Positions 1 to 64,000 of a DNA stretch of 64,000 nucleotides are shown here, piece by piece. How positions within the stretch are numbered: position 1 is the stretch's first letter; the number at the start of each line of letters is the position of its first letter. Both the position numbers and the translations under genes were made by a program. Under the pieces are notes generated by a model, which was not told where the DNA came from, made no database searches, and saw only the letters and a program-made list of their open reading frames with translations. The stretch lies in NCBI GenBank assembly GCA_017506865.1, contig JAFCMP010000036.1, forward strand, positions 62,001 through 126,000. Reading direction: 5' to 3'. This stretch comes from Tribonema minus (Eukaryota > Sar > Xanthophyceae > Tribonematales > Tribonemataceae).

Positions 1-78
1 GTTTCAGAGACCACCCGCACGGCTGCCGTGGAGAGCGGCTTCCGACTGTCAACAGCGGAAAGCGCGGAAAGGTTCTAC

Positions 79-3000
79 ATGGCCCCAGCAGGCGTGGACG
101 CGCTCCTCGCTCAGTTCACGTGCTATAGGGTAAGTGTCAATGAGCTTCACATAAACCACCTGTCCTCGTGTGGGCTGTACAATTTCGGTGTTCATGACCG
201 CCTTTTTAAGGAGGTGCTACAGTTCCGGGAGTGTTCTCCCATTTTTGTGCTGCTGTGTGCTGTTGTTGCGGTGCGCAGGATGTGGCGAGAATACGGTGGG
301 ATATCAGCAATGTCTTGACGAACGTCAAGACGTTGAGCCCCGCAGCAGGCTCCTTAGTCCTGAACACAGGAGAGGAACTGCACTTGGCGACGCTCGCTGG
401 CACCATCTCAATATCCTTCAGGGGTGCAAGCTACAACATACCAGTGGAAATATTCATCACCAAGCACTACCCGGAATCGCCTCCGATGGCGTACGTGAGG
501 CCCACCAAAGACATGGACATCCAGAAGGGGCACAGGTGCGTTACAGCTATGTGGGAGCACCTTCTTCAAATTAACCAATGGGATCATCATGAAGGCTTGT
601 CATCTCAAACAGTGGTGTCGTTTGTCACACCAAAGGGCAGGTGTCGACACTCATATCTTTTCAGTTGCGTAATTCCAACATGCAAGCACCGGGTGCGCGC
701 AGGCGATCAGCCACATGCCATTCACGGAGCGTCAACTCTCATGTTAGCAACGGATTTCTGCCGTGCTGTACGGCAATTGCGCCCCAGAGCTCTGTACCGG
801 CAAGGAGACACGCACGTCACAGCTCACGCACGCACACACACGACCTCCATCGTAAGCAGCAGCGTTTGCCGCGCCTAGCAGCAGGGCGTCCGCCGGGCCT
901 CACAGCAGCCAGCGCCTTGCGCCCTCGCCTACCCCCCCCCCCCCCCCCCCCCCCCCGCCCCCCGCCCCCCCCTCGCAGGCACGTCGACAGCGCGGGCATG
1001 GTCTACCTGCCCTACCTCCACGAGTGGGAGGCGCGCTCGCATGACCTCGTGGAGCTGTGCGCGGCCATGTCAGGGGTCTTTGGACAAGACCCCCCCGTGT
1101 ACGCGCGTTCCTCATCTGCGTCCTCCTCAGCGGGGGGGTCCTTCCAATCTGGGGGTTCGTCATTCCCGTCGGGGCTCTCCGGCGGGGGCAACTCAACGGG
1201 GCCGGTGAGCTCGGCGGCGTATGCGGGGGGAAAGCTGGGGGGGTGGGGGGGAGGGGCGGGGGGGGGGGCGGACTCGCCGCCTTCGTACGCGGCGGCCACG
1301 GCCGCGAAGGAGGACCCTGTGGAGGCTGCTCGGCGCGACGTAACTGTCAAGATGACAGGCACGCTGCAGGTGCGTGCGTGTGTTTGTGTGTGTAAGTGGG
1401 TCAGGTCCCGGGGGCGGACGGCCGTGTAATGCGAGGACAGCGGCGGCGGTATGCTGGTATTGGTGTATGGTGATGTACCATGGGCGGCTGACCTTCTTGT
1501 GGCACCGTCAACTTGCCAGGTGGTATGATGTTCGATTCAATGGTCTGATGACATACTGGTTGCTGAACCAATGTGACAATGTCGGCTGCCCACTCAATCA
1601 CTGGCATGCCTTTGAGCAACGTCACACCGTGTTGCCAGGCACTTGCATGCGACCCATCTACACTCTGACAAGCCGCGGGAGGGGGGGGGGGGGGCTCGCT
1701 GATGATGGAAGAGTACCCTGCAGCATAGCTGCTACAACCCTGCTGCTACCTGCAATGTGTGGCGCTGCTGCACCCGCTTGACTGACAGCTGCCACGCCAC
1801 AGGGCGCAACCTCCATCATGAGTACATCCACCGCAGCTGGTCGCTGCCGCAGCTGCTGCCGGTGCCTGCTGCGCGGCCAACGCGTAGTGCATCAGTCACT
1901 TGCTTGCGCGCGCGCAGCTGAACGCTACCCGTACCACTGCTGCTGCCGCCACTGCCGCAGGCGCTGTACGAGGACCTGCGCGGCAAGATTGACGCCGAGT
2001 TTGACGCGCAGACGGCGCTGCGCGAGAACCAGGTGCGGCTGGAGCGCGACCTGCAGCAGGCGAAGGAGCAGCGAAGGCACCTGTCGGGGCTGATACCGCT
2101 GGCGCAGGTGCGTCTCGCGGCGATTGTACAGTGCTGCGTTGTGATTGGTCGGTGCGCGGTGTTTGATGGCCATTCATCCAGGGCAGGTAGGTATTGGGTC
2201 TTGCTCATGCGTCGCAGCGTTGTTCTTGGCCGGCGTGCAGTGCGTGAGTGGCCTGTTCGCCTAGGGTATGCAGGTATCGGACTCGCTCGTACGGTGCGGC
2301 TTTTTGTCTGTGTGCAGTGCGCAGTTGTGGGGGGAAGGGGGGGGGGGACTGACGCCCAAGGTAGGCAGGTATTGAACCTAGTGACCAGGCTACTTGCGCA
2401 CATGTCCTGCACAGGTGCAAAGCAATCGCAGCACGCAGTTATAGCTCGAAATTACTCATTAGCTACCAGTCAAGCGTGCATGGGTGTCAGAAGCACCGGT
2501 GCGCCACTGACTGTTCTGATGCAACCTATTCGACCACCTACCGGTCGTCCCACGTGTCATATCCGCAAAAACTATTCCTGCCAGACTGCAGATGCCGTCG
2601 CATTGCATGTTGTTCACAGGTCACGACGGTCAGCTCCGTGGTACAGTGTCTGCCTGACAAGCAGACGGCCACTGGTCAAAGTCCAATATGCACCGGACTG
2701 ACAACTGTTCTCTCCGCGCTTCGCGCCGCGCCGCCGCCGCTGCGCGCGCAGGAGAAGAAGCTGGAGCTGGACTCGTACGCGGTGGAGCGCAAGGCGGCGG
2801 CGGCGGCGCACGCGCAGCCGGACGCGGAGGACCTCGTGGAAGCGCGCGATCCGCTGTCACGCCAGCTGCTGTCGCTCGTAGCGGAGAACGCCGCCATCGA
2901 GGACGCGCTGTACTACCTCGACCAGGTATGTATGTATAGTGGTTTTTACGAGCTTTGGGGGGATAGCAGGCAGGGCACAAATAACAGAGCGCATGTCTCA

Positions 3001-4549
3001 CTATCACACTGATGCGACCCGCTGTCGCTCTAGCTGCTGTCGTTCGTCGCGGAGAATGCCGCCATCGAGGACGCGCTGTACTACCTGGACCAAGTATGTA
3101 GGTATAGTGGTGGGTATATTGGGGGTATAGGGGTGTGCCGGCGCGCGCGCGCCTCACCGGCCGCAGCACCACGCGTCACACTGATGAACTGCGTGTTATT
3201 GTTGCATGGTGGTGATTGTTGCAACGTAGAGAGCTGCTGCTCACTAGCCTGTGGCTCCACACCGATAGGTGTAGACATCAAGGTTGACCGATGCAACAGA
3301 AGAGCGACGCCAGTCGTGAGCTGCCTAGACATGGTGGTATTGTGGTCTGTACCCGCAAGTGTAACTGCCGTAACCGTCTAGCGTGCAAACGGCAGTGAGC
3401 ATGTAAAAGCCACTTGTTTCAACAGTAAGTATTGGGCGTGTGGGTGTGCTGGCGCGCGCTTGCCTCGCGAATCGCGACACCACGCGTTGCGCGGATGAAC
3501 TTTGGGGTTGTGACGCGGCAGCCGAGATGGTTTGGAAGGCATGCACCCGTGCTGCATGGCACTTTACTAGCTGAATCAGGCATGTGGGTACATTGGCGCG
3601 TGTGGCGCGTGCCAGACGGACCGCGATACCACCGCTCGTGCATGCCGCGGCACCTCTGGTTGAACGTTGAGGGGGTGCACTCCCAACCGCATGCGCCGGT
3701 GTCCCCGCAGCACCGCCTGGCAGTACGCTGCACATCAGGCAGACGCTGCTGGAATTGCCATGGGGACATGTATCCATTGGCATGCTCAAATTACGTTGCG
3801 CTCTTTCTCCATGTGACAAGTCTTGTCGCGACTAGCACAATGCCAACATGCACGCATGGCGCCTCCGAACAGCAGTTGAAATGCTGGCTGAATCTGGCGC
3901 TCACGATGTGCTCACAATGTGGCATCGTTCCGTTTTGCACGCGTGCTGCAGGGCATCACCGATGGCAGGTTGAGCACTGACGAATTCCTGCGGGAGGTGC
4001 GCAGGCTCACGCGCCGGCAGTTTGCTGCCCGTGCGCTGGCGAACAAGGCAAGTTCAGCAAACTGTTTTACGCGCCTCTGTGGTGCTGTCACCTGGTTGCT
4101 GGTGGCTGTCGGTTGCGACGCGCAGCGATCTTACTTCAAGTTGAAGGAGAATCATGCGCCGCGCACCTGCCTACGTGTACCTACAAGCAGCAGCCGCTTG
4201 CGACTCCCGTGAGCAGGTGGATCGCCATCGTGTGCCGCATCACTGTAAGGAAACTAGCGCCAGACTGAAGTGTACTAGACTAGATGGGCGCATGCTGACG
4301 CACCGCACTCGTTCGTGTCATGCATGCCCGCAGGTCGTCGCCGCACAGCAGCAGCAGCAGCAGCAAGCGCAGCAGAGGCCGCAGCAGCAGCAGCAGCAGC
4401 ATGCCGGCTCGTACAGCCCTCCGCCGCAGCCGCGGTGGCAGCCGAATCAGCTCCCTCCTATCGCGAACGGCGCGCCGCAACTGCCGCCGCGGCGGCCCTC
4501 GCAGCAGGGGCAGGACGCGCACTGGCTGCGGCACCCGCAGCAAGCATAG
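79..4549 (+). CDS. TSG101: TSG101/Vps23, ESCRT-I subunit
   Basis: ESCRT-I subunit that binds ubiquitinated cargo and PTAP-type motifs at endosomes for multivesicular-body sorting. Exons read as 79-129, 279-535, 979-1369, 1961-2107, 2752-2925, 3952-4047 and 4334-4549; phases agree throughout and give 443 aa (human protein about 390). The N-terminus is a UEV domain, an inactive E2 fold: a YRD start, then FRGASYNIP, the P-rich YPESPP loop, and VYLPYLHEW, ending near residue 135. A Gly/Ser/Pro linker with a PPSY motif follows, then a coiled coil (exon 4) and the Vps23 core or steadiness box (exons 5-6). The last exon adds a poly-Gln/Pro-rich tail absent from animal TSG101. The ATG at 79 was chosen because it aligns exactly with the usual UEV N-terminus; the frame stays open to base 1. 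Intron 6 begins GCAAGT, a GC-AG intron. Exon 5 is partly duplicated downstream. Confidence 0.92.
932..978 (+). repeat. Poly-C tract forming the 3' splice site of TSG101 exon 3
   Basis: An almost pure run of C, broken by single G bases, ends in CTCGCAG at 978 and serves as the polypyrimidine tract for exon 3. Similar C runs precede other acceptors in this window. Confidence 0.75.
2846..3110 (+). repeat. Tandem copy of the TSG101 exon 5 3' edge and donor
   Basis: The last part of exon 5 plus the first bases of its intron (about 2846-2942) recurs at about 3014-3110, offset 168 bases. The copies differ at scattered, mostly synonymous positions. The second copy keeps a GTATGT donor after 3093. 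It has changed one codon into TAG at 3031-3033, which also makes a possible acceptor. Bases 3034-3093 would then be a 60-base in-frame alternative exon encoding a 20-residue near-copy of the Vps23 core. Confidence 0.85.
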
Positions 4550-5884
4550 GTGTACGTGTGGCAGCTCTGCATCATGGCGCCCCTCACTGACTACATAGAG
4601 CGCCACGTCTGGCGCGATCGCAACGCTACAGGGCGCATGTTTTTTCCAGCTGTGGACCCACACACTGGCATGTAAATGGATTCTGTTGGTAAATGTGCTA
4701 AATGATACTGTATGTAAATGTGCTCTTGCGGACATGGTCATGTCGATGTTCCACTTTTCTACGCAGTGCTGAGGTATTTTCTTGTTGCTCTGGGATCCCT
4801 GAGTTCTATAAGCCTGCAATGCATTGTTGGGTCAGCAAGCCAGCAGATTTTTGGATCTGTCATCGATGAATTCACTTCTTCAATTGCACCGCAGAAACCA
4901 CTCCATTGTCGGTTCTGCATCAAGGAGCGACTACAAACATTGCGGAGGGCCAAGTGCAATGTCTGGAGTCGATGCACTCCAAGCACGGCATTGATTGCGC
5001 TCGCCATCAGTGCCATTCTAATAACAATGTACGCAGTTGATTGTGGCTGTACACAGTGATATGTCTGACTTTATGACTGGCTGCTTTACATTCGTTGTCG
5101 GGGCAGAGCTGTAGGGTATGACATTAACTACACAGGCTGGGTGCACGGCGCATTCAGCTGACACCGCATGTGGGTCCGGAGTCTGCGCAAATCACCTTGC
5201 GCTTTGCATGCGCACTCTGATTGCTGCAGGGCATACAAACTGCAGTAATTTGCTGATGCACTTCATCTGACTCTGTGGGGCACGGGGCTGTGGCCTGCCC
5301 GCAAGGGCGTCTACATAGACCCTCTTGTGCCATGGCAGTGCAAGTCTGTGCTATAAATTCTGCCGCTAAGCTGACATGCAGAGGCGGCACGGTCACGGTA
5401 ACCGTGCCATGGCTCCGTAAGGATTCATCTTCAGCGAACTTGGGTTCGCATCAAAGCGTTGTTCTTACTTCAGCCTACGCAATTTGAGCTGCAACGCAGA
5501 TGACATTAATCTTCAGCTCTGCTCCGGGGTCATCGTGATCTCACCCTGTGATGCATACATAGCCACAGTCAAGGATAAAACGTGTCGTGGTCTGAGCTGC
5601 TTCAGTCCGGCCTGACAGCGCGACGGCGCTGCCCTTACAACATACCGCACTAGTCAGCGCAGCGCGCCACCGTGACCATGAACTTGCAAAGATGACGCAG
5701 CTGCAGCCCGCGCTCGAACCAGCAGCAAATCCGTGGTAAGACACGAGAGAGGATGCTGTGGCTCGAGGCGCAGGGAGTTGACGCGCTGTCAAGCAATGGT
5801 TCTCCTTGCAAACGCGCGTGTGTCGAGACCAAACTTCAACGGTGACGCGCGTAACGGTGTGTGTTCAGTTCTTCGCGCGTGCAT
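4550..5884. other. Intergenic region between TSG101 and the TPR gene
   Basis: About 1.3 kb of lower-GC sequence with no convincing exon. It should hold the 3' end of TSG101 and the promoter and 5' UTR of the TPR gene. Short reading frames here have stop-rich surroundings and no recognisable motif. An ATG at 5692 followed by a GTAAGA donor could be an upstream exon, but its phase does not join the next exon. Confidence 0.5.
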
Positions 5885-6849
5885 ATGCATGCAGCTGATG
5901 GAAAAGCAGATGTGCTCTATCAAAGAGCCGTGGCCATCTTGGAGCACAAGCCCGTTCCCACCGCGGAGGTACATGATTGCTACCACGTTCAGCACTTGCG
6001 AACACTTTCTCTGTGCTGCTTCGTCATAGGAGGCAGTCACCCATGTAATCACGTTTTGGCTGCTCGCAAAGATGCCGACGCACGCAGACTCTGTCTGCGT
6101 TAAATTCTTGCTGCCATTATCAGGGCAAACAAGCAGATGTGAGTTGCGATGTGCCTGGTATTCATGTGTTGTGATTGCAGTCACCGAGCAAGCAAGAGAC
6201 ATGTAGATTATGGATCCTTGTGTGTATGCACAGATGCCTCCAACGCAGAAAGATGTCAAGTCTGTCAGACCAGCGCTTCATGTCACGGTGCCCTGATTGA
6301 GTTGAGCTGAAAAGGTCTCAATCGGTAAACGCGCAGGCACAACTTTTCTGGAATGTCCACACAGGTGATTCGTTAGGCAGCTCTACTCTTGGGCTTGCGT
6401 CATACCAAGCAGCACTCTAAGAGTACGTGCAAGTAAGCATCTTGCACGTGCAGGCCAAGCTGAGCAGTCGACCCACAGTACACCACCTGGAGCAGCGTCA
6501 CGCTCTGGCCCTTCAGACCTGATTCAACGTCTTCGCTCGCGTCGGCCGCCTCAAGCACAGCTGCTTCTGCCCCCGAGCGAACCAGCACACACCCCGCGCG
6601 CGACACCCAGCACAGACCGCGCTGCTGCGCGATGCACGCCATCACATGATATGACGCGCCGCCGCCGCCGCCGCCGCAGATGGTCGAGGACGCCAACGCG
6701 ACGCTGCGCAAGGCGCTCTTCATGGCGCCGGACGACGCGCGGCTGCTCGTCGCGCGCGCCAAGGCAGCGCTCTGCTGCGCCGACACGCGCACCGCCGTCT
6801 CCAACCTGCGCCTCGCGGTGCGCCTGGAGCGCGGTGGCAGCAGCGGCGA

Positions 6850-6890
<41 letters not shown>

Positions 6891-9800
6891 GCGGCAGCGG
6901 CGAAGGCGACGGAGGCGCGCGGCAGCTGCTCGCGCGCGTCCTGCATGACCAGGGCATGGCCTGGATGAGCTACGGCTGCTGCGATGAGGTACTTGGGGGG
7001 GGACGACGAGATCACACTTGTGGACTTTGCTCTCGACAGGCATGTTCAATGGCGAGAAAGGAGTCACCAGGCTCCTCTGCCGCGGGCACAGGCCCCTCTG
7101 GTGAGGAATGGCAGACAGCCGCAGGGAAGCAGCAGCATTGCGCCCCGTTGTCATGCAGATAGTGTCAAACGTCTTCTGCGGGGAGGCAACCATGGGCCCC
7201 GTAGCTGCGACTGCATGTGACACTGCTCAGTGGCGCAGCCGTGTTTCCTGGCTCAGCGGCGCCGAGCGGCCGGCGTCCAGCTCCTGTAAAAAACATTATG
7301 TACCTGTATATACATATGAGTGCGCTTGGATGCTCTGCAGCGCGTTGAGGTACCGGAAATTGGGGCACCAGCGTTGAGTGACAGTGGTTGGACGGAGGGC
7401 CGTGTCAGTGTCAAGGCACAACCGCTTCACGCAACACTGTTGTTGGTGCCTTCACAGGCGCTGCCGCCCTCAGGCACAACATTGGACACCCGTTTCCGCC
7501 TTGCTGCTGCGCGCGCAGTGTGCCGCAGAGCTCACTGCAGCCAAACAGTCGACTTTGCTGAGCACTCGCCGCTGACTCGCGCCGCCACCGCCGCCGCCGC
7601 GTCCTGCGCACGCGTTCACACAGATGCTGGCGCTGGAGCCGCAGCAGTGCTCCAGTCACAGCACACCTGAGAGCCCCGTGCAGCCTCGTTCGCCGCGACG
7701 CTGACGGGGCCTGTGTGACTGTGGCTGCATGGTTTCACACGCGCTGCACGGCGCTCGTTCCCGGTGCGGAGCGTCGAGCTGCTGCCATCACTTCTCAGGC
7801 AAAATCTGACCTCGATATTACACAGCCCGTCGGGGCCGCCGTCGTGACTGCGACACCGCTCGTCTGTAATCTCCCTTTGCGGACGGCTCCGCGCTCTCAC
7901 GGCACGCACTCACGGCCGCACTGCCGCCGCCGCTTGCGCTGCTGCCGCCGCCGCCGCCGCAGGCGCTGTACGCGTTCGAGGAGGCGCTCGCGCTGGAGCC
8001 GCGGCAGCGCGCGCACCACCTCTGCCGCGCGCACGCGTGCATCCGGCTGCGGCGCTGGGCGGACGCGCTGGCGGCGCTGGTCGCGCTCGGCGCGCACCAC
8101 GCTCCGAGCGCCGACGTCTGGGTGCTCAGGTATTCGTCGCTCAACCTTCAACTCATTGAGCGCGCAAATGCTGACGACACAGTGGTGATCCGCAGACCGC
8201 GCTCCCAGCGCCGACGTCTGGGTGCTCAGGTGTGCGTCGCTCAACTTGTCGAGGGCGCGCGCGAGTGCTGATGGCTCCTGCGGCGCGTCGCGCTCCTCCG
8301 CTGCTGCGGCGGCGCCGCCGCGCAGCTGACCCTGGCTGTGGCAGCGCTCCACTGCTGGTGTCTGGGGCCGCGCCGTCGTTTGGCTCGACACGCGCTTTTG
8401 CGGAGGGATCGCGACGAGTGTTCCTCATCACCACCTTGCGGCGCCGGTTCTATTTTGTGAGCAGCAGCAGCCCTCGATGGTTGCCTCCGTCGTTGGCAGA
8501 GCCCGACCCTTCTGCGGACCCACCTCACCTTAGCGCTTGCCGATGTTGGCGCCAGCCCCATGCCCCCCCCGCGCAGCAATGCCGTTCCGCGTGTAACATC
8601 GCCGACTTCACGGCGCGCCTGGCGTGTTGACAAGGGCAGCGCTGTTGACTGAGACGCTCCACCTCAGCTTCTCGAGCGCACTTCCACCCGCTCTTGTGCG
8701 CTCGCCGTGGGTCTGGCGGCGGCTCTCACACCGCCCTCCTTGCTTGCCGTTCCATGCTGACCAGGGCTGAAGCTCAGCCCGGCGCCGCCACAGACATGGC
8801 GCATGCCGCCGCTGCCGCCAACCTTGACTTTACGCACCGCCACCCCGGCCCGACACCTCTCACGCTTGCAGCGACGCCGACACCGCACCACCGAGCGCCC
8901 GCTGCCGCTGCGCAATGACACAGCTTCCAAAGAGCACCCTCTGCCACTGCACAATGACGTTGCTTACGCGAGAGCGCCCTCCGCCGCTGCGCGCGCGACA
9001 GGGCTAAGGTGCGGCGCGCGCTGCGCGACGAGAGGGGCGCCGCCGCCGACATGGCGCGCGCCGCCGCCGCCGCGCCGACGCACCCCGAGGTCGCCACCTT
9101 CGCCGAGCAGCGCGGCGCGCGCAGCGAGGGGCTTTTCGCGGCGGCGGCGGCGGCGGCGGCGCGTGGCGACGACGCCGCCGCCGCCCGAGGGCTGAGCGCT
9201 GCGCTCGCGCTGACGCCGGATGATCTGAAGCTGCGCGTCGTGCGCGCCGCATGCTACAGGTGCGGGTGCCGCTGCGCCGCATGTGTGCGTGGTTGCAGAG
9301 GGTGTTGTATGACGGCAGGGGTAGCGAGGTGTGACTGTGTGTTGAGTGGTGGTGGCGCTGATTTTGGGGGGCAAAGCTGAGCGCTGCTGCTGCTGCGCTG
9401 ACGCGACGTACGCCGCGTGGCACCCGAAGCGAAGGCGGGACGAGGGTCAGCATGAGGTTAGAGTTGGGGTCGGGACCAGGGCACATGTGTGCTGACGCTA
9501 TCGCTAATCCTTGCCCATGACTGCAAATGCGCGTGAGAGCACTTGAGGCGAGCGCTGAGGTGCGCGCGTGAATTAGTCAATCAGCGGCATGCGGCAGGCG
9601 CTGCTAGGCTTACTATCAGGGTCAGATTCAGCGGTCGTGGGTGGCGTCGTCTCCTGCGCTGCTTGCCCGCGTGCACAATCAGTCCTGCTCAACGAAAAAC
9701 CGGAGCTGCACCGCGTCTGATGCATGGAGCGTGTGCCCTGACTCACGGATTTCATTGTCAGGCGCATGGGGCAGTACCAGGAGGCACTGAAGGACCTTGA

Positions 9801-12800
9801 CGACGCCAGCTGCGCGTTCTACGCCAGCCACCGCGGCCTCAGGTGGTCCGCCGCGGACGGCGACGACGGCGGCGGCGGCGACCGCGGCAGCAGCAGCAGC
9901 ATTGGCGCGCGCAGCTGCGGCAGCAGCCACAGCAGCAGCAGCAGCACCGTCAGGCGCCACCATCAGGTCGGCGGATGCAGCAGACGTGCCACGGCTCCAT
10001 CGCAGCCCTCCTTGCTTCACACTGTCAGAGTGATGGATCTCCCTGTTGCGCACACCACGCGAGAACGCTGCCGGGTATAGCCCTAACGCCAAGCACCGTC
10101 TCGCTTTCGCTGCGACTCGTCATGCTGCCGCCACCCGCCAAACGGCGCTCGCTCCAGCGACGGCCTACGCGCTTGAGACCTCAGGCCACTTGTGGACTCT
10201 AGTAGTTGCTGGGTGCCAAGCGAGGGGTAGGTATGCATGGCTGACAGTGCTCAGCGACCAGGCAGAAGCTGCAGCATAGCGTTGTCCTGGCCCCAAGTCG
10301 TCAACAACTCGCGCGTTTGGCAGGGCCGATGGTGGCCCGATCACACGCAGCCCGCCCGCGTGCTGCGCAACACTGCTCAGACCGCTTGCTGCGTAGCGCT
10401 GCTCAGCATGCGTGTGCGCACAACCTTCACATGCGATATGGATCGCATCACCTGCATCGCTCGCATGCGTAGCCGCGCCTGCAGCTGTGGCGGCGCCATT
10501 TTCGCGTCGCACAGGCTGCCGTTCGCCGCAGCGCACGCGCTCTCAGCGCGCACGTGCGACGTGAGTGGCTTGATGCACTCTGGAAGCCTTCGGCACGCTC
10601 GTCACATTCAACAGCACTTGTCTACTTCGATAGTTGAGGTCGCACCATGGCGATGGGCGTGACGTGCAGCCAACCTCAAAGCGCTCACTACTGCTGCTCG
10701 CAGATTGCGTGCGCATGCGGCGGCGCGCGCTCACAGCATGCGCATCGGTACGATGGCAACAAAAGCCGTGACGCGCTGCAAAGGCCCCGGGCCGCCTCTG
10801 ACCCTGACCGCCGGTAGGCGCATGCGGCAGCAACGCTCGCAACGCGAAAGAAAACCGCCGCGCTCACCTTGTGCCCGCCGCGCAATCCGCCTCTGACCTC
10901 GACCGCCGGTAGGCGCATGCAGTGACGCCTGCGACGCAATGCGGAAGTACTGCGCTCACCTCTTGCCTGTCGCGTTCGCTCGCGACTCGCGCGCAGGCGG
11001 CGCTGCGCGGCGGTGCGGGGCACGGCGCGCCCTTCCACGAGCCGCGCCACATCTTCGACCAGCGCGTGCTCGTGCACAACGACATGGCGCTGGCGCTGTG
11101 CGCGCGGCGGCAGTACGCGCAGGTGCGTGCACCGCAGCAGCAGCAGCAGCGGCAGCAGTAGCAGCAGCAGCAGCGGCGGCGGCGGCAAAGGCAGCAGCAG
11201 CAGCAGCAGCAGCCGCAGCACGGCGGCAGCAGCAGTCGCCGCAGCAGCAGCAGTAGCAGCAGCAGCAGCGGCGCACGGCCGTTACAGCGCAGCTCCTCAC
11301 AAAAGTGTATGAGCGCTGAGAGACGTGCGCGAAGCATGGTGTGCGGCCAGAAGCTGAGCAGCGCATTCAACGCATGTAGGTATGTAGGTATATACATGCG
11401 GAGAGCAAGATTTGGGGCAGGGTAAGGGTGAGGGGTAGGATAAGGGTTAGGGTTAGGGTTAGGTGAGCAGCCACGCCGCTCGGCGGCATGCAAGATGTAA
11501 AGACATGCTCGCTCTATACGCAGGGTGGAGTAGCGTCAGGCATCGCCATGTGCATTTATGTGTGGAATGTATGTCCGTGTGGCTGTCGAAAGGGATGATC
11601 TTGCTGCGGCCTCTTGGGACTGGTATGACTTAAACTTTACATAGGGTTGAGAGTTTTCATCTACTGCTCATGATGTGTGTGCAGGTGTAGCAGTGCGCAT
11701 GGCTGACACTGCTAAGTTAGCGACTTGGTGAATTCATTCGTGTACGCGTGGCAGAAGTGCTTGGGCCCAACTCATGGGCGTGCGCAGGCTGAGACGATGG
11801 CAGCCAGCGGCGCATGCGTCCAGTGCTGGCGCGCCAGCGGCTCACATCGTTACCGATGCCGCTGCAGTTGGTGTTGGCTCCAGCACGTTTGCGCTTCTGT
11901 CGGGCATTGCGCGCACAGACGTGGTCCAGGAGAGCAATACGTCCCGTAGGGCTTTGAGAGTGCAGGCGTGTGTCGAACTGCAGCAGCGCCTCCGCCGCCG
12001 CGCAGCCCTCAACAGAGACGCATCAAGCCTCGCTGACTCGGCGCACCACCGACGTGCTCCCGCGCTGCACATGCGCAGGCGGCGGACGTGCTGACCGAAA
12101 TTATGGCGGCCAGCGCTACTGCCGCTGCTGCTGCCGCAACGACGCCCGCGGGCGCCGCCGCCGCCGCGCGCGGCATCGACTTCCGGCTGTACATCAACAG
12201 GGGGGACTGCCGCAGGGCCCTGGGGGATCTGGCCGCCGCCCTTGCCGACTATGAGCAGGCCCTGCAGCTGCAGCCCGATGTGAGCGCGCTGCGCGGCACT
12301 AGCCCTAACCCTGACCCTGCGTTCACCAGGGTTCTCTCGGAGTATGGTGCGTGCCATTTGCTGCGCGCTCTGCTCTGCGCGCGGCCTGCGTCCGCTGAGC
12401 ATACGCACGACCCGACTTCTCCGGGTCACGACCGCGCGGCATGGCCCTGCAGGGGTGCCGCGGACGACCGTGACGCCGCCACTCTAAGTGCCGTGCGCGC
12501 TGGTGCACCCAGCCTGCGCACACCTGCGTGCTAACCTTAACCCCAACCCTAGCCCTACTGCTCTGTGGCATACTTAGGGGGTAGGTGTACTTGCATACTC
12601 GTCCATACATACCTACGCCAATGCTCGTCCGGGGTGTCGCCCGCGGCACGTCAAAGCCGTCGCCGCTCTCGCATGTTCGCTCCGCCAGCGTCAGCTGCGC
12701 TGCTCGCAGTGTATTCCTTGAAGATGATACATGCCCCCATGTGCCCGTACCCATACCCTCAAGGACTGTCCGGTCGCCGCGTGTGTCCGCAGGACTGGGA

Positions 12801-14119
12801 GCTGCGCACGCGCGTGAGCATGGTCCACTACCTGCAGGCCACGCGCCTGTTCAACAACGGCGAGCTCGAGCGCGCGCACGCAGGTATGTATGTACCTATC
12901 ACAGCTGTATACCTACATACCGTACGAAGGATGCATGGTCCACTACCTGCAGGCCACGCGCCTGTTCAACAGCGGCGAGCTCGAGCGCGCGCACGCAGGT
13001 ATGCATCTACCACAGCGGTGTACCTACCGTATGAAGGATGCGTGCGCGAATAATACAATCATGCCGTTCTCGGCCTCCTCGTCGGCAGCTTTGCTCTGCT
13101 CTGCCTCGCTCCAAGTAGGCGGTCTCTTGAGTACTTGCCCGTAGTACATGTTATTAAACTACTTCAACATGAACTATGCACCTTCTGAGCGCTGCTCCCA
13201 GGGAGTGTGCACAGCCGCTCCAGTGCCTGCACAAGCATCATCCAGAGCAGCACCCGCGGCAGTGTCTGCCACCACACCCGCGTCCTCCGACTGCCCCCCT
13301 CCCTCCCCCCCCTGCGCGCCGCGGCCGCAGCGTTCTCTGCGGCGATTGCGAGCAACGACAGGGTGGCGGCCTACTGGCTCGCGCGCGCGCATACGCCGGC
13401 ACTTGCCGTGATTGCATAAGCGTCATTCAGAGCAGCGCACTGTCTGCCACCACACTGGCATCCACTAACAGCGCATCCCCCCCCCCCCCCCCCCCCTGCC
13501 ACGGCTGCAGCGTTCTCGGCGGCAATCGCGAGCAACGACAGGGTGGCGGCCTGCTGGCTCGCGCGCGCGCAGTACAGCCACTGCGCAGGCACTTGCCGTG
13601 ATCGCACACTGTACGCCTCATTGAGAGCAGCATCAGCTGCGGCAGCGCGCACCACCTCACACGCACCGACCCCCCCCCCCCCGCCCCCCCCCCCCCTCGC
13701 GCCGCGGCCGCAGCGTTCTCGGTGGCGATCGCGAGCAACGACAGGGTGGCGGCCTGCTGGCTCGCGCGCGCGCAATGCAGCCACTGCGCAGGCACTTGCC
13801 GTGATCGCATGCGCGTCATTCAGAGCAGCACAGAGTCTGTTACCACACTGGCATCCACCAATAGCGCCCCCCCCCTCCCCCCCCTGCCGCGGCTGCAGCG
13901 TTCTCAGCGGCGATCGCGAGCAACGACAGGGTGGCGGCCTACTGGCTCGCGCGTGCGCAGTGCAGCCACTACTCCGGCGCGCACACCGCCGCGCGCCGCG
14001 ACGCCGCCGCCGCGCTCGCGCTTGACCCCGCCAGCGCAGACGCGCACGTGCTGCTGGGGCAGTTCGAGGCGCGCCGCGCTGAGCCGCTGCCGCTGCGCGA
14101 CGGGGGCGGGGGCAGGTGA
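5885..14119 (+). CDS. TPR-repeat protein, possibly TTC16-like
   Basis: Tetratricopeptide-repeat scaffold protein. Exons read as 5885-5968, 6680-6988, 7963-8129, 9002-9259, 9762-9966, 10997-11122, 12079-12279, 12793-12883 and 13899-14119, giving about 553 aa with consistent phases. TPR-like helical pairs are visible, for example LYQRAVAILEHKP in exon 1, ALRKALF-type and ALALEP segments in exons 2-3, GQYQEALKDLDDA in exon 5, LADYEQALQLQPD in exon 7 and AAALALDPASADAH in exon 9. Poly-Gly and poly-Ala runs interrupt the repeats. The ATG at 5885 is the first in frame. The end of exon 5 is uncertain (9842 or 9966; only 9966 keeps phase). The stop assumes exon 9 reads through a GTGAGC at 14116; splicing there would instead lead to a short terminal exon near 14578. 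Similarity to the ciliary-type protein TTC16 is an impression only. Exons 3, 8 and 9 have partial tandem copies. Confidence 0.7.
8101..8275 (+). repeat. Duplicated 3' edge of TPR exon 3
   Basis: The last 29 bases of exon 3 and roughly 45 bases of intron (8101-8175) recur exactly 100 bases downstream (8201-8275) with modest divergence. The second copy again ends CTCAG before a GT at 8230 and is preceded by GATCCGCAG, a possible acceptor. Confidence 0.8.
10790..10985 (+). repeat. Imperfect direct repeat in TPR intron 5
   Basis: A block containing CCGCCTCTGACC, CGCCGGTAGGCGCATGC and GCGCTCACCT occurs twice about 96 bases apart, just before the exon 6 acceptor at 10996. It contributes to the sequence upstream of that splice site. 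Confidence 0.6.
11132..11275 (+). repeat. CAG/GCA triplet repeat in TPR intron 6
   Basis: About 140 bases of GCAGCA triplets with interspersed GGC start just after the exon 6 donor at 11123. The stretch is intronic in the model used here; read in frame it would give poly-Gln, poly-Ser or poly-Ala. Confidence 0.8.
11418..11463 (+). repeat. Interstitial telomere-like repeat (TTAGGG type)
   Basis: Degenerate GGGTAAGGG units pass into three clean GGGTTA units. They lie in intron 6 of the TPR gene. Smaller CCCTAA-type remnants lie at about 12298-12318 and 12534-12558 in the next intron. Confidence 0.8.
12800..13045 (+). repeat. Duplicated 3' edge of TPR exon 8
   Basis: From within exon 8 (about 12818) through its donor and about 50 bases of intron, the sequence recurs 115 bases downstream (about 12933-13045). 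The second copy has one clear coding change (Asn to Ser) and ends at the same CGCACGCAG before GTATGC. It lacks an obvious acceptor. Confidence 0.85.
13290..13960 (+). repeat. Four tandem copies of the TPR exon 9 5' edge
   Basis: Four copies of a unit made of a C-rich tract, a GCAG acceptor and about 60 coding bases begin their exon part at 13331, 13511, 13714 and 13899 (steps of 180, 203 and 185). Only the last runs on into the rest of exon 9. The first three pass instead into a shared intronic sequence (GCAGGCACTTGCCGTGAT in two of them). Each is preceded by a long C run. Confidence 0.9.
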
Positions 14120-15281
14120 GCCCGCGCGCAGCGATATGCTCAGCGGCAGTGCCGTGCGGGCTTCGACGTCTGAGCTTGAGTGTGATAAGATCGAGCTACG
14201 AGGCAGAGAAGCGCGTCGCAGCTGACGCCTGCGTTGCGCGGGAGGGGGCGCGGGGACTGCGCGGTGGTGTGGTGACATGCCGAGTTTGGAACTTCGAGTT
14301 CAAGCTGCCTGTTGGAGACAGCGCTCGTTTCCACTGGACCATGAAGGTTTTGGGTGTGTCATTGAATACCTCATGTGTGTGGACTGGACATGCACTCACT
14401 GGCGGTTTCTACAGAGCGCCCCGCGTGCAAACAGGCGCTGCAAATCAACCGTTCAACATCACCAGGTCCCACCGCCGCAGTGCCAGGCAGACCGCAACTG
14501 CTGGTTGGGGCTCCCACGGGCCCACTTGACAAGTCTCCTAACGGTCGTTGTGGTCTCACGTGCGACTGCGCCCGCAGCTCGCGGTGCCCAAGTTCGTGAG
14601 CCTGCGAATCATGTCTGCGCTGCTCGCTATGGTGAAACATCGCGCAACAGGCGGCCTCGCTGGCACAGACACTTAGGGTTAGGTTAAGTCAGGGTTAGGG
14701 TTAGGGTTAGGGTTAGGGTTGACCCTAAGCACCGCGTGCGCGCGGGACGTCATATTCAAGGCGCAGACTGAACCAGAATTTCATGTGCGAGTCATAATGT
14801 TTTAAAATGATGGCAGCTGCAACCAGCAAGTGCCCGCCATAACGGCTGTATCATTGCGCGCGCATCATGTCGCCGCTGCCGACTCCAAGAGATGCGGCAT
14901 TCCGCAATGCATGCATACCTGCGACTGCTGCAATACTGTGCACGCTGCCGGGGGGTCGCCATATCCTCCGCAAATGTGATATCATGCGCCACGGTTATTG
15001 AGAGGGCCATGACTATGACAGAGTGGAGCCTGTTGGCAATCGCCACGGGTTCCGCACTTCTCAAAACTAGCATTTTCAGAGCACCAGGCAAACCATGGGC
15101 ATAGGATTCGCAGAGGTGGCGGCGCCACCTTTCGCTGCTCGGCAGCTGCATCAATCCAGAGCGCGCTGGCTTTCGCTGCGTCTGAGCGCGCAGCGTACAA
15201 CAGGGTGGCGCTACAGGCAACTTGAAGCAGCGCCAAAGGGCGCACAGCGCAGCGCAAGGCACGCCCCAGCATACTTCCAGT
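14120..15281. other. Intergenic region with telomere-like repeats at 14674-14733
   Basis: No convincing gene. A good acceptor at about 14577 opens a 32-codon frame ending in TAG near 14675, which may be an alternative last exon of the TPR gene although its phase does not match. Immediately after it lies a run of GGGTTA units (14674-14733), the cleanest telomere-like array in the window, ending with a reversed GACCCTAA. Confidence 0.6.
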
Positions 15282-16024
15282 ATGGCCACATCTACTTCAA
15301 GTATGGCTGCGGTCTCGCCTGGCTATTCAGAGGTGGTGGCACGCCGCGGCGGCTGCAGCAGTGCCTCGACAAGAGGGACAGCAGCAGCTGCTGCAGCTGC
15401 TGCTGGACGGTCGCCAGCGCCGTTGACAGATGATAAAGCCGCTTTGAAGGTACGTGCGAGCTGCTGCGCTCACCACCGCTGCTGAGCCGTTGACGCGGCT
15501 CGCGCGTCTGCACCCATGTGCTGCAAGTGATATATCTATAGGCGCCGGTGGCGCCACCTCATGCAATGCAGCGCGTCACATACTGAAGCATCGGTATTGA
15601 TGATGGTGCCCCCTCTGCATGGTGCTGCATCGTGGCAAACGTTTGCAAGCGCCTCTCCGCCCCCCTGAGGCTCCTACTGCCGCAAACATTGCTGGTTTCA
15701 CCAGGTGCATGCACGAACCTGCCCCTGTGAGCATTCACCTACTCCATGATGATGCATTGCTATCCAGACCTACCCATGAACACCCCTCCTCCCCTCTTTG
15801 CCCCTCGACAGGCGGCGCTGTCAGCCGCGTCACGCGGGCGCGCGCGCGTGCGCCGCCTGATGCTGGAGAGCCCCGTGGGGATCATGCGGCCGGGGCCCGC
15901 CTGGACGATCCTCCGGTAGCAAGCGCAACGTACGCTCAATGCAGCGCTCAGCCTGAGCGCCCAGCGCAGCGTTGCAGCGAAACACCTGGCTGTGCTCATG
16001 AACTTCTACTTCAAGGAGTACTAG
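15282..16024 (+). CDS. Doubtful small three-exon gene
   Basis: I do not recognise this product. Exons 15282-15449, 15812-15915 and 15970-16024 share phase and give a 108-aa protein: an Ala/Ser/Gly-rich start, an Arg-rich middle with RVRRLMLES, and a hydrophobic and aromatic end (LAVLMNFYFKEY). The donor GTACGT at 15450 and acceptor CTCGACAG at 15811 are good. The second intron would be only 54 bases, much shorter than its neighbours, which weakens the model. Without that splice the frame stops at a TAG directly after exon 2. It could be the 3' part of a gene with unseen upstream exons, or chance. Confidence 0.28.
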
Positions 16025-17526
16025 AGTCGAGCAGCGCGCTGACTGCAGCATGCGCGGCGCACGCCCGCCGCACCGATCGGCCGCTGTGCGCGCAGAGGGC
16101 ACGCGGCAGTTTGTTTCGGAGCACTGGGCCGACGACCTGCACTCGATGCCTGCCAGTGTCGGTACAGCGAAGTCTTCAAGCTCTATGTCCTGCCATGTAG
16201 GTCGACCACTGGCAACGCGCCCGAGCTACACGAGACCTGCCTGCCCCTGTTGCACACGCAGCACAGTGCAAGACGTGACGGCAATTGTGGTTCAGCAAAG
16301 TTCAGCGCCGCGGCATGGCGGCAGTCACACAAGCTGTGCACGTCGTCGAGCACAAACGCTTAGATACCGTAGTACCAAGTAGAGTGGACCGGCTGCAAGG
16401 AGCGCTGGCGCACGTCATCACACTATGGCATGTGGTCGTCAACTAGAGTAGTCAACTTGGCCGGCGTAAAGGTCGACACTGTGCATCGCACCAACACAGA
16501 ACTGGCGACAGAGTATAATGTACATGCCCTTGCAGTTTGCTTCCCAGGACCTCCTTCTTGTAGGTCACGACACATTGTGGCTGCTAGAGCTTTCATGATC
16601 AAAGGCAGCAATGGCCCTCCGGAAGCGCATTGGATGTGGCACTGTCGGGTTCTGTAGCATGCGGCGCACCCATCAACAATGTTTGCATCATGACACCATC
16701 TTGATGCATTGGCCTGATGATGCAGCGCACGTGTCTCTCCCGCCCCTGTGACTCGCCATTGTCCTTTTCAGCAAAACATGGTGCGTGCGAGAAAGCTCAG
16801 TCTAGTCAACAGCATTATATTGCGTGATTTGCTTTGAATGCATGACAGCATGCTGCCACATGATCCAGGGTCATCGTGATGCGAATTTCACCCACGCCTC
16901 TGCGAAGGCTCGTCCATGGCATGTGGTCAGGAATTGTAAACAATGTCATCAAGAAATAACAACGAGTCTGTCAGATCCTGCATCCATCCTTCAACCAGGG
17001 ACGACACCTCCTCAATGGGACTCCATGGCTTCTCGTTGGGCAACGTACGCGTGACACACGCGGAATTCGGTGCCGTGAACGAACAGGTGTCAAGTGGGTG
17101 GATACAGGCAGCGCGTATCCTCGACTGACTCGGAAACTTGGCGTCGCGCACAAGGAGCACTTGATGTCACCATCGCCATCGCACCGCGCGCTGGTTTGCG
17201 TTCCACCCGGAAAAACGCCTCAGGGAGGAACTTGGGAACTGTCACAACGGCCTCTTCCGAGGGGTCATCCTTGCCGCGCGAAGCGAGAAGCCGATCTTTT
17301 TTGTTGCCGTGCGCATGCCTGCACGATGTACATCTCAGGAGAAGCCGGACACATCCTTGACCTTCCTCGATGGCGCGGATAGCAACACCAGCCTTCGTCA
17401 GCACCGCAGCAGCAAGGAGCAACACGGCAGCAGCCAGCTTTCTCGCGCAGGAGCAACACCCATACCACACAGACTGGTGATCACGCGCCGTGAGCCGCTA
17501 CTGGCGCTGCGACACAGCGTAGTGTC
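16025..17526. other. Intergenic region upstream of the phosphatase gene
   Basis: About 1.5 kb with no recognisable exon on either strand. The phosphatase promoter is expected at its right end. A 126-codon minus-strand frame at 17090-17470 has a hydrophobic start but no ATG near its beginning, so it was not called. Confidence 0.5.
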
Positions 17527-18746
17527 ATGACTCGTCGACCGTACCCTCGATTGTCTCTAAATTGCGCAACGGAAGACCATGGTGGAAGCCTCATCCTCGA
17601 ACACTTGGTGGTGTCCTCGGCGACTCTGGCGGCAGATCTGGACACCATGCAGAAACTCGGCATAGTGCGCGTTGTCAACTGTACCCGCGGCTGTCCCAAC
17701 TTCCACCCTGACCAGCTCGCCTACCTGCGACTCGAATTGGCGGATGCCGGGCACCAGAAAATATCCCACTGCTTTGATGCAGTGGTATCAGCAATAGACT
17801 GTGCGAGGGCAGCGGGAGGCGCCTGCCTGGTTCACTGCACAGCCGGCATCAGGTAAATGGCTGCTTGCAAATCTGAAATGACGCAATGTATGACTGTGGC
17901 AGCTATCGTTGATTGGCGCCAGGCTGAGAGTCGTGCTTGAAGTTTCGAACAACAACGTTCCTCGCGCGCTGCTGGACACCCAAACTGCCACAATAGCGTG
18001 TGCGGGCACGTTCTGACGCCTCCCTCGCGCGCGCACACCCCCTGCTCCGCCGCAGCCGATCGCCGGCGCTGGTCATCGCCTACCTCATGAAGACCAAGCG
18101 GTGGTCGCTGGCCGCTGCCCTGGCGCACATGCAGAAGTGCCGCCCGTCCGTAAGCCCCAACCCCGCCTTCATGGCGCAGCTCGCCGCGTATGAGGCGTCC
18201 CTCTTCGCGCGCCCGGCCTCCATCGACGTGGAGGCGTACGCCGCAGACCGCTTCGCGCGCGCCGCCGACGTGGCAGCGCGACCGGACGCGGCGGCAGCGC
18301 CGCCGCCGCACGCAGCGCCGCACTCCGCAGAGCACTCATCTCTAGAAGCGGCGTGCGAGACGCCGGCGTCGCCCGCGGGCGCGTGGGCCGCGGCGGCGCC
18401 GCGGCACCGCAAGCGGCCCGACGACAGCGGCAGCAGCAGCAGCGCGACCACGCCGCGTCAGAGCAGCCACTACGTCGCGCCGGCGGAGGGCTCGACGGAG
18501 CCGCCGAGCCCACCGTCGCGCACCCCGCGCATCGCCGCGCTGCGCGGCGCGGTGCCACGCGTCTTTGCGGCCGGCCGCGGCGGCACCAGCTGTGGCAGCG
18601 GCGACGGCAGCGGCAGCGGCGGCGGCGGATGGCTGTGCGGCTGCGGCGCCAGCGTGAGCAGTGGCGGCGGCAAGCAACGAGGCTCGGGGCCACGGAGCGC
18701 GCTGCGATCGTTCTGGTCGCAGGCCAGCAGGCTCAGCGCGCCATAG
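17527..18746 (+). CDS. Dual-specificity protein phosphatase
   Basis: Cysteine-based phosphatase of the atypical DUSP family, removing phosphate from Ser/Thr and Tyr of proteins (or from another substrate; family members vary). Exons 17527-17852 and 18056-18746 give 338 aa. The fold is seen from the strand LVVSSATLAA, then LGIVRVVNCT, a likely general acid in ELADAGHQ, the P-loop HCTAGISR (nucleophile Cys104, Arg110), and the following helix SPALVIAYLM with the ALAHMQKCRPSVSPNPAF segment typical of DUSPs. The intron splits the P-loop between Ile and Ser. After about residue 160 the protein becomes a 180-residue tail of Ala, Ser, Gly, Pro and Arg with no recognisable domain. The ATG at 17527 gives a short N-terminus before the domain; an upstream exon cannot be excluded. 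Confidence 0.85.
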
Positions 18747-19850
18747 ACGTCGCCCCGCCCCACGTGCGCTACTTGCTCGCGCTTCTACCGTAGTAGTACG
18801 TAGCGTCGTCAACACAGAAGGAGCCGCTGCGCATGTTCATCGCTTGTTGCTGAGCCTGCCGCCGCCTCGTGGCGTAAGGCTACATATGTCACGACAGCCC
18901 GACAGGGCGCCTCTGTCCCGTGAGCCACGTGTTCTCGTGGAGCTTGTATGATATGTGCGCACGTACCATCCAGTCCTGCCTGATCCGGTTGAAGTTCATG
19001 CAAGATTGTGAAGTTACTACTAGGGAGCTTGTACTCCCTCCCTGCGCAGTCCGTGCGGTGCTCCGCTCTCCCTCGATTAAGCCTTGCACAGCGCAAGCGT
19101 TGTCCAGTTCTTGCCCGTCTTTGCTCTTCGCAGGCAAGATTAACCCGCTCTTGTCACTAGCTGCAGCGTCACACGCTGTTTTGCAGAGACGCGGTCGTGT
19201 GCGATTGATTGTGATAATATTCTTTTTGCATCGTTGCATACGGCAACTCTCGACGTGTTCCTAATGTGTTGCTGCTGGTACTCTGCCTGGTTCACTTGCT
19301 TCAGCGGCTTGCTTGATTTGCTGGCTTCAGATGCTTTGGTCGTTGTGAGCAGTTGCTAGCTTTGGCACAGGACACAGTGTTTCAGCTTCCCTGTGTATAA
19401 GATATCATTTGCATAGCTGTTGACTCCTCTTAGATCGCATGAGTGTCCAGGCAGGCACTCCTAATTTGAGCATAGCTGTTGAGATGCATCATGTTACTGC
19501 TTGTTCTTGCGTGCTGGGCAGGTGAGTGCAGCCAACATGATTGGTGGTCGAAGCTTCTCACTCTTGTAGCTCGAATGTAGCATGTTGAAATTATGGCCGC
19601 AGAGCCTCGGTGGCGTCAATGTTTCAGGCACTTCGCCAATTTTGGCCAGATTAAGGTGAAAGTCATGTCAAACATGAACCAAAGCCTGAGGCTTCCGTAC
19701 CAGCTATGTGTGCCAGATCTTCCCCTTAATAGAGAGTTGAAGTGTCAAGGGGGACTTCAACTGTTTTGACGGAGTGTTAGTCGACTACGGTGATTGGAGT
19801 GCGCAGCGAGAGCAGCAGCAGGAGCTCATTGTTGTTGGCTGGTTGCTAGG
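18747..19850. other. Intergenic region upstream of SF3B5
   Basis: About 1.1 kb, AT-richer than the genes. No exon or structural RNA recognised. The 5' UTR and promoter of SF3B5 should lie at its right end. Confidence 0.5.
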
Positions 19851-22153
19851 ATGGTGAGTCTCGTCTTCGCTTCGCTATCATTCCGCTGTATCTATCTGTT
19901 CTTGAGCTTTGCGTCTGCGAGGAGCTAAATTGCAACTGTGCGCTCAGTCTCACACACTCCGATGTATCAATGGCATGCATCCTTGCACGCTCCGACGTGT
20001 CAATCGCAGGCGGCGGATCGATTCAATTTCAACAAGTCATGGGACCACATCCAGGCCAAATTCGTGGGCACAGGGCATGGCGACACAAGTAAATTGTGAG
20101 TACCTCCCTGCCTGCGTGGCAAGTAATGCAGTCTGGCACGCTGCCTGTCTCAGGTTCCTGGTGCTGCTCCTTCCTCACTCAGGCCCACCATGCGTGGCAG
20201 GTGTACTGGCTACATCATGTCAACGGCATCGTGACTCTGTACAGTTCGCTCGCAACTTGCCATTTGGGCTTCATGAGATCATTTGGTTAACCTCATTCAG
20301 GCTCTGTGGGCACCTTCAATCGGCAGCAGGCTATCCGGATCCACGCTTGTTTCAGATCAGCCCTGCTTTAAACTGACTCTGTAGGCCTTCACAACTTCTT
20401 TTGGAAAATGTCAGCGCCCTATCGTGAGCGAGGACGGCACTGGCCTACACAACCTGCTGCTTCATGGCGCCCCCTTCAGCATACAATTTTCACGGCGCAC
20501 TTGCGTAGCGATCACAGCGCGCAGCGGCCGCGGCGCCTGCCTGCCGACGACCGTCCGTGACACTGGTCAGGAGCCTGTCATGGCGCAGCCGCTGCGCTCT
20601 GTCGATGATGTCATCACGTACGTCAACAGTGCTCAGCTCGCCGCATCGTCTCGCCCCCCCCTCCGCCCCCTGCTCTACGCAAGCCGTACACATACACCTC
20701 TGCCCTGAACTGCAACGGCGTCGCATCGCCGCCTTGACATGCCTCCATTCGCTCAGTAATGCCAAACCTGCGCCCCCTGCGCTGCACCCCCTCCGCGTGC
20801 GTGCGTGCGCAGCGAGTGGGCCACCAACCAGCACCGCGACACGATAGCCTCCAACGTCGGCCACAGCGACATCATCGACTACTACTCGGTTGCGCAGAAC
20901 CTGTCCCAGGGGCGCGTACGCTACAACCTCATGGTGGGTGGGCGGCGAGCGCGCCCGTGCGATTTTGTGGAGTTGAAGTAATTCATGAATTGGTTCACGT
21001 GAATTGAGATGAATCGGACTGAAGGAATCCGTGTAATTTGAGATGACTGGAATCGAAGGAATTCGTGTAATTTGAGAGGACATGTAATTTGAGATGACAA
21101 CTTGAGATGACTGGAATTGAAGGAATCCATGTAATTTGAGATGACGAGATGGACTGTTCAACTGTTTGTGGATTTGACTGATTCATTTGCTGGAGCAGTG
21201 CTGCGTTTGTATACTTGCGGCATGCGCTGCGCCGAGGATGGAGCGGCTGTAGGTGGGTAGCGGCGACGGCAGCCACAGCAGCGGGGCAACAGCTAGAAAC
21301 ACTTGGCGGCCGTATCGAATGGCGCATGCACGCTTGGCGTTGGCGTTGGCAGTTCATGTTGCCTTCTGTTGAAACGCACAGGAGCTGACACCTACAAGCA
21401 CCTATGCCAGTTTGCAAGATGCACTGCATGTCACAGGCGTCATCGATGTCTGTGCGTGTGAGGCACTGTAGCTTGTTGCTCTTCTTGCTTGCGTCTCATT
21501 TGAAGTGCACGGGATCTGGCCCGAAAGCAGCAGCGCCAACAGTATGCGCGGCCGGCTGCCCGTCGCAGGCCTTCGTGTTTGACGTCCCCGCAGTCGCCGC
21601 TCGCGGTGAAACGCACGGTGGTCTACGGTGTGCTCTTGGCGCGTGCATGTGCATGGCTTCCCTTGCCGATGTTTGTCAACAAGGAGCCTTTTCAGCGCGC
21701 GTGCACATCAGGTTGTTGTTGACTCTGGGGTAGGCAACTCAGCGTCACTTGTGCACATTGACAGCAGGATTGCGTACCCACGGCCCTCGGAGTACTTTTG
21801 GAGGAGGGCGTAGGGGAGGATCCCGAGATGCCATTTGGCGGCGGCGGCGTTTGAGTGGTTGTCGTTGAGACACTTTCAGAAGTCACACGACATGTAGTTT
21901 CCGTACAGCAGCATCAAGCTAGACCATCATCTGGGCTTTTTCGCGCCCTGAGCGAGAATCAATAAAAAGTACTTGACCTACGTACTGTATATACCAATAC
22001 CAGCCCATAAGCATGGCACATCTCGTCAATTCGTCCACTCGCTGATGGCGCGGTATGTGCGTTGTTGTGATTATGTCGCCCGCACGCGTGCAGGAGAAGA
22101 TGCTGCAGCCGTGCGGGCCGCCGCCGCCGAAGGATGACGAAGATGAGGAATAG
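19851..22153 (+). CDS. SF3B5: SF3B5 (SF3b10), U2 snRNP SF3b subunit
   Basis: Smallest structural subunit of the SF3b complex, which helps U2 snRNP recognise the branch site. Exons 19851-19853, 20010-20095, 20813-20933 and 22094-22153 give 89 aa (human 86). The diagnostic pieces are present in order: DRF, a GTGHGDTSK segment, EWATNQHRDT, GHSD, QGRVRYNLM and EKMLQPCGPP, ending in an acidic tail. The first coding exon holds only the ATG, followed directly by a GTGAGT donor; no other in-frame ATG exists upstream of exon 2's acceptor. Nearly 90 percent of the locus is intron: intron 2 is about 0.7 kb and intron 3 about 1.2 kb. Confidence 0.93.
20984..21152 (+). repeat. Degenerate tandem repeat in SF3B5 intron 3
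   Basis: Repeated TGTAATTTGAGATGAC and GAATYGAAGGAATYC blocks occur at least four times with variable spacing. The stretch is AT-rich and stands out against the GC-rich surroundings. No function is evident. Confidence 0.8.
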
Positions 22154-22947
22154 CGCATAGCACGTGGGAAATGTACATACCCACCTATATCTTTACATCC
22201 GCACTCTACCTCTCTATCTGTTTCCGTACATATGCATCATGCCCGCTTTGTTCGGCAGCACTATGCGTCCAGCTGCTCCACCCTTATGCAGCAGAGGCAC
22301 TGTGCTGAATAGCCTCAGTCACATGCACGTGGTGTTACCTGTGGCTGCGGCTTCGGTGTGAGGTGCATGTGCAGCACCGTGCGTCGCCTGCAGCACCTTG
22401 CAAGGTCATATGACATGAAACAATCTGCTCTGTGTAAAGAAGTGATGCACAAAATCACAAAGCAGCACGTTGGCATCAGGTCGGTATTGCGTGTGTGAAG
22501 GGAGCAGCATTCTTTGAGCCCCCCGCCTTCCCCTTTTTAGCCCCCTCAGCTCCAGGGAGGTTTGTCCCTGCCACAAGGAATTACCGATCAGAATCAGCCC
22601 GATATAATGACTCAGTTTATATAGCGGCAAGGCTCCGAGTGCCTCATGTCATATGTGCCTTGAAGCCAGCTCGCTAACGGTGCTGGCGCGCGCGTGAAGA
22701 CCCCGATGCGGCGGCGGTTACTCGATGTCAAGTTGATGTTGACATAGAAGCTGAGCGAGCGCAGCATCTCTGTGCGCAGCATAGCACAGTGACAAGTCGC
22801 CACCAACTACGGCAAGTGGCGATTCTGAGCACAACTGCGCGTTCTTAAAACTTTCGAGACGCACAAGTGCAACTTCTTGATCGCCCCCTGGGCTCTGTGG
22901 CGCGGGCCTGAGCTGCTGCCTGCTCCGTGCTCAATAAACAAAACAGC
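22154..22947. other. Intergenic region
   Basis: About 0.8 kb between SF3B5 and the coiled-coil gene, same orientation on both sides. No gene seen. It begins with pyrimidine-rich sequence and short TAC-type repeats. Confidence 0.5.
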
Positions 22948-25900
22948 ATGCAATCGCGCTTAGAATCGACGGAGCGCAACTTGGCACAGCTGGCACGAGA
23001 GCAGCTCAAAGCCAGTTCGTTCAAGCTGGCGGATTCTTCAGCCAATGGCAGCCAATATCACGATGAGATTGCTGGGAAGGCCAACAAGCTCATACTTCAA
23101 CTGAAGAGCGATGTCAGGACGCTCAGCAAGTACGTCTCTCGGCTGCCTGCCACCGACAAGGCCGCTGTGCTGGTGCCCGACCACATGAGACTCAGAGTGC
23201 ACGCTGATGTGGCAGCGCAGGCGCAGGCGATGGAGATGAGCAAAGCCGCGGAGGCCGTGGTGGGGGTGGTGGCACTGGAGAAGCTGCTGGAGCAGGTGAG
23301 AGATCAGTGTAATAGATTGCAACCTGATTTCACCAGAGTACGCTTTGAACTTGATGAGATGTGGGCACTGGTTGTCCATGAAGCTTGCAGCAGCCACATA
23401 ATTCACAGGGACGATAGCAACGTATGGGGCAGATGCCCATGAGTCATGAGAGTGACTTGCCGCGCATGCCATACGCCGCCGGTGCCGTTGCCGCTGACGG
23501 CAGCGCGCTCGCAGCAGCGCTTAACACATTTCTTACTCGATGAGGCCTGGAAGAAAGATGTTGTGATGAAATTCAGCAGGCGCGCTCGGTCACGACAAGT
23601 CCGCAAAGCGTTGCTCTGCTCGTCACTTCGCTGCACCCCGAAAATGCTTCACACATTCAGGTGAAATCTAGCCTCACAAGGCCAGGTTGAGGCCACGCGC
23701 ACCTGCAACTTCACAAGTGAAGTTCGCTGCACCGCGCACGCCCACCAGGTGCCCCCCTCGCACTCACACATACCTTTACACGAACGCCACAGGTGCCCCT
23801 CGTCCCGACGGCGGCCGCCGAGGACGCGCGCGAGGCGGCGCTCGCGGCAGCGCTCGACACGGTGGCGCGCCTCGACGAGCTGCGCGGCGGCCTCATGGCG
23901 GCGCTCGAGCGGCGCCTCGCCGCCGCCAAGCAGCAGCTCGACCGCGACTTCGGCGCGAGCTTCCTCGACATGCAGGCGTTCCTGCGCGCGGAGCAGGACG
24001 TGCTCGCTGCCGCGTCCGACGCGCGCACGTGCGGCCAGGGCACCATCGCGTTCGTGCAGGTCACGCACCAGGTGCGCCGCCGCGCCGCAGCTGCCGCTGC
24101 CGCCGTAGGTTCCGATACAGCAGCTGCCACTGCTGCTGCCGCGTCGCGTTGCGCTGCTGTTGCCACCTCCACGCCTCCGCCGCTGCCGCTGCGCGCCGCT
24201 GTCGCGCTGCCCGCCAGTTGACGCGGCGCTTGGCCATGATTGCCAAGGCGCCGCTGTATGCGCCGGCAGATCCTCTGCCGCATAATGAGGTCGGCGCTGA
24301 GCGGGCTTACGTATGCCTGCGACTTGCAGCACGCGCGCCTCACACTCCCCGTGCCTGCAGCGCTTCGTGCCTGATGCAGGCATGGCAGCGTTACTATTGG
24401 CGACAGTGCATTGCCGTGTGTTTGCAGCTTGCGCACACGACGCGTGTTGTGCCGCCTAGCTACCGCGGGGCGCCACGCGCGCGTGGCGCGAGCACCGCCG
24501 TGCACTGCTGATCTGTCGCCTGCATTTGGGAGCATTCGTATCGCTGGCGAGTGCAGCAGGCTGTGGGCGCGCTTGCAGTGACACGGCCTGAACCGAGGCC
24601 GTGCAGGCAGGGGGCGCTACTTCTGGTCGTGCAATGGCTAAAACATCACAACGGAGGAGGCCGCACATGACCAAGATGAAGCCATTCAAGAGTGCCGATA
24701 GTGGGCATATCGAGCTCACAGAGACGCTTGTGGCAGCGGCCTGCGCCGCTGTGCTGCCGGTGCCGTGCAGCTGCGTGCTGCCCCGCGCCGCGCTTTGCGT
24801 TTCGAGCGGGCCGCGTTCACAACATAGGGGTGTGTGGCATGCATTGTCGAGCGCCGCCTGCTAATGCACGCGCGCAGCCTTACTGTGCTAAGCACGGCAG
24901 CACTGCGCGCAGCGGCGGGGCACCGCCGCATCTGAACGTACAACGCATGTGGGTCACGGGCCGATGTTGTGTCATGACATTGGTGATGAACAGGACAGGC
25001 CGCTCTCACCCGCAACTTGCAGTGCGCATGCCGCGCGCTCTGGGTGCTGGCATACTAGAAGCATGAAGCTGATGAAGATAGATTAGGAGCCCACCAGGGC
25101 ACTACATTTGAGTCCACAGTGACTGTCATCACCCATAAAGCTGATTGATTAGATGGAAATTGTAGATTGAACAGGGACCCATCAGGCCAACACTTTTGAG
25201 TCCACTGCAATACCCCCCCCCCCCCCCCCCCCCCCGCACGCATCAGCGCCTGCCCCCAACCCCCTTGGTACCCCCCCTCGCCCTCCCCCCCCCGCCCCCC
25301 ACAGTTCCAGCTCCTGGCCCACGCGGCCCACGGCCTGCGCGCCGTGCGCGAGGGGCTCAGCCACGCCGTGCTCCTCAAGCAGGCGCGCGCGGAGCGCCAG
25401 GCGCTCGCCGAGCAGCTCGCGGGCGCGCAGGCGGAGCTGCGCCGCATCCACCACACGTGAGTTGAGCGCTGTTGCTGCGTGCTGGCTAAAGTAATCATCA
25501 TCGTATGGCGGTAACACGCCGGCAAAAGTGATCATCGCCGTACAGCGGCAACAGTGATCATCGTCATTAAAGCGCCTTTCACTTGGATTGTGAATCCGCG
25601 CTGCGCCGCATCCACCACACGTGAGTCGAGCGCTGCCACCGTGCGCGCAACGGCGATCATTATCATTGCAGCGTCCTCTACTCAGAGTGTGATTGAGGGC
25701 GGCGCCGCATCTACCACACGTGAGTCAAGCGCTGCTGCTGTGTGTGCAACGGCAATCATAATCGCAATGCAGGCGCCTGATTGTACCGCGCGCCAAGTGC
25801 TACTGCCGCGCGCATTTGAGGCAGTGCTCGTGCATGTGCCCCCGCGCAGCCCGCCGTGCCGCAGACTCTCGACGTGGGGCCTGAGCAGCCTTTCATTCAG

Positions 25901-28900
25901 CAACAGAAATGAGGCGCAAGCGCTGTCTGGTTTGCTTATTCCATGCCGCGCCGCGTATCTGCCACACGTGCGCTGAGCGCTGGCGCGCATGTGCGCAACA
26001 GTGAGTCACTCGTGGTCAGAGTCATGACTCAGATTGCGACTCAGACGTGTTGGTGGTCCAGGTTGCTCACGTCGTACCCTGCCCTCACCTCTGAATCTCA
26101 CACCCGGACAAGCAATTCCTGAAACAAGCACGCGCGCATGTGCTCCTGCTGCAGATATGCCGAGATGCTAACACCCGAGACGTCCAAGGGACTGGCCAAC
26201 AGGCAGCGCATCGCGATAGAGGTTTGTAGCATACCGTATGCATGGGGACTCATGGCAAATTGGGCTGTGGCGGAACTTGATGGCAGCCATGCGGCGGCGC
26301 GAGGAATGCTGTGTTTTGTGTATATCATGAGCCTTGTGGACATGTTCCTGGTAGTCTCACCGGTGTGGGGTGTGCTGCGCATTGTCGCACAGTATCTGAG
26401 ATGTCAAAGAGGGTTAGGGCAGGGTTAGGGTTAAGGTTAGGATTTAACAGGGTTAGGGTAGGGTCAGGGTTTGGGTTAAGAGGTACAAGGTTCACCGGTG
26501 TGGGGTGTGCCGTGCATTGTTGCGGAGTGCCTGAGACGTTGAAGAGAGTGTGTGTAGGGTTGGGGTTGAAGAGGGTTAGGGTAGGGTTGGTGTTAGGTGA
26601 GGTCAAGGCTCACTGCTCAGTACTGCTCGGTGACTGGACCGTGCCAAATGCGTACTGTGAGCACCAGTCACAATGGTGCCAGCAGTGTTGCGCAGTCATT
26701 TAAGAGTACCGCTTGAGGCGTGCATACTCTTCAGGCAGGTCAAAAGTACACCGCCATGTCTACAGGGATGCCCAGATTCTTGACAGCGCGACGAGATGCC
26801 TCATCATGTAATTTCAAGGCCTGGCAACATGCTTTTCAGCAGCCTGGGAACATGACGATGCCCATGTGCAGCATAATCCCGTACGCATCATTGAACTTCA
26901 AATTGGCCACGTCAGGAGCCTATGTGACTTGTATCGCAGTGGCATGTTGCTGCACGTATTCAGCTGCCACCGCAGTGTCCAAACCGCAGGTGCACATGCT
27001 GAGTGGGACGGTCCTGACTGGCAATCAGTGCGTAGAAAATTTTTCGTGCAGCTGGACCCGCAGCACGTAGCTGCCATGTGTCGCAGGCCGCACCTGGGCC
27101 CTGCGACTTTGTCTCTGCGTCACACATCGAAGTTTGGCATGTTGAAGTGCATGAGATGTTGTGAGACAGCGTGCTCTTCTCCACTTGGCCTGTTTACTGA
27201 AGATCCCGCAATTCCTGGTCTTCTGTGCAGGAGCTGACGGCGCAGGCCAAGGCGATCAGGGACGAGAATGGCAGTCTCAAGCTGCAGCTCGACAAGTCAA
27301 CGGCTCAGCAGGGCCGCGTGTCGGACCTGCTGGCTGACGCACAGGTGCATGCCAAACTCAGCAGCACGCTGCTGCTGCTGCTGAGAACACGAGCACCAGT
27401 GTCAAAGTTCAACTCCAAACATCAAGTCGAAGTCATGAAGCGTACTCTTCAGCATTGGTTGCGGCAGCAGCGCGTGGCGCAATGCACCAGCGCGCACTGC
27501 GACGCAGGCCAACGCACAGGCGCGCGCAGACCTCACCATCATGCTGCTGCTCAAGAAGCACGCGCCGTGTCAAAATTCAACTGAAGTCATCAAGCACGCC
27601 CTCAACATTGATTTGTAGCAGCGCGTGGCGTGATGCGCCAGCGCATCGATACGCGCGCGCGCTGCGATGCGGGCGGCACCATATGGACGATGCTGCTGCC
27701 TCTGCGTGTCCGCAACAGCTGGAGCGCGCTACCGCCCACAGCGATGCTCAGCAGAGAGGCCTCGATGGCGATGCAGCGGCGCGGTGCGCACTGTCCGGCG
27801 GTAATGCATGCGGTCGGCGGCGGCGGCGCACTGCCTGTTGGCGGGAAGCTACGCACAGCAGCACACTTGATCATGTGTAGCGAGCTCTGCACTGCGGCGA
27901 ATGATCGGACCTCTACTTCAGTGCGCGCTGACTAGGCGCGCACTTTGCATCTCCGCCCACGTCGCAATCTCGCATGTCAGAGAGCAGGCGACCCGCCCTA
28001 CCCACCAGCTACTTTCCACAGACAGGCTCTCACCCCGGTCCTGAAACGTCCTTTTTGAACTTTGCAGATGGCGGTGGAGGCGCAGGGCGCGCGGCATGGA
28101 CGTGAGCTGGCCCGCCTGAAAACCCAGGTCAGCGCGCCGCCAGCTGCAGCAGCGGAAGGCCATGCATGTCGGCTGCTGCTGCGTTGGCGGCAGCACCGGC
28201 AGACTTTGCATGCTTGGCTGCTGCAGTGTAACAGCGCGCCCTCTTGCGCAATGCGAGGCGGAGCGAGGGGGGATGGGGGGGTTGCGCAGCCCATCGAGAC
28301 CCCCAGCCGTGCACCGAGATCTGCAGACTGCATTACTGGGCTTGGGCTACTGTGAAAGGGGGGGGGGGAGCCCACAGAGCCCCTGCTCTGCACCGAGACC
28401 TGCAGACTGTTATGCTGGGTCTTGGGGCACTGTATAATGAGGAGCTCACCGAGACTCTGGTGTTGACTAAGATTCGCAGACTGATTGCAGGCGAGAGTGC
28501 GGGCATAGTGTGGTACTTGCGAGGTGCACAGTCCGAGCAATTGCGCTTATGCTCCCACCGCGCATCGAGGAACGTTGTCAATCCCATGCGGCTGCTAACA
28601 CGCAGTAGCCTCGCCCCACTCTGATGCATCGGCGCTTCGCTTCGAAGATCACTTGTCCCTCCCTCAGGCGCACTGCACTTTGCCGGCCCATCTCGTGCGC
28701 GCATGCCCCCTGTGTGATAAACCGTCCGGCGCCGTCCCAGGTACATGTAGGTTGTCCGCCCCCTTATGCAAGAGGGAGTAAAGTAAAGTACATGTACGCG
28801 GCACAGATAGGTGTGGAGACGCATGCGCCGAGTGCCAGCACCTATACGCGCAGGACGCACCGTGCTTGTTTCACGAAAGCGCGGCGGCCGACGCGCGTGC

Positions 28901-31900
28901 ATCGCATCGCCAGCACCGGGACGCGTGCGATGCGCGCCCTCGTGCCGCCTCTCACTCCTCCCCGGCGCCGCCGTGCCGCGTGTGCGCGTTGCGCGCCCTG
29001 ACCCTAACCCTAACCCTCACCCCATTCCCAACCCTAAACCCTAACCCTCACCCTGAACCTCAACTGTTACCCTAAGCTCAACCTCGCCCTAAACCCTAAC
29101 CCGATCCTAACGCTAACCCCAGGTGGAGTCGATGCGCGCGCGCGCCGAGCAGCTCGAGTCCCTGGCCGCGCAGTCGCAGACGCACATTGCCATGCTGCAC
29201 AGCGCCAATCGCCGCCAGGCCGCGGAGCTCGAGCGGCTGCGCGCGCCGCCGCCCGCCGCCACCGCGCCCGCTGCCGCCGCTGCCGCCGCACCCGAGGCGA
29301 CGCCGCCGGCGCCGCTGACGCCCGCTCGCAAGCTCCGGGGGGGCACAGGCGGCGGCGGCGCCGCAGCTAGGAAGCCGGCCAGCGCTGCAGGTGCGACTGC
29401 AAATCTCGGCAGAGCCATCGGTCCTGAGCAGAAGCGAGGGTGTCCAGCACAGGGCCTTGCGCTGTGTGCCTTGTTGGAAACGTGTGGCGCGGATCGTTCT
29501 CGCGCGACGTAAAGGCAGGGCACGCGCCTGCACCCGCTGGGGGTACGAGCCCAATGGTAGTAGGGGGACACAGCCTATACTGCAGCAGATTTTGACCTGC
29601 GCGATGAGGCCTTCGATCGCGTCTTTCCCATCATGGCACACGAGCAGCGTCTTGAAGAAACACACACAGGATGGCTGCCAGTGGTCGTCGCGCTGAGGGG
29701 CTGCGCCAACGCGGAGCGCCTGCAGTGTGTTTCCCCCCCGCGGTCGACCACGTGCGGAGTGCGCGTCTTCACGTGCGCACTCGCCCTTGCCACGCGTATT
29801 CCATCAACGGCGTCGGCGCGGTGATGCGTTGTGCACATCGGGCCCCGAGCGCAGCGCCGCCGCCGCCGGTTCTGCGGGCTCCCGCAGGAGGGGGTAGGTA
29901 TCGCCCGTCCATCTGCAGCCGCAGCGGAGCGATGGCGCGGCAGGCACACTTCACACAGCTGCCCGCGCCTTCAGACGTCTGTGTGTATGGAGGTGACCGC
30001 GCCGCTTCAAGCCGCAGCAGCGATCAGCAGCGCTACTCCCTAACGCGCACGTCCCATCATCTCTGTGCGCGCGCAGGCGGCGACGCGGCGGCAGCGGCAG
30101 CAGCAGCGCCGGGTGAGGGCGCCACGTGCTGGGAGGAGCTCGAGCGGCAGAACCAGCTGCTGCGCGGTCAGGTCAGGCTGGCCCCCAGTCGCTGCAGTGG
30201 GTCGTGGTATGGTGCACGCGTCGTCGCCGGATGAGGCGATTGCAGCATTGCTTTGCGCTGTCGTGCGTCTGTTAGCGCAGCCGCATGCAGCTTGGTACCC
30301 GGTCGTTGCTTGCAGAGAGGTCGCTCGTACAGAGATGCCTTCGGCTGCATCACGGCACCCGCATGCACACCCATTGGGGCTCTGACGGTGGTGCGGCAGC
30401 AACGCTGCTCAGCGTGCGCACAGACTCAGACTCAGACTGACTCGTGGCGGTCCTGGTACATCCAGCATGGTCATGAGGTGAAGCTCGTGGTGGATCGTCA
30501 CGGGCGGATCGTCACGGGCGCTCTGTTGTCATGCAACTCTATGTCGTGTAACTCAATGGAAATTGGGTCCTGGGAAGTCATGGTTGCCGCCGTGCTCAGC
30601 GCCAGCACACTTCACGCTGGCGACGTGCGCTCGGCAATGCACATGCGGAAAGGCGGGCATGATGTCCCGCCCGCTGCTTGTTGCGCAGGGGCTTTTGCAT
30701 TGGCCCCGCCAGCGCCTCCGCGCCACACGCCGCAATGTTGATTGCGGCACGTCGTGCAGCAGCGCATGCCACTTAAACCCCCGACACGCACGGCTCGTTC
30801 GCCGCACCTCGCCGCCTGACGCTCTCTCTCGCCGCATCGCTGCCGCGCGTCCGCTGCGGCCGGTGCAGGCGGCGCGGAAGGCGCGGCTCGCGCTGGTCGC
30901 AATCGCGGCGCGCGACGCGGCGCTCAAGTGCGGCACCGAGGACCACGAGCGCGTCAAGGCGCTCGCGGCGGAGGCGGCGGCGCTGCGCGCGGCGGCGGCG
31001 GCGGCGGCGCAGGCAGCGGCCGAGGCAGCAGCTGAGGTAAGGGCAGTTCTGGTGAAGTTCCGCTGCGGCGTTTGTGCTAGAGCGCGTCGCACTGGATGGC
31101 ACATGTGTGTGCTTCAAAGTTGTTTTGTTCGTGAGGGCACGCGTCCTCCTCGCTGTCGCAACCATGCAGCTGTCGCAGGATTCACAGTCACGGTCCAAAT
31201 TTGTGGCCTGCCACCGAGTGTGGTGAAAGAATGTGGCATTGCTCCAGTGCACCGCATGCCACTCATCGAAGAATCCTATCCCTGATTGCTAGTCTCAGAA
31301 GTAGGTACGCACGCCGCCGCCGGCAGCAGCGTCACCGCCGGCACCGCGCCTTGTCGCCGCCTCCACCTCTGCCGCTGCCGTGCATCGCGACGACACGCGG
31401 CGTGCTTGCGGTGCCTGCCTTTGACACCGCACGCATGCGCAAGCGGCAGCAACCCCTGCCCCAGCACAGCGCTCAACAATCCCCACCTATCCGCACACGC
31501 GCATCTCACCGCGCGCGCAGCACAGCGCGCAGCTGGCGGCGCTGCGCGCGGCCGCCGAGCATGCGGCGGCGGCGGCGGCGGAGGAGCGCGGCGCCGCCGC
31601 CGCCGCGCGCGCGCGCCTCACCGACCGCGACGCCGCCGTCGCCGTCATGGAGCGCCAGGCCGCGGAGGCGGAGGAGCGCCGCTGCGAGCTGGCGGCAGCG
31701 GCGGCGCGCGCGGAGGCGGCGCTGAGCATTGCCTTAGAGCCCAAACTTGTCAGCGCCGCGTGCGTGCAGGCGCCGGACCCGCACGACGACGGCAGCGGCG
31801 ACGCCGTGCTGTGGGCCGCTCAGACGGCCCCGCCGCTGCCGCCGGAGGGGGTTGCGGAAGGCGGGGAGGGCGGCGGCGCGCAGGCGCAGGGGGCGCAGTT

Positions 31901-31931
31901 GCGGCCACCGTCGGGCGGCCGCCAGCGATGA
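22948..31931 (+). CDS. Coiled-coil protein of unknown function, 10 exons
   Basis: No family recognised. Exons 22948-23295, 23793-24071, 25305-25456, 26155-26221, 27231-27344, 28068-28127, 29123-29390, 30077-30171, 30869-31036 and 31521-31931 join with consistent phases into 653 aa. Most of the length looks like amphipathic, heptad-like helix rich in Ala, Glu, Arg, Gln and Leu, for example ELTAQAKAIRDENGSLKLQL in exon 5 and MERQAAEAEERRCELAAAAA in exon 10. A Pro/Ala/Gly-rich hinge lies in exon 7 and a disordered Gly-rich end follows the last helix. This layout suits a rod-like cytoskeletal, centrosomal or Golgi tether protein, but that is inference. The ATG at 22948 is the first in its frame; upstream exons are possible. 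Exon 3's edge has extra tandem copies, and the exon 7 acceptor lies in telomere-like repeats. Confidence 0.7.
25437..26007 (+). repeat. Tandem copies of the coiled-coil exon 3 donor region
   Basis: The 3' end of exon 3 (GCGCCGCATCCACCACAC) and its GTGAGT donor, with about 50 bases of intron, occur at about 25437, 25600 and 25702, and in more diverged form at about 25945. Copies two and three keep an intact GTGAGT. Each copy is followed by related CAACGGCGATCAT-type sequence. Only the first copy is attached to an exon body. Confidence 0.85.
26406..26600 (+). repeat. Interstitial telomere-like repeats in coiled-coil intron 4
   Basis: Two blocks of degenerate GGGTTAGGG units (about 26406-26480 and 26560-26600) flank a second copy of a sequence around TCACCGGTGTGGGGTGTGC, which itself occurs at about 26358 and 26492. 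The array therefore looks duplicated together with non-telomeric flank. Confidence 0.8.
27400..27672 (+). repeat. Diverged direct repeat in coiled-coil intron 5
   Basis: A segment with GTCAAAGTTCAACT, a GAAGTCAT motif and CAGCAGCGCGTGGCG (about 27400-27510) recurs in diverged form at about 27568-27672. It is intronic in the model used. Confidence 0.5.
28290..28445 (+). repeat. Direct repeat in coiled-coil intron 6
   Basis: GTGCACCGAGATCTGCAGACTG and its neighbour, with a trailing TGGGCTTGGGCTACTGT, recur at about 28386-28440 as CTGCACCGAGACCTGCAGAC and TGGGTCTTGGGGCACTGT. A G run separates the two. Confidence 0.65.
28996..29122 (+). repeat. Telomere-like CCCTAA array forming a 3' splice site
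   Basis: About 125 bases of degenerate CCCTAA units in the pyrimidine-rich orientation run straight into the acceptor CTAACCCCAG at 29122, followed by coiled-coil exon 7. The array supplies the polypyrimidine tract and several CTAAC-like candidate branch points. Confidence 0.8.
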
Positions 31932-33273
31932 TGGATTCTGCTCCGCTTCTGCTCCTGAAGTTAATGAAGTTTTTAGGTCATTGTGACCGCATAAGTATAC
32001 CGTCGGCACCGCGCGGCTGCATACTCTGTTGATGGCTGGTGTTGCGCTGCAAGCGCATGCCGACGCTTCCGCTGGCTGCAAGTCTCGACTTGCTCGAAGT
32101 GCAAGTGCGCCTGACAACGCAGGTGATGTCCCGCGGCTCACGTGACCACAGTAGTACAGTAATGTCCTGTTTCAGGTTGCTTGATGCGGGAGCAGCAATT
32201 CTATGCGGACCCATGCACGCATCGACAAAGAAGCAGAGGCGTCATACCGCGCGCTCTTTTGCAGCACACATGATCGGAACGTATAGTGGCATGTACAAGT
32301 CGAGCTGGACAAAGCAGTACACGTCCAATGCACGAGTTTCGTACCTCCAAAGTGCATGTGAGACATGCGATTGCGGTCTGCAATCAGTGACAATTGAGTG
32401 ACGTGGGGCACTCTGAAGCACGTGCGAGCATGCGCCGATGAACCCACCAACTGATGAAATGTCAGCACGTGAATTACTTTCAAGCACCTCGCAGTATTTG
32501 CAGATGAGGTGCCTGAAACGGCGAGCAATGCCTGGAGCAACGCAGCACACACTGTGATCATCAAGCCTTGTCACCAACAACAGCATGTATGTGCACGCCA
32601 GTAGGGCCAGTGGAAACAACTGGTGCCATTGGCGGAGATGTGAGCACAGAAGCTGCAGACGACATGCCGGCACCTTTCATAAGGGAGCTTTGTCTTGTGG
32701 CGGCATGAGAATATCATTCTATGTACATACATACGAGCTGCGTACCAGCGTCACCGAGACTCGTCAAACTCTGCCGTACAGGAAGTGGGGGGCTCCAAAG
32801 GGGGGGAAATGTCACAGTTATTGCTGCCATGGCAATCGTAACTGAGGACCTGCAGTAGTCTGGGCCTAGTCTATGGAGAAACGAAACTGGGGAGAAAGAC
32901 GGGCGCAGGTGCGTGCGCGCTTCCCTCCAGCGCCTGCCCAGAGCGGATGCCTGGATCTATTTCTCACAGTGAGGGTCTATGTGCAGACGCGCGGCTGGTG
33001 GCCATATACCTACCGCGCCACGTGCCATCACAGCGCTCAAGCACAGGCCGCCGTCGAATGCCGGCCGGCAGCAGCATGGGAGCACGCGCAGCGCACGCAC
33101 GCGAGCGCCGGCGACAGCTACGGCGGCACCAGCGGCGGCGGCGGCACCGACGGCGGCGGCGGCAGCAGCGGCGGCGGCGGCGGCACCGACGACGGCTGCG
33201 GCATCGACGATGGCGGCAGCGGCGGGACTGGCAGCGGCGGCGGCGGCAGCGGCGGCGGCAGCGGCGGCGGCGC
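31932..33273. other. Intergenic region between convergent genes
   Basis: About 1.3 kb between the ends of the coiled-coil gene and the membrane-protein gene. The left kilobase is AT-richer and shows no gene. The right end (about 33100-33270) is GGC-type triplet repeat just beyond the membrane protein stop codon. A 143-codon minus-strand frame at 32242-32673 has no recognisable features. Confidence 0.5.
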
Positions 33274-34190
33274 CTACCAGAGCCCCTCGTACGGCTGCGC
33301 GACGCCGAAGATGTGCTTGTGCGCGACAGCGAGCAGCGCGCCCACGCCCGCCGCGACGATGTGCGCGACAGTCGTGAGCGGCGGCTCCGCCACGGCGTAG
33401 TACGCCGTCAGCGCGGCGGCGGCGGCTATGGCGGCGGCGGCGGCGGCGCGCGCGGCGGGCGCGCCGTCGAACAGCGGGTGCAGGATGACGAGCGCCGTGG
33501 CGAGCCAGCCCGCGTGCGCCGCCCAGATCGCGGAGATGCCCTGCTCGCAAGAAAAGTAGGGGTAAGGTCAGGGGTGAGGCTGAAGTGACCTGACCTGACC
33601 CGAGTGAAAGTGAGTCCCCATCGTGGCGGTAGAAGAAACCTCAAAACCCAGGCGGCGGCTGCTGGGGACCCGCAAAGTTGAACTTGACGCACATCTAGGT
33701 GGTGCGCAAGCACACTGCAGTGATGCTGCTGCCACATGGATTCCAGTTCAGTCACAAGTGCCTTGCAGCGGCTGCAGTTGGGCACCCAGCCAGAGTGTCA
33801 GGCAGGTGGCGGCCCCGTCGAAAATAAGTCCCTGCGCAGCTCCTGCTGTTGCCGCAGACCCCACCAGACCACCTGACGGGGCTGCGTGTTGCAACTATCG
33901 TAACTATCGCTAACTATCGCTCAGAAGTGCGGCACACATACACACATAGCGCGGCGACTTGCCTGCTCGTCCGCGGCGCAGTCCGCGAAGACCTGCAGCG
34001 CGAGCAGCAGGGCGGTGACGGGGAGCCAGGCGGCGCGCGCGCAGCGCGGCGCGCGCGCGGCGACGTCGCCCGCCCCCCTGAGCGACAGCTGCAGCGCCGC
34101 GGTGGTGAGGACGAGCGCACCGTAGTTGAAGTAGATGTCCACTCGGGAGCCTCTGCTGTAGACGAGGGCTGCGGGGACGTCGCACTTCAT
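33274..34190 (-). CDS. Small multi-pass membrane protein, unknown function
   Basis: No family recognised. Exons 33963-34190 and 33274-33540 on the minus strand give 164 aa. Hydrophobic stretches suggest about four to five membrane helices: VLTTAALQLSL, WLPVTALLLALQVFA, GWLATALVILHPLF, an Ala-rich helix, and VAHIVAAGVGALLAVAHKHIF near the end. The intron donor is GCAAGT, so this is a GC-AG intron, and the acceptor is TTGCGAGCAG. The ATG used is the first available. However, a CCCCGCAG only a few codons inside could be an acceptor, in which case the true start lies in an upstream exon. The gene is divergent from the Sds3-like gene. Confidence 0.6.
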
Positions 34191-35320
34191 GGCGGTTTTC
34201 AGGCGCCTGGTTTGGGGGAGCGGTGCGGCGGCAGCGACGATGATGCCGTCAATTCTGGAGGTGGTGGTGGCCGCAGTTTACATGTGGACGTCTGCAAGCG
34301 TCTGGAGGCGAGCGCTTGTGGTGCGGCAGAGCGTGTGCTGCATGGCAGCATTGCAAAGTTGTCAACGAGTCCATGATTTTGTACTTGGAGTGCAGCTGAT
34401 GCCCCCCCGGGCGGAGCGTATTCGCACAGTTGGCCAACGTAGCCGCTGGGCAGTTACACGGGAAGTGTTGCACTGATGAGGTGTCGGCAAAGGGGCGGGG
34501 GATAACATGATCCTGGCAGGCGTCTACACAGGGATGACAGTCATGTGTCCAGTAAAATACATCTTTTGTGCCGACAAACCGTCCGGTATTTTTGTAATGT
34601 TGTGTTGGCAAATCAAGTGGGCACATCGCGGCTGGTGCTGCAGCCATTTAGTAAAAGCCGCAGCAGCGTCAGTCAGTAGCTGAAGCAAGCCAGATGCTGC
34701 TGTAAGACTTGCATTACTTTCGTGAGAAATTGAGCTAAATTGTGTTTTGTGTAAGCATCAGGCAAGATGCTGATCCAGCCATTTTGGGCAGACAGGGCCC
34801 TGCCTGAACGTACTGGGCGAAGCAGCCCCGCGGTCATCGTCATTGCTTCAAGGAAGGGGAGTCATCATGTGTAAATCCACGCTTTGCATCTGTCATCGCA
34901 TCGCCGCGTAAGTTCATTGCGCTCACCGCTTAACGGCCGCAGGCCACCAACTGCTGCGACAACAGCAACCCCGCTCTGGGCGGCGCGCTCACCCGCGGTC
35001 AACCAAAGTTGACACTCACACACGAAGTTCAAGTAGTGGGAAAAAAACTTTCAAAAAAAGCGAACGTGAACTGAACTGAACTGCCTTAAAAGCACACGCA
35101 CTCGGCAGCGTCAGCTCTAACTGACCACTAGGCACTGGTGCATGCGCCACGGCTGGCAGTGATCGCTGCCAGCCTGCACAGAGCCGTGCGCGTCTCGGCC
35201 GGGAGCGACGCAAGCGAAACCCTCGGCAAACCCTTCTCGCTCGAAGGTTGCAGCCTTCGCTGGAGCTGCACAGTCCGCTCTGCACTCCAGGCCGTGCTGG
35301 AGTGCGTCTCAGTCACCAGC
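34191..35320. other. Divergent intergenic region
   Basis: About 1.1 kb separating the divergent membrane-protein and Sds3-like genes. It should contain both promoters. AT-rich stretches lie at about 34500-34780; no exon recognised. Confidence 0.5.
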
Positions 35321-38269
35321 ATGGAGACACCAGCATCTGCTGCTCCTGGCCCCGGTAAGAACAGCATGTCAGCATTGAGGTTCTTCGCGTTTCCGCGAAA
35401 GTTTGTATCCTGTGGCGTGTCGGCGTGCTCATGTGTCCGACACTGCCCCTGTCCACAGCATCTGCCAGCACATGTGCCTCGGCAATCAATGCTCATCCCG
35501 CTTTGGCTTCTCCTGCGTCCGTTGCAGGCTCATCACCGCCAATGCAACTAGCCCGTGGAAATGGCGCAACTGTGCAGTCGCAGCTTGCCAGTGGTGCTGC
35601 TGGTGCATTAGTGCCGCAGCCACCTGTACAAACGGTTACTGTCAACGGCTCCAAAGATGCAGCAAAGGAAGTCAGTGCAGCGCAGCAGTCGCCGCCGCTT
35701 TTCCCACCCGAACGAGCTGCGGCGCCTGCGACTCCCGGCATTGCTGGAACCGGTGCAGCAGATGCGATGGTGTGTGATGTAGCAGATGATACAATCACAT
35801 CACTCACAGAACGCCCTCATGGTCTGCTACGACCAACCAGTGCTGTTGAACCAGCAGTTGCAGCGGTCAGCAAGGCGCAGCTTGGCACCAACGGCGGCAG
35901 CGAAACCAGATCCGCTGCACCGCCTGCACCTGTTCCTTCTACTGCACCTGTCCAAGGTTTCCCACCTCAAAATATACCTGAAGCGCGGCCACATGGGGCT
36001 GCACTCTTTGTACAGACAACTGATGCTGCCGCAGCAGCAGCCGCAGCGAGAGCAGAGGAAGCACGAGCAGCGGCAGCGGCAGCGGCGGCGGAGGCAGCGG
36101 CAGGAGCAGCGGCGGCGGCGGCGGCAGCTGCAAATGCGCACCTTCCGCAGCAGGTCGCGCCAGCAGCGCCCACCGCTGCGCCGCTGCCGCCGCTGCAGTA
36201 CCTGGAGCCGCCGCCCCCCACAACGACTGACGCTGCCGCCACGAGCAGCGTCGGTCAGCCAGCATACGTGGCGGCCGCCATGGAGGTGGCGTCAGCGCCG
36301 CCAGCTGCAGCAGCAGCAGCAGCGGCAGCAGCGCCGGGGGTTCAGGGGGGCGCAAGCGAGGCGGCGGCAGCGGGTGCGGCGCGCGACGCGCAGGGGCGGG
36401 ACGCGACGCTGGAGGAGAACCGGCTACGGTCGCAGCGCGCGGCGCAAGCGCGCGTGCGGGAGCTGGAGGAGGAGCGCGCGGCGATAGGTCAGTGCTCGGC
36501 GGAGCGCGCGATTCGCGGCATCAGAGCTTAGCACATTGTGATTCAGCGGGCAGCGCATGAAAATTTGTTGAGACAGTGCTTAGCGCATTCAAGTCAGCAC
36601 TGATCGACTCGCTGCGCAGCGCGGCGCCGCAGCGCGTGCGGCCGTCGCGCGCGCCCGCTGCGCGCGGCGGTTACAGAAGAGAGAGGCAATTGATGCGCTA
36701 CCGCTGCTGCGCGCTGGTCGCTGCCCTCTCTGAGGTAGATGCCGTGAAGTGATGGGCGAGCACTGGGCACAGGCTCGCTGAGAGCGTCGACAATGCGCAG
36801 GCGCAGGCGCCGCGCGCAGGTCTCGCAGCACGTCTCAGCGGATGCGGCGCACGCGCGCCTGAGTGTAGAGTGAATCGCGCAAATGATCGCCAGTTGCGGT
36901 GTGCGCAGGCCGCGCATGGAGCGGCGCAGCCCCACTCCATTTTGCAGCAGCGCAGCGCCGCATCCCGCATTGGCACCTTCTTTCTCAGGCGGCTCGGAGC
37001 GCTGCGCGCGTATGCTGAGCGCTGTGCATTCACGCAGCAGCTGTGAGTGCTGCACACGCACACACGCATGCAGCAGCGGGGAACACGCCCAATGGCATCT
37101 GGTTGATCGGCTGCAGTTCGGGTGATTTGGCCGGCGGCGGGAGAAGCTTCGCGGTCTCAAGCGGCCAGCGCGGCGCAGCGACGACAGCGCAAGGGACTTG
37201 GCGCGTCCGCAATAGCGTTGAGCACTGCTGTATTCTGCCAACATTGCCATTGTTAAAGTTGTGGTGAAATGGGACGTTGAGTACGCTTTGGCTCAGCAAT
37301 CGCGAGCAGCACCCTCAATTTCCTCGAAATGCGCGACGCTGCTGCAGGCGCTGACGCTATCTGCTTTTTACAGCATCAGGATGCGCTCCGCATGCCAGAC
37401 AGCGCGGTGGGGTATCTGTACGCCTTCTCACGGCCCATGATTCCCGTAATGCTGTTAGTAATGCTCCATCAAAGCCTGCGTTGACGCCCGCACGACGGCC
37501 TCAGCGCTTCCCCCCCCCCCTCTCTCTCTCCCCCGCCCGCGGCGCGCCCCGCAGTCGCGGGCACGCACCTGGAGGTCGCACGCCAGCTGCGCGCGCTCGA
37601 GGCGCGCCTCGATGATTCCCGTAATGCTATTAGTAATGCTCCTTCGAAGCCTGCGCTGACGCCCACACTCAACGGCATCCGCGCTTCCGTCCCCCTCTCC
37701 CTCTCTCCCGCGGCGCGCGCCGCGCAGTCGCCGGCACGCACCCGGAGGTCGCGCGCCAGCTGCGCGCGCTCAAGGCGCGCCTCGCCGCGCGGCTGCGCGC
37801 CGCCGACGCCGCGCTCGCGCTGCAGGAGGCCAACTACGCCGCGCTCCTCGACTACGAGCTGCGCGAGGCTGCGCACCACTGCGAGGCGGCGGTGGAGCGC
37901 GCCAAGGACGAGGCCGCGACGGCCATGGCGGCGCGCGCGCGCCAGCTCGAGGGCTTGCGCGATGGCGGCCCAGGCAGCGGCGGCGGCGGCGGCGGCGGCG
38001 GCGACTTCCGCCCGCACACGCGCTTCATGCGCTCCCGCGGCGGCGGCGGCGGCGGGCGCTTTGAGGAGGACGGCGGCGGCGCGTTCGCGCTCATCGGGGG
38101 CATCGGCGACCGGCGCGGCGGCGCCAAGCGCGGCGGGCGCTGCGCGACGCCCGTGTGCAACTTTGCGCGCGCGCTCGACGAGGACGACCTCCTGGACGAC
38201 GTCGAGATGATGAAGGCGGAGGCGGACGACGCGGCGGCGGCGCGCCAGCGCAAGCGCGGCCGCGCGTGA
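35321..38269 (+). CDS. Sds3/BRMS1-like Sin3-HDAC corepressor subunit
   Basis: Likely chromatin corepressor subunit that bridges Sin3 and histone deacetylase. Exons 35321-35354, 35459-36487 and 37728-38269 agree in phase and give 534 aa. The first two-thirds is low-complexity Ala/Pro/Gln sequence. The recognisable part starts in a charged helix at the end of exon 2. It continues with GTHPEVARQLRALKARLAAR, a long acidic/basic helix through LLDYELREAA, a HTRFMRSR segment resembling the TRKLRRR motif of Sds3 proteins, and an acidic end with ALDEDDLLDDVEMMK followed by a basic KRGR tail. This order of HPE motif, coiled coil, TR-R motif and DDL helix is that of Sds3/BRMS1 family members. Gly runs interrupt the C-terminal part. 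Exon 3's edge has an extra upstream copy. Confidence 0.55.
37438..37790 (+). repeat. Tandem copy of the Sds3-like exon 3 5' edge
   Basis: A unit of about 174 bases starting GATTCCCGTAATGCT, with a C/T tract, GCAG acceptor and about 60 coding bases, occurs twice (acceptors at 37554 and 37727). The second copy continues into exon 3. The first copy reads the same frame with a few substitutions and ends at GATGATTCCC before a GTAATG, so it could be spliced as a separate small exon. Confidence 0.88.
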
Positions 38270-40994
38270 CGCGCCGCCACCGCTGCCGCCGCCGCCGCTG
38301 CGCGCGCGCCGCCGCCGCCGAGGCAGCGCGTCGCTTGGCTGTCATACGGCAGCTGCGCGCGAGGGGTGCGGCGGCTACATGAGATGACGGCGTCGCCGCG
38401 GCGGAGGCCGCCAATTGGCGTCTGCCCGGCCACCGCAGGACTGCTTTCAAGGTTTCTTTATCACTGAAGGAGGGCGAGCAGCGAGGGGCAGGGGTGGCTC
38501 GCTCCCCGCCGCTGGCTCAGCAGCATCGTGGCGCTGTGCACGGCGCTGCGCGCAGCACGCGCCCCTGGGTGCTGCTGCCCCCTGCTCCCCGGAGGTAGCT
38601 CCAAGGGCGCCCTCAAGCACGGCAGCACTTATGGCAGCGGGGGAAGGATGACAGGCTGCTCGGCGTAGTTGATGCGGTTGTTGCGCAGGTGGCTGGATGT
38701 GAAGAGGCGGTGCCGTCGCGGAAAGGGAAGTGCTCTCTTCCGCTCTCGACGCGTGTACAAATCACATGGTTACAACAGCAGCGCACTCATAGGGAATCGG
38801 GCGCGCCTGCCCCCTCTCTCTCGTTTACACGCCTGGACGTGCACATAAAGGATGGATAAAGGGCGCGCGGGCGGGGCTCCTTTGGGGCGCGGTTTCACCG
38901 GTGGTTGAGCGCTGTCTCTGCTGCGCAGCGCTGCTCAACTATTTGTGCTTCTTGCGCTTGTGCAAGCGTGCCCGCCACCCCCACCTGCCTTCTTCCAACA
39001 GGCCGAGGTGCGCCGTCACGTGGTAGGATGAGCTGTGCTGGCACGCGACGGCGCTGGTGTCCTCAGTGCAAGCGTCGCTCTACGCACCACAAGTCTAGTT
39101 CTGCAGCGGCAACAGCAAACCCGTTTCTTCTCCTCTTGGTCCCGCTCTGTTTTGTGCAACAGTGTGCTTCATCGATGGTCTGCTGTACCATGCTTTTGGT
39201 GCAGCCCGCCTGTCCTTGTCGATAACAGCGCGTCATGCTCCCCGCCCTTTCGCCTCTCACACTCAACAACGCTTATGTACTCGTGCCATCGCCGGCTCAT
39301 TCAATGACATGCTGAGCTGCGTGACTACTGCGCACTTCAAGGCTTCATGCGCACATCGCACAATGCAGTTGAAGTTGATGTTTGGTAGAGTTGAAGCTGT
39401 GCACTGGGGGGGCATTTGGAGCCGGCAAAAGCCAGGGCTGACATTGCTCCAACCAGGGCCCAAGCATGCACAGGCACCGCCGTTTTACTGAGCAATTGCA
39501 TGAAAGTGCACAACGGCACAAGCAACCCATTATTGCGGTGCGTCAGCTTCAAGGCATGTATGTATGAAAAATGAAAAACGAATCAAAAGATCGTAGAGCT
39601 CTAGGTGACAAGGTGTGGTAAGCCGTCAAATTGAATGCCTTCCACAAATAAAAGTGGTCGCCGCTGCTGCAGTCATTGGCCACGAGTCAACTAGACCAGG
39701 CATTAGGTTGTAGTGCCTGTATACCTCATACTGTGGTAGTGCACATTGACTCATTGAGCACATCCACTTGTGAGTGTTCCTTTGACGTCGCAGCACGTCA
39801 TTTTTTAAGTATGCGCGCGTGTGCGCTGGCAGCATGGCCTGTGATTTGCGAAGACGTCACGGGCGAGAGAGGACTACCTCGGTATGCATATGCCGACAAC
39901 TGCATTGTGATGCGTCCGTGTGACCAAAATCATTACCTGTTGCATGGCACAGAATGCGCAGTGTCCATTGAGGCTGCATTGCACAATTACACTGGAATTG
40001 TTTACAAGGGAGCCGCTTCAGGCTGCATTGTCACAAAATGCAACATGGCCGTGCATACACGTTCTCACGCCACAGAGCAATGAACAGCACAAGCGCCCAA
40101 CACATAATGGAAACATGCACACGGTAAGGCTGCAAAAAGAAAGAGGTGAATTTCCAGGAAACAGAAACGCGTGATATTTTGATGCACCGCGCGAGAGGGG
40201 GGAAGGGATCCGCGGTTTGCGCACGACTCCAAAGTGTAGCAAACTCTTGAGCCTACGCTTGCGCCGTTCGCGCAGTAGCGACGGGACGCGCGCCCGCTGT
40301 CTCTACTGCACAGCCCGCCGCAGCAAAAAAAAGGGGGGGGGAAGCTTATGGGAGGGGAAAACAGAGGGGGACGGCCAACACACACGCTGCTTCGCGCCGC
40401 AAGGGCCGTTCTGATACACTGTACACGCATTCTTTGCTCAGGTGCTCCTTTGCGAAGGCGCAGGGGGGGGGGGGGCGCGGCAGCGGGGGGGCCGGGAACA
40501 GTGCGGCGGCCCATTCACACACACCTAAAGGAAACCTCCGGCGCCGAGAGAGGAGGGGGGAAGGGGGGGGGGGGGGAGGGGGGCATCGCAGCAGCAAGTG
40601 CGTGAGCACGCGCCGCCCCACATTACGGGACGCACGCGGCTGGCGCATCACCTGGCGCTGAGCGCTGGCGCATCGCCTCGCGCTCAGCGCCCGCTGCTGT
40701 GCAAAGCGCCGCTGCCGCCGCTATGCGCGATCGCTCCCCCCCCTCTCTCCCCTGTGCCCCCCCCCCCTCGTTATCTCTCGCGTGCGCAAGCGGTGGAGCA
40801 CACATCACACCGCACGCGCGCGCGCCGGCGCTGCGGCGGCGGCGGCGCGCCGCCTTAAATATCAACTACCAAAAAACAGCGGGGCGGAGAGGGGGGGGAG
40901 TATTGGGCTCTGAATGAATTGGGGCGGGTGGGAAGGGGGGAGAGGAAGGGGGGGGGGGGGGGGGCGGGGAGCCCGCGCCGCCTCCCCCGCCTGC
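38270..40994. other. Convergent intergenic region rich in G runs
   Basis: About 2.7 kb between two genes that end towards each other. The left part and 39000-40150 show no convincing exon. From about 40320 there are several G homopolymers (about 40333, 40466, 40560, 40945) and purine-rich stretches. A 90-codon ATG frame at 39811-40083 has ordinary-looking composition but no recognisable family, so it is not called. Confidence 0.5.
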
Positions 40995-43374
40995 CTATGG
41001 CATCGGCGACGGCTGCGCCGAGTGCTGCCGCGAGAACGACGCGTGGCGGCTTGCTGTGCCGCGCTGCGGCGGCCCCGCCGTGTTGCTGCGGCTCCTGTAC
41101 GGCCCCGTGCCGCTGCTGTACGGGCCGATGCCGATGAACGGCGACACGGACGACGCCGTGTACGGCGCCGAGCTGAAGCCGCGCATGCTGCCGCCGGCGC
41201 CGAAGACGCCGCCGCCGCCGTGGCGCGGCGGCGGCGCGCCGCCCGTCGACGAGAGCATCCCCGGCACCGCCGCGTTGCTCGCCGAGGCGCTGCGCGTGAG
41301 CACCGTGGACGACGGCGCCGGCGACGCGACGGACATGGGCGTGTCCGAGCCGCTGCCAGAGCGCGAGCGCGCGCCGCCGCCGCCGCCCGCCAGGACGGCG
41401 TCCTTGAGCGCGTACTCCGGCGGCACGGCGCGCTTGCGCTTGCAGACGGTGCGGCGCGCGAGCAGGACGGCGCCCGCGATGAGGATGCCGGCGCCAAAGA
41501 TGACGACGAGCGTGATGACGGCGCTGTTCATGATGGTGGACGTGTTGGGCGGCGGCGCGACGGCGACGCCCTTGTCGCTGGGCTCGAGCCCGAACGTGTC
41601 GATCGTCACGTACGACGCGTCGTCGATGCACAGCGTGAGCTGCTGCGTGCCCGCGGGCACCGCCATGACGTTGTTGGTCGCGTTGAGCGTGACGGGGCGC
41701 GTGCTGCCCGCAAAGTCCGCGACGTCGACCGTCGGGAAGTACGGCGTGTTGTCGACGTACTTGCAGTCCGTCGCGCCGACCTCAAAGTGCACCTTGAAGC
41801 GCACCGGGCTCGGCGGCACGCCACTGATCGTCACGTTGAACGCGTAGTTCGCCGCCTCCGCGACGTCCACCGTGTACTGGTAGTACTCCCCCGCCAGCAG
41901 GTTCCCTATCGCCCCGTCCCCCGTCTTGGGCCCCGTGCCCACCAGCTCGTCCTTGTACGCCGTGTACGACTCCGCCTGCACGTCGCCAGGCACATTGAAC
42001 ACCGTCTGCACGGACGGGGCCGGCGTCGCCGCCGCCGCAGCAGATGGGGGCGGCGTCGCCGCGACCGTCGGCGGCGGCGTCGCCGGCGCCACCGTCGGCG
42101 GCTTCGTCGCCGGCACGATCGCCTGCGGTACTGTCGGCTTCACTGTTCTCCGTACAGTGGGTTTCTGTGTTCTTTGGATGGGCTTCTGCGTTCTTTTGAT
42201 GGGCCTGCGCGTTTTCTTGATGACCACCGTCGGCGGAGCGGTGGGCGCTGCGGTTGCCGCCGGTGTTGGAGCCGGCGTGACCGCGGCCCGGTACAGCTTG
42301 AAGCTGCGGATGCTGAGACCGGCAGCCTTCTCGATGCACAGGCTCACTTTGTTGTTTCCCTTGTCGAGTACGATGTCGCCTTTGGCCTGGAACCTCTGCA
42401 TCTCGCCATTTGTGGTAAATGTGGGTTGGTTGAAGTCGTTGGTGCTGTCGCCGCAGTCCTTGCCCAGCACCAGGGCGATCTTGACGGCCTCCGCGTCTGC
42501 TTTTGCTGCATTTGACTCCAACCTATAGCTGACAGCGAACGTACCTGCATCACATCAAGCAGGAAAGCGACGGCCGCAGTAGCATTAGCGCTCGTTTGTT
42601 AGCAATCGTAGAGGCCATGATAACCCGATGAGAATTGGGGGTCACTGAACGTTGCTCACTGCACGGCAAACCACGTCGCGGCGGCACGCATATGCTCGGC
42701 GCCAACACGCGCGAAAGCCGTAAATTGCACCCATCCATCCGCGCCTTGCATGCTACATGACTGCGTGCGATCGCGTGGAGAGACTCGTGCACCAAACTTA
42801 GGGAGGTATGCGTGCACGCTGCGACTGTGCCGCCGTAAGCACGCCAACCCGCAGCGCCGCCAACATCGAGCGCCTGCTGTGAGCTCAAACGCGGATTTTC
42901 CTGGCTGGACGCACTTAGCAGCTTGGGGCCTGGAGCCAACGCGTCACCGGTACACGTACCCAGCACAAGTGGTTTATGTTCGAGGCTGCATCCACAGCTG
43001 TGGGTACATCAGCTAGCGCATCACGTGGAAATGAGAGAAGCAACGCGCGTCTGACAGCTTTCAATGTACCGCAGCCCCGCGCATCCTCTTCGTCTCACAG
43101 AGTGAGTGTGCAGTCGAGCATGAAAAAGCGAAATCTCACCTGCGGCATCCGCAATGAGCGTGTACTCTATTATATCCCCACCCTCCAGCTTTGTCAGCGC
43201 TTTGTCCTTTTTTCTCACGGTAGCGTCTGCCGCATTCACACCGCGGTAGTCCGTGAAGTCCGAGGCGACGACAGAGCCTGGCACCTCGTGCACGCCGGGC
43301 ACGATCTGCCTTCGAGCCAACGCACACGTTAGGCAGGACGCCACTAGCGCTCGGCAGGCAGCGGCCACCCTCAT
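40995..43374 (-). CDS. Cell-surface protein with two carbohydrate-binding-like modules
   Basis: Probable type I membrane glycoprotein. Exons 43140-43374 and 40995-42544 (minus strand) give 594 aa. The N-terminus MRVAAACRALVASCLTCALA looks like a signal peptide. Two beta-sandwich modules resembling CBM6/CBM35-type domains follow: module one at about 25-160 (GGDIIEYTL, then VSLCIEKAAGLSIRSFKL) and module two at about 260-405 (AGEYYQYTVDV, then QQLTLCIDDASYVTIDTFGL). They are joined by a Thr/Pro/Lys stalk with repeated TQKP and TRRPIK units. A single membrane helix (VITLVVIFGAGILIAGAVLL) precedes a basic stop-transfer RRTVCKRKR and a cytoplasmic tail of about 150 residues rich in Gly, Ser and Arg. 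Binding to cell-wall or extracellular glycans is inferred from the modules. The gene is divergent from the LMF gene. Confidence 0.75.
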
Positions 43375-43947
43375 GGCGCGTCTACTAGTGGCACTCCCTC
43401 TCGCTTCCCTGCTGCCCTGGTGTGCCCGCCCTGCCGCAGCTCACGGTAGGCTTTGTGTCGGGTAAATCCTGCTTCGCGTAAATTGGAGGGGGGGAACGAT
43501 GCAATAAAAAAAGCCCCCTAGGCAGGCTGGCGGCGCGAGGCGGAAAAGCAGGTGTGCCCCATCATCAGGAAACCCAGGAATCGTATGTAGTGAGAGCATG
43601 CGTGCCACATGCTCCGCTGGTCACCTCGTGCACGCGACACACACACACGCGCGCGCTGATTGTCGGGGCACTGGTAATTGAGTGGAAAATAAAACAGAGA
43701 AGCCGTGGAGATGGTGTTACGGTGTATATCTGACCCAGCTGTCAATAAGGCTATCACCTCTTGAGCGCAGTTGCAGACCATTCATTGCAAACGCAGGTTT
43801 CGCGTTTGATCAAACTTAAACTTCTTAAAGTTGAAGAACCGTGTGCAGAGAGAGATCGACAGCTGAGAAAACTCCTCGAGTCAACTGCCCGTGCTGCTGT
43901 GGTAGTAGAGGCAGATTGAGGTCACGTCGGAGGGCAAACGAGACCGA
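43375..43947. other. Divergent promoter region between the CBM-like and LMF genes
   Basis: A 573-base gap between two start codons pointing apart. It contains an A run near 43506, a CA-type repeat near 43640 and AT-rich sequence near 43680, but no gene. Both promoters must lie here. Confidence 0.55.
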
Positions 43948-46900
43948 ATGCTCTCTGGGCAGCACCAGCTCGTGCGCACGGCCTTCGTGCGCGCCGTAGG
44001 ACTGTTGTACGGGCTCGCCTTTCTGGCGGCGCTGCGGCAAAACGAGGCTCTCCTCGGGCCTGAAGGCTTGCTGCCAGCGACTGCGGCCCTGGACAGAGCA
44101 GCGCAACTGCCTCTGCAGCCCTGGCAGAGATGGCTGCAGCTGCCGACATTGTTCTGGCTTGTGACTCCTACCAACGCAGCCCTGAGCATTGTGGCTGCGC
44201 TTGGCCTGGGCTTCTCCTACGCCATAGTGGTCTGCGGAGCAGCGAATGCGCCAACAATGGCATGCTTGTGGTTCCTGTACCTCAGCATTGTGAACCTGGG
44301 TCAGGCCTGGTACGGCTTTGGGTAAGTAAGTTGCCCTGCTGTTCAGCAACAGGATATTGAGCACAATGGCAGCCCTGCTTGTACGCCTGCTGGTTTACCT
44401 AAGCCAGCATGTTTCTGCTGCCATGATGTGCGGCCAAGACTCTGAGGTGCCCCTGCTGCAGCAGCGCATTCAAAACCTGATGGCAGATGTGTTCGCGTGC
44501 TGAAACTGTGTCTGGCATATGGGAAGGTGCCGTTTCTGTCAATGCCCTGCAACAACTTGGAGACAATGGCATTGCAACAGCACATGTGTGTTGCATGTTC
44601 TGCTGACCGTCAACGTCCCGTTGCTTTGCAGCTGGGACAGTGCGCTGCTTGAGCTGGGCTTCCTGAGCATGCTGCTGGTTCCCACGCTCCGTTACAAACG
44701 CTGTGAGCCAGCGCACCCTCCGCCGCCGATCTGCGTCTGGGGCTTCCGCTGGTTCTTGACGCGCGTCCTGCTGACGCGAGCGCTGCTGACGCTGCGCAGC
44801 AGCTGTTGGCGCGACGCGTCTGCCTGCGCCGCTGAACTTCAACTTGATCAGCTGCCGGCAACGCCCGCCGGCTGGCACGTGCACGGATCTGCGCCGCACT
44901 GGCTGCTCGCCTGCTTCGTGGTGTTTGTGCTCGGGGCACAGCTGCTGGCTCCGGTGCTGATGCTGCTTGGCAGGACGGCGAGATGCTGGGCAGGTATCGC
45001 GGCGGCGCTGGCGCTTCTGATCGGCGGCGGCGGTCCCGTGGGCGCGCGGTCGGAGGGTTTTGCGGCCGCTGCGGCGTGCGTGTGGTGCTTCGATGATGCT
45101 CACCTGAGCTGGCTCTTTGGCGAGCGGGTGAGAGGCTTGCCGGCGAGCGTGCACGTGAGGTTCGCTGAGCGAGCATCGCGAACGCTTGACTGTATCGGGG
45201 CGCCATAGCGGCGCGCAGCAAACGCATCGCTGCTCATGACGCGGTTTGTATAGCGTGCCCGGGCGTGAGCAGGGGTCTTCCATCCAGCAGCTTTTGTGTC
45301 ATTGGCTTCCAAATGCTGCGGGATCCGGCTGCGGCAACTCACCAAACTGGAGAGCAGCAGCAGCAGTCATTGGTGCCCAGACATTGTAACGTTTAACATC
45401 AAGCAGCGCAAGTGCGGCACCATTCATGGTGCAGCCATCAGGCAGCCACTGATGCAGTAGACCTGCATGCCTGGTCGTACGGTTCCCGCTTCAACAGTGC
45501 GAGGATTTTGATTATTGGCCCAAATTGCCGCAGTTACACAGTGCTGCCAGCCGGTGCATCTCCGCGGTGACCGAGCTGTCGGACGCTCCACATCGCACAA
45601 GCTCCTCCCGCACGCACTGCCCGCAGCATGCGCGCGCTTGCGCTTTACTGCGCTGATGTGACCCCGATGACTGTGCAACTGAGCAGTGCCATGCATCACC
45701 TGTAGTCCAGACGCTGCACAGTGCCAACGTGCTTCATATTGCCACTGAAGTTGTCAGTGCTTGATCTCTCGCGAGTGGCGCCAGTCACTCACCTGCAGTC
45801 AAATCTCTCGCGACTGGTGCCAGTCGCTCATCTGCAGTCAGCCCCACGGCTGCCTTGTGGCGCCGGTGATTCTGAAGATATCAAAACGATCTCGTCGGCG
45901 CCCAGACTCTCGCCAGTGGCACTACTCACTCATCTGCAGTCATCGACGCAGCTGCCTTGCTGCGCGTTGCTGCCCCGCCGAACCGCCGCAGGATGTCGAA
46001 GCGGCAATCGCCGCCGCAGGCCGCCAGCAGCGCTCAGCGCGCGGCGCAGGGCGGTGGGTGCGGCGGCTGGCGCACGCGGCTGCGCTCTACGCGGTCGCGA
46101 GGAGCAGCTGGGACGTCGTCAGCAGGGACGCGCGGCTGCCGAGCAACAGTGCTCAGGTGTGTGTCGTGATGAACTGAGGTGGCGGCTGGATGGCGCGTCT
46201 GCGCCCTGTGCACTGCCTCTCACCAACAGAGCGCTGGCGACATTGGAACTCCGCGTTGTTGAGCTGGCAAGCGCGTTGCGCCAGCTGGTGGGAGCTGTAT
46301 TGCGCTCGAGGCGGATGGAGCGCCTTGCAGCACCGCGTTGTCTGTGGCGCATATTGAGGCATTGGCATGTCACACGGTCCCCATGTTAACTTCTTAGGTA
46401 CATGTACGGAAACAATAGCACACTCCTTCGTGTGTCCATGCAGTGTGTGACGATGACATGGCATGTCATGGCATACCAAGTAACTTCGAAGTATGTCAGG
46501 TTTGTCACAGTTAATGTATGTGGCATAGGAGCACTTCTTTGACTGGGTGGGGGGCCATGCTGTGGGTGGGGGGTCATGCTGCGACGTGGTGTGCTGCAGT
46601 CACTGTGGCACTGGAGCAAACTCTGTACCATCAATAACAAGAGACTCATGTCACATGCGCACAGGCACACTGGATCGCCCAGCCTCTGCACGCGCAGAGG
46701 GTGTAGCGCATTGGAGTGCGCTTTTGGCTCAAAAACGTGTTCAGTTGCCCCATGTCAGCATCCTTTCAGCCACCAGCACACATGCTTGACATGAGACCGG
46801 CGCTGCGCACAACACTGGATGGAGGACTCAGGCACTATATGCACCATGTGCACGTCTCAGAAAGCATGTCATTGAGCTGCGGGTATTTGCGTCATGACCA

Positions 46901-48189
46901 GGGCCGCATCATCGTCAGATGCAGGCCTACCAGGTTGTCCTCACCTTTCATGCGTTTCACAAGCCCGTGCGCAGTCTGCCAGCTCCCACCACTGAAGCAA
47001 CGCACCCTGCAGCGCAACTTTCATTGCTCAAATCGAGCCCCACGGCTACGCTCCCCGCTGCCGCGGCAAGTCAACGCGATGTGACATCGCTCTCAACACA
47101 TTCCTCTGGACCAGGTGCCATGTTTCGGCACATGCGCGCATCACAGCATCGCTCTGCTCGCTGCTGCGGCGCGCACTTCCGCTCGCCGCGCTGCGCGTCG
47201 TCGGCTCCTACGCGGCCGTGCAGACGCGCACCGGGCAGCGCATGGAGATAGTGCTGAGCGCTGCCGGCGATGATGATGCTCAGTGGCATGAGTTGGACTT
47301 CCGGTGCAAGGGCAGCAGCGTCAGCGGGCCCCCTCTCCTTGCGACGGTTTATCCAAGAAGGCTATGCTGGGCAATGGAGCAGGCTGCATATGAGGCAAGT
47401 TCGCGTTTGTGTAGTGGTGCTCAGTGATCTCGATCAGACGGTCATGCGCCATGTGTCAAGATGTAGGGGAGGTTGCCACCGTGTGCATTCGTGCATGACA
47501 CGCACTGTTTTTGTTTGTTTGACAGACACGCACTCACTGCAAAATGAAGCAGCAGCACCGGCATCGCATGTGCTCACTGTGAGATTTAACCAGCAATTCT
47601 GCATCTGATGCTGCCGCAGTGCTTAAGCCATCTGGCAGTAGCAACCAAATTATGTTACTTCATACTGCTTGTTGCTTCATTGACATTTATGCTTTTATTG
47701 ATACACCTCTGCCAGAGATGTGGTCCGATACTTACTCCTCCGACGCGCAGCCACTGGCAGAGGCACAGTATACTATGTAGGTACCTTCTGGGCCCCAGAG
47801 AGACTAACGGGAGCAACAGTACTCACCAGTGCCCCCCCTGACGTCTCTCCACACTGTCGCAGAGCTACTCTGCCCACCCCTGGCTGGTGCACCTCGCGGC
47901 CAAGCTGCTGGACCCCGCGCAGAAGGGGGTGGCGCGCGCGCTTGTCGTGTCGCGTCCCCCCAACAGCGAGCCGCCGCTGCCGCCGCTGCGCCGCGTCAAG
48001 GCTGACTTGTACCGCTACAGGTTCGTCGCGTCGGCGGCAGACGGCACGGAGCAGGCAGGGGGCGACGATGCTGGTGCCGTCAGCGAGGGCGGGGCGTGGG
48101 TGCGCGAGTACGCACGCCCGTACATGCCGCCGGTGACTGCAGGGTCCGCCGCCCTCGAGCGCTTCCTGGAGTTGCATGGGCTGGGGTGA
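43948..48189 (+). CDS. LMF1: Lipase maturation factor family protein (LMF1/LMF2)
   Basis: Multi-pass endoplasmic-reticulum protein; animal LMF1 helps dimeric lipases fold. Exons 43948-44321, 44632-45127, 45992-46156, 46919-47114, 47147-47394 and 47863-48189 agree in phase and give 601 aa (human LMF1 567). Exons 1-2 hold the membrane part with family marks such as VGLLYGLAFLAAL, SIVNLGQAWYGFGWDSALLE and the CWRD segment. Exons 5-6 hold the C-terminal domain: LRVVGSYAAVQTRTGQRMEI, a WHELDFRCK strand, ATVYPRRLCWAMEQAAYE, PWLVHLAAKLL, YRYRF and the PYMPP segment. Intron 5 begins GCAAGT (GC-AG), and intron 4 would be only 32 bases if both splice sites are right, so that junction needs checking. 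Exon 2 would otherwise read to a TAG at 45208, giving a truncated protein. Confidence 0.88.
45764..45942 (+). repeat. Three direct repeats in LMF intron 2
   Basis: A unit like CTCGCGAGTGGCGCCAGTCA plus CTCACCTGCAGTCA occurs at about 45769, 45807 and 45909, with a few substitutions. The third copy is just upstream of the exon 3 acceptor region. Confidence 0.75.
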
Positions 48190-49416
48190 TGGCGGATGCT
48201 CAACGGCTGCAGCACAACGAGCAGCTGCTGCAGCAAGTTCAGCACAAGGGCACCGGCAGGAGCAGCTGCAGCACGCCTCAATGCAGTTGTACACGCGAGC
48301 GCCCCCCCATCAGGGTCTTCTTTGAGTAGCAGCGGTGCCAGTGGCTGAAGTGAATGCGAGCGCGGCATTACTCGCAGCGGCATGCGGTGGCCCTGCACGA
48401 AACAGAGAGTGTCAACGCGCTGCAGCCCAAGACATCAACAGAGTCGGCGCAGGTGCACTGGCGACCTGTGAAGTGCCGACATGCACGTCCACATGCTTGC
48501 AAGGTTGAGAAGAATGCGATTCATGCCCCTGCGGTGCGCATTACAGGCATCAGGCGGCGGCGGCCGAGTGAGGTTCTACATGGGTCTGGTGCACGGCAAC
48601 AATGGGCACTCTGCAGCTGTACACAACACTTTTTGCACGATCAGCCACTGTTGAGGGACAGCATTCGCCCAAAGTGCTGACGCTTGATGTGCTGGCTTGG
48701 AATGCATGCATACCTTCTGTTCTCTGTATTCAAAAGCACATGCTCTGCTGTGTGTTAGCTTGTGCGCGCGCGCATGTTGTCGACACAGGTACGATACTGT
48801 ACCGAGGTGCGTTGCATAGCATGGGGCGCACATGCTCTGTGAGTGGGATTGAAGGTGAAGTTGGTTCAAACATAGTGTACACGACGTTGTGCGTCAACTC
48901 CAAACATAGCTCAGCAGCCGTTCGATGGTGTTTTTGGAAAGTGCTGATTTTCCAGCAGCCTTCAGCTGGCACATAGCTCTGAGCAGAGACCAGCTATGGA
49001 GTTCTGCCTGCTTATACTCGGTGCTGCTGCTGCTGTTCTGCTGCAAATCGGAGCTTCAAGTTGCCGGATTCCGCGGGTCAGTTTGGATAAGTAGTTCGAT
49101 CGGAGGCACCAACGTCTCTGCTGCAACTCGGAGCTTCAAGTTGCCGGATTCCGCGGGTCAGTTTGGATAAGTAGTTCGATCGGAGGCACCAACGTCCCTG
49201 TCAGAGCTTCGTGCTCGCATGCTGAAGCATACGATGTGGACAGGACGGCTGCTTGATGCGCATGTGCTCCCAGCTGAGAGCGAGGGTCACACAAGGTAGG
49301 TAGGTAGGTATACTTAGGTGAGGGTTCCCACAGTACAGTAGTCAAGTTAGGTCAGTAGTTAGGTCAGAGCAGATCGCATGCTGCACGCGGGGGATGCTCT
49401 CTCTAGCTGAGCGGCC
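48190..49416. other. Intergenic region upstream of the multi-PHD gene
   Basis: About 1.2 kb without a recognisable exon. It contains an 80-base tandem duplication (listed separately), a GTAG tetranucleotide run near 49296, and should hold the promoter of the multi-PHD gene. Confidence 0.5.
49037..49197 (+). repeat. 80-base tandem duplication
   Basis: Two adjacent copies (49037-49117 and 49118-49197) of a unit containing GAGCTTCAAGTTGCCGGATT and AAGTAGTTCGATCGGAGGCA are identical except for about two positions at their edges. This is the least diverged repeat in the window, so it arose recently. Confidence 0.92.
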
Positions 49417-52400
49417 ATGATTGAGTGCCCCAACCCTCCTCTGGGGGATGCGAATAGAAAGGCCAGCCGGCCTCCCAAGGCCCAGCCATTTGAGGAGAGT
49501 GCAGATCCAGGTTCAGTCGACACAAAGCAGCAAGCTATGACACCGCCGCCACTCGCAGCAGCACTGCAGGGCTGGCGGGGTGCTGGCGCTGACGGCCTGG
49601 CTCCACGTCCTGCTGAGAGCGACGACCACAAGTCGCCACTGAAGGCTGCCCCATCAGAAACATCCACAACAGCAACACAAGCGGGGACGACTGCTTCTCC
49701 TCCACCTGACGCTGCCATGAAGCAAGAGCAGAAGACAGAGCAGGCTGCTGATGCTGCGGAGCCGCGTTTGTTGGCTGCGGACGAAGCCATGCGGGCAGAG
49801 ATCGTGTCTGTGTACGGGCACCACATCTGGCCATCTGTGGACAAGGTAAGCGATGTATGCATGACCTCGGGAGGCTCGCCAGCACTGCCGTGACGGCGAC
49901 TGTGCTCCGAACATGGCTGTCTTGCTGCCTTCTGCTGCAGGGCGTTGAGCGTGTGCGTGCTGGTTGGTGCACCGCCTCGAATCATGTTCTATTTGTGCAG
50001 GCGCCGGCGTGCAGGCTTTTCGCATTGAGTTGCTGGCGTGCTGCTTCTGTTGCAGATGTACTTCGGACGCGCAGATGTGGAGCAGGCTCGCAAGCTGCTG
50101 TGCGGCACGCAGGCCGAGGGTGAAGTTGACCCTGTGTACCTCGTGCCCCCGCTCGGGACCCGTCCCGCGCCCCCGGGACCGGTGTCCGTCGCCCGCTGCA
50201 CATTCAGCTGCACCATCGACAACCTCAGCGAGAACGCGATCTACCATAGAGCTCTGCCACCGCGGCGCGCCACGTTGATCGGCGCAGCGGCATCCCAGGC
50301 GCTCGACCCCAACGTGAAGCAGCTGCGCAACAACAGGGGGGGCGCCAGCCACGCGCCGCTCACGCTGCGGCTGCACGCGGACAGCGGCGCCATCACCGGC
50401 ACGACCGACGCGGCGCTGCCGCCCGGCGCTGCCGCCTGCACGCAGCTGCTGAAATGGTGGATAGATGCGGCGCCGCCGCCGTCCGCCGCTGCGGCGCCGA
50501 AGCGGAAGCGCGGCCGGCCCCCCAGCGGCACCCTCGACGCGGCGGCCCAGGCAGCGGCGGCGGCGGCGGCGGATGCGTCGGAAGGCTCGCTGCTGCACGA
50601 GCTGCGCTCGGTGCAGAGGGAGCTGCAGCAGCTGGAGGCCAGCAATGCGCACATGGCGCGGGGCCTGCTGGCCTGCGTTGAGCGGGAGGCCGCAGAAGAA
50701 GCCGATGCCGCGGCGCGCACTGCAGACCAGCGCAGGGCGCAGGTGCGTGCGCGCGGTGAAACAGTCTCGCATACAACGCTGTCGGGAATTGTGTTGTGCG
50801 AAGCGTGTGATGCACGCAGGGAGTCAGGGAGAGCGCGTCAATGTTCCCTGTAGCCATGCGGTGGTGCCATGCATGGCCCCTGCGTGTGTTGATGTACAAG
50901 CCACGCTGCAGCGCTTGTGCACGCTTGCATCGTTTATTGTTTCTGATTGCCATCCCAGCAAAGAAGCTCTACACTCTCCGAGCTGCTGGTTTCTAGCGAA
51001 AGCGGGACCACGCTGTCGCTGGTGACGACCGCATCTGTCCCCTGCACATTCAATGGGCCACCACATCTGCTCCGTGCAGCTGCGGAGCGCTCTGACTATA
51101 CTGCGGTTCCATGAAGCCCTCAGGCTGCCAACTATTCACCAGTGCTTCTGTGTCCCCTTGCTACTCCCCTACACGCACGCGCGCAGGCAGCGGCGATGGC
51201 GATCTGGTCCGTGCGCATGGAGTCGCTGCGGCGCGAGCGCGAGCTGCAGGCGGCGCAGGTTGAGGAGGACGCGGACGCCGTGTGCTGCGTGTGCGACGCG
51301 GGCGACACGGCGCGCCGCGACACGATCGTCTTCTGCGACCGCTGCGACCTCGCCGTCCACGTCTCGTGCTACCGCATCGCAGGCGCGCTGCCGGAGGGCG
51401 CGTGGTACTGCCGCCCGTGCGACGCGCACATCGCCGCCGGCGGCGCCGCGAGCCGCTGCCCGCAGCCGAACCGCGGCCCGCACGACATTACGTGCGCGCT
51501 GTGCCCCGCGCGCGGCGGCGCGTTTGCGCCCGCGGACACGCCCGCCGACGCCGCCGCCGCGTCGAGCGTCAACGGAGGGGACGGCAGCTGCGGCGGCGAG
51601 GACTCGATGGACGTCGCGGAGTCGCAGGGCGGCGACGGCAGCGTATACGGCGGCGGCGGCGGCGGCAGCGCGGGCGGCGGCAGCAGGGACGCGCCGCGCT
51701 ACGGCACGGACCACGGCTGGGTGCACGTCGCGTGCGCGCGCTGGCTCGCGTCGCAGAACCCGGAGGTGACGGAGACGCCGGGCGGCGAGGTCTCGTGCGC
51801 GGCGTTCGTGGCGGGGCTGCGGCTCGCGCGCGCGGCCGGCGGCGGCGAGCGCTGCGGCTTCTGCGAGGCGCGCGACGGCGCCCTGCTGCGCTGCGTCGAG
51901 CCGGGCTGCGAGTCGCGCTTCCATGTGCCGTGTGCGCGCGCGCACGCGGAGACGTACATGGAGTCTGCGCGCTCGTGCGAGGAGACGGGCCAGTGGCGCG
52001 TGTACTGCCCGCGCCACAGCGCCGCGCACCTCGAGTCCGCGCGCGCGGAGGCGGAGCAAGCGGAGGCGGCGCGCTCTGAGAGCCTGGCGGTCGCCAGCGG
52101 CGGCGCTGCTGCCGCTGCAGCGGCAGCTGAGGGCGGCGCCGGCGGCACGGGCGGCAAGCTACCAAACCGGACGGCCCTCAAGAAGAACACCGTCAGCAAA
52201 AAGATTCCATCCGGCGGGCGGGGGGGCGGGGCTGGAGGCAATGGCGGCGGTGGCAGAGGCGCCAGGGCTCCGCCGCCGCCGCCGCCACAGCCACCGGCCA
52301 TCGCAAATGGGGGCCACGCGGCGCCGCTGAGGTGCAGCGCATGCGACGCCGCCGGCGGCCCCGGCGTGCCGCTCGTGCCGTGCTCCGCTAGCACGCGCGG

Positions 52401-55400
52401 GCGGCCGTACGGTTCGGCCGCGAGCGAGCGCGTCGCCAGGGCGTTCGACCTGACGCGCCTCGCGCCGCGCTCGCGCAGCCGCGACGACACGCGGCCCGTG
52501 CGCAGCAAGGTGCGCCCCGGCGGCGTCGCGGGGCTGAGCTGCGGCTGCGTGTTCTGCGACGCGTGCACGCTCGCGCACGGCAAGAAGGCGAGCCGCTTCT
52601 GGGTGGTGCCGCGCGACGCCGCGACCGCGCGCAGCGCCAACGGCCCCACGGGCTACTGGTCGTGCTTTGCGTGCCAGCGGTGCGCGTGCGCCACGTGCCA
52701 GCAGCTGCCGCCGGTGAGTGGAGGCGGCGCGCTGCCGCGCGCGCGCGCGCTGCGCGTGATTTTGTGTGCAGGGCGCTGGTGATAAGGGTGAAGCGGATGT
52801 GCAGCCGCAGCAGCCGACTTTGAAGCATGATGCGCGCGATGCTTGCTGGATTAGCAGCTGCTGGTAGCAGGCTGTCTTGCTGGTAGCTGCATGGAGCGGT
52901 GTCGACCCATGGACACATTGCAGATACATCATCGAAACATCGATGGTCACGGTGCGATGCGTCATAGAGATAAGCACGGCCCCTAGTGACCTCGATGCTT
53001 CAGCTGCCTGCCCGAATGCACATGCCTTCACCGAGCGCCTGCTTCAGATTTGTGAGGCGCAAGCCATCGAGCTGACCGCCTGTCAACTCCGGCCTGGGAC
53101 GGCGACGCTGCTTCGGCGCATCTGACAGTGTGCAGTGCAATGCGGCTGTCGCATGCACAAGTTTGCACGCGCAGCTCTCCATGTCCTTGCAATAATCACA
53201 TAAATGCTGTTGTGTGTGTGTATACTCACTGCAGACGACTGCTGTGGGATCCAAGCGCGCCGGCGGCGGCGACCGCGACGGCGGCGACGGCAGCGGCGGC
53301 GAGGCGCGTGGACCGAAGCGGCAGCGCGGCGGCAGGCCGAGCGGCGCAGGCGGTCGGGGCCGCGGTCGTGGCGGCGCTGCGCGCGGCGGCAACGGCACGC
53401 CCATGAACGGCGGCGGCGGCAGCGGCGGCGCGCAGAGCGGCAGCGGCAGAGGCGGCGCGGCGCGATCCGCGCATGCTGTGGAAGCATCTGCAGGCGGGCT
53501 GCAGGAGACGGCTGGCGCAGGCGGTGCTGAGGGCGCAAGTAGGAAGAGGCCCGCGTCCGCAGCACAGGCGGAGAGCCAGGCACCAAGCAAGCGCGGTGGC
53601 GGTGGCGGCGGCGGCGGCGGCGGCGGCAGCGGCGGCAGCGGCGGCGGCGGTGGCGATGGCGGTGGCGGTGGCGAGAGTGGCAGTCAGCGACCAAAGGGGG
53701 GGCAGCCGCCAAGCGCTGCGGAACGGGGCGGCGCGCAGGCGCCAACGCCATCCGCGTCTGGAAGTAACCACCCCATGGTGCTGGCGAACAACACGTATCT
53801 CAACGGGCTTCTCTGCCAGGTGGGTAGGGCGGCTGCGGCGGCTGTAGCGGCGTGGGTGTGAAGGCGGCGTTTGCGCGCACACGAGTAATGAGGACAGCTT
53901 TGACAACCATGGCGTGTGAGATCCGCTTCTGTCGCCGCCGCCGCTGCTGCTGCTGCTGCTGATCTGCTTGGATCCACGTGTCAGAGGCATGCACTTGATG
54001 GCAGTGCTCATCACTGAGCCATGAGCAATTCTGATCGAATCTCTTCGACTACAGCAATGCAACCCACGTTGGTGACCAAGGCTGTAGCATATCTACCAGG
54101 TAGCGTGCGCGCGGTTTGCAGAGGCAACGCATCCAGGCATCCAGGTCTGGTCAGAAGCACTGCAGTACAGCACTCAGCAGCAGCAGCAGCAGCAGTAGCA
54201 GCAGCAGCGGCACTCGTGTTCCAGCTGCGCTTTTCGGGGACCTTGCGAGACCTCATATGGTGGTTCGTCCCAGACATTACTACCCAAAGACGAGTTGCCT
54301 AGACCTTTCAATATGGTGCTGAGCGCTGTAGGCAACATTGGACATTTTAGAAAATAGTGGCTGACCCAAATAGTTGTTCATCACATCTACAAGCCAGATG
54401 CGAGCAGGTGCAGTGGTTGCAGTTGTTGGAAGCAAGGCGATGCAGAAGTTGGACCCTGCAAGGTTGGTAGCGATGACAATGCTCTGACAGCACAACCGCA
54501 CATGGGTGGGTAGGTATGCTGACGCTAACCCTAAGCTAACCCCAAGTACTGGCCATGTGCCAGACGCTTTACCCTGTGCCATACTTGGTCACATGCGACG
54601 GCGGCGGCTGGGCAACTTGTAGCATCTCCTAGTATGGTACTCACAACTGACGGCACAAGCTCCGGGTCATGTTGACATTTGGTGCTGCCCAGGCGGCGGG
54701 GTGTCAGAGACTGTACCCCATTGGTGTACTGTCTCTGTACTGTACTCTTTTTGTATGTGTACTGTCTTGAATGGAGCGTGCCTTTTGAACTTGATGTTTA
54801 GGCGCAGATACGCTCGCACACGGCACATCCAGTTTCACTTCATACTTTAGCAAGCCATGGCCTCCATCGCGACAGCGCGGCCACTGCAAACTTCGAGCAT
54901 CTCTAGTGTCGCGATGGCTGCAGCGCGTCCCACGAGCCCCTCCATGTCAGGCGCATGTCGGTACATGTAACAGGTGCCATGCAATACTCTGAACCAGGGA
55001 CTCACCACTTGACTGACTTCTGAGTACACTTGAACTTGCCTCAGTGAAGGTGAACCCTCCCACGCCCCGCACCTGGATCTGTGTTGTCACGCGCGGGTTA
55101 GCTCAATCCGGTGCCCTCAGTCGCTTATGCCTCTGCGGCAGCTGCGCTCGTGAGGCACCCCAGTGCCGCTTCCGGGCACAGTTTCCACGTGCCATTGATA
55201 GCAGTGCCATCGCTAGAAGCGGCACTCCAATATCATGTGCTCTCTGCCGCTCGTTGCCTCTATAATTGCATGCGGTACAGCATCACGTCGCAGCTCCAAC
55301 AGGCTCCTTGTGCCATCAACATGGGGCGCTTGTGGTGTTGAAGCACATCCCCATATTCGCACAAATGTGTATGCCTGGAAGTTGCGGTCGCCTGTGCAAT

Positions 55401-57912
55401 GTCAATGGAATTCCGTACCATGCGCATTGACAACGCCCGCCGCATACTGTCCCCGGCGCAGGTGCGCGTCCAGCGTTGTGCGTGACGGGTGACACTCCAC
55501 CCCAACTTCAAGCCGTGACGCCGCGCGCAGGCGCCGCGACCAGCGCTTGCCAACTCCTGCCTTCCGCACTCAACACGGGCACCGTCGGCACCTATCTCAC
55601 GTCACCAGTGGCTCGAGCATCGCTCACAGCCCCCCCCCCCCCCCTAACGTCCCCCTGCCGCAGGTGTGCGGAGGCCCCTCCACGCTCGGCCTCTGGTCGT
55701 GCGGAGCGCTGTCGCGCGCGGACCTCGGCAGCGGCGCCCCCCTCGAGCCCCCCTGCCCGTGGCGCTGCGTCGCGCACTGGAAGTGCTACAACAACGCACG
55801 CGCGCCGCCGCCGCCGCCCGCGGCCGGGCGCCGCCTCGAGTTCAAGTGCGACGCGTGCCTCGCGGCGCGGCCGCCGGCGGCGCTCGCGCCTTGCGCCATC
55901 TGCCCGTGCCCTGGCGGCGCGCTCAAGGCCGCATTTGGCAACCAGGGGCTCGGCGGTGGGGACGCGTGGGTGCACGCGGCGTGCGCCAAGTGGACGCCGG
56001 AGCTTGCTTACAGGGACCGGCGGTGCGCGCAGGTGCGGCGCCGCGCGCGGGGGAGGGCGATATGGGGAGGGGATTGTGAAGGCAGTCGCGGGGGAGGGGG
56101 GTATGGGGAGGGGATTGTGAAGGCAGCCGTTGCAGGTTGCGTGCACGGTGCGCTGCTGCCGCGCGCGCAGCGGCAGCTGCGCGTCGTCGGCCAGCGCTCG
56201 CGCCGTGACGAGCAGCGACAGCGCGGCCAACACCTGATCGCGCAGCGGCGGTGCAGAGGCAGCTGTGCGGCAAGAGGGGCATAGTAGTAGGCCAGATGCA
56301 ACATCACTGCACACGTGCGCTTTCGGAATTGTGCGCAGCAGCACCGCGCCTTTTGCTCTGCAGATGCTCTTGCTTACATAGCTACGATGCCATGTTCATG
56401 GCACCAAAGCTCCCCGTGACGCACCATGCATCGACAGCGCTCCCGCATAGCGCAGGCTCGGATCGCCCAGCACAAATCGCTGCCGCGGTCTCTGATGCGC
56501 CCACGCAGCTGCGCTCACACTTCTCTCCGTATCGTGCGCGCGCACAGGGCGTAGACCTCGCCACGCTCACGGAGGAGCGGCGCGCGCTGCGCTGCTGCCT
56601 CTGCAACGGCCACTGCGCGATCCCGTGCTCGCACACGCGCGGCGCGCGCCAGTGCGGCGTCTTCGCGCACGCCACGTGCGCGCGGCAGGCGGGCCTGCAC
56701 ATGGCGGCTGTGCGCCGCGCCGGCGGCGGCGGCGTCACTCAGTACCAGCGCGTGCTGCTCTGCCCGGAGCATCGCCCCGCAACGAGCCGCCTGGCGGCGC
56801 GTCTGCGCGCTCTGTGCGCGCCGTGCGCGCAGCATGGCGCGGCAGCAGCGGTGGCAGCGGCGGTGGCGGCGATGCGCAGCGGCGGCGACGCCGACGCCGG
56901 CAAGTGGTCCGCGGCGCTCTTGCAGCTCATGTGGTGCTGGCGCACGGCGGAGTATGAGGTGGTATCAAGCGCGGACCATGGCGGCAGCGGCAGCGGTGGC
57001 GGCGGTGGCGGCGGTGGCGGCGGTGGCGGCGCTGGACAGCAGGAGCTGCAGGATGCGCTGAGGGCACTCGCGCAACGCCTTCACGAGGTCGACAGCGGCG
57101 GCGGCGACGGCGGTGTGCCGCTCGACAAGGCGCTGGGTGAGCTGCTGAGAGCGCAGGCGTTCGGCCCGTTCAGTGTCGAGGAGATCGAGTACACCACGTT
57201 GCGCCTGCTGTTTGCGCACAGGCAGCTGAGCTGCGTGCTGCGCCCGCCGCACCCGCGGCTGCTGCTGCCCCCCAGCCCGCCGCCGCTGCTGCCCCCCAGC
57301 CCGCCGCCGCTGCTGCCCCCTAACCCGTCACAGCGGCCGGCCGCTGCGTCGGCGGCGGCGACAGCGCAAGGGCCGGCAGAGAGCAAGTCGCGGGGGGCAG
57401 CGGCTGCATCGCTGAAAGGGGTGAACGCGGCGGTTGCCACAGCAGCTGTCGCCGCGCACCTCGTGACGCACGCGAAGCTGAGCGCCGCCGGCAACGGCAG
57501 CAGCGGCGGCGGCGGCGTCAGCGGCGGCAGCGGTGGCAAGGACGGCAGCGCCTGGCCAGCGTGCAGCGCGGACAAGTGCGAGCACGCCGACGAGCGCGCG
57601 TGCGCCGCCGCCGACGGCGCCGCCGCCGCCGTGCGCTTCATGCTGCAGTGCTCGCGCTGCGACCGCTGGTACCACCCGTGGTGCCTCGGCTACACGCGCA
57701 GCGCGGCGCGCAACGCGTGGGCGCCGGCGACGCCGCGGTCCGGCGCGGTCGGCGGCGCGTCGCCGGAGCTCGTGCTCGACGCGCGCGGCCTTCCCCTCGG
57801 CGCCGTGCAGTGGTTCTGCACGCGCTGCTACCGCGCCGCGGGCGACATGGTGGTGGCGTTTGCGCACGCGGACGCGCTGGCGGCGGCGGCGGCGTTTGAG
57901 GGCGACGCGTAG
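49417..57912 (+). CDS. Large multi-PHD, AT-hook chromatin protein
   Basis: Predicted nuclear chromatin reader. Exons 49417-49845, 50056-50742, 51187-52713, 53235-53819, 55664-56032 and 56548-57912 all join in phase 0 and give 1653 aa. Exon 2 carries an AT-hook (KRKRGRPP). Exon 3 has a classic PHD finger at about 404-450 (CCVCDAG, FCDRCDLAVHVSC, WYCRPC). An extended PHD follows at about 478-647 (ITCALC, WVHVACARW, CGFCEARDGALLRC, HVPCARAH, YCPRHS). A further Cys-rich block begins at about 753. Exon 4 is a Gly-rich insert with a second AT-hook-like motif. Exons 5-6 form a second extended PHD at about 1151-1275, and a last PHD lies at about 1537-1630 (QCSRCDRWYHPWC, WFCTRC). PHD followed by extended PHD is the arrangement of JADE, BRPF and AF10 proteins, but the acetyltransferase-complex motifs of those families were not recognised. 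Confidence 0.82.
55631..55663 (+). repeat. Poly-C tract at the acceptor of multi-PHD exon 5
   Basis: A run of about 14 C bases followed by TAACGTCCCCCTGCCGCAG forms the acceptor at 55663. TAAC is a plausible branch point. Confidence 0.65.
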
Positions 57913-59828
57913 CGGCGGCGGCGGCGGTGGACAGCCTTGTTGAGACGGCGCATTACACGCAGGCATTCTGGTAACCTACGAAGCGGCAAGGAGCAACAAT
58001 TACGCACGCGTGTCACCTGCAGCAAGCCTGGTTACGTACGAGCGGCAAGGAGGAATGATTATGCGCAGCGCTGCAGGCAGCGGCAGCAGCAGTAGCAGCA
58101 GCATCGGCAGCGGCGATGGAAGTGTGGGTCTATATTTGTAGCCATGGCTCGATGGGCCGCGCTGCTGTCTTTGAGAGTAACACCACGCGAACGCACATAC
58201 GCAGCGCAAGCGGGTCTGAGCCCCCCTGCGCAGCCGCTGCTACGCCGATTACGCAGCTCAGCGCTGTAGTTTTCGGGGGGGCTCAGGGCACTTCCCCTGG
58301 CCGGCGACCTGTGTCGGTAGCACGCACATCATCCGAAAGACGCGCCTATCAACATTGCAGAGGCTGCTGGCATGGTGTGCCTCTCGCAGCGGGCGCTGCC
58401 GCCATACAGCAGCAGCACCAGCGCTGGTGAAACTCTGGCAGCGGGCGCCGTCGCAGCACCAGCAGCATCGCATTGGCATCATCAGATCGTCGTTGATTTA
58501 CAATGGTACAGCGGGAGGACACGCCCTCAGCAACGGCAAGACATACATGGGCCACATGGGATCACTGCTGCGCACGTGTTGAAGCAGGCGCGGACTGTAG
58601 CACCTCTGATGAGCAGGCCTCGGAACATGTATATAAACTTCAGAGGATGCGCGGATCATGCTGCCGCACGTGCATAATGTTTGCTCGTTGACGCCTTGCG
58701 TCGCAGCGCTGCGCCTGGTGACCACTGTGTTGTAGGCTTGCTGATGCCGTATGGCCATGTCATTCAATCATTGATGGTGATCTTGCATTATAGCAGGGGT
58801 TATCACGACTCCACCCCCGGAGTCAGCCAACGACTCCGCTCCGACTCCGCTCCGGCCGGAGCGGAGTCGGAGTCGTTCGGCCCATCTCATTGCTCCGCGG
58901 AGTCGGAGTCGGAGTCGTTCGCCGAGCAAGTTGCTCCGGCCGGAGTCGGAGCGGAGTCGTACAGTTGCTCCGGAGCGAAGGGCCCTGACTCCTTTAGTTG
59001 AGCACGCGTTGAGCACGCACGCAGCATATTCGGTGCATGCGGTACAACTGCTGGTCTGTGGCTCCAAGTGGCCCAGAGACAGGCAATACCTAGTTTGAGG
59101 AGGAAATGTCTGGTAAAAGGCAGGGTCGGAGTCGCACCGGAGTCGTCGCTGACTCCGCTCCGACTCCGCTCCGGCCGGAGCGGAGTCGGAGTCGTTCGGG
59201 CCATCGCTTTGCTCCTCGGAGTCGGAGTTGGAGTCGTACAGCAATGGGTGCCAGCTCCCCGGAGCGGAGTCGGAGTCGTAGGCAAATGAGTCACAGCTCC
59301 GCGGAGCGGAGTTGGAGTCGTACAGATATCGAGGAGTCGTGATAACCCCTGATTTATAGACGTTGCCACTTTGTGTGACAGCGGTACAGACTCTGGTAGC
59401 AAGCTTGATGCGATCAATTTGTGCTTTCGTTCCCCAAGTGAGCATGCACACAAAGTGCATTGACCTTGACAAATGCCGTCACGCCAGCTGTTGCTTTCAC
59501 TATAGTCGCATCACATTTCCAACTCTACTGCGGAGCTTTTGTTTTGCTACATATCCTTGAAAGGCGTCATTTAGAAACTTTTTTTGCGAAAAAACTCAAG
59601 CGCCAGTGCTCAGCGCTGAAGTACGTGGATGATCACAGAGTAATGCCAGCAAAAACGAGTTTATGCGGCTCTGTAAGTCGGGCTTCCTGCTGAGAGATCT
59701 GACTTCTGCCGAGCCCTGAGTGGGGGCAGTTTAAAATGTTCAGGCACCTCAACAAACCAGTAAGGACAAGAAGGCCAGATCATCATCAGTACGTCATCAT
59801 TACGCGCGCACGCAGCGCGCAGCCGCCG
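57913..59828. other. Convergent intergenic region containing a MITE
   Basis: About 1.9 kb between genes ending towards each other. A short imperfect direct repeat (GCGGCAAGGAG with flanks) occurs at about 57968 and 58030. A terminal-inverted-repeat element occupies 58794-59351. No gene is visible in the remainder. Confidence 0.55.
58794..59351. mobile_element. hAT-like MITE with perfect 19-base terminal inverted repeats
   Basis: The ends are CAGGGGTTATCACGACTCC (58794-58812) and its exact reverse complement (59333-59351). The CAGGGGTT terminus is typical of hAT-superfamily elements. The flanks CATTATAG and ATTTATAG match at 6 of 8 bases, suggesting a decayed 8-base target duplication. The 558-base element encodes no transposase, so it is non-autonomous. 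Its interior is dense in GAGTCGGAGTCG-type repeats and holds two long GC-rich palindromes centred at about 58855 and 59174. Confidence 0.82.
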
Positions 59829-62800
59829 TCACGCATACGCCTGCCGCGCCGCCCCCTGCTGCGGCGACGGCGCCCCGCCCCCCGCCTCCGCCCCCGCCGC
59901 CGCCGCGCCCCCCCCCTTCTCCCCCCCCCCCTCCCCCTCCCCCTCGTCCCCATCCGCCGCGTTGTACGCGCGGATCTGCTCATCCACTTCCTCCGCGGTG
60001 CAGCGCCTGAAGTCAGCGCTCGACACGGGCTGCCCTAGCACGGGGTCCGTCCCGACCCAGGGGGGCCCCGCCGCCGCGCCCCCCCCCTGCTCCGCCTCCC
60101 AGCGCAGCGCGCGCGCGTACTCCGATAGCAGCGCCGGCAGGCGCGACACGGGGCACACGCACCAGTCGCCGCGCTCCATGTGGCGCCCCGTGACGGCGCA
60201 CATGGGCAGCGCGTCGCGCGTCGCCGCGCACTCGAGCGCCGTCGCGGCGAGCGGCGCGCCCGTGATGGGGCACGGCGTGCACACCTCCGGCGCCTCCGGC
60301 TCGCGGCTCGGGCGGCGCACGATCGCCTCGATGCTGCGCCGGTACTTCTTGTCGATCTGAAGCATTGGGGGGGGGGGGGGGGGGGACTTGTTAGCGATGC
60401 GGCGCAGGGGGGGGGGGGGGGGGGGTTAAGGGGGTAAGGCAGGTAGCTGCTCCGCGGACGCGCATGGTGTGTCGCCATGTCTGCGGTAGCTCGGGGCTTT
60501 AGGGGGGGTGCGTGAGATGGTGGCAGCGGTTGTGCGGCGCTCGGCGCGCCCGCACGATGCATTGCGTCAACAACGCACCCACGAAGCATCTCTTGTATGT
60601 TTTGCGGCACACAGCGCATGCGCACGGGCCATGCCTTTTTCGCGCAGCGTACTCACCCTGGCATGCGTTTCTTTGCGTCTTTTCACGCTGTGACGTGCCT
60701 TCGCACATGGACTCCGCAAATCGATTGTCGCCACACACGGGCCAAGCCACTATCAGCAATACAAAGCCCCCCTGCCCCCCCCCCCTCACCTGGCCCCGGT
60801 GCTCCGGCCGCATGAGCACGCTCGCGTACTCGAACGCGCTCTCGCGCAGGCCCGCGCGCTGGCACTCGATGACGCAGCTCGTGAGCACGGCGACCGTGTG
60901 CGCGGGGAAGCGCGACGCGGAGCGCGCGACGCGCAACAGCATGCGCGCCGCGCCCTCGTGCTCGCCGCGGCGCGCGAGGCGCTTGGCGAGCGTGTACGAG
61001 TGCAGCAGCAGGAACGGGCGCCGCAGCGCCTGCGGCACGCGCGCGCGCTGGTCCTCGAGGCGCCGTATCGCCTCGTAGAGGACGGCGTGCGCCTCGCGGT
61101 AGTTGCCGAGGTCCTGCCAGCGGTCAGGGTTAGCATTAGGGTTGGAGTTGGGGTTGGGGTTGGACTTGGGCTAGGGTTAGAATTAGGGTCAGACGGAGCA
61201 CTGCATCCGTTGGAAAGCGGCTGCCGAGTGAGGGCTAGGGTTATGAAGGGTCAGGCAAAGCGCTGCCATCCGTTGAAAGCAGTTGTCGTGGGTTCTGTCG
61301 CTCAAGCGGTCAGGCTTACGGGCAGGTTTATGCGGAGCGCTGCTGTGTCCGTCAGAATGCACACATGGCAAGCAATCCTACACCCAGCAGCGAGCAGTTG
61401 TCGAGCCAGCGGCCATAACTGCCGCCTCTGGTGCGAACGCATGTAGACACCAGCGAGCAGCAGCGCGCTCACTGACACATATCTGGCACAGGACCGCTTT
61501 ACGCAGCGTCACAGCACCACAAACTTCAACTGTGTGACGCGCGCACATAGCGCAACCTTGCCACCCCACACGCGACCGGCAACAGCGCGCGCACGCACCT
61601 GCTCCTGACGCGCGATGATGATGGCCGTCTTGGCCGCCTGCTGGTAGTTGCCGAGCGCGAGGTACAGGCGGTAGATGTGATTCGGGTCCTTGGGGACGCC
61701 GTCCGTCTCGCCCATGAGGTAGTCGATGAGGGTGTGCGTGAGCATGTCGTTGCGCGCGCGCCCGACGACGTCTATCGCCGCCGCGACCTCCGCCTCGCCG
61801 CGCTGCAGCAGCAGCTTGAGCGCGCGGTGGTGCTGCCCGCACGCCGCGTAGTGCCGCCCTGCCGCCCCCAGCTCCCCCTGCGCCTCGTAGTAGCGCGCCA
61901 CGCGCAGCGCGTCCGCCGGCGGCAGCGCCCCTGCCGCCGCCGCGCCGCCGCCGCCGCCGCCGCCGCCGCGTGCGCGCGCCCCGACGAACGCCGCCATCTG
62001 CCCGTGCGCGCGCGCCAGCTCGAAGGCCTCGTCCGCGCGCTGCGCCATGAGCAGGAACTCGATGGCGCCGCCCCAGTCGCCGGCGGCGGCGCAGTAGCGC
62101 GAGACCGTCTCCGCGCCCGCGGCGCTCGCGGTCGCGCGCACGATCGCGAAGGCGCGCTCCGGCTGCGGTGGCGGCGGCGCAGCGGCGCGGCGGCATGGCG
62201 GCGAGTATGTGTGAGAGGAGCACGTGCGACGCGCAGCAGCGGGGGGGCGGCGGCGCACACCGGGCGAGCTGCAGTGAGGGTTTGATGAGAGAAGGTTGGT
62301 GCTGCTGCAGCGGTTACGGTTTCCGGCAAGCTTGCAATGTTTGCTGGCTGCTGCTGCTGCTGCGTGCAGGCGTCGAGCAAGCCGCACACTCGAAGTGCAG
62401 CATGCGCTGCTGCAGCAGGGTGGCTGCTGACAAAGGAGTAGAGGGGGCGTCGCGTGACGAGCTCGCTGGTACCGCGTGCTTCAAACTTTTATCTCGCCAT
62501 TACACAAACCAGAGCGGGAGTGCCATGCGCTGCGATGCTCGCCAGAGACGCGCAGTAAAGCGGGGAGGCGAGAGTCACCTGGTCCAGTTGGTCGAGGCAC
62601 AGGCGCACGACGGCGTCCATGTCGCGTGCGCGCTCGTGCGCCGCCGCGGCCGCGTCCCACTGGCCCGCCGCCTCGCACGCGCGCGCGTACTGCCCCAGCA
62701 GCTTGGGCAGCGTCACCTGCGCGGAACGAGGGAGGAGAGGGGGGAGGAGGCGGGGGGGGGTTGCTGAGGTTAGAACGGGGCCGTTGTGCTTGGCAAAACG

Positions 62801-63325
62801 TGAATGCTAGGGGAGGAAAGGGGGCATGGGGGGGGTTGAAGGAGGAGCGTTGTGATCGGTGAGATGCGAATGCTCGGCACTGAGCACTGCTGTCCCCATG
62901 GCCGCCAGCCTGGCGGCGACTGGCGCCTGACACTGTCCAATTCCGCGATGATGCGCAGAGGGCGGTGATGCGCGGCCATGACTCGACACATAACACGCAG
63001 CGCGGCTGCAGCGCTCAGCGCAGAACAGGCAGGGCCCCCCTCTGCCCGCGCGCAAAACAGGCACCAATATCGCCAAAACACCGAGCAGCAGCGAAGGCCC
63101 CCCCGTCACACTCATGCGCAAGCGGGGGGCGGGGGGGGCGGCGTGCACAGCGCGTCGCACCTTCGGCGCCACCGACGCGGCCTGCGGCATGTTGCGCGCC
63201 GCCAGGTAGATGGCGAGCGCCCTCTCGAAGTGGCCGCTCGCCTCCCACAGCGCCGCCGCCTCCGCGGGCTGGCGCATGTCCTCCAGTATCGCCGCGCACT
63301 CGCGCAGCAGCCGCACGCCGTAGCT

Positions 63326-63381
<56 letters not shown>

Positions 63382-63391
63382 TGCCGCCACT

Positions 63392-63423
<32 letters not shown>

Positions 63424-63670
63424 CGCTGTCTGCTGCTGCCCGCGCCAGCGCGACGCCGCGCCGCACGTCGCCGAGCCGCAGCGTGCAGCGCGCAACACCG
63501 GCGGCGCAGGTGGCGCGCAGCTGCGCGGCGGCGGCAGCGGCGCTGCTGCCAGTGGCGGCGGCGGCGGCGGCGGCGCCGTCGCCGAGGCCCGCGAGCGCCT
63601 GCTGGAACATGCGCAGCGCCGTGTCGCTCTCGCCGCGGAACTCGAGCTGCTGCGCATATGCCGCGCTGAT
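59829..63670 (-). CDS. WDR19: IFT144/WDR19, intraflagellar transport complex A subunit (C-terminal part)
   Basis: IFT-A subunit needed for retrograde transport and membrane-protein entry in flagella. Exons on the minus strand 63161-63670, 62579-62716, 61599-62162, 60790-61113 and 59829-60356 are all phase 0 and give 687 aa. The N-terminal WD40 half lies beyond base 64000 or was not found, so the gene is partial. The TPR-like solenoid shows YAQQLEFRGESDTALRMFQQ, LLGQYARACEAAGQWDAAAA, AETVSRYCAAAGDWGGAIEF and HSYTLAKRLARRGEHEGAAR. The conserved end shows KKYRRSIEAIVRRP, a CAVTGRHM segment and CPVSRLPALLSEY. Poly-Gly is inserted near the start of the visible part. The second Cys of CPxC-type zinc pairs is replaced (CPIT, CPVS). 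The protein ends in a Gly/Ala-rich tail beyond the usual length. Its presence means the organism has flagella. Confidence 0.9.
60363..60426 (+). repeat. Poly-G tracts (poly-C on the coding strand) at the WDR19 last-exon acceptor
   Basis: Two runs of about 18 G bases on the plus strand lie directly upstream, on the coding strand, of the acceptor for the last WDR19 exon. There they read as poly-C before AATGCTTCAG. Confidence 0.8.
61124..61245 (-). repeat. Telomere-like repeats forming a WDR19 3' splice site
   Basis: Degenerate GGGTTA units on the plus strand (CCCTAA on the coding strand) fill the intron just before the acceptor GACCGCTGGCAG of the exon starting at 61113. A smaller remnant lies at about 61217-61245. 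The pyrimidine-rich strand is the sense strand, as at 28996-29122. Confidence 0.8.
63310..63421 (-). repeat. Poly-Gly-encoding GGC repeat inside WDR19
   Basis: About 110 bases of near-pure GCC/GGC triplets encode a Gly run with a few Ser, between LARAAADSD and YGVRLLREC. The reading frame is kept. Confidence 0.85.
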
Positions 63671-64000
63671 CTGCCTCGTGGCCGCAGAAGAGGGGGGGGG
63701 GGGGGGAGGGCATGGTCAATTGCGCCTGCGCGTCGGCGGCGGCGGCAGCGGCGCGGCAGCGCCTCAGGCGCCAATCTTGCATCAATTGTTGGCATCTGTG
63801 GGCATTGGTCGTTGAGTCGCGTTCGTGGACCAAAGGCGTGCTGGCTCTGGTCATGTTCCCTTACGGTGAGGGCTAGCTTTGAAGGTAGTACTAGATGAGG
63901 CAAGCACACTGCTCAGACACAAGCAGACTTCACACAATAGACAACTCTGACAATCGGGTGGCATCCGCTCGAACACTTCGGGTTATAGTTAGGATCAGGG
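63671..64000. other. Right edge of the window, probably WDR19 intron
   Basis: No exon recognised. On the coding strand the C-rich tract at about 63689-63709 is the polypyrimidine tract of the WDR19 exon at 63161-63670. Another telomere-like remnant starts at about 63979. Confidence 0.5.

Follow-up and report, generated by a model that had tools for sequence, protein, structure and literature searches.

Tandem copies of exon edges and their splice sites exceed random placement at predicted junctions in a sample of the Tribonema minus genome

When a stretch of coding DNA carries partial tandem copies that run across its exon-intron junctions, are these copies new introns and exons in the making, or the remains of a more general duplication process? 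The question is raised by a 64,000-nucleotide stretch of the Tribonema minus genome (hereafter the window: contig C36, positions 62001 to 126000, of a 158-Mb genome in 554 contigs), for which the original prediction named six exons in four genes with copies of this kind.

Copied exon edges in the window

All six predicted copies were found, each with its splice dinucleotide retained. In the alignments, every copy is direct and takes in the edge of an exon, the splice site there and a piece of adjoining intron, with copies offset by 99 to 203 bases (Table 1). At the TSG101-like locus, edge and spare were identical at 71 of 80 bases with a period of 168, and because the intron parts share their final ten bases, the copying probably took in the full 168-base unit. 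Within this spare an exonic CAG has become TAG, which places a candidate acceptor ending at 3033. Four units were observed at TPR exon 9, three of them upstream spares with exon-like starts at 13331, 13511 and 13714, and every spare unit possessed a C-rich tract and a GCAG acceptor. At the putative coiled-coil gene approximately 21 exon bases were copied together with the donor, the copies ending at 25620 and 25719, and a weaker copy lay near 25947.

Table 1. Canonical exon edges and their spare copies in the window (positions are those of the window).
Feature	Position	Strand	Details
TSG101-like canonical exon	2752..2925	+	copied edge 2846-2925, donor GT at 2926; start of Vps23 core
TSG101-like spare edge and donor	3014..3130	+	exon-like part 3014-3093
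TPR exon 3 canonical donor edge	8096..8129	+	exon ends 8129
TPR exon 3 donor-edge spare	8196..8229	+	34 exon bases copied, 2 differences (hand count)
TPR exon 8 canonical unit	12818..12932	+	donor edge to 12883, donor, first intron bases; period 115
TPR exon 8 spare unit	12933..13044	+	exon-like part 12933-12998, 1 difference from 12818-12883
TPR exon 9 acceptor-edge tandem spares and intron part of canonical unit	13223..13898	+	
TPR exon 9 canonical	13899..14115	+	
Coiled-coil (putative) canonical exon	25305..25456	+	copied donor edge 25436-25456
Coiled-coil (putative) donor-edge spares, two	25600..25764	+	from 25600 and from 25699
'Sds3-like' acceptor-edge spare unit	37437..37611	+	exon-like part from 37555; period 175
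'Sds3-like' canonical unit and exon	37612..38269	+	exon from 37728

The gene labels proposed with these loci fared unevenly. TSG101 was borne out by matches to UEV and Vps23_core; the TPR label just reached the cut-off (a fragment of exons 8-9 reached one of six TPR models, TPR_2, at 27.2 bits against a cut-off of 27); and the label Sds3 was not upheld, with zero Pfam matches. Two of the six loci were used as queries in a genome sequence search that skips very common words. The TSG101 exon edge matched only itself and its spare, and the spare is thus no stray paralogue. The Sds3-like unit matched itself and a 63-base stretch on another contig.

The window also contains imperfect telomere-like arrays of TTAGGG/CCCTAA in both orientations, away from contig ends, at 14673-14720, 26410-26478 and 28996-29119, as well as a tandem repeat at 49037-49200 comprising two copies of an 80-base unit with 97% matches. 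Rfam models at gathering thresholds gave zero matches within the 64-kb window.

Junction copies across a 344-kb sample

The analysis was extended to a sample of 344 kb (the window plus a further 280 kb; six blocks that together make up 0.2% of the genome). Exons in the sample are the predictions of a simple purpose-built gene finder, trained on the window exons and run without RNA. The blocks have a GC content of 55-64%, with 92% G or C at third codon positions of the predicted genes, and the predicted introns have GT-AG ends, with GC-AG at 37 of 296 donors. Nine of the ten host products, translated without spares, matched a Pfam family, the TPR product barely among them; the supported hosts include UEV with Vps23_core, an inward-rectifier potassium channel, an adaptor complex subunit, NAD kinase, histidyl-tRNA synthetase, a short-chain dehydrogenase, PRP38 and an ABC1 kinase.

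Duplications were sought by blastn within blocks (at most 1 kb apart, at least 70% identity, low complexity removed, loci merged). This yielded 66 direct-duplication loci against a single inverted one, and none in dinucleotide-shuffled blocks. Primary periods ranged from 90 to 544 bases with a median of 195. Four repeats retained at least 85% identity over the whole unit; three of the four end in alignment overlaps of 2-5 bases, a figure that carries no chance control, and the duplications may have originated by microhomology or slippage. The rest of the unit was homologous at z >3 in 23 of 41 pairs and showed no homology at that level in the other 18, which leaves contiguous tandem origin unproven there.

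Two further ideas were set aside. Periods of 150-210 bases accounted for 26 of 66 loci (19.3 expected from a log-normal distribution, p 0.049) and periods of 300-350 for 11 of 66 (5.9 expected, p 0.03), statistics too weak to claim a clustering at one and two nucleosomes. Neither do exons appear to be GC-driven hotspots: the GC content of non-exon repeats was 0.543, not above that of introns (0.547-0.596 by block). The C100 block has a lower GC content and 25 direct-duplication loci in 40 kb. It also holds a 56-base segment repeated at 98% identity 201 bases away (25703-25758 and 25904-25959 of that block), which plain tandem duplication does not explain because the flanks are unrelated. In the C10 block, with 61 junctions, zero loci passed the filters, and two weak matches of 71-73% were seen at 827 and 1089 bases.

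The original prediction stood to fall if junctions proved no more duplicated than other intronic positions, and a comparison of this kind was made by rotating the annotation. Exons of at least 90 bases were considered, with alignments of at least 75% identity, a period of at most 600 and the junction at least 12 bases inside the copy. Each junction was expected in one particular copy, the upstream copy for a donor and the downstream copy for an acceptor. Among 49 alignments and 368 junctions, 26 expected-copy junctions were observed against 7.2 under rotation, and none of 3000 rotations reached 26. Junctions in the wrong copy numbered 1, with 7.2 expected from the same orientation-aware rotation. 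The predicted direction (donor spares downstream, acceptor spares upstream) therefore holds, a rule that follows from tandem duplication itself, since the body of the exon keeps its link to just one of the copies. Similar figures were obtained when rotation covered all block bases (26 against 7.1) or omitted the predicted gene holding the potassium channel (20 against 6.1). That junction copies exceed random placement is thus supported in the 344 kb sampled, where the comparison came out on the side of the original prediction.

The excess was 3.2- to 4.5-fold in each of the blocks with copies in gene spans (C36a, C36b, C457b and C100), and C10 and C457a contributed zero junction copies. Near-whole units, which form the younger class, showed a 2.0-fold excess (10 against 5.0, p 0.02) and partial units were found 17 times against 2.7. 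These orientation-aware values replace earlier direction-blind rotations, whose expectation was doubled because a junction was allowed in either copy, and which gave a 2.1-fold excess overall, 19 against 14.9 for near-whole units (1.28-fold, p 0.17) and 1.12-fold for younger ones (p 0.42). The spread between genes was very uneven: 13 of 24 predicted genes having three or more longer exons had none, while pairs were present at eight different edges of the predicted gene holding the potassium channel and at four of the NAD kinase gene (hand count). Introns holding a spare were longer, with a median of 1619 bases (n 25) against 562 (n 146).

Outside the sample, a single DEAD-box helicase gene was inspected, chosen because two neighbouring exons matched the family. 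Its four exons of at least 90 bases carried copies at four of eight edges under the 12-base rule, all on the expected side (with stricter blast scoring than in the sample). A looser reading gave seven of eight edges, again all on the expected side; of the looser copies, one takes in 10 intron bases, one only 3, and the third ends 13 bases before the junction in one alignment and runs 3 past it in another. A whole-genome search for the kinesin family, which is independent of the gene finder (138 matches, E up to 5), revealed by eye five neighbouring pairs sharing at least 19 profile positions within 600 bases, and all five had the expected direction. The corresponding search with the DEAD domain (36 matches, E up to 0.001) gave zero such pairs.

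State of the spare copies

Requiring at least 12 exon bases and a kept splice dinucleotide gave 81 candidate pairs, and 42 nonredundant pairs had at least 25 exon bases at 80% identity or more. In the latter the exon parts are approximately 90% identical, the longest being 99 bases. The intron parts of the spare units are mostly 50-70% identical with many gaps, and gap-free similarity stops a median of 18 bases into the intron. Constraint had been argued from this divergence between exon and intron alone, an argument we abandoned: at pseudo-junctions placed in intron-only repeats the exon/intron mismatch ratio was 0.56, compared with 0.38 at real junctions, and the gap ratio 0.26, compared with 0.05, which makes the contrast largely an alignment-end effect.

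Could all or a sizeable fraction of the spares be working alternative exons kept by selection on the protein product? Several observations are consistent with this. Relative to the intron rate, divergence at codon positions 1, 2 and 3 is 0.34, 0.40 and 1.05; the first two values are slightly below the 0.5 predicted for an unconstrained spare opposite a constrained exon, although all three lie near its expected 0.5, 0.5 and 1, in keeping with spares that decay freely. The pN/pS ratio is 0.27 (0.21-0.37, 29 clusters) as against 0.53-0.55 for a simulated neutral spare and 0.83 for intron-only repeats, and gaps occur in exon parts at 0.0043 per base, less than half of the 0.0199 in intron-only controls. 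Among pairs chosen without requiring the dinucleotide, a usable one is present in 35 of 36 spares, and GT has become GC in 2 of 25 donor spares. Furthermore, our gene finder calls several spares as exons.

The same spares also speak against such a role. Frameshifting gaps occur in 9 of 42 and none in 33 of 42, and the two groups have equal pN/pS (0.26 and 0.28, respectively); for this reason constraint on the spares is not claimed, although the low ratio hints at it for some of them. Only 1 of 11 gap lengths is a multiple of three. Stop codons, seen twice where 4.3 would be expected under neutrality, fall within the neutral range of 0-9. At the outer edge of the 42 spares, the best second splice site within 12 bases was like that of random intron (KS p 0.33), and the idea that the spares are full alternative exons, each closed off by a fresh splice site at the copy edge, was rejected on this ground. 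The TSG101 and TPR exon 8 spares have candidate acceptors further inside the copy, uncounted by this test.

The effect of a spare on the encoded protein was also assessed. Adding spares split the ABC1 match into three stretches and lowered it from 214 to 193 bits, and the TPR_16 and TPR_2 matches were lost. Vps23_core, matched over 1-64 of 64 in one stretch without the spare, rose from 82.7 to 100.4 bits with the spare included but in two stretches, the total score rising because part of the domain is matched twice. The TSG101 spare put in place of the canonical edge, by contrast, still gave a match over 13-64 of Vps23_core, which favours an alternative exon at this locus. NAD kinase domains were unchanged since the spares fall between domains. 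In several housekeeping-enzyme hosts a partial exon would be expected to break the fold. Taken together, we regard working alternative exons as unlikely. The spares look like mostly decaying relics, which would normally be spliced out with the intron.

Origin of the junction copies and relation to known systems

A simpler account holds that tandem duplication is random, that copies decay more slowly on the exon side, and that junctions are in no way special. The pseudo-junction control lends this some weight, reproducing as it does much of the exon/intron contrast, as do the smaller excess in near-whole than in partial units and the direction-blind p of 0.17. Decay was simulated with random unit placement, rejection of units inside exons and decaying copies, with and without large insertions and deletions. 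Under neutral decay, junction copies made up 18-34% of detected pairs, and exon parts exceeded 100 bases in 34-58%. Observed junction copies were present at 25 of the 36 gene-span loci, or in 31 of 49 alignments (loci merge alignments, so the unit differs), with exon parts above 100 bases in 0 of 42 pairs; a copy wholly within a longer exon was found at 1 of 36 loci. Decay lifted the simulated junction share only from 0.28-0.29 to 0.32-0.34, with no rise under the 12-base rule (observed, 3.6-fold), and near-whole units already show their 2.0-fold excess. The decay model is simple and intron turnover poorly known, yet the gap to observation is wide, and we consider it quite improbable that chance and decay explain everything.

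Gene conversion, with DNA or a spliced cDNA as its template, might refresh the exon part of a spare, and the early end of gap-free similarity beside an exon identity of some 90% is what it would produce. However, divergence at third codon positions equals that of introns; the exon part was therefore not refreshed en bloc, and this origin appears very unlikely. An artefact of assembly or gene prediction is barely credible: the exons do come from a purpose-built model without RNA, but nearly all host products match a Pfam family, the kinesin search also shows the copies, and these are diverged, as originally predicted, nearly all direct (66 to 1) and spread over several contigs, unlike assembly stutters.

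The explanation that we favour, with a probability of roughly 0.55, is frequent short tandem duplication that leaves decaying spares at junctions, where they are over-represented beyond modelled slow decay. On this explanation the genome would often make short direct tandem duplications. Where a unit crosses a junction, the exon body would remain joined to one copy, and the other, an edge with its splice site, would lie within the intron and be removed along with it. Units wholly inside exons would be lost by selection, and the spares would decay, mostly without function. The excess may reflect junction-biased origin, preferential retention or both; most likely it is a mixture in which duplication is somewhat favoured at junctions and junction copies are lost more slowly. 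A bolder view, which we hold only tentatively, is that junction-preferring duplication is ongoing, that for almost all edges of certain genes splice-competent spares lie in the adjoining intron and that these form a reservoir for new introns, shifted splice sites and alternative exons. As for the proposal that tandem duplication is here a route to new introns and exons, its foundation stands in the diverged junction copies on several contigs, whereas exons or introns in the making are not supported.

Duplications that span junctions, differ widely in age and lie in genes whose domains can be recognised would make the rise, decay, silencing and use of such copies measurable, and open to study what has been proposed as source material for intron and exon gain. 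They also carry a warning for annotation, as the spares resemble coding exons and are readily mistaken for them.

Introners are dispersed families that act as a source of introns on the genome scale. The junction copies share with them the prospect of an intron source on that scale, and a genome search with two loci, the TSG101 edge and the Sds3-like unit, found no introner-like dispersed, near-identical family. In the AGGT model, as here, a short internal duplication supplies splice signals; there an exonic segment is doubled to give a new intron, whereas the present copies derive from junctions already in place and lie within introns that were already there.

That duplication can be a source of introns and exons is an old idea (PMC2891723; PMC9013439, PMC6071210, PMC9741552, as far as the available parts of these reports go). 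In potato, a tandem duplication across an intron-exon boundary led to a new intron (PMC4974935, available portion). Whole-unit copies at TPR exons 8 and 9 and at the Sds3-like exon are likewise duplications across an intron-exon boundary, and, as at TPR exon 9, the potato unit takes in the branch site and tract along with the acceptor and the first part of the exon. The potato example, as presented in that portion, is a single case, backed by a phylogeny, in which the new intron is spliced, whereas here dozens of copies occur in approximately 350 kb, on both sides of introns and at the level of DNA only. For novel intron positions in Drosophila, the accessible text of PMC2891723 proposes partial exon duplication with splice motifs as an intron source; exonic proto-splice sites are duplicated in that model, real junctions here. 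Mutually exclusive tandem exons, in the sections available of PMC9013439, PMC6071210 and PMC9741552, resemble the present copies in having homologous exon sequence in tandem, sometimes with adjacent intron. They are nevertheless entire exons, flanked by a splice site at either end and supported by expression, where the present copies have one edge only, and the outer-edge test of the 42 spares gave no sign of a second site there. No genome-wide report of junction-edge copies was found among the literature matches listed, in which subscription journals are thinly covered. What sets the present case apart from these systems is the density of the copies, a junction excess seen at either end of introns and the spread of ages within one genome.
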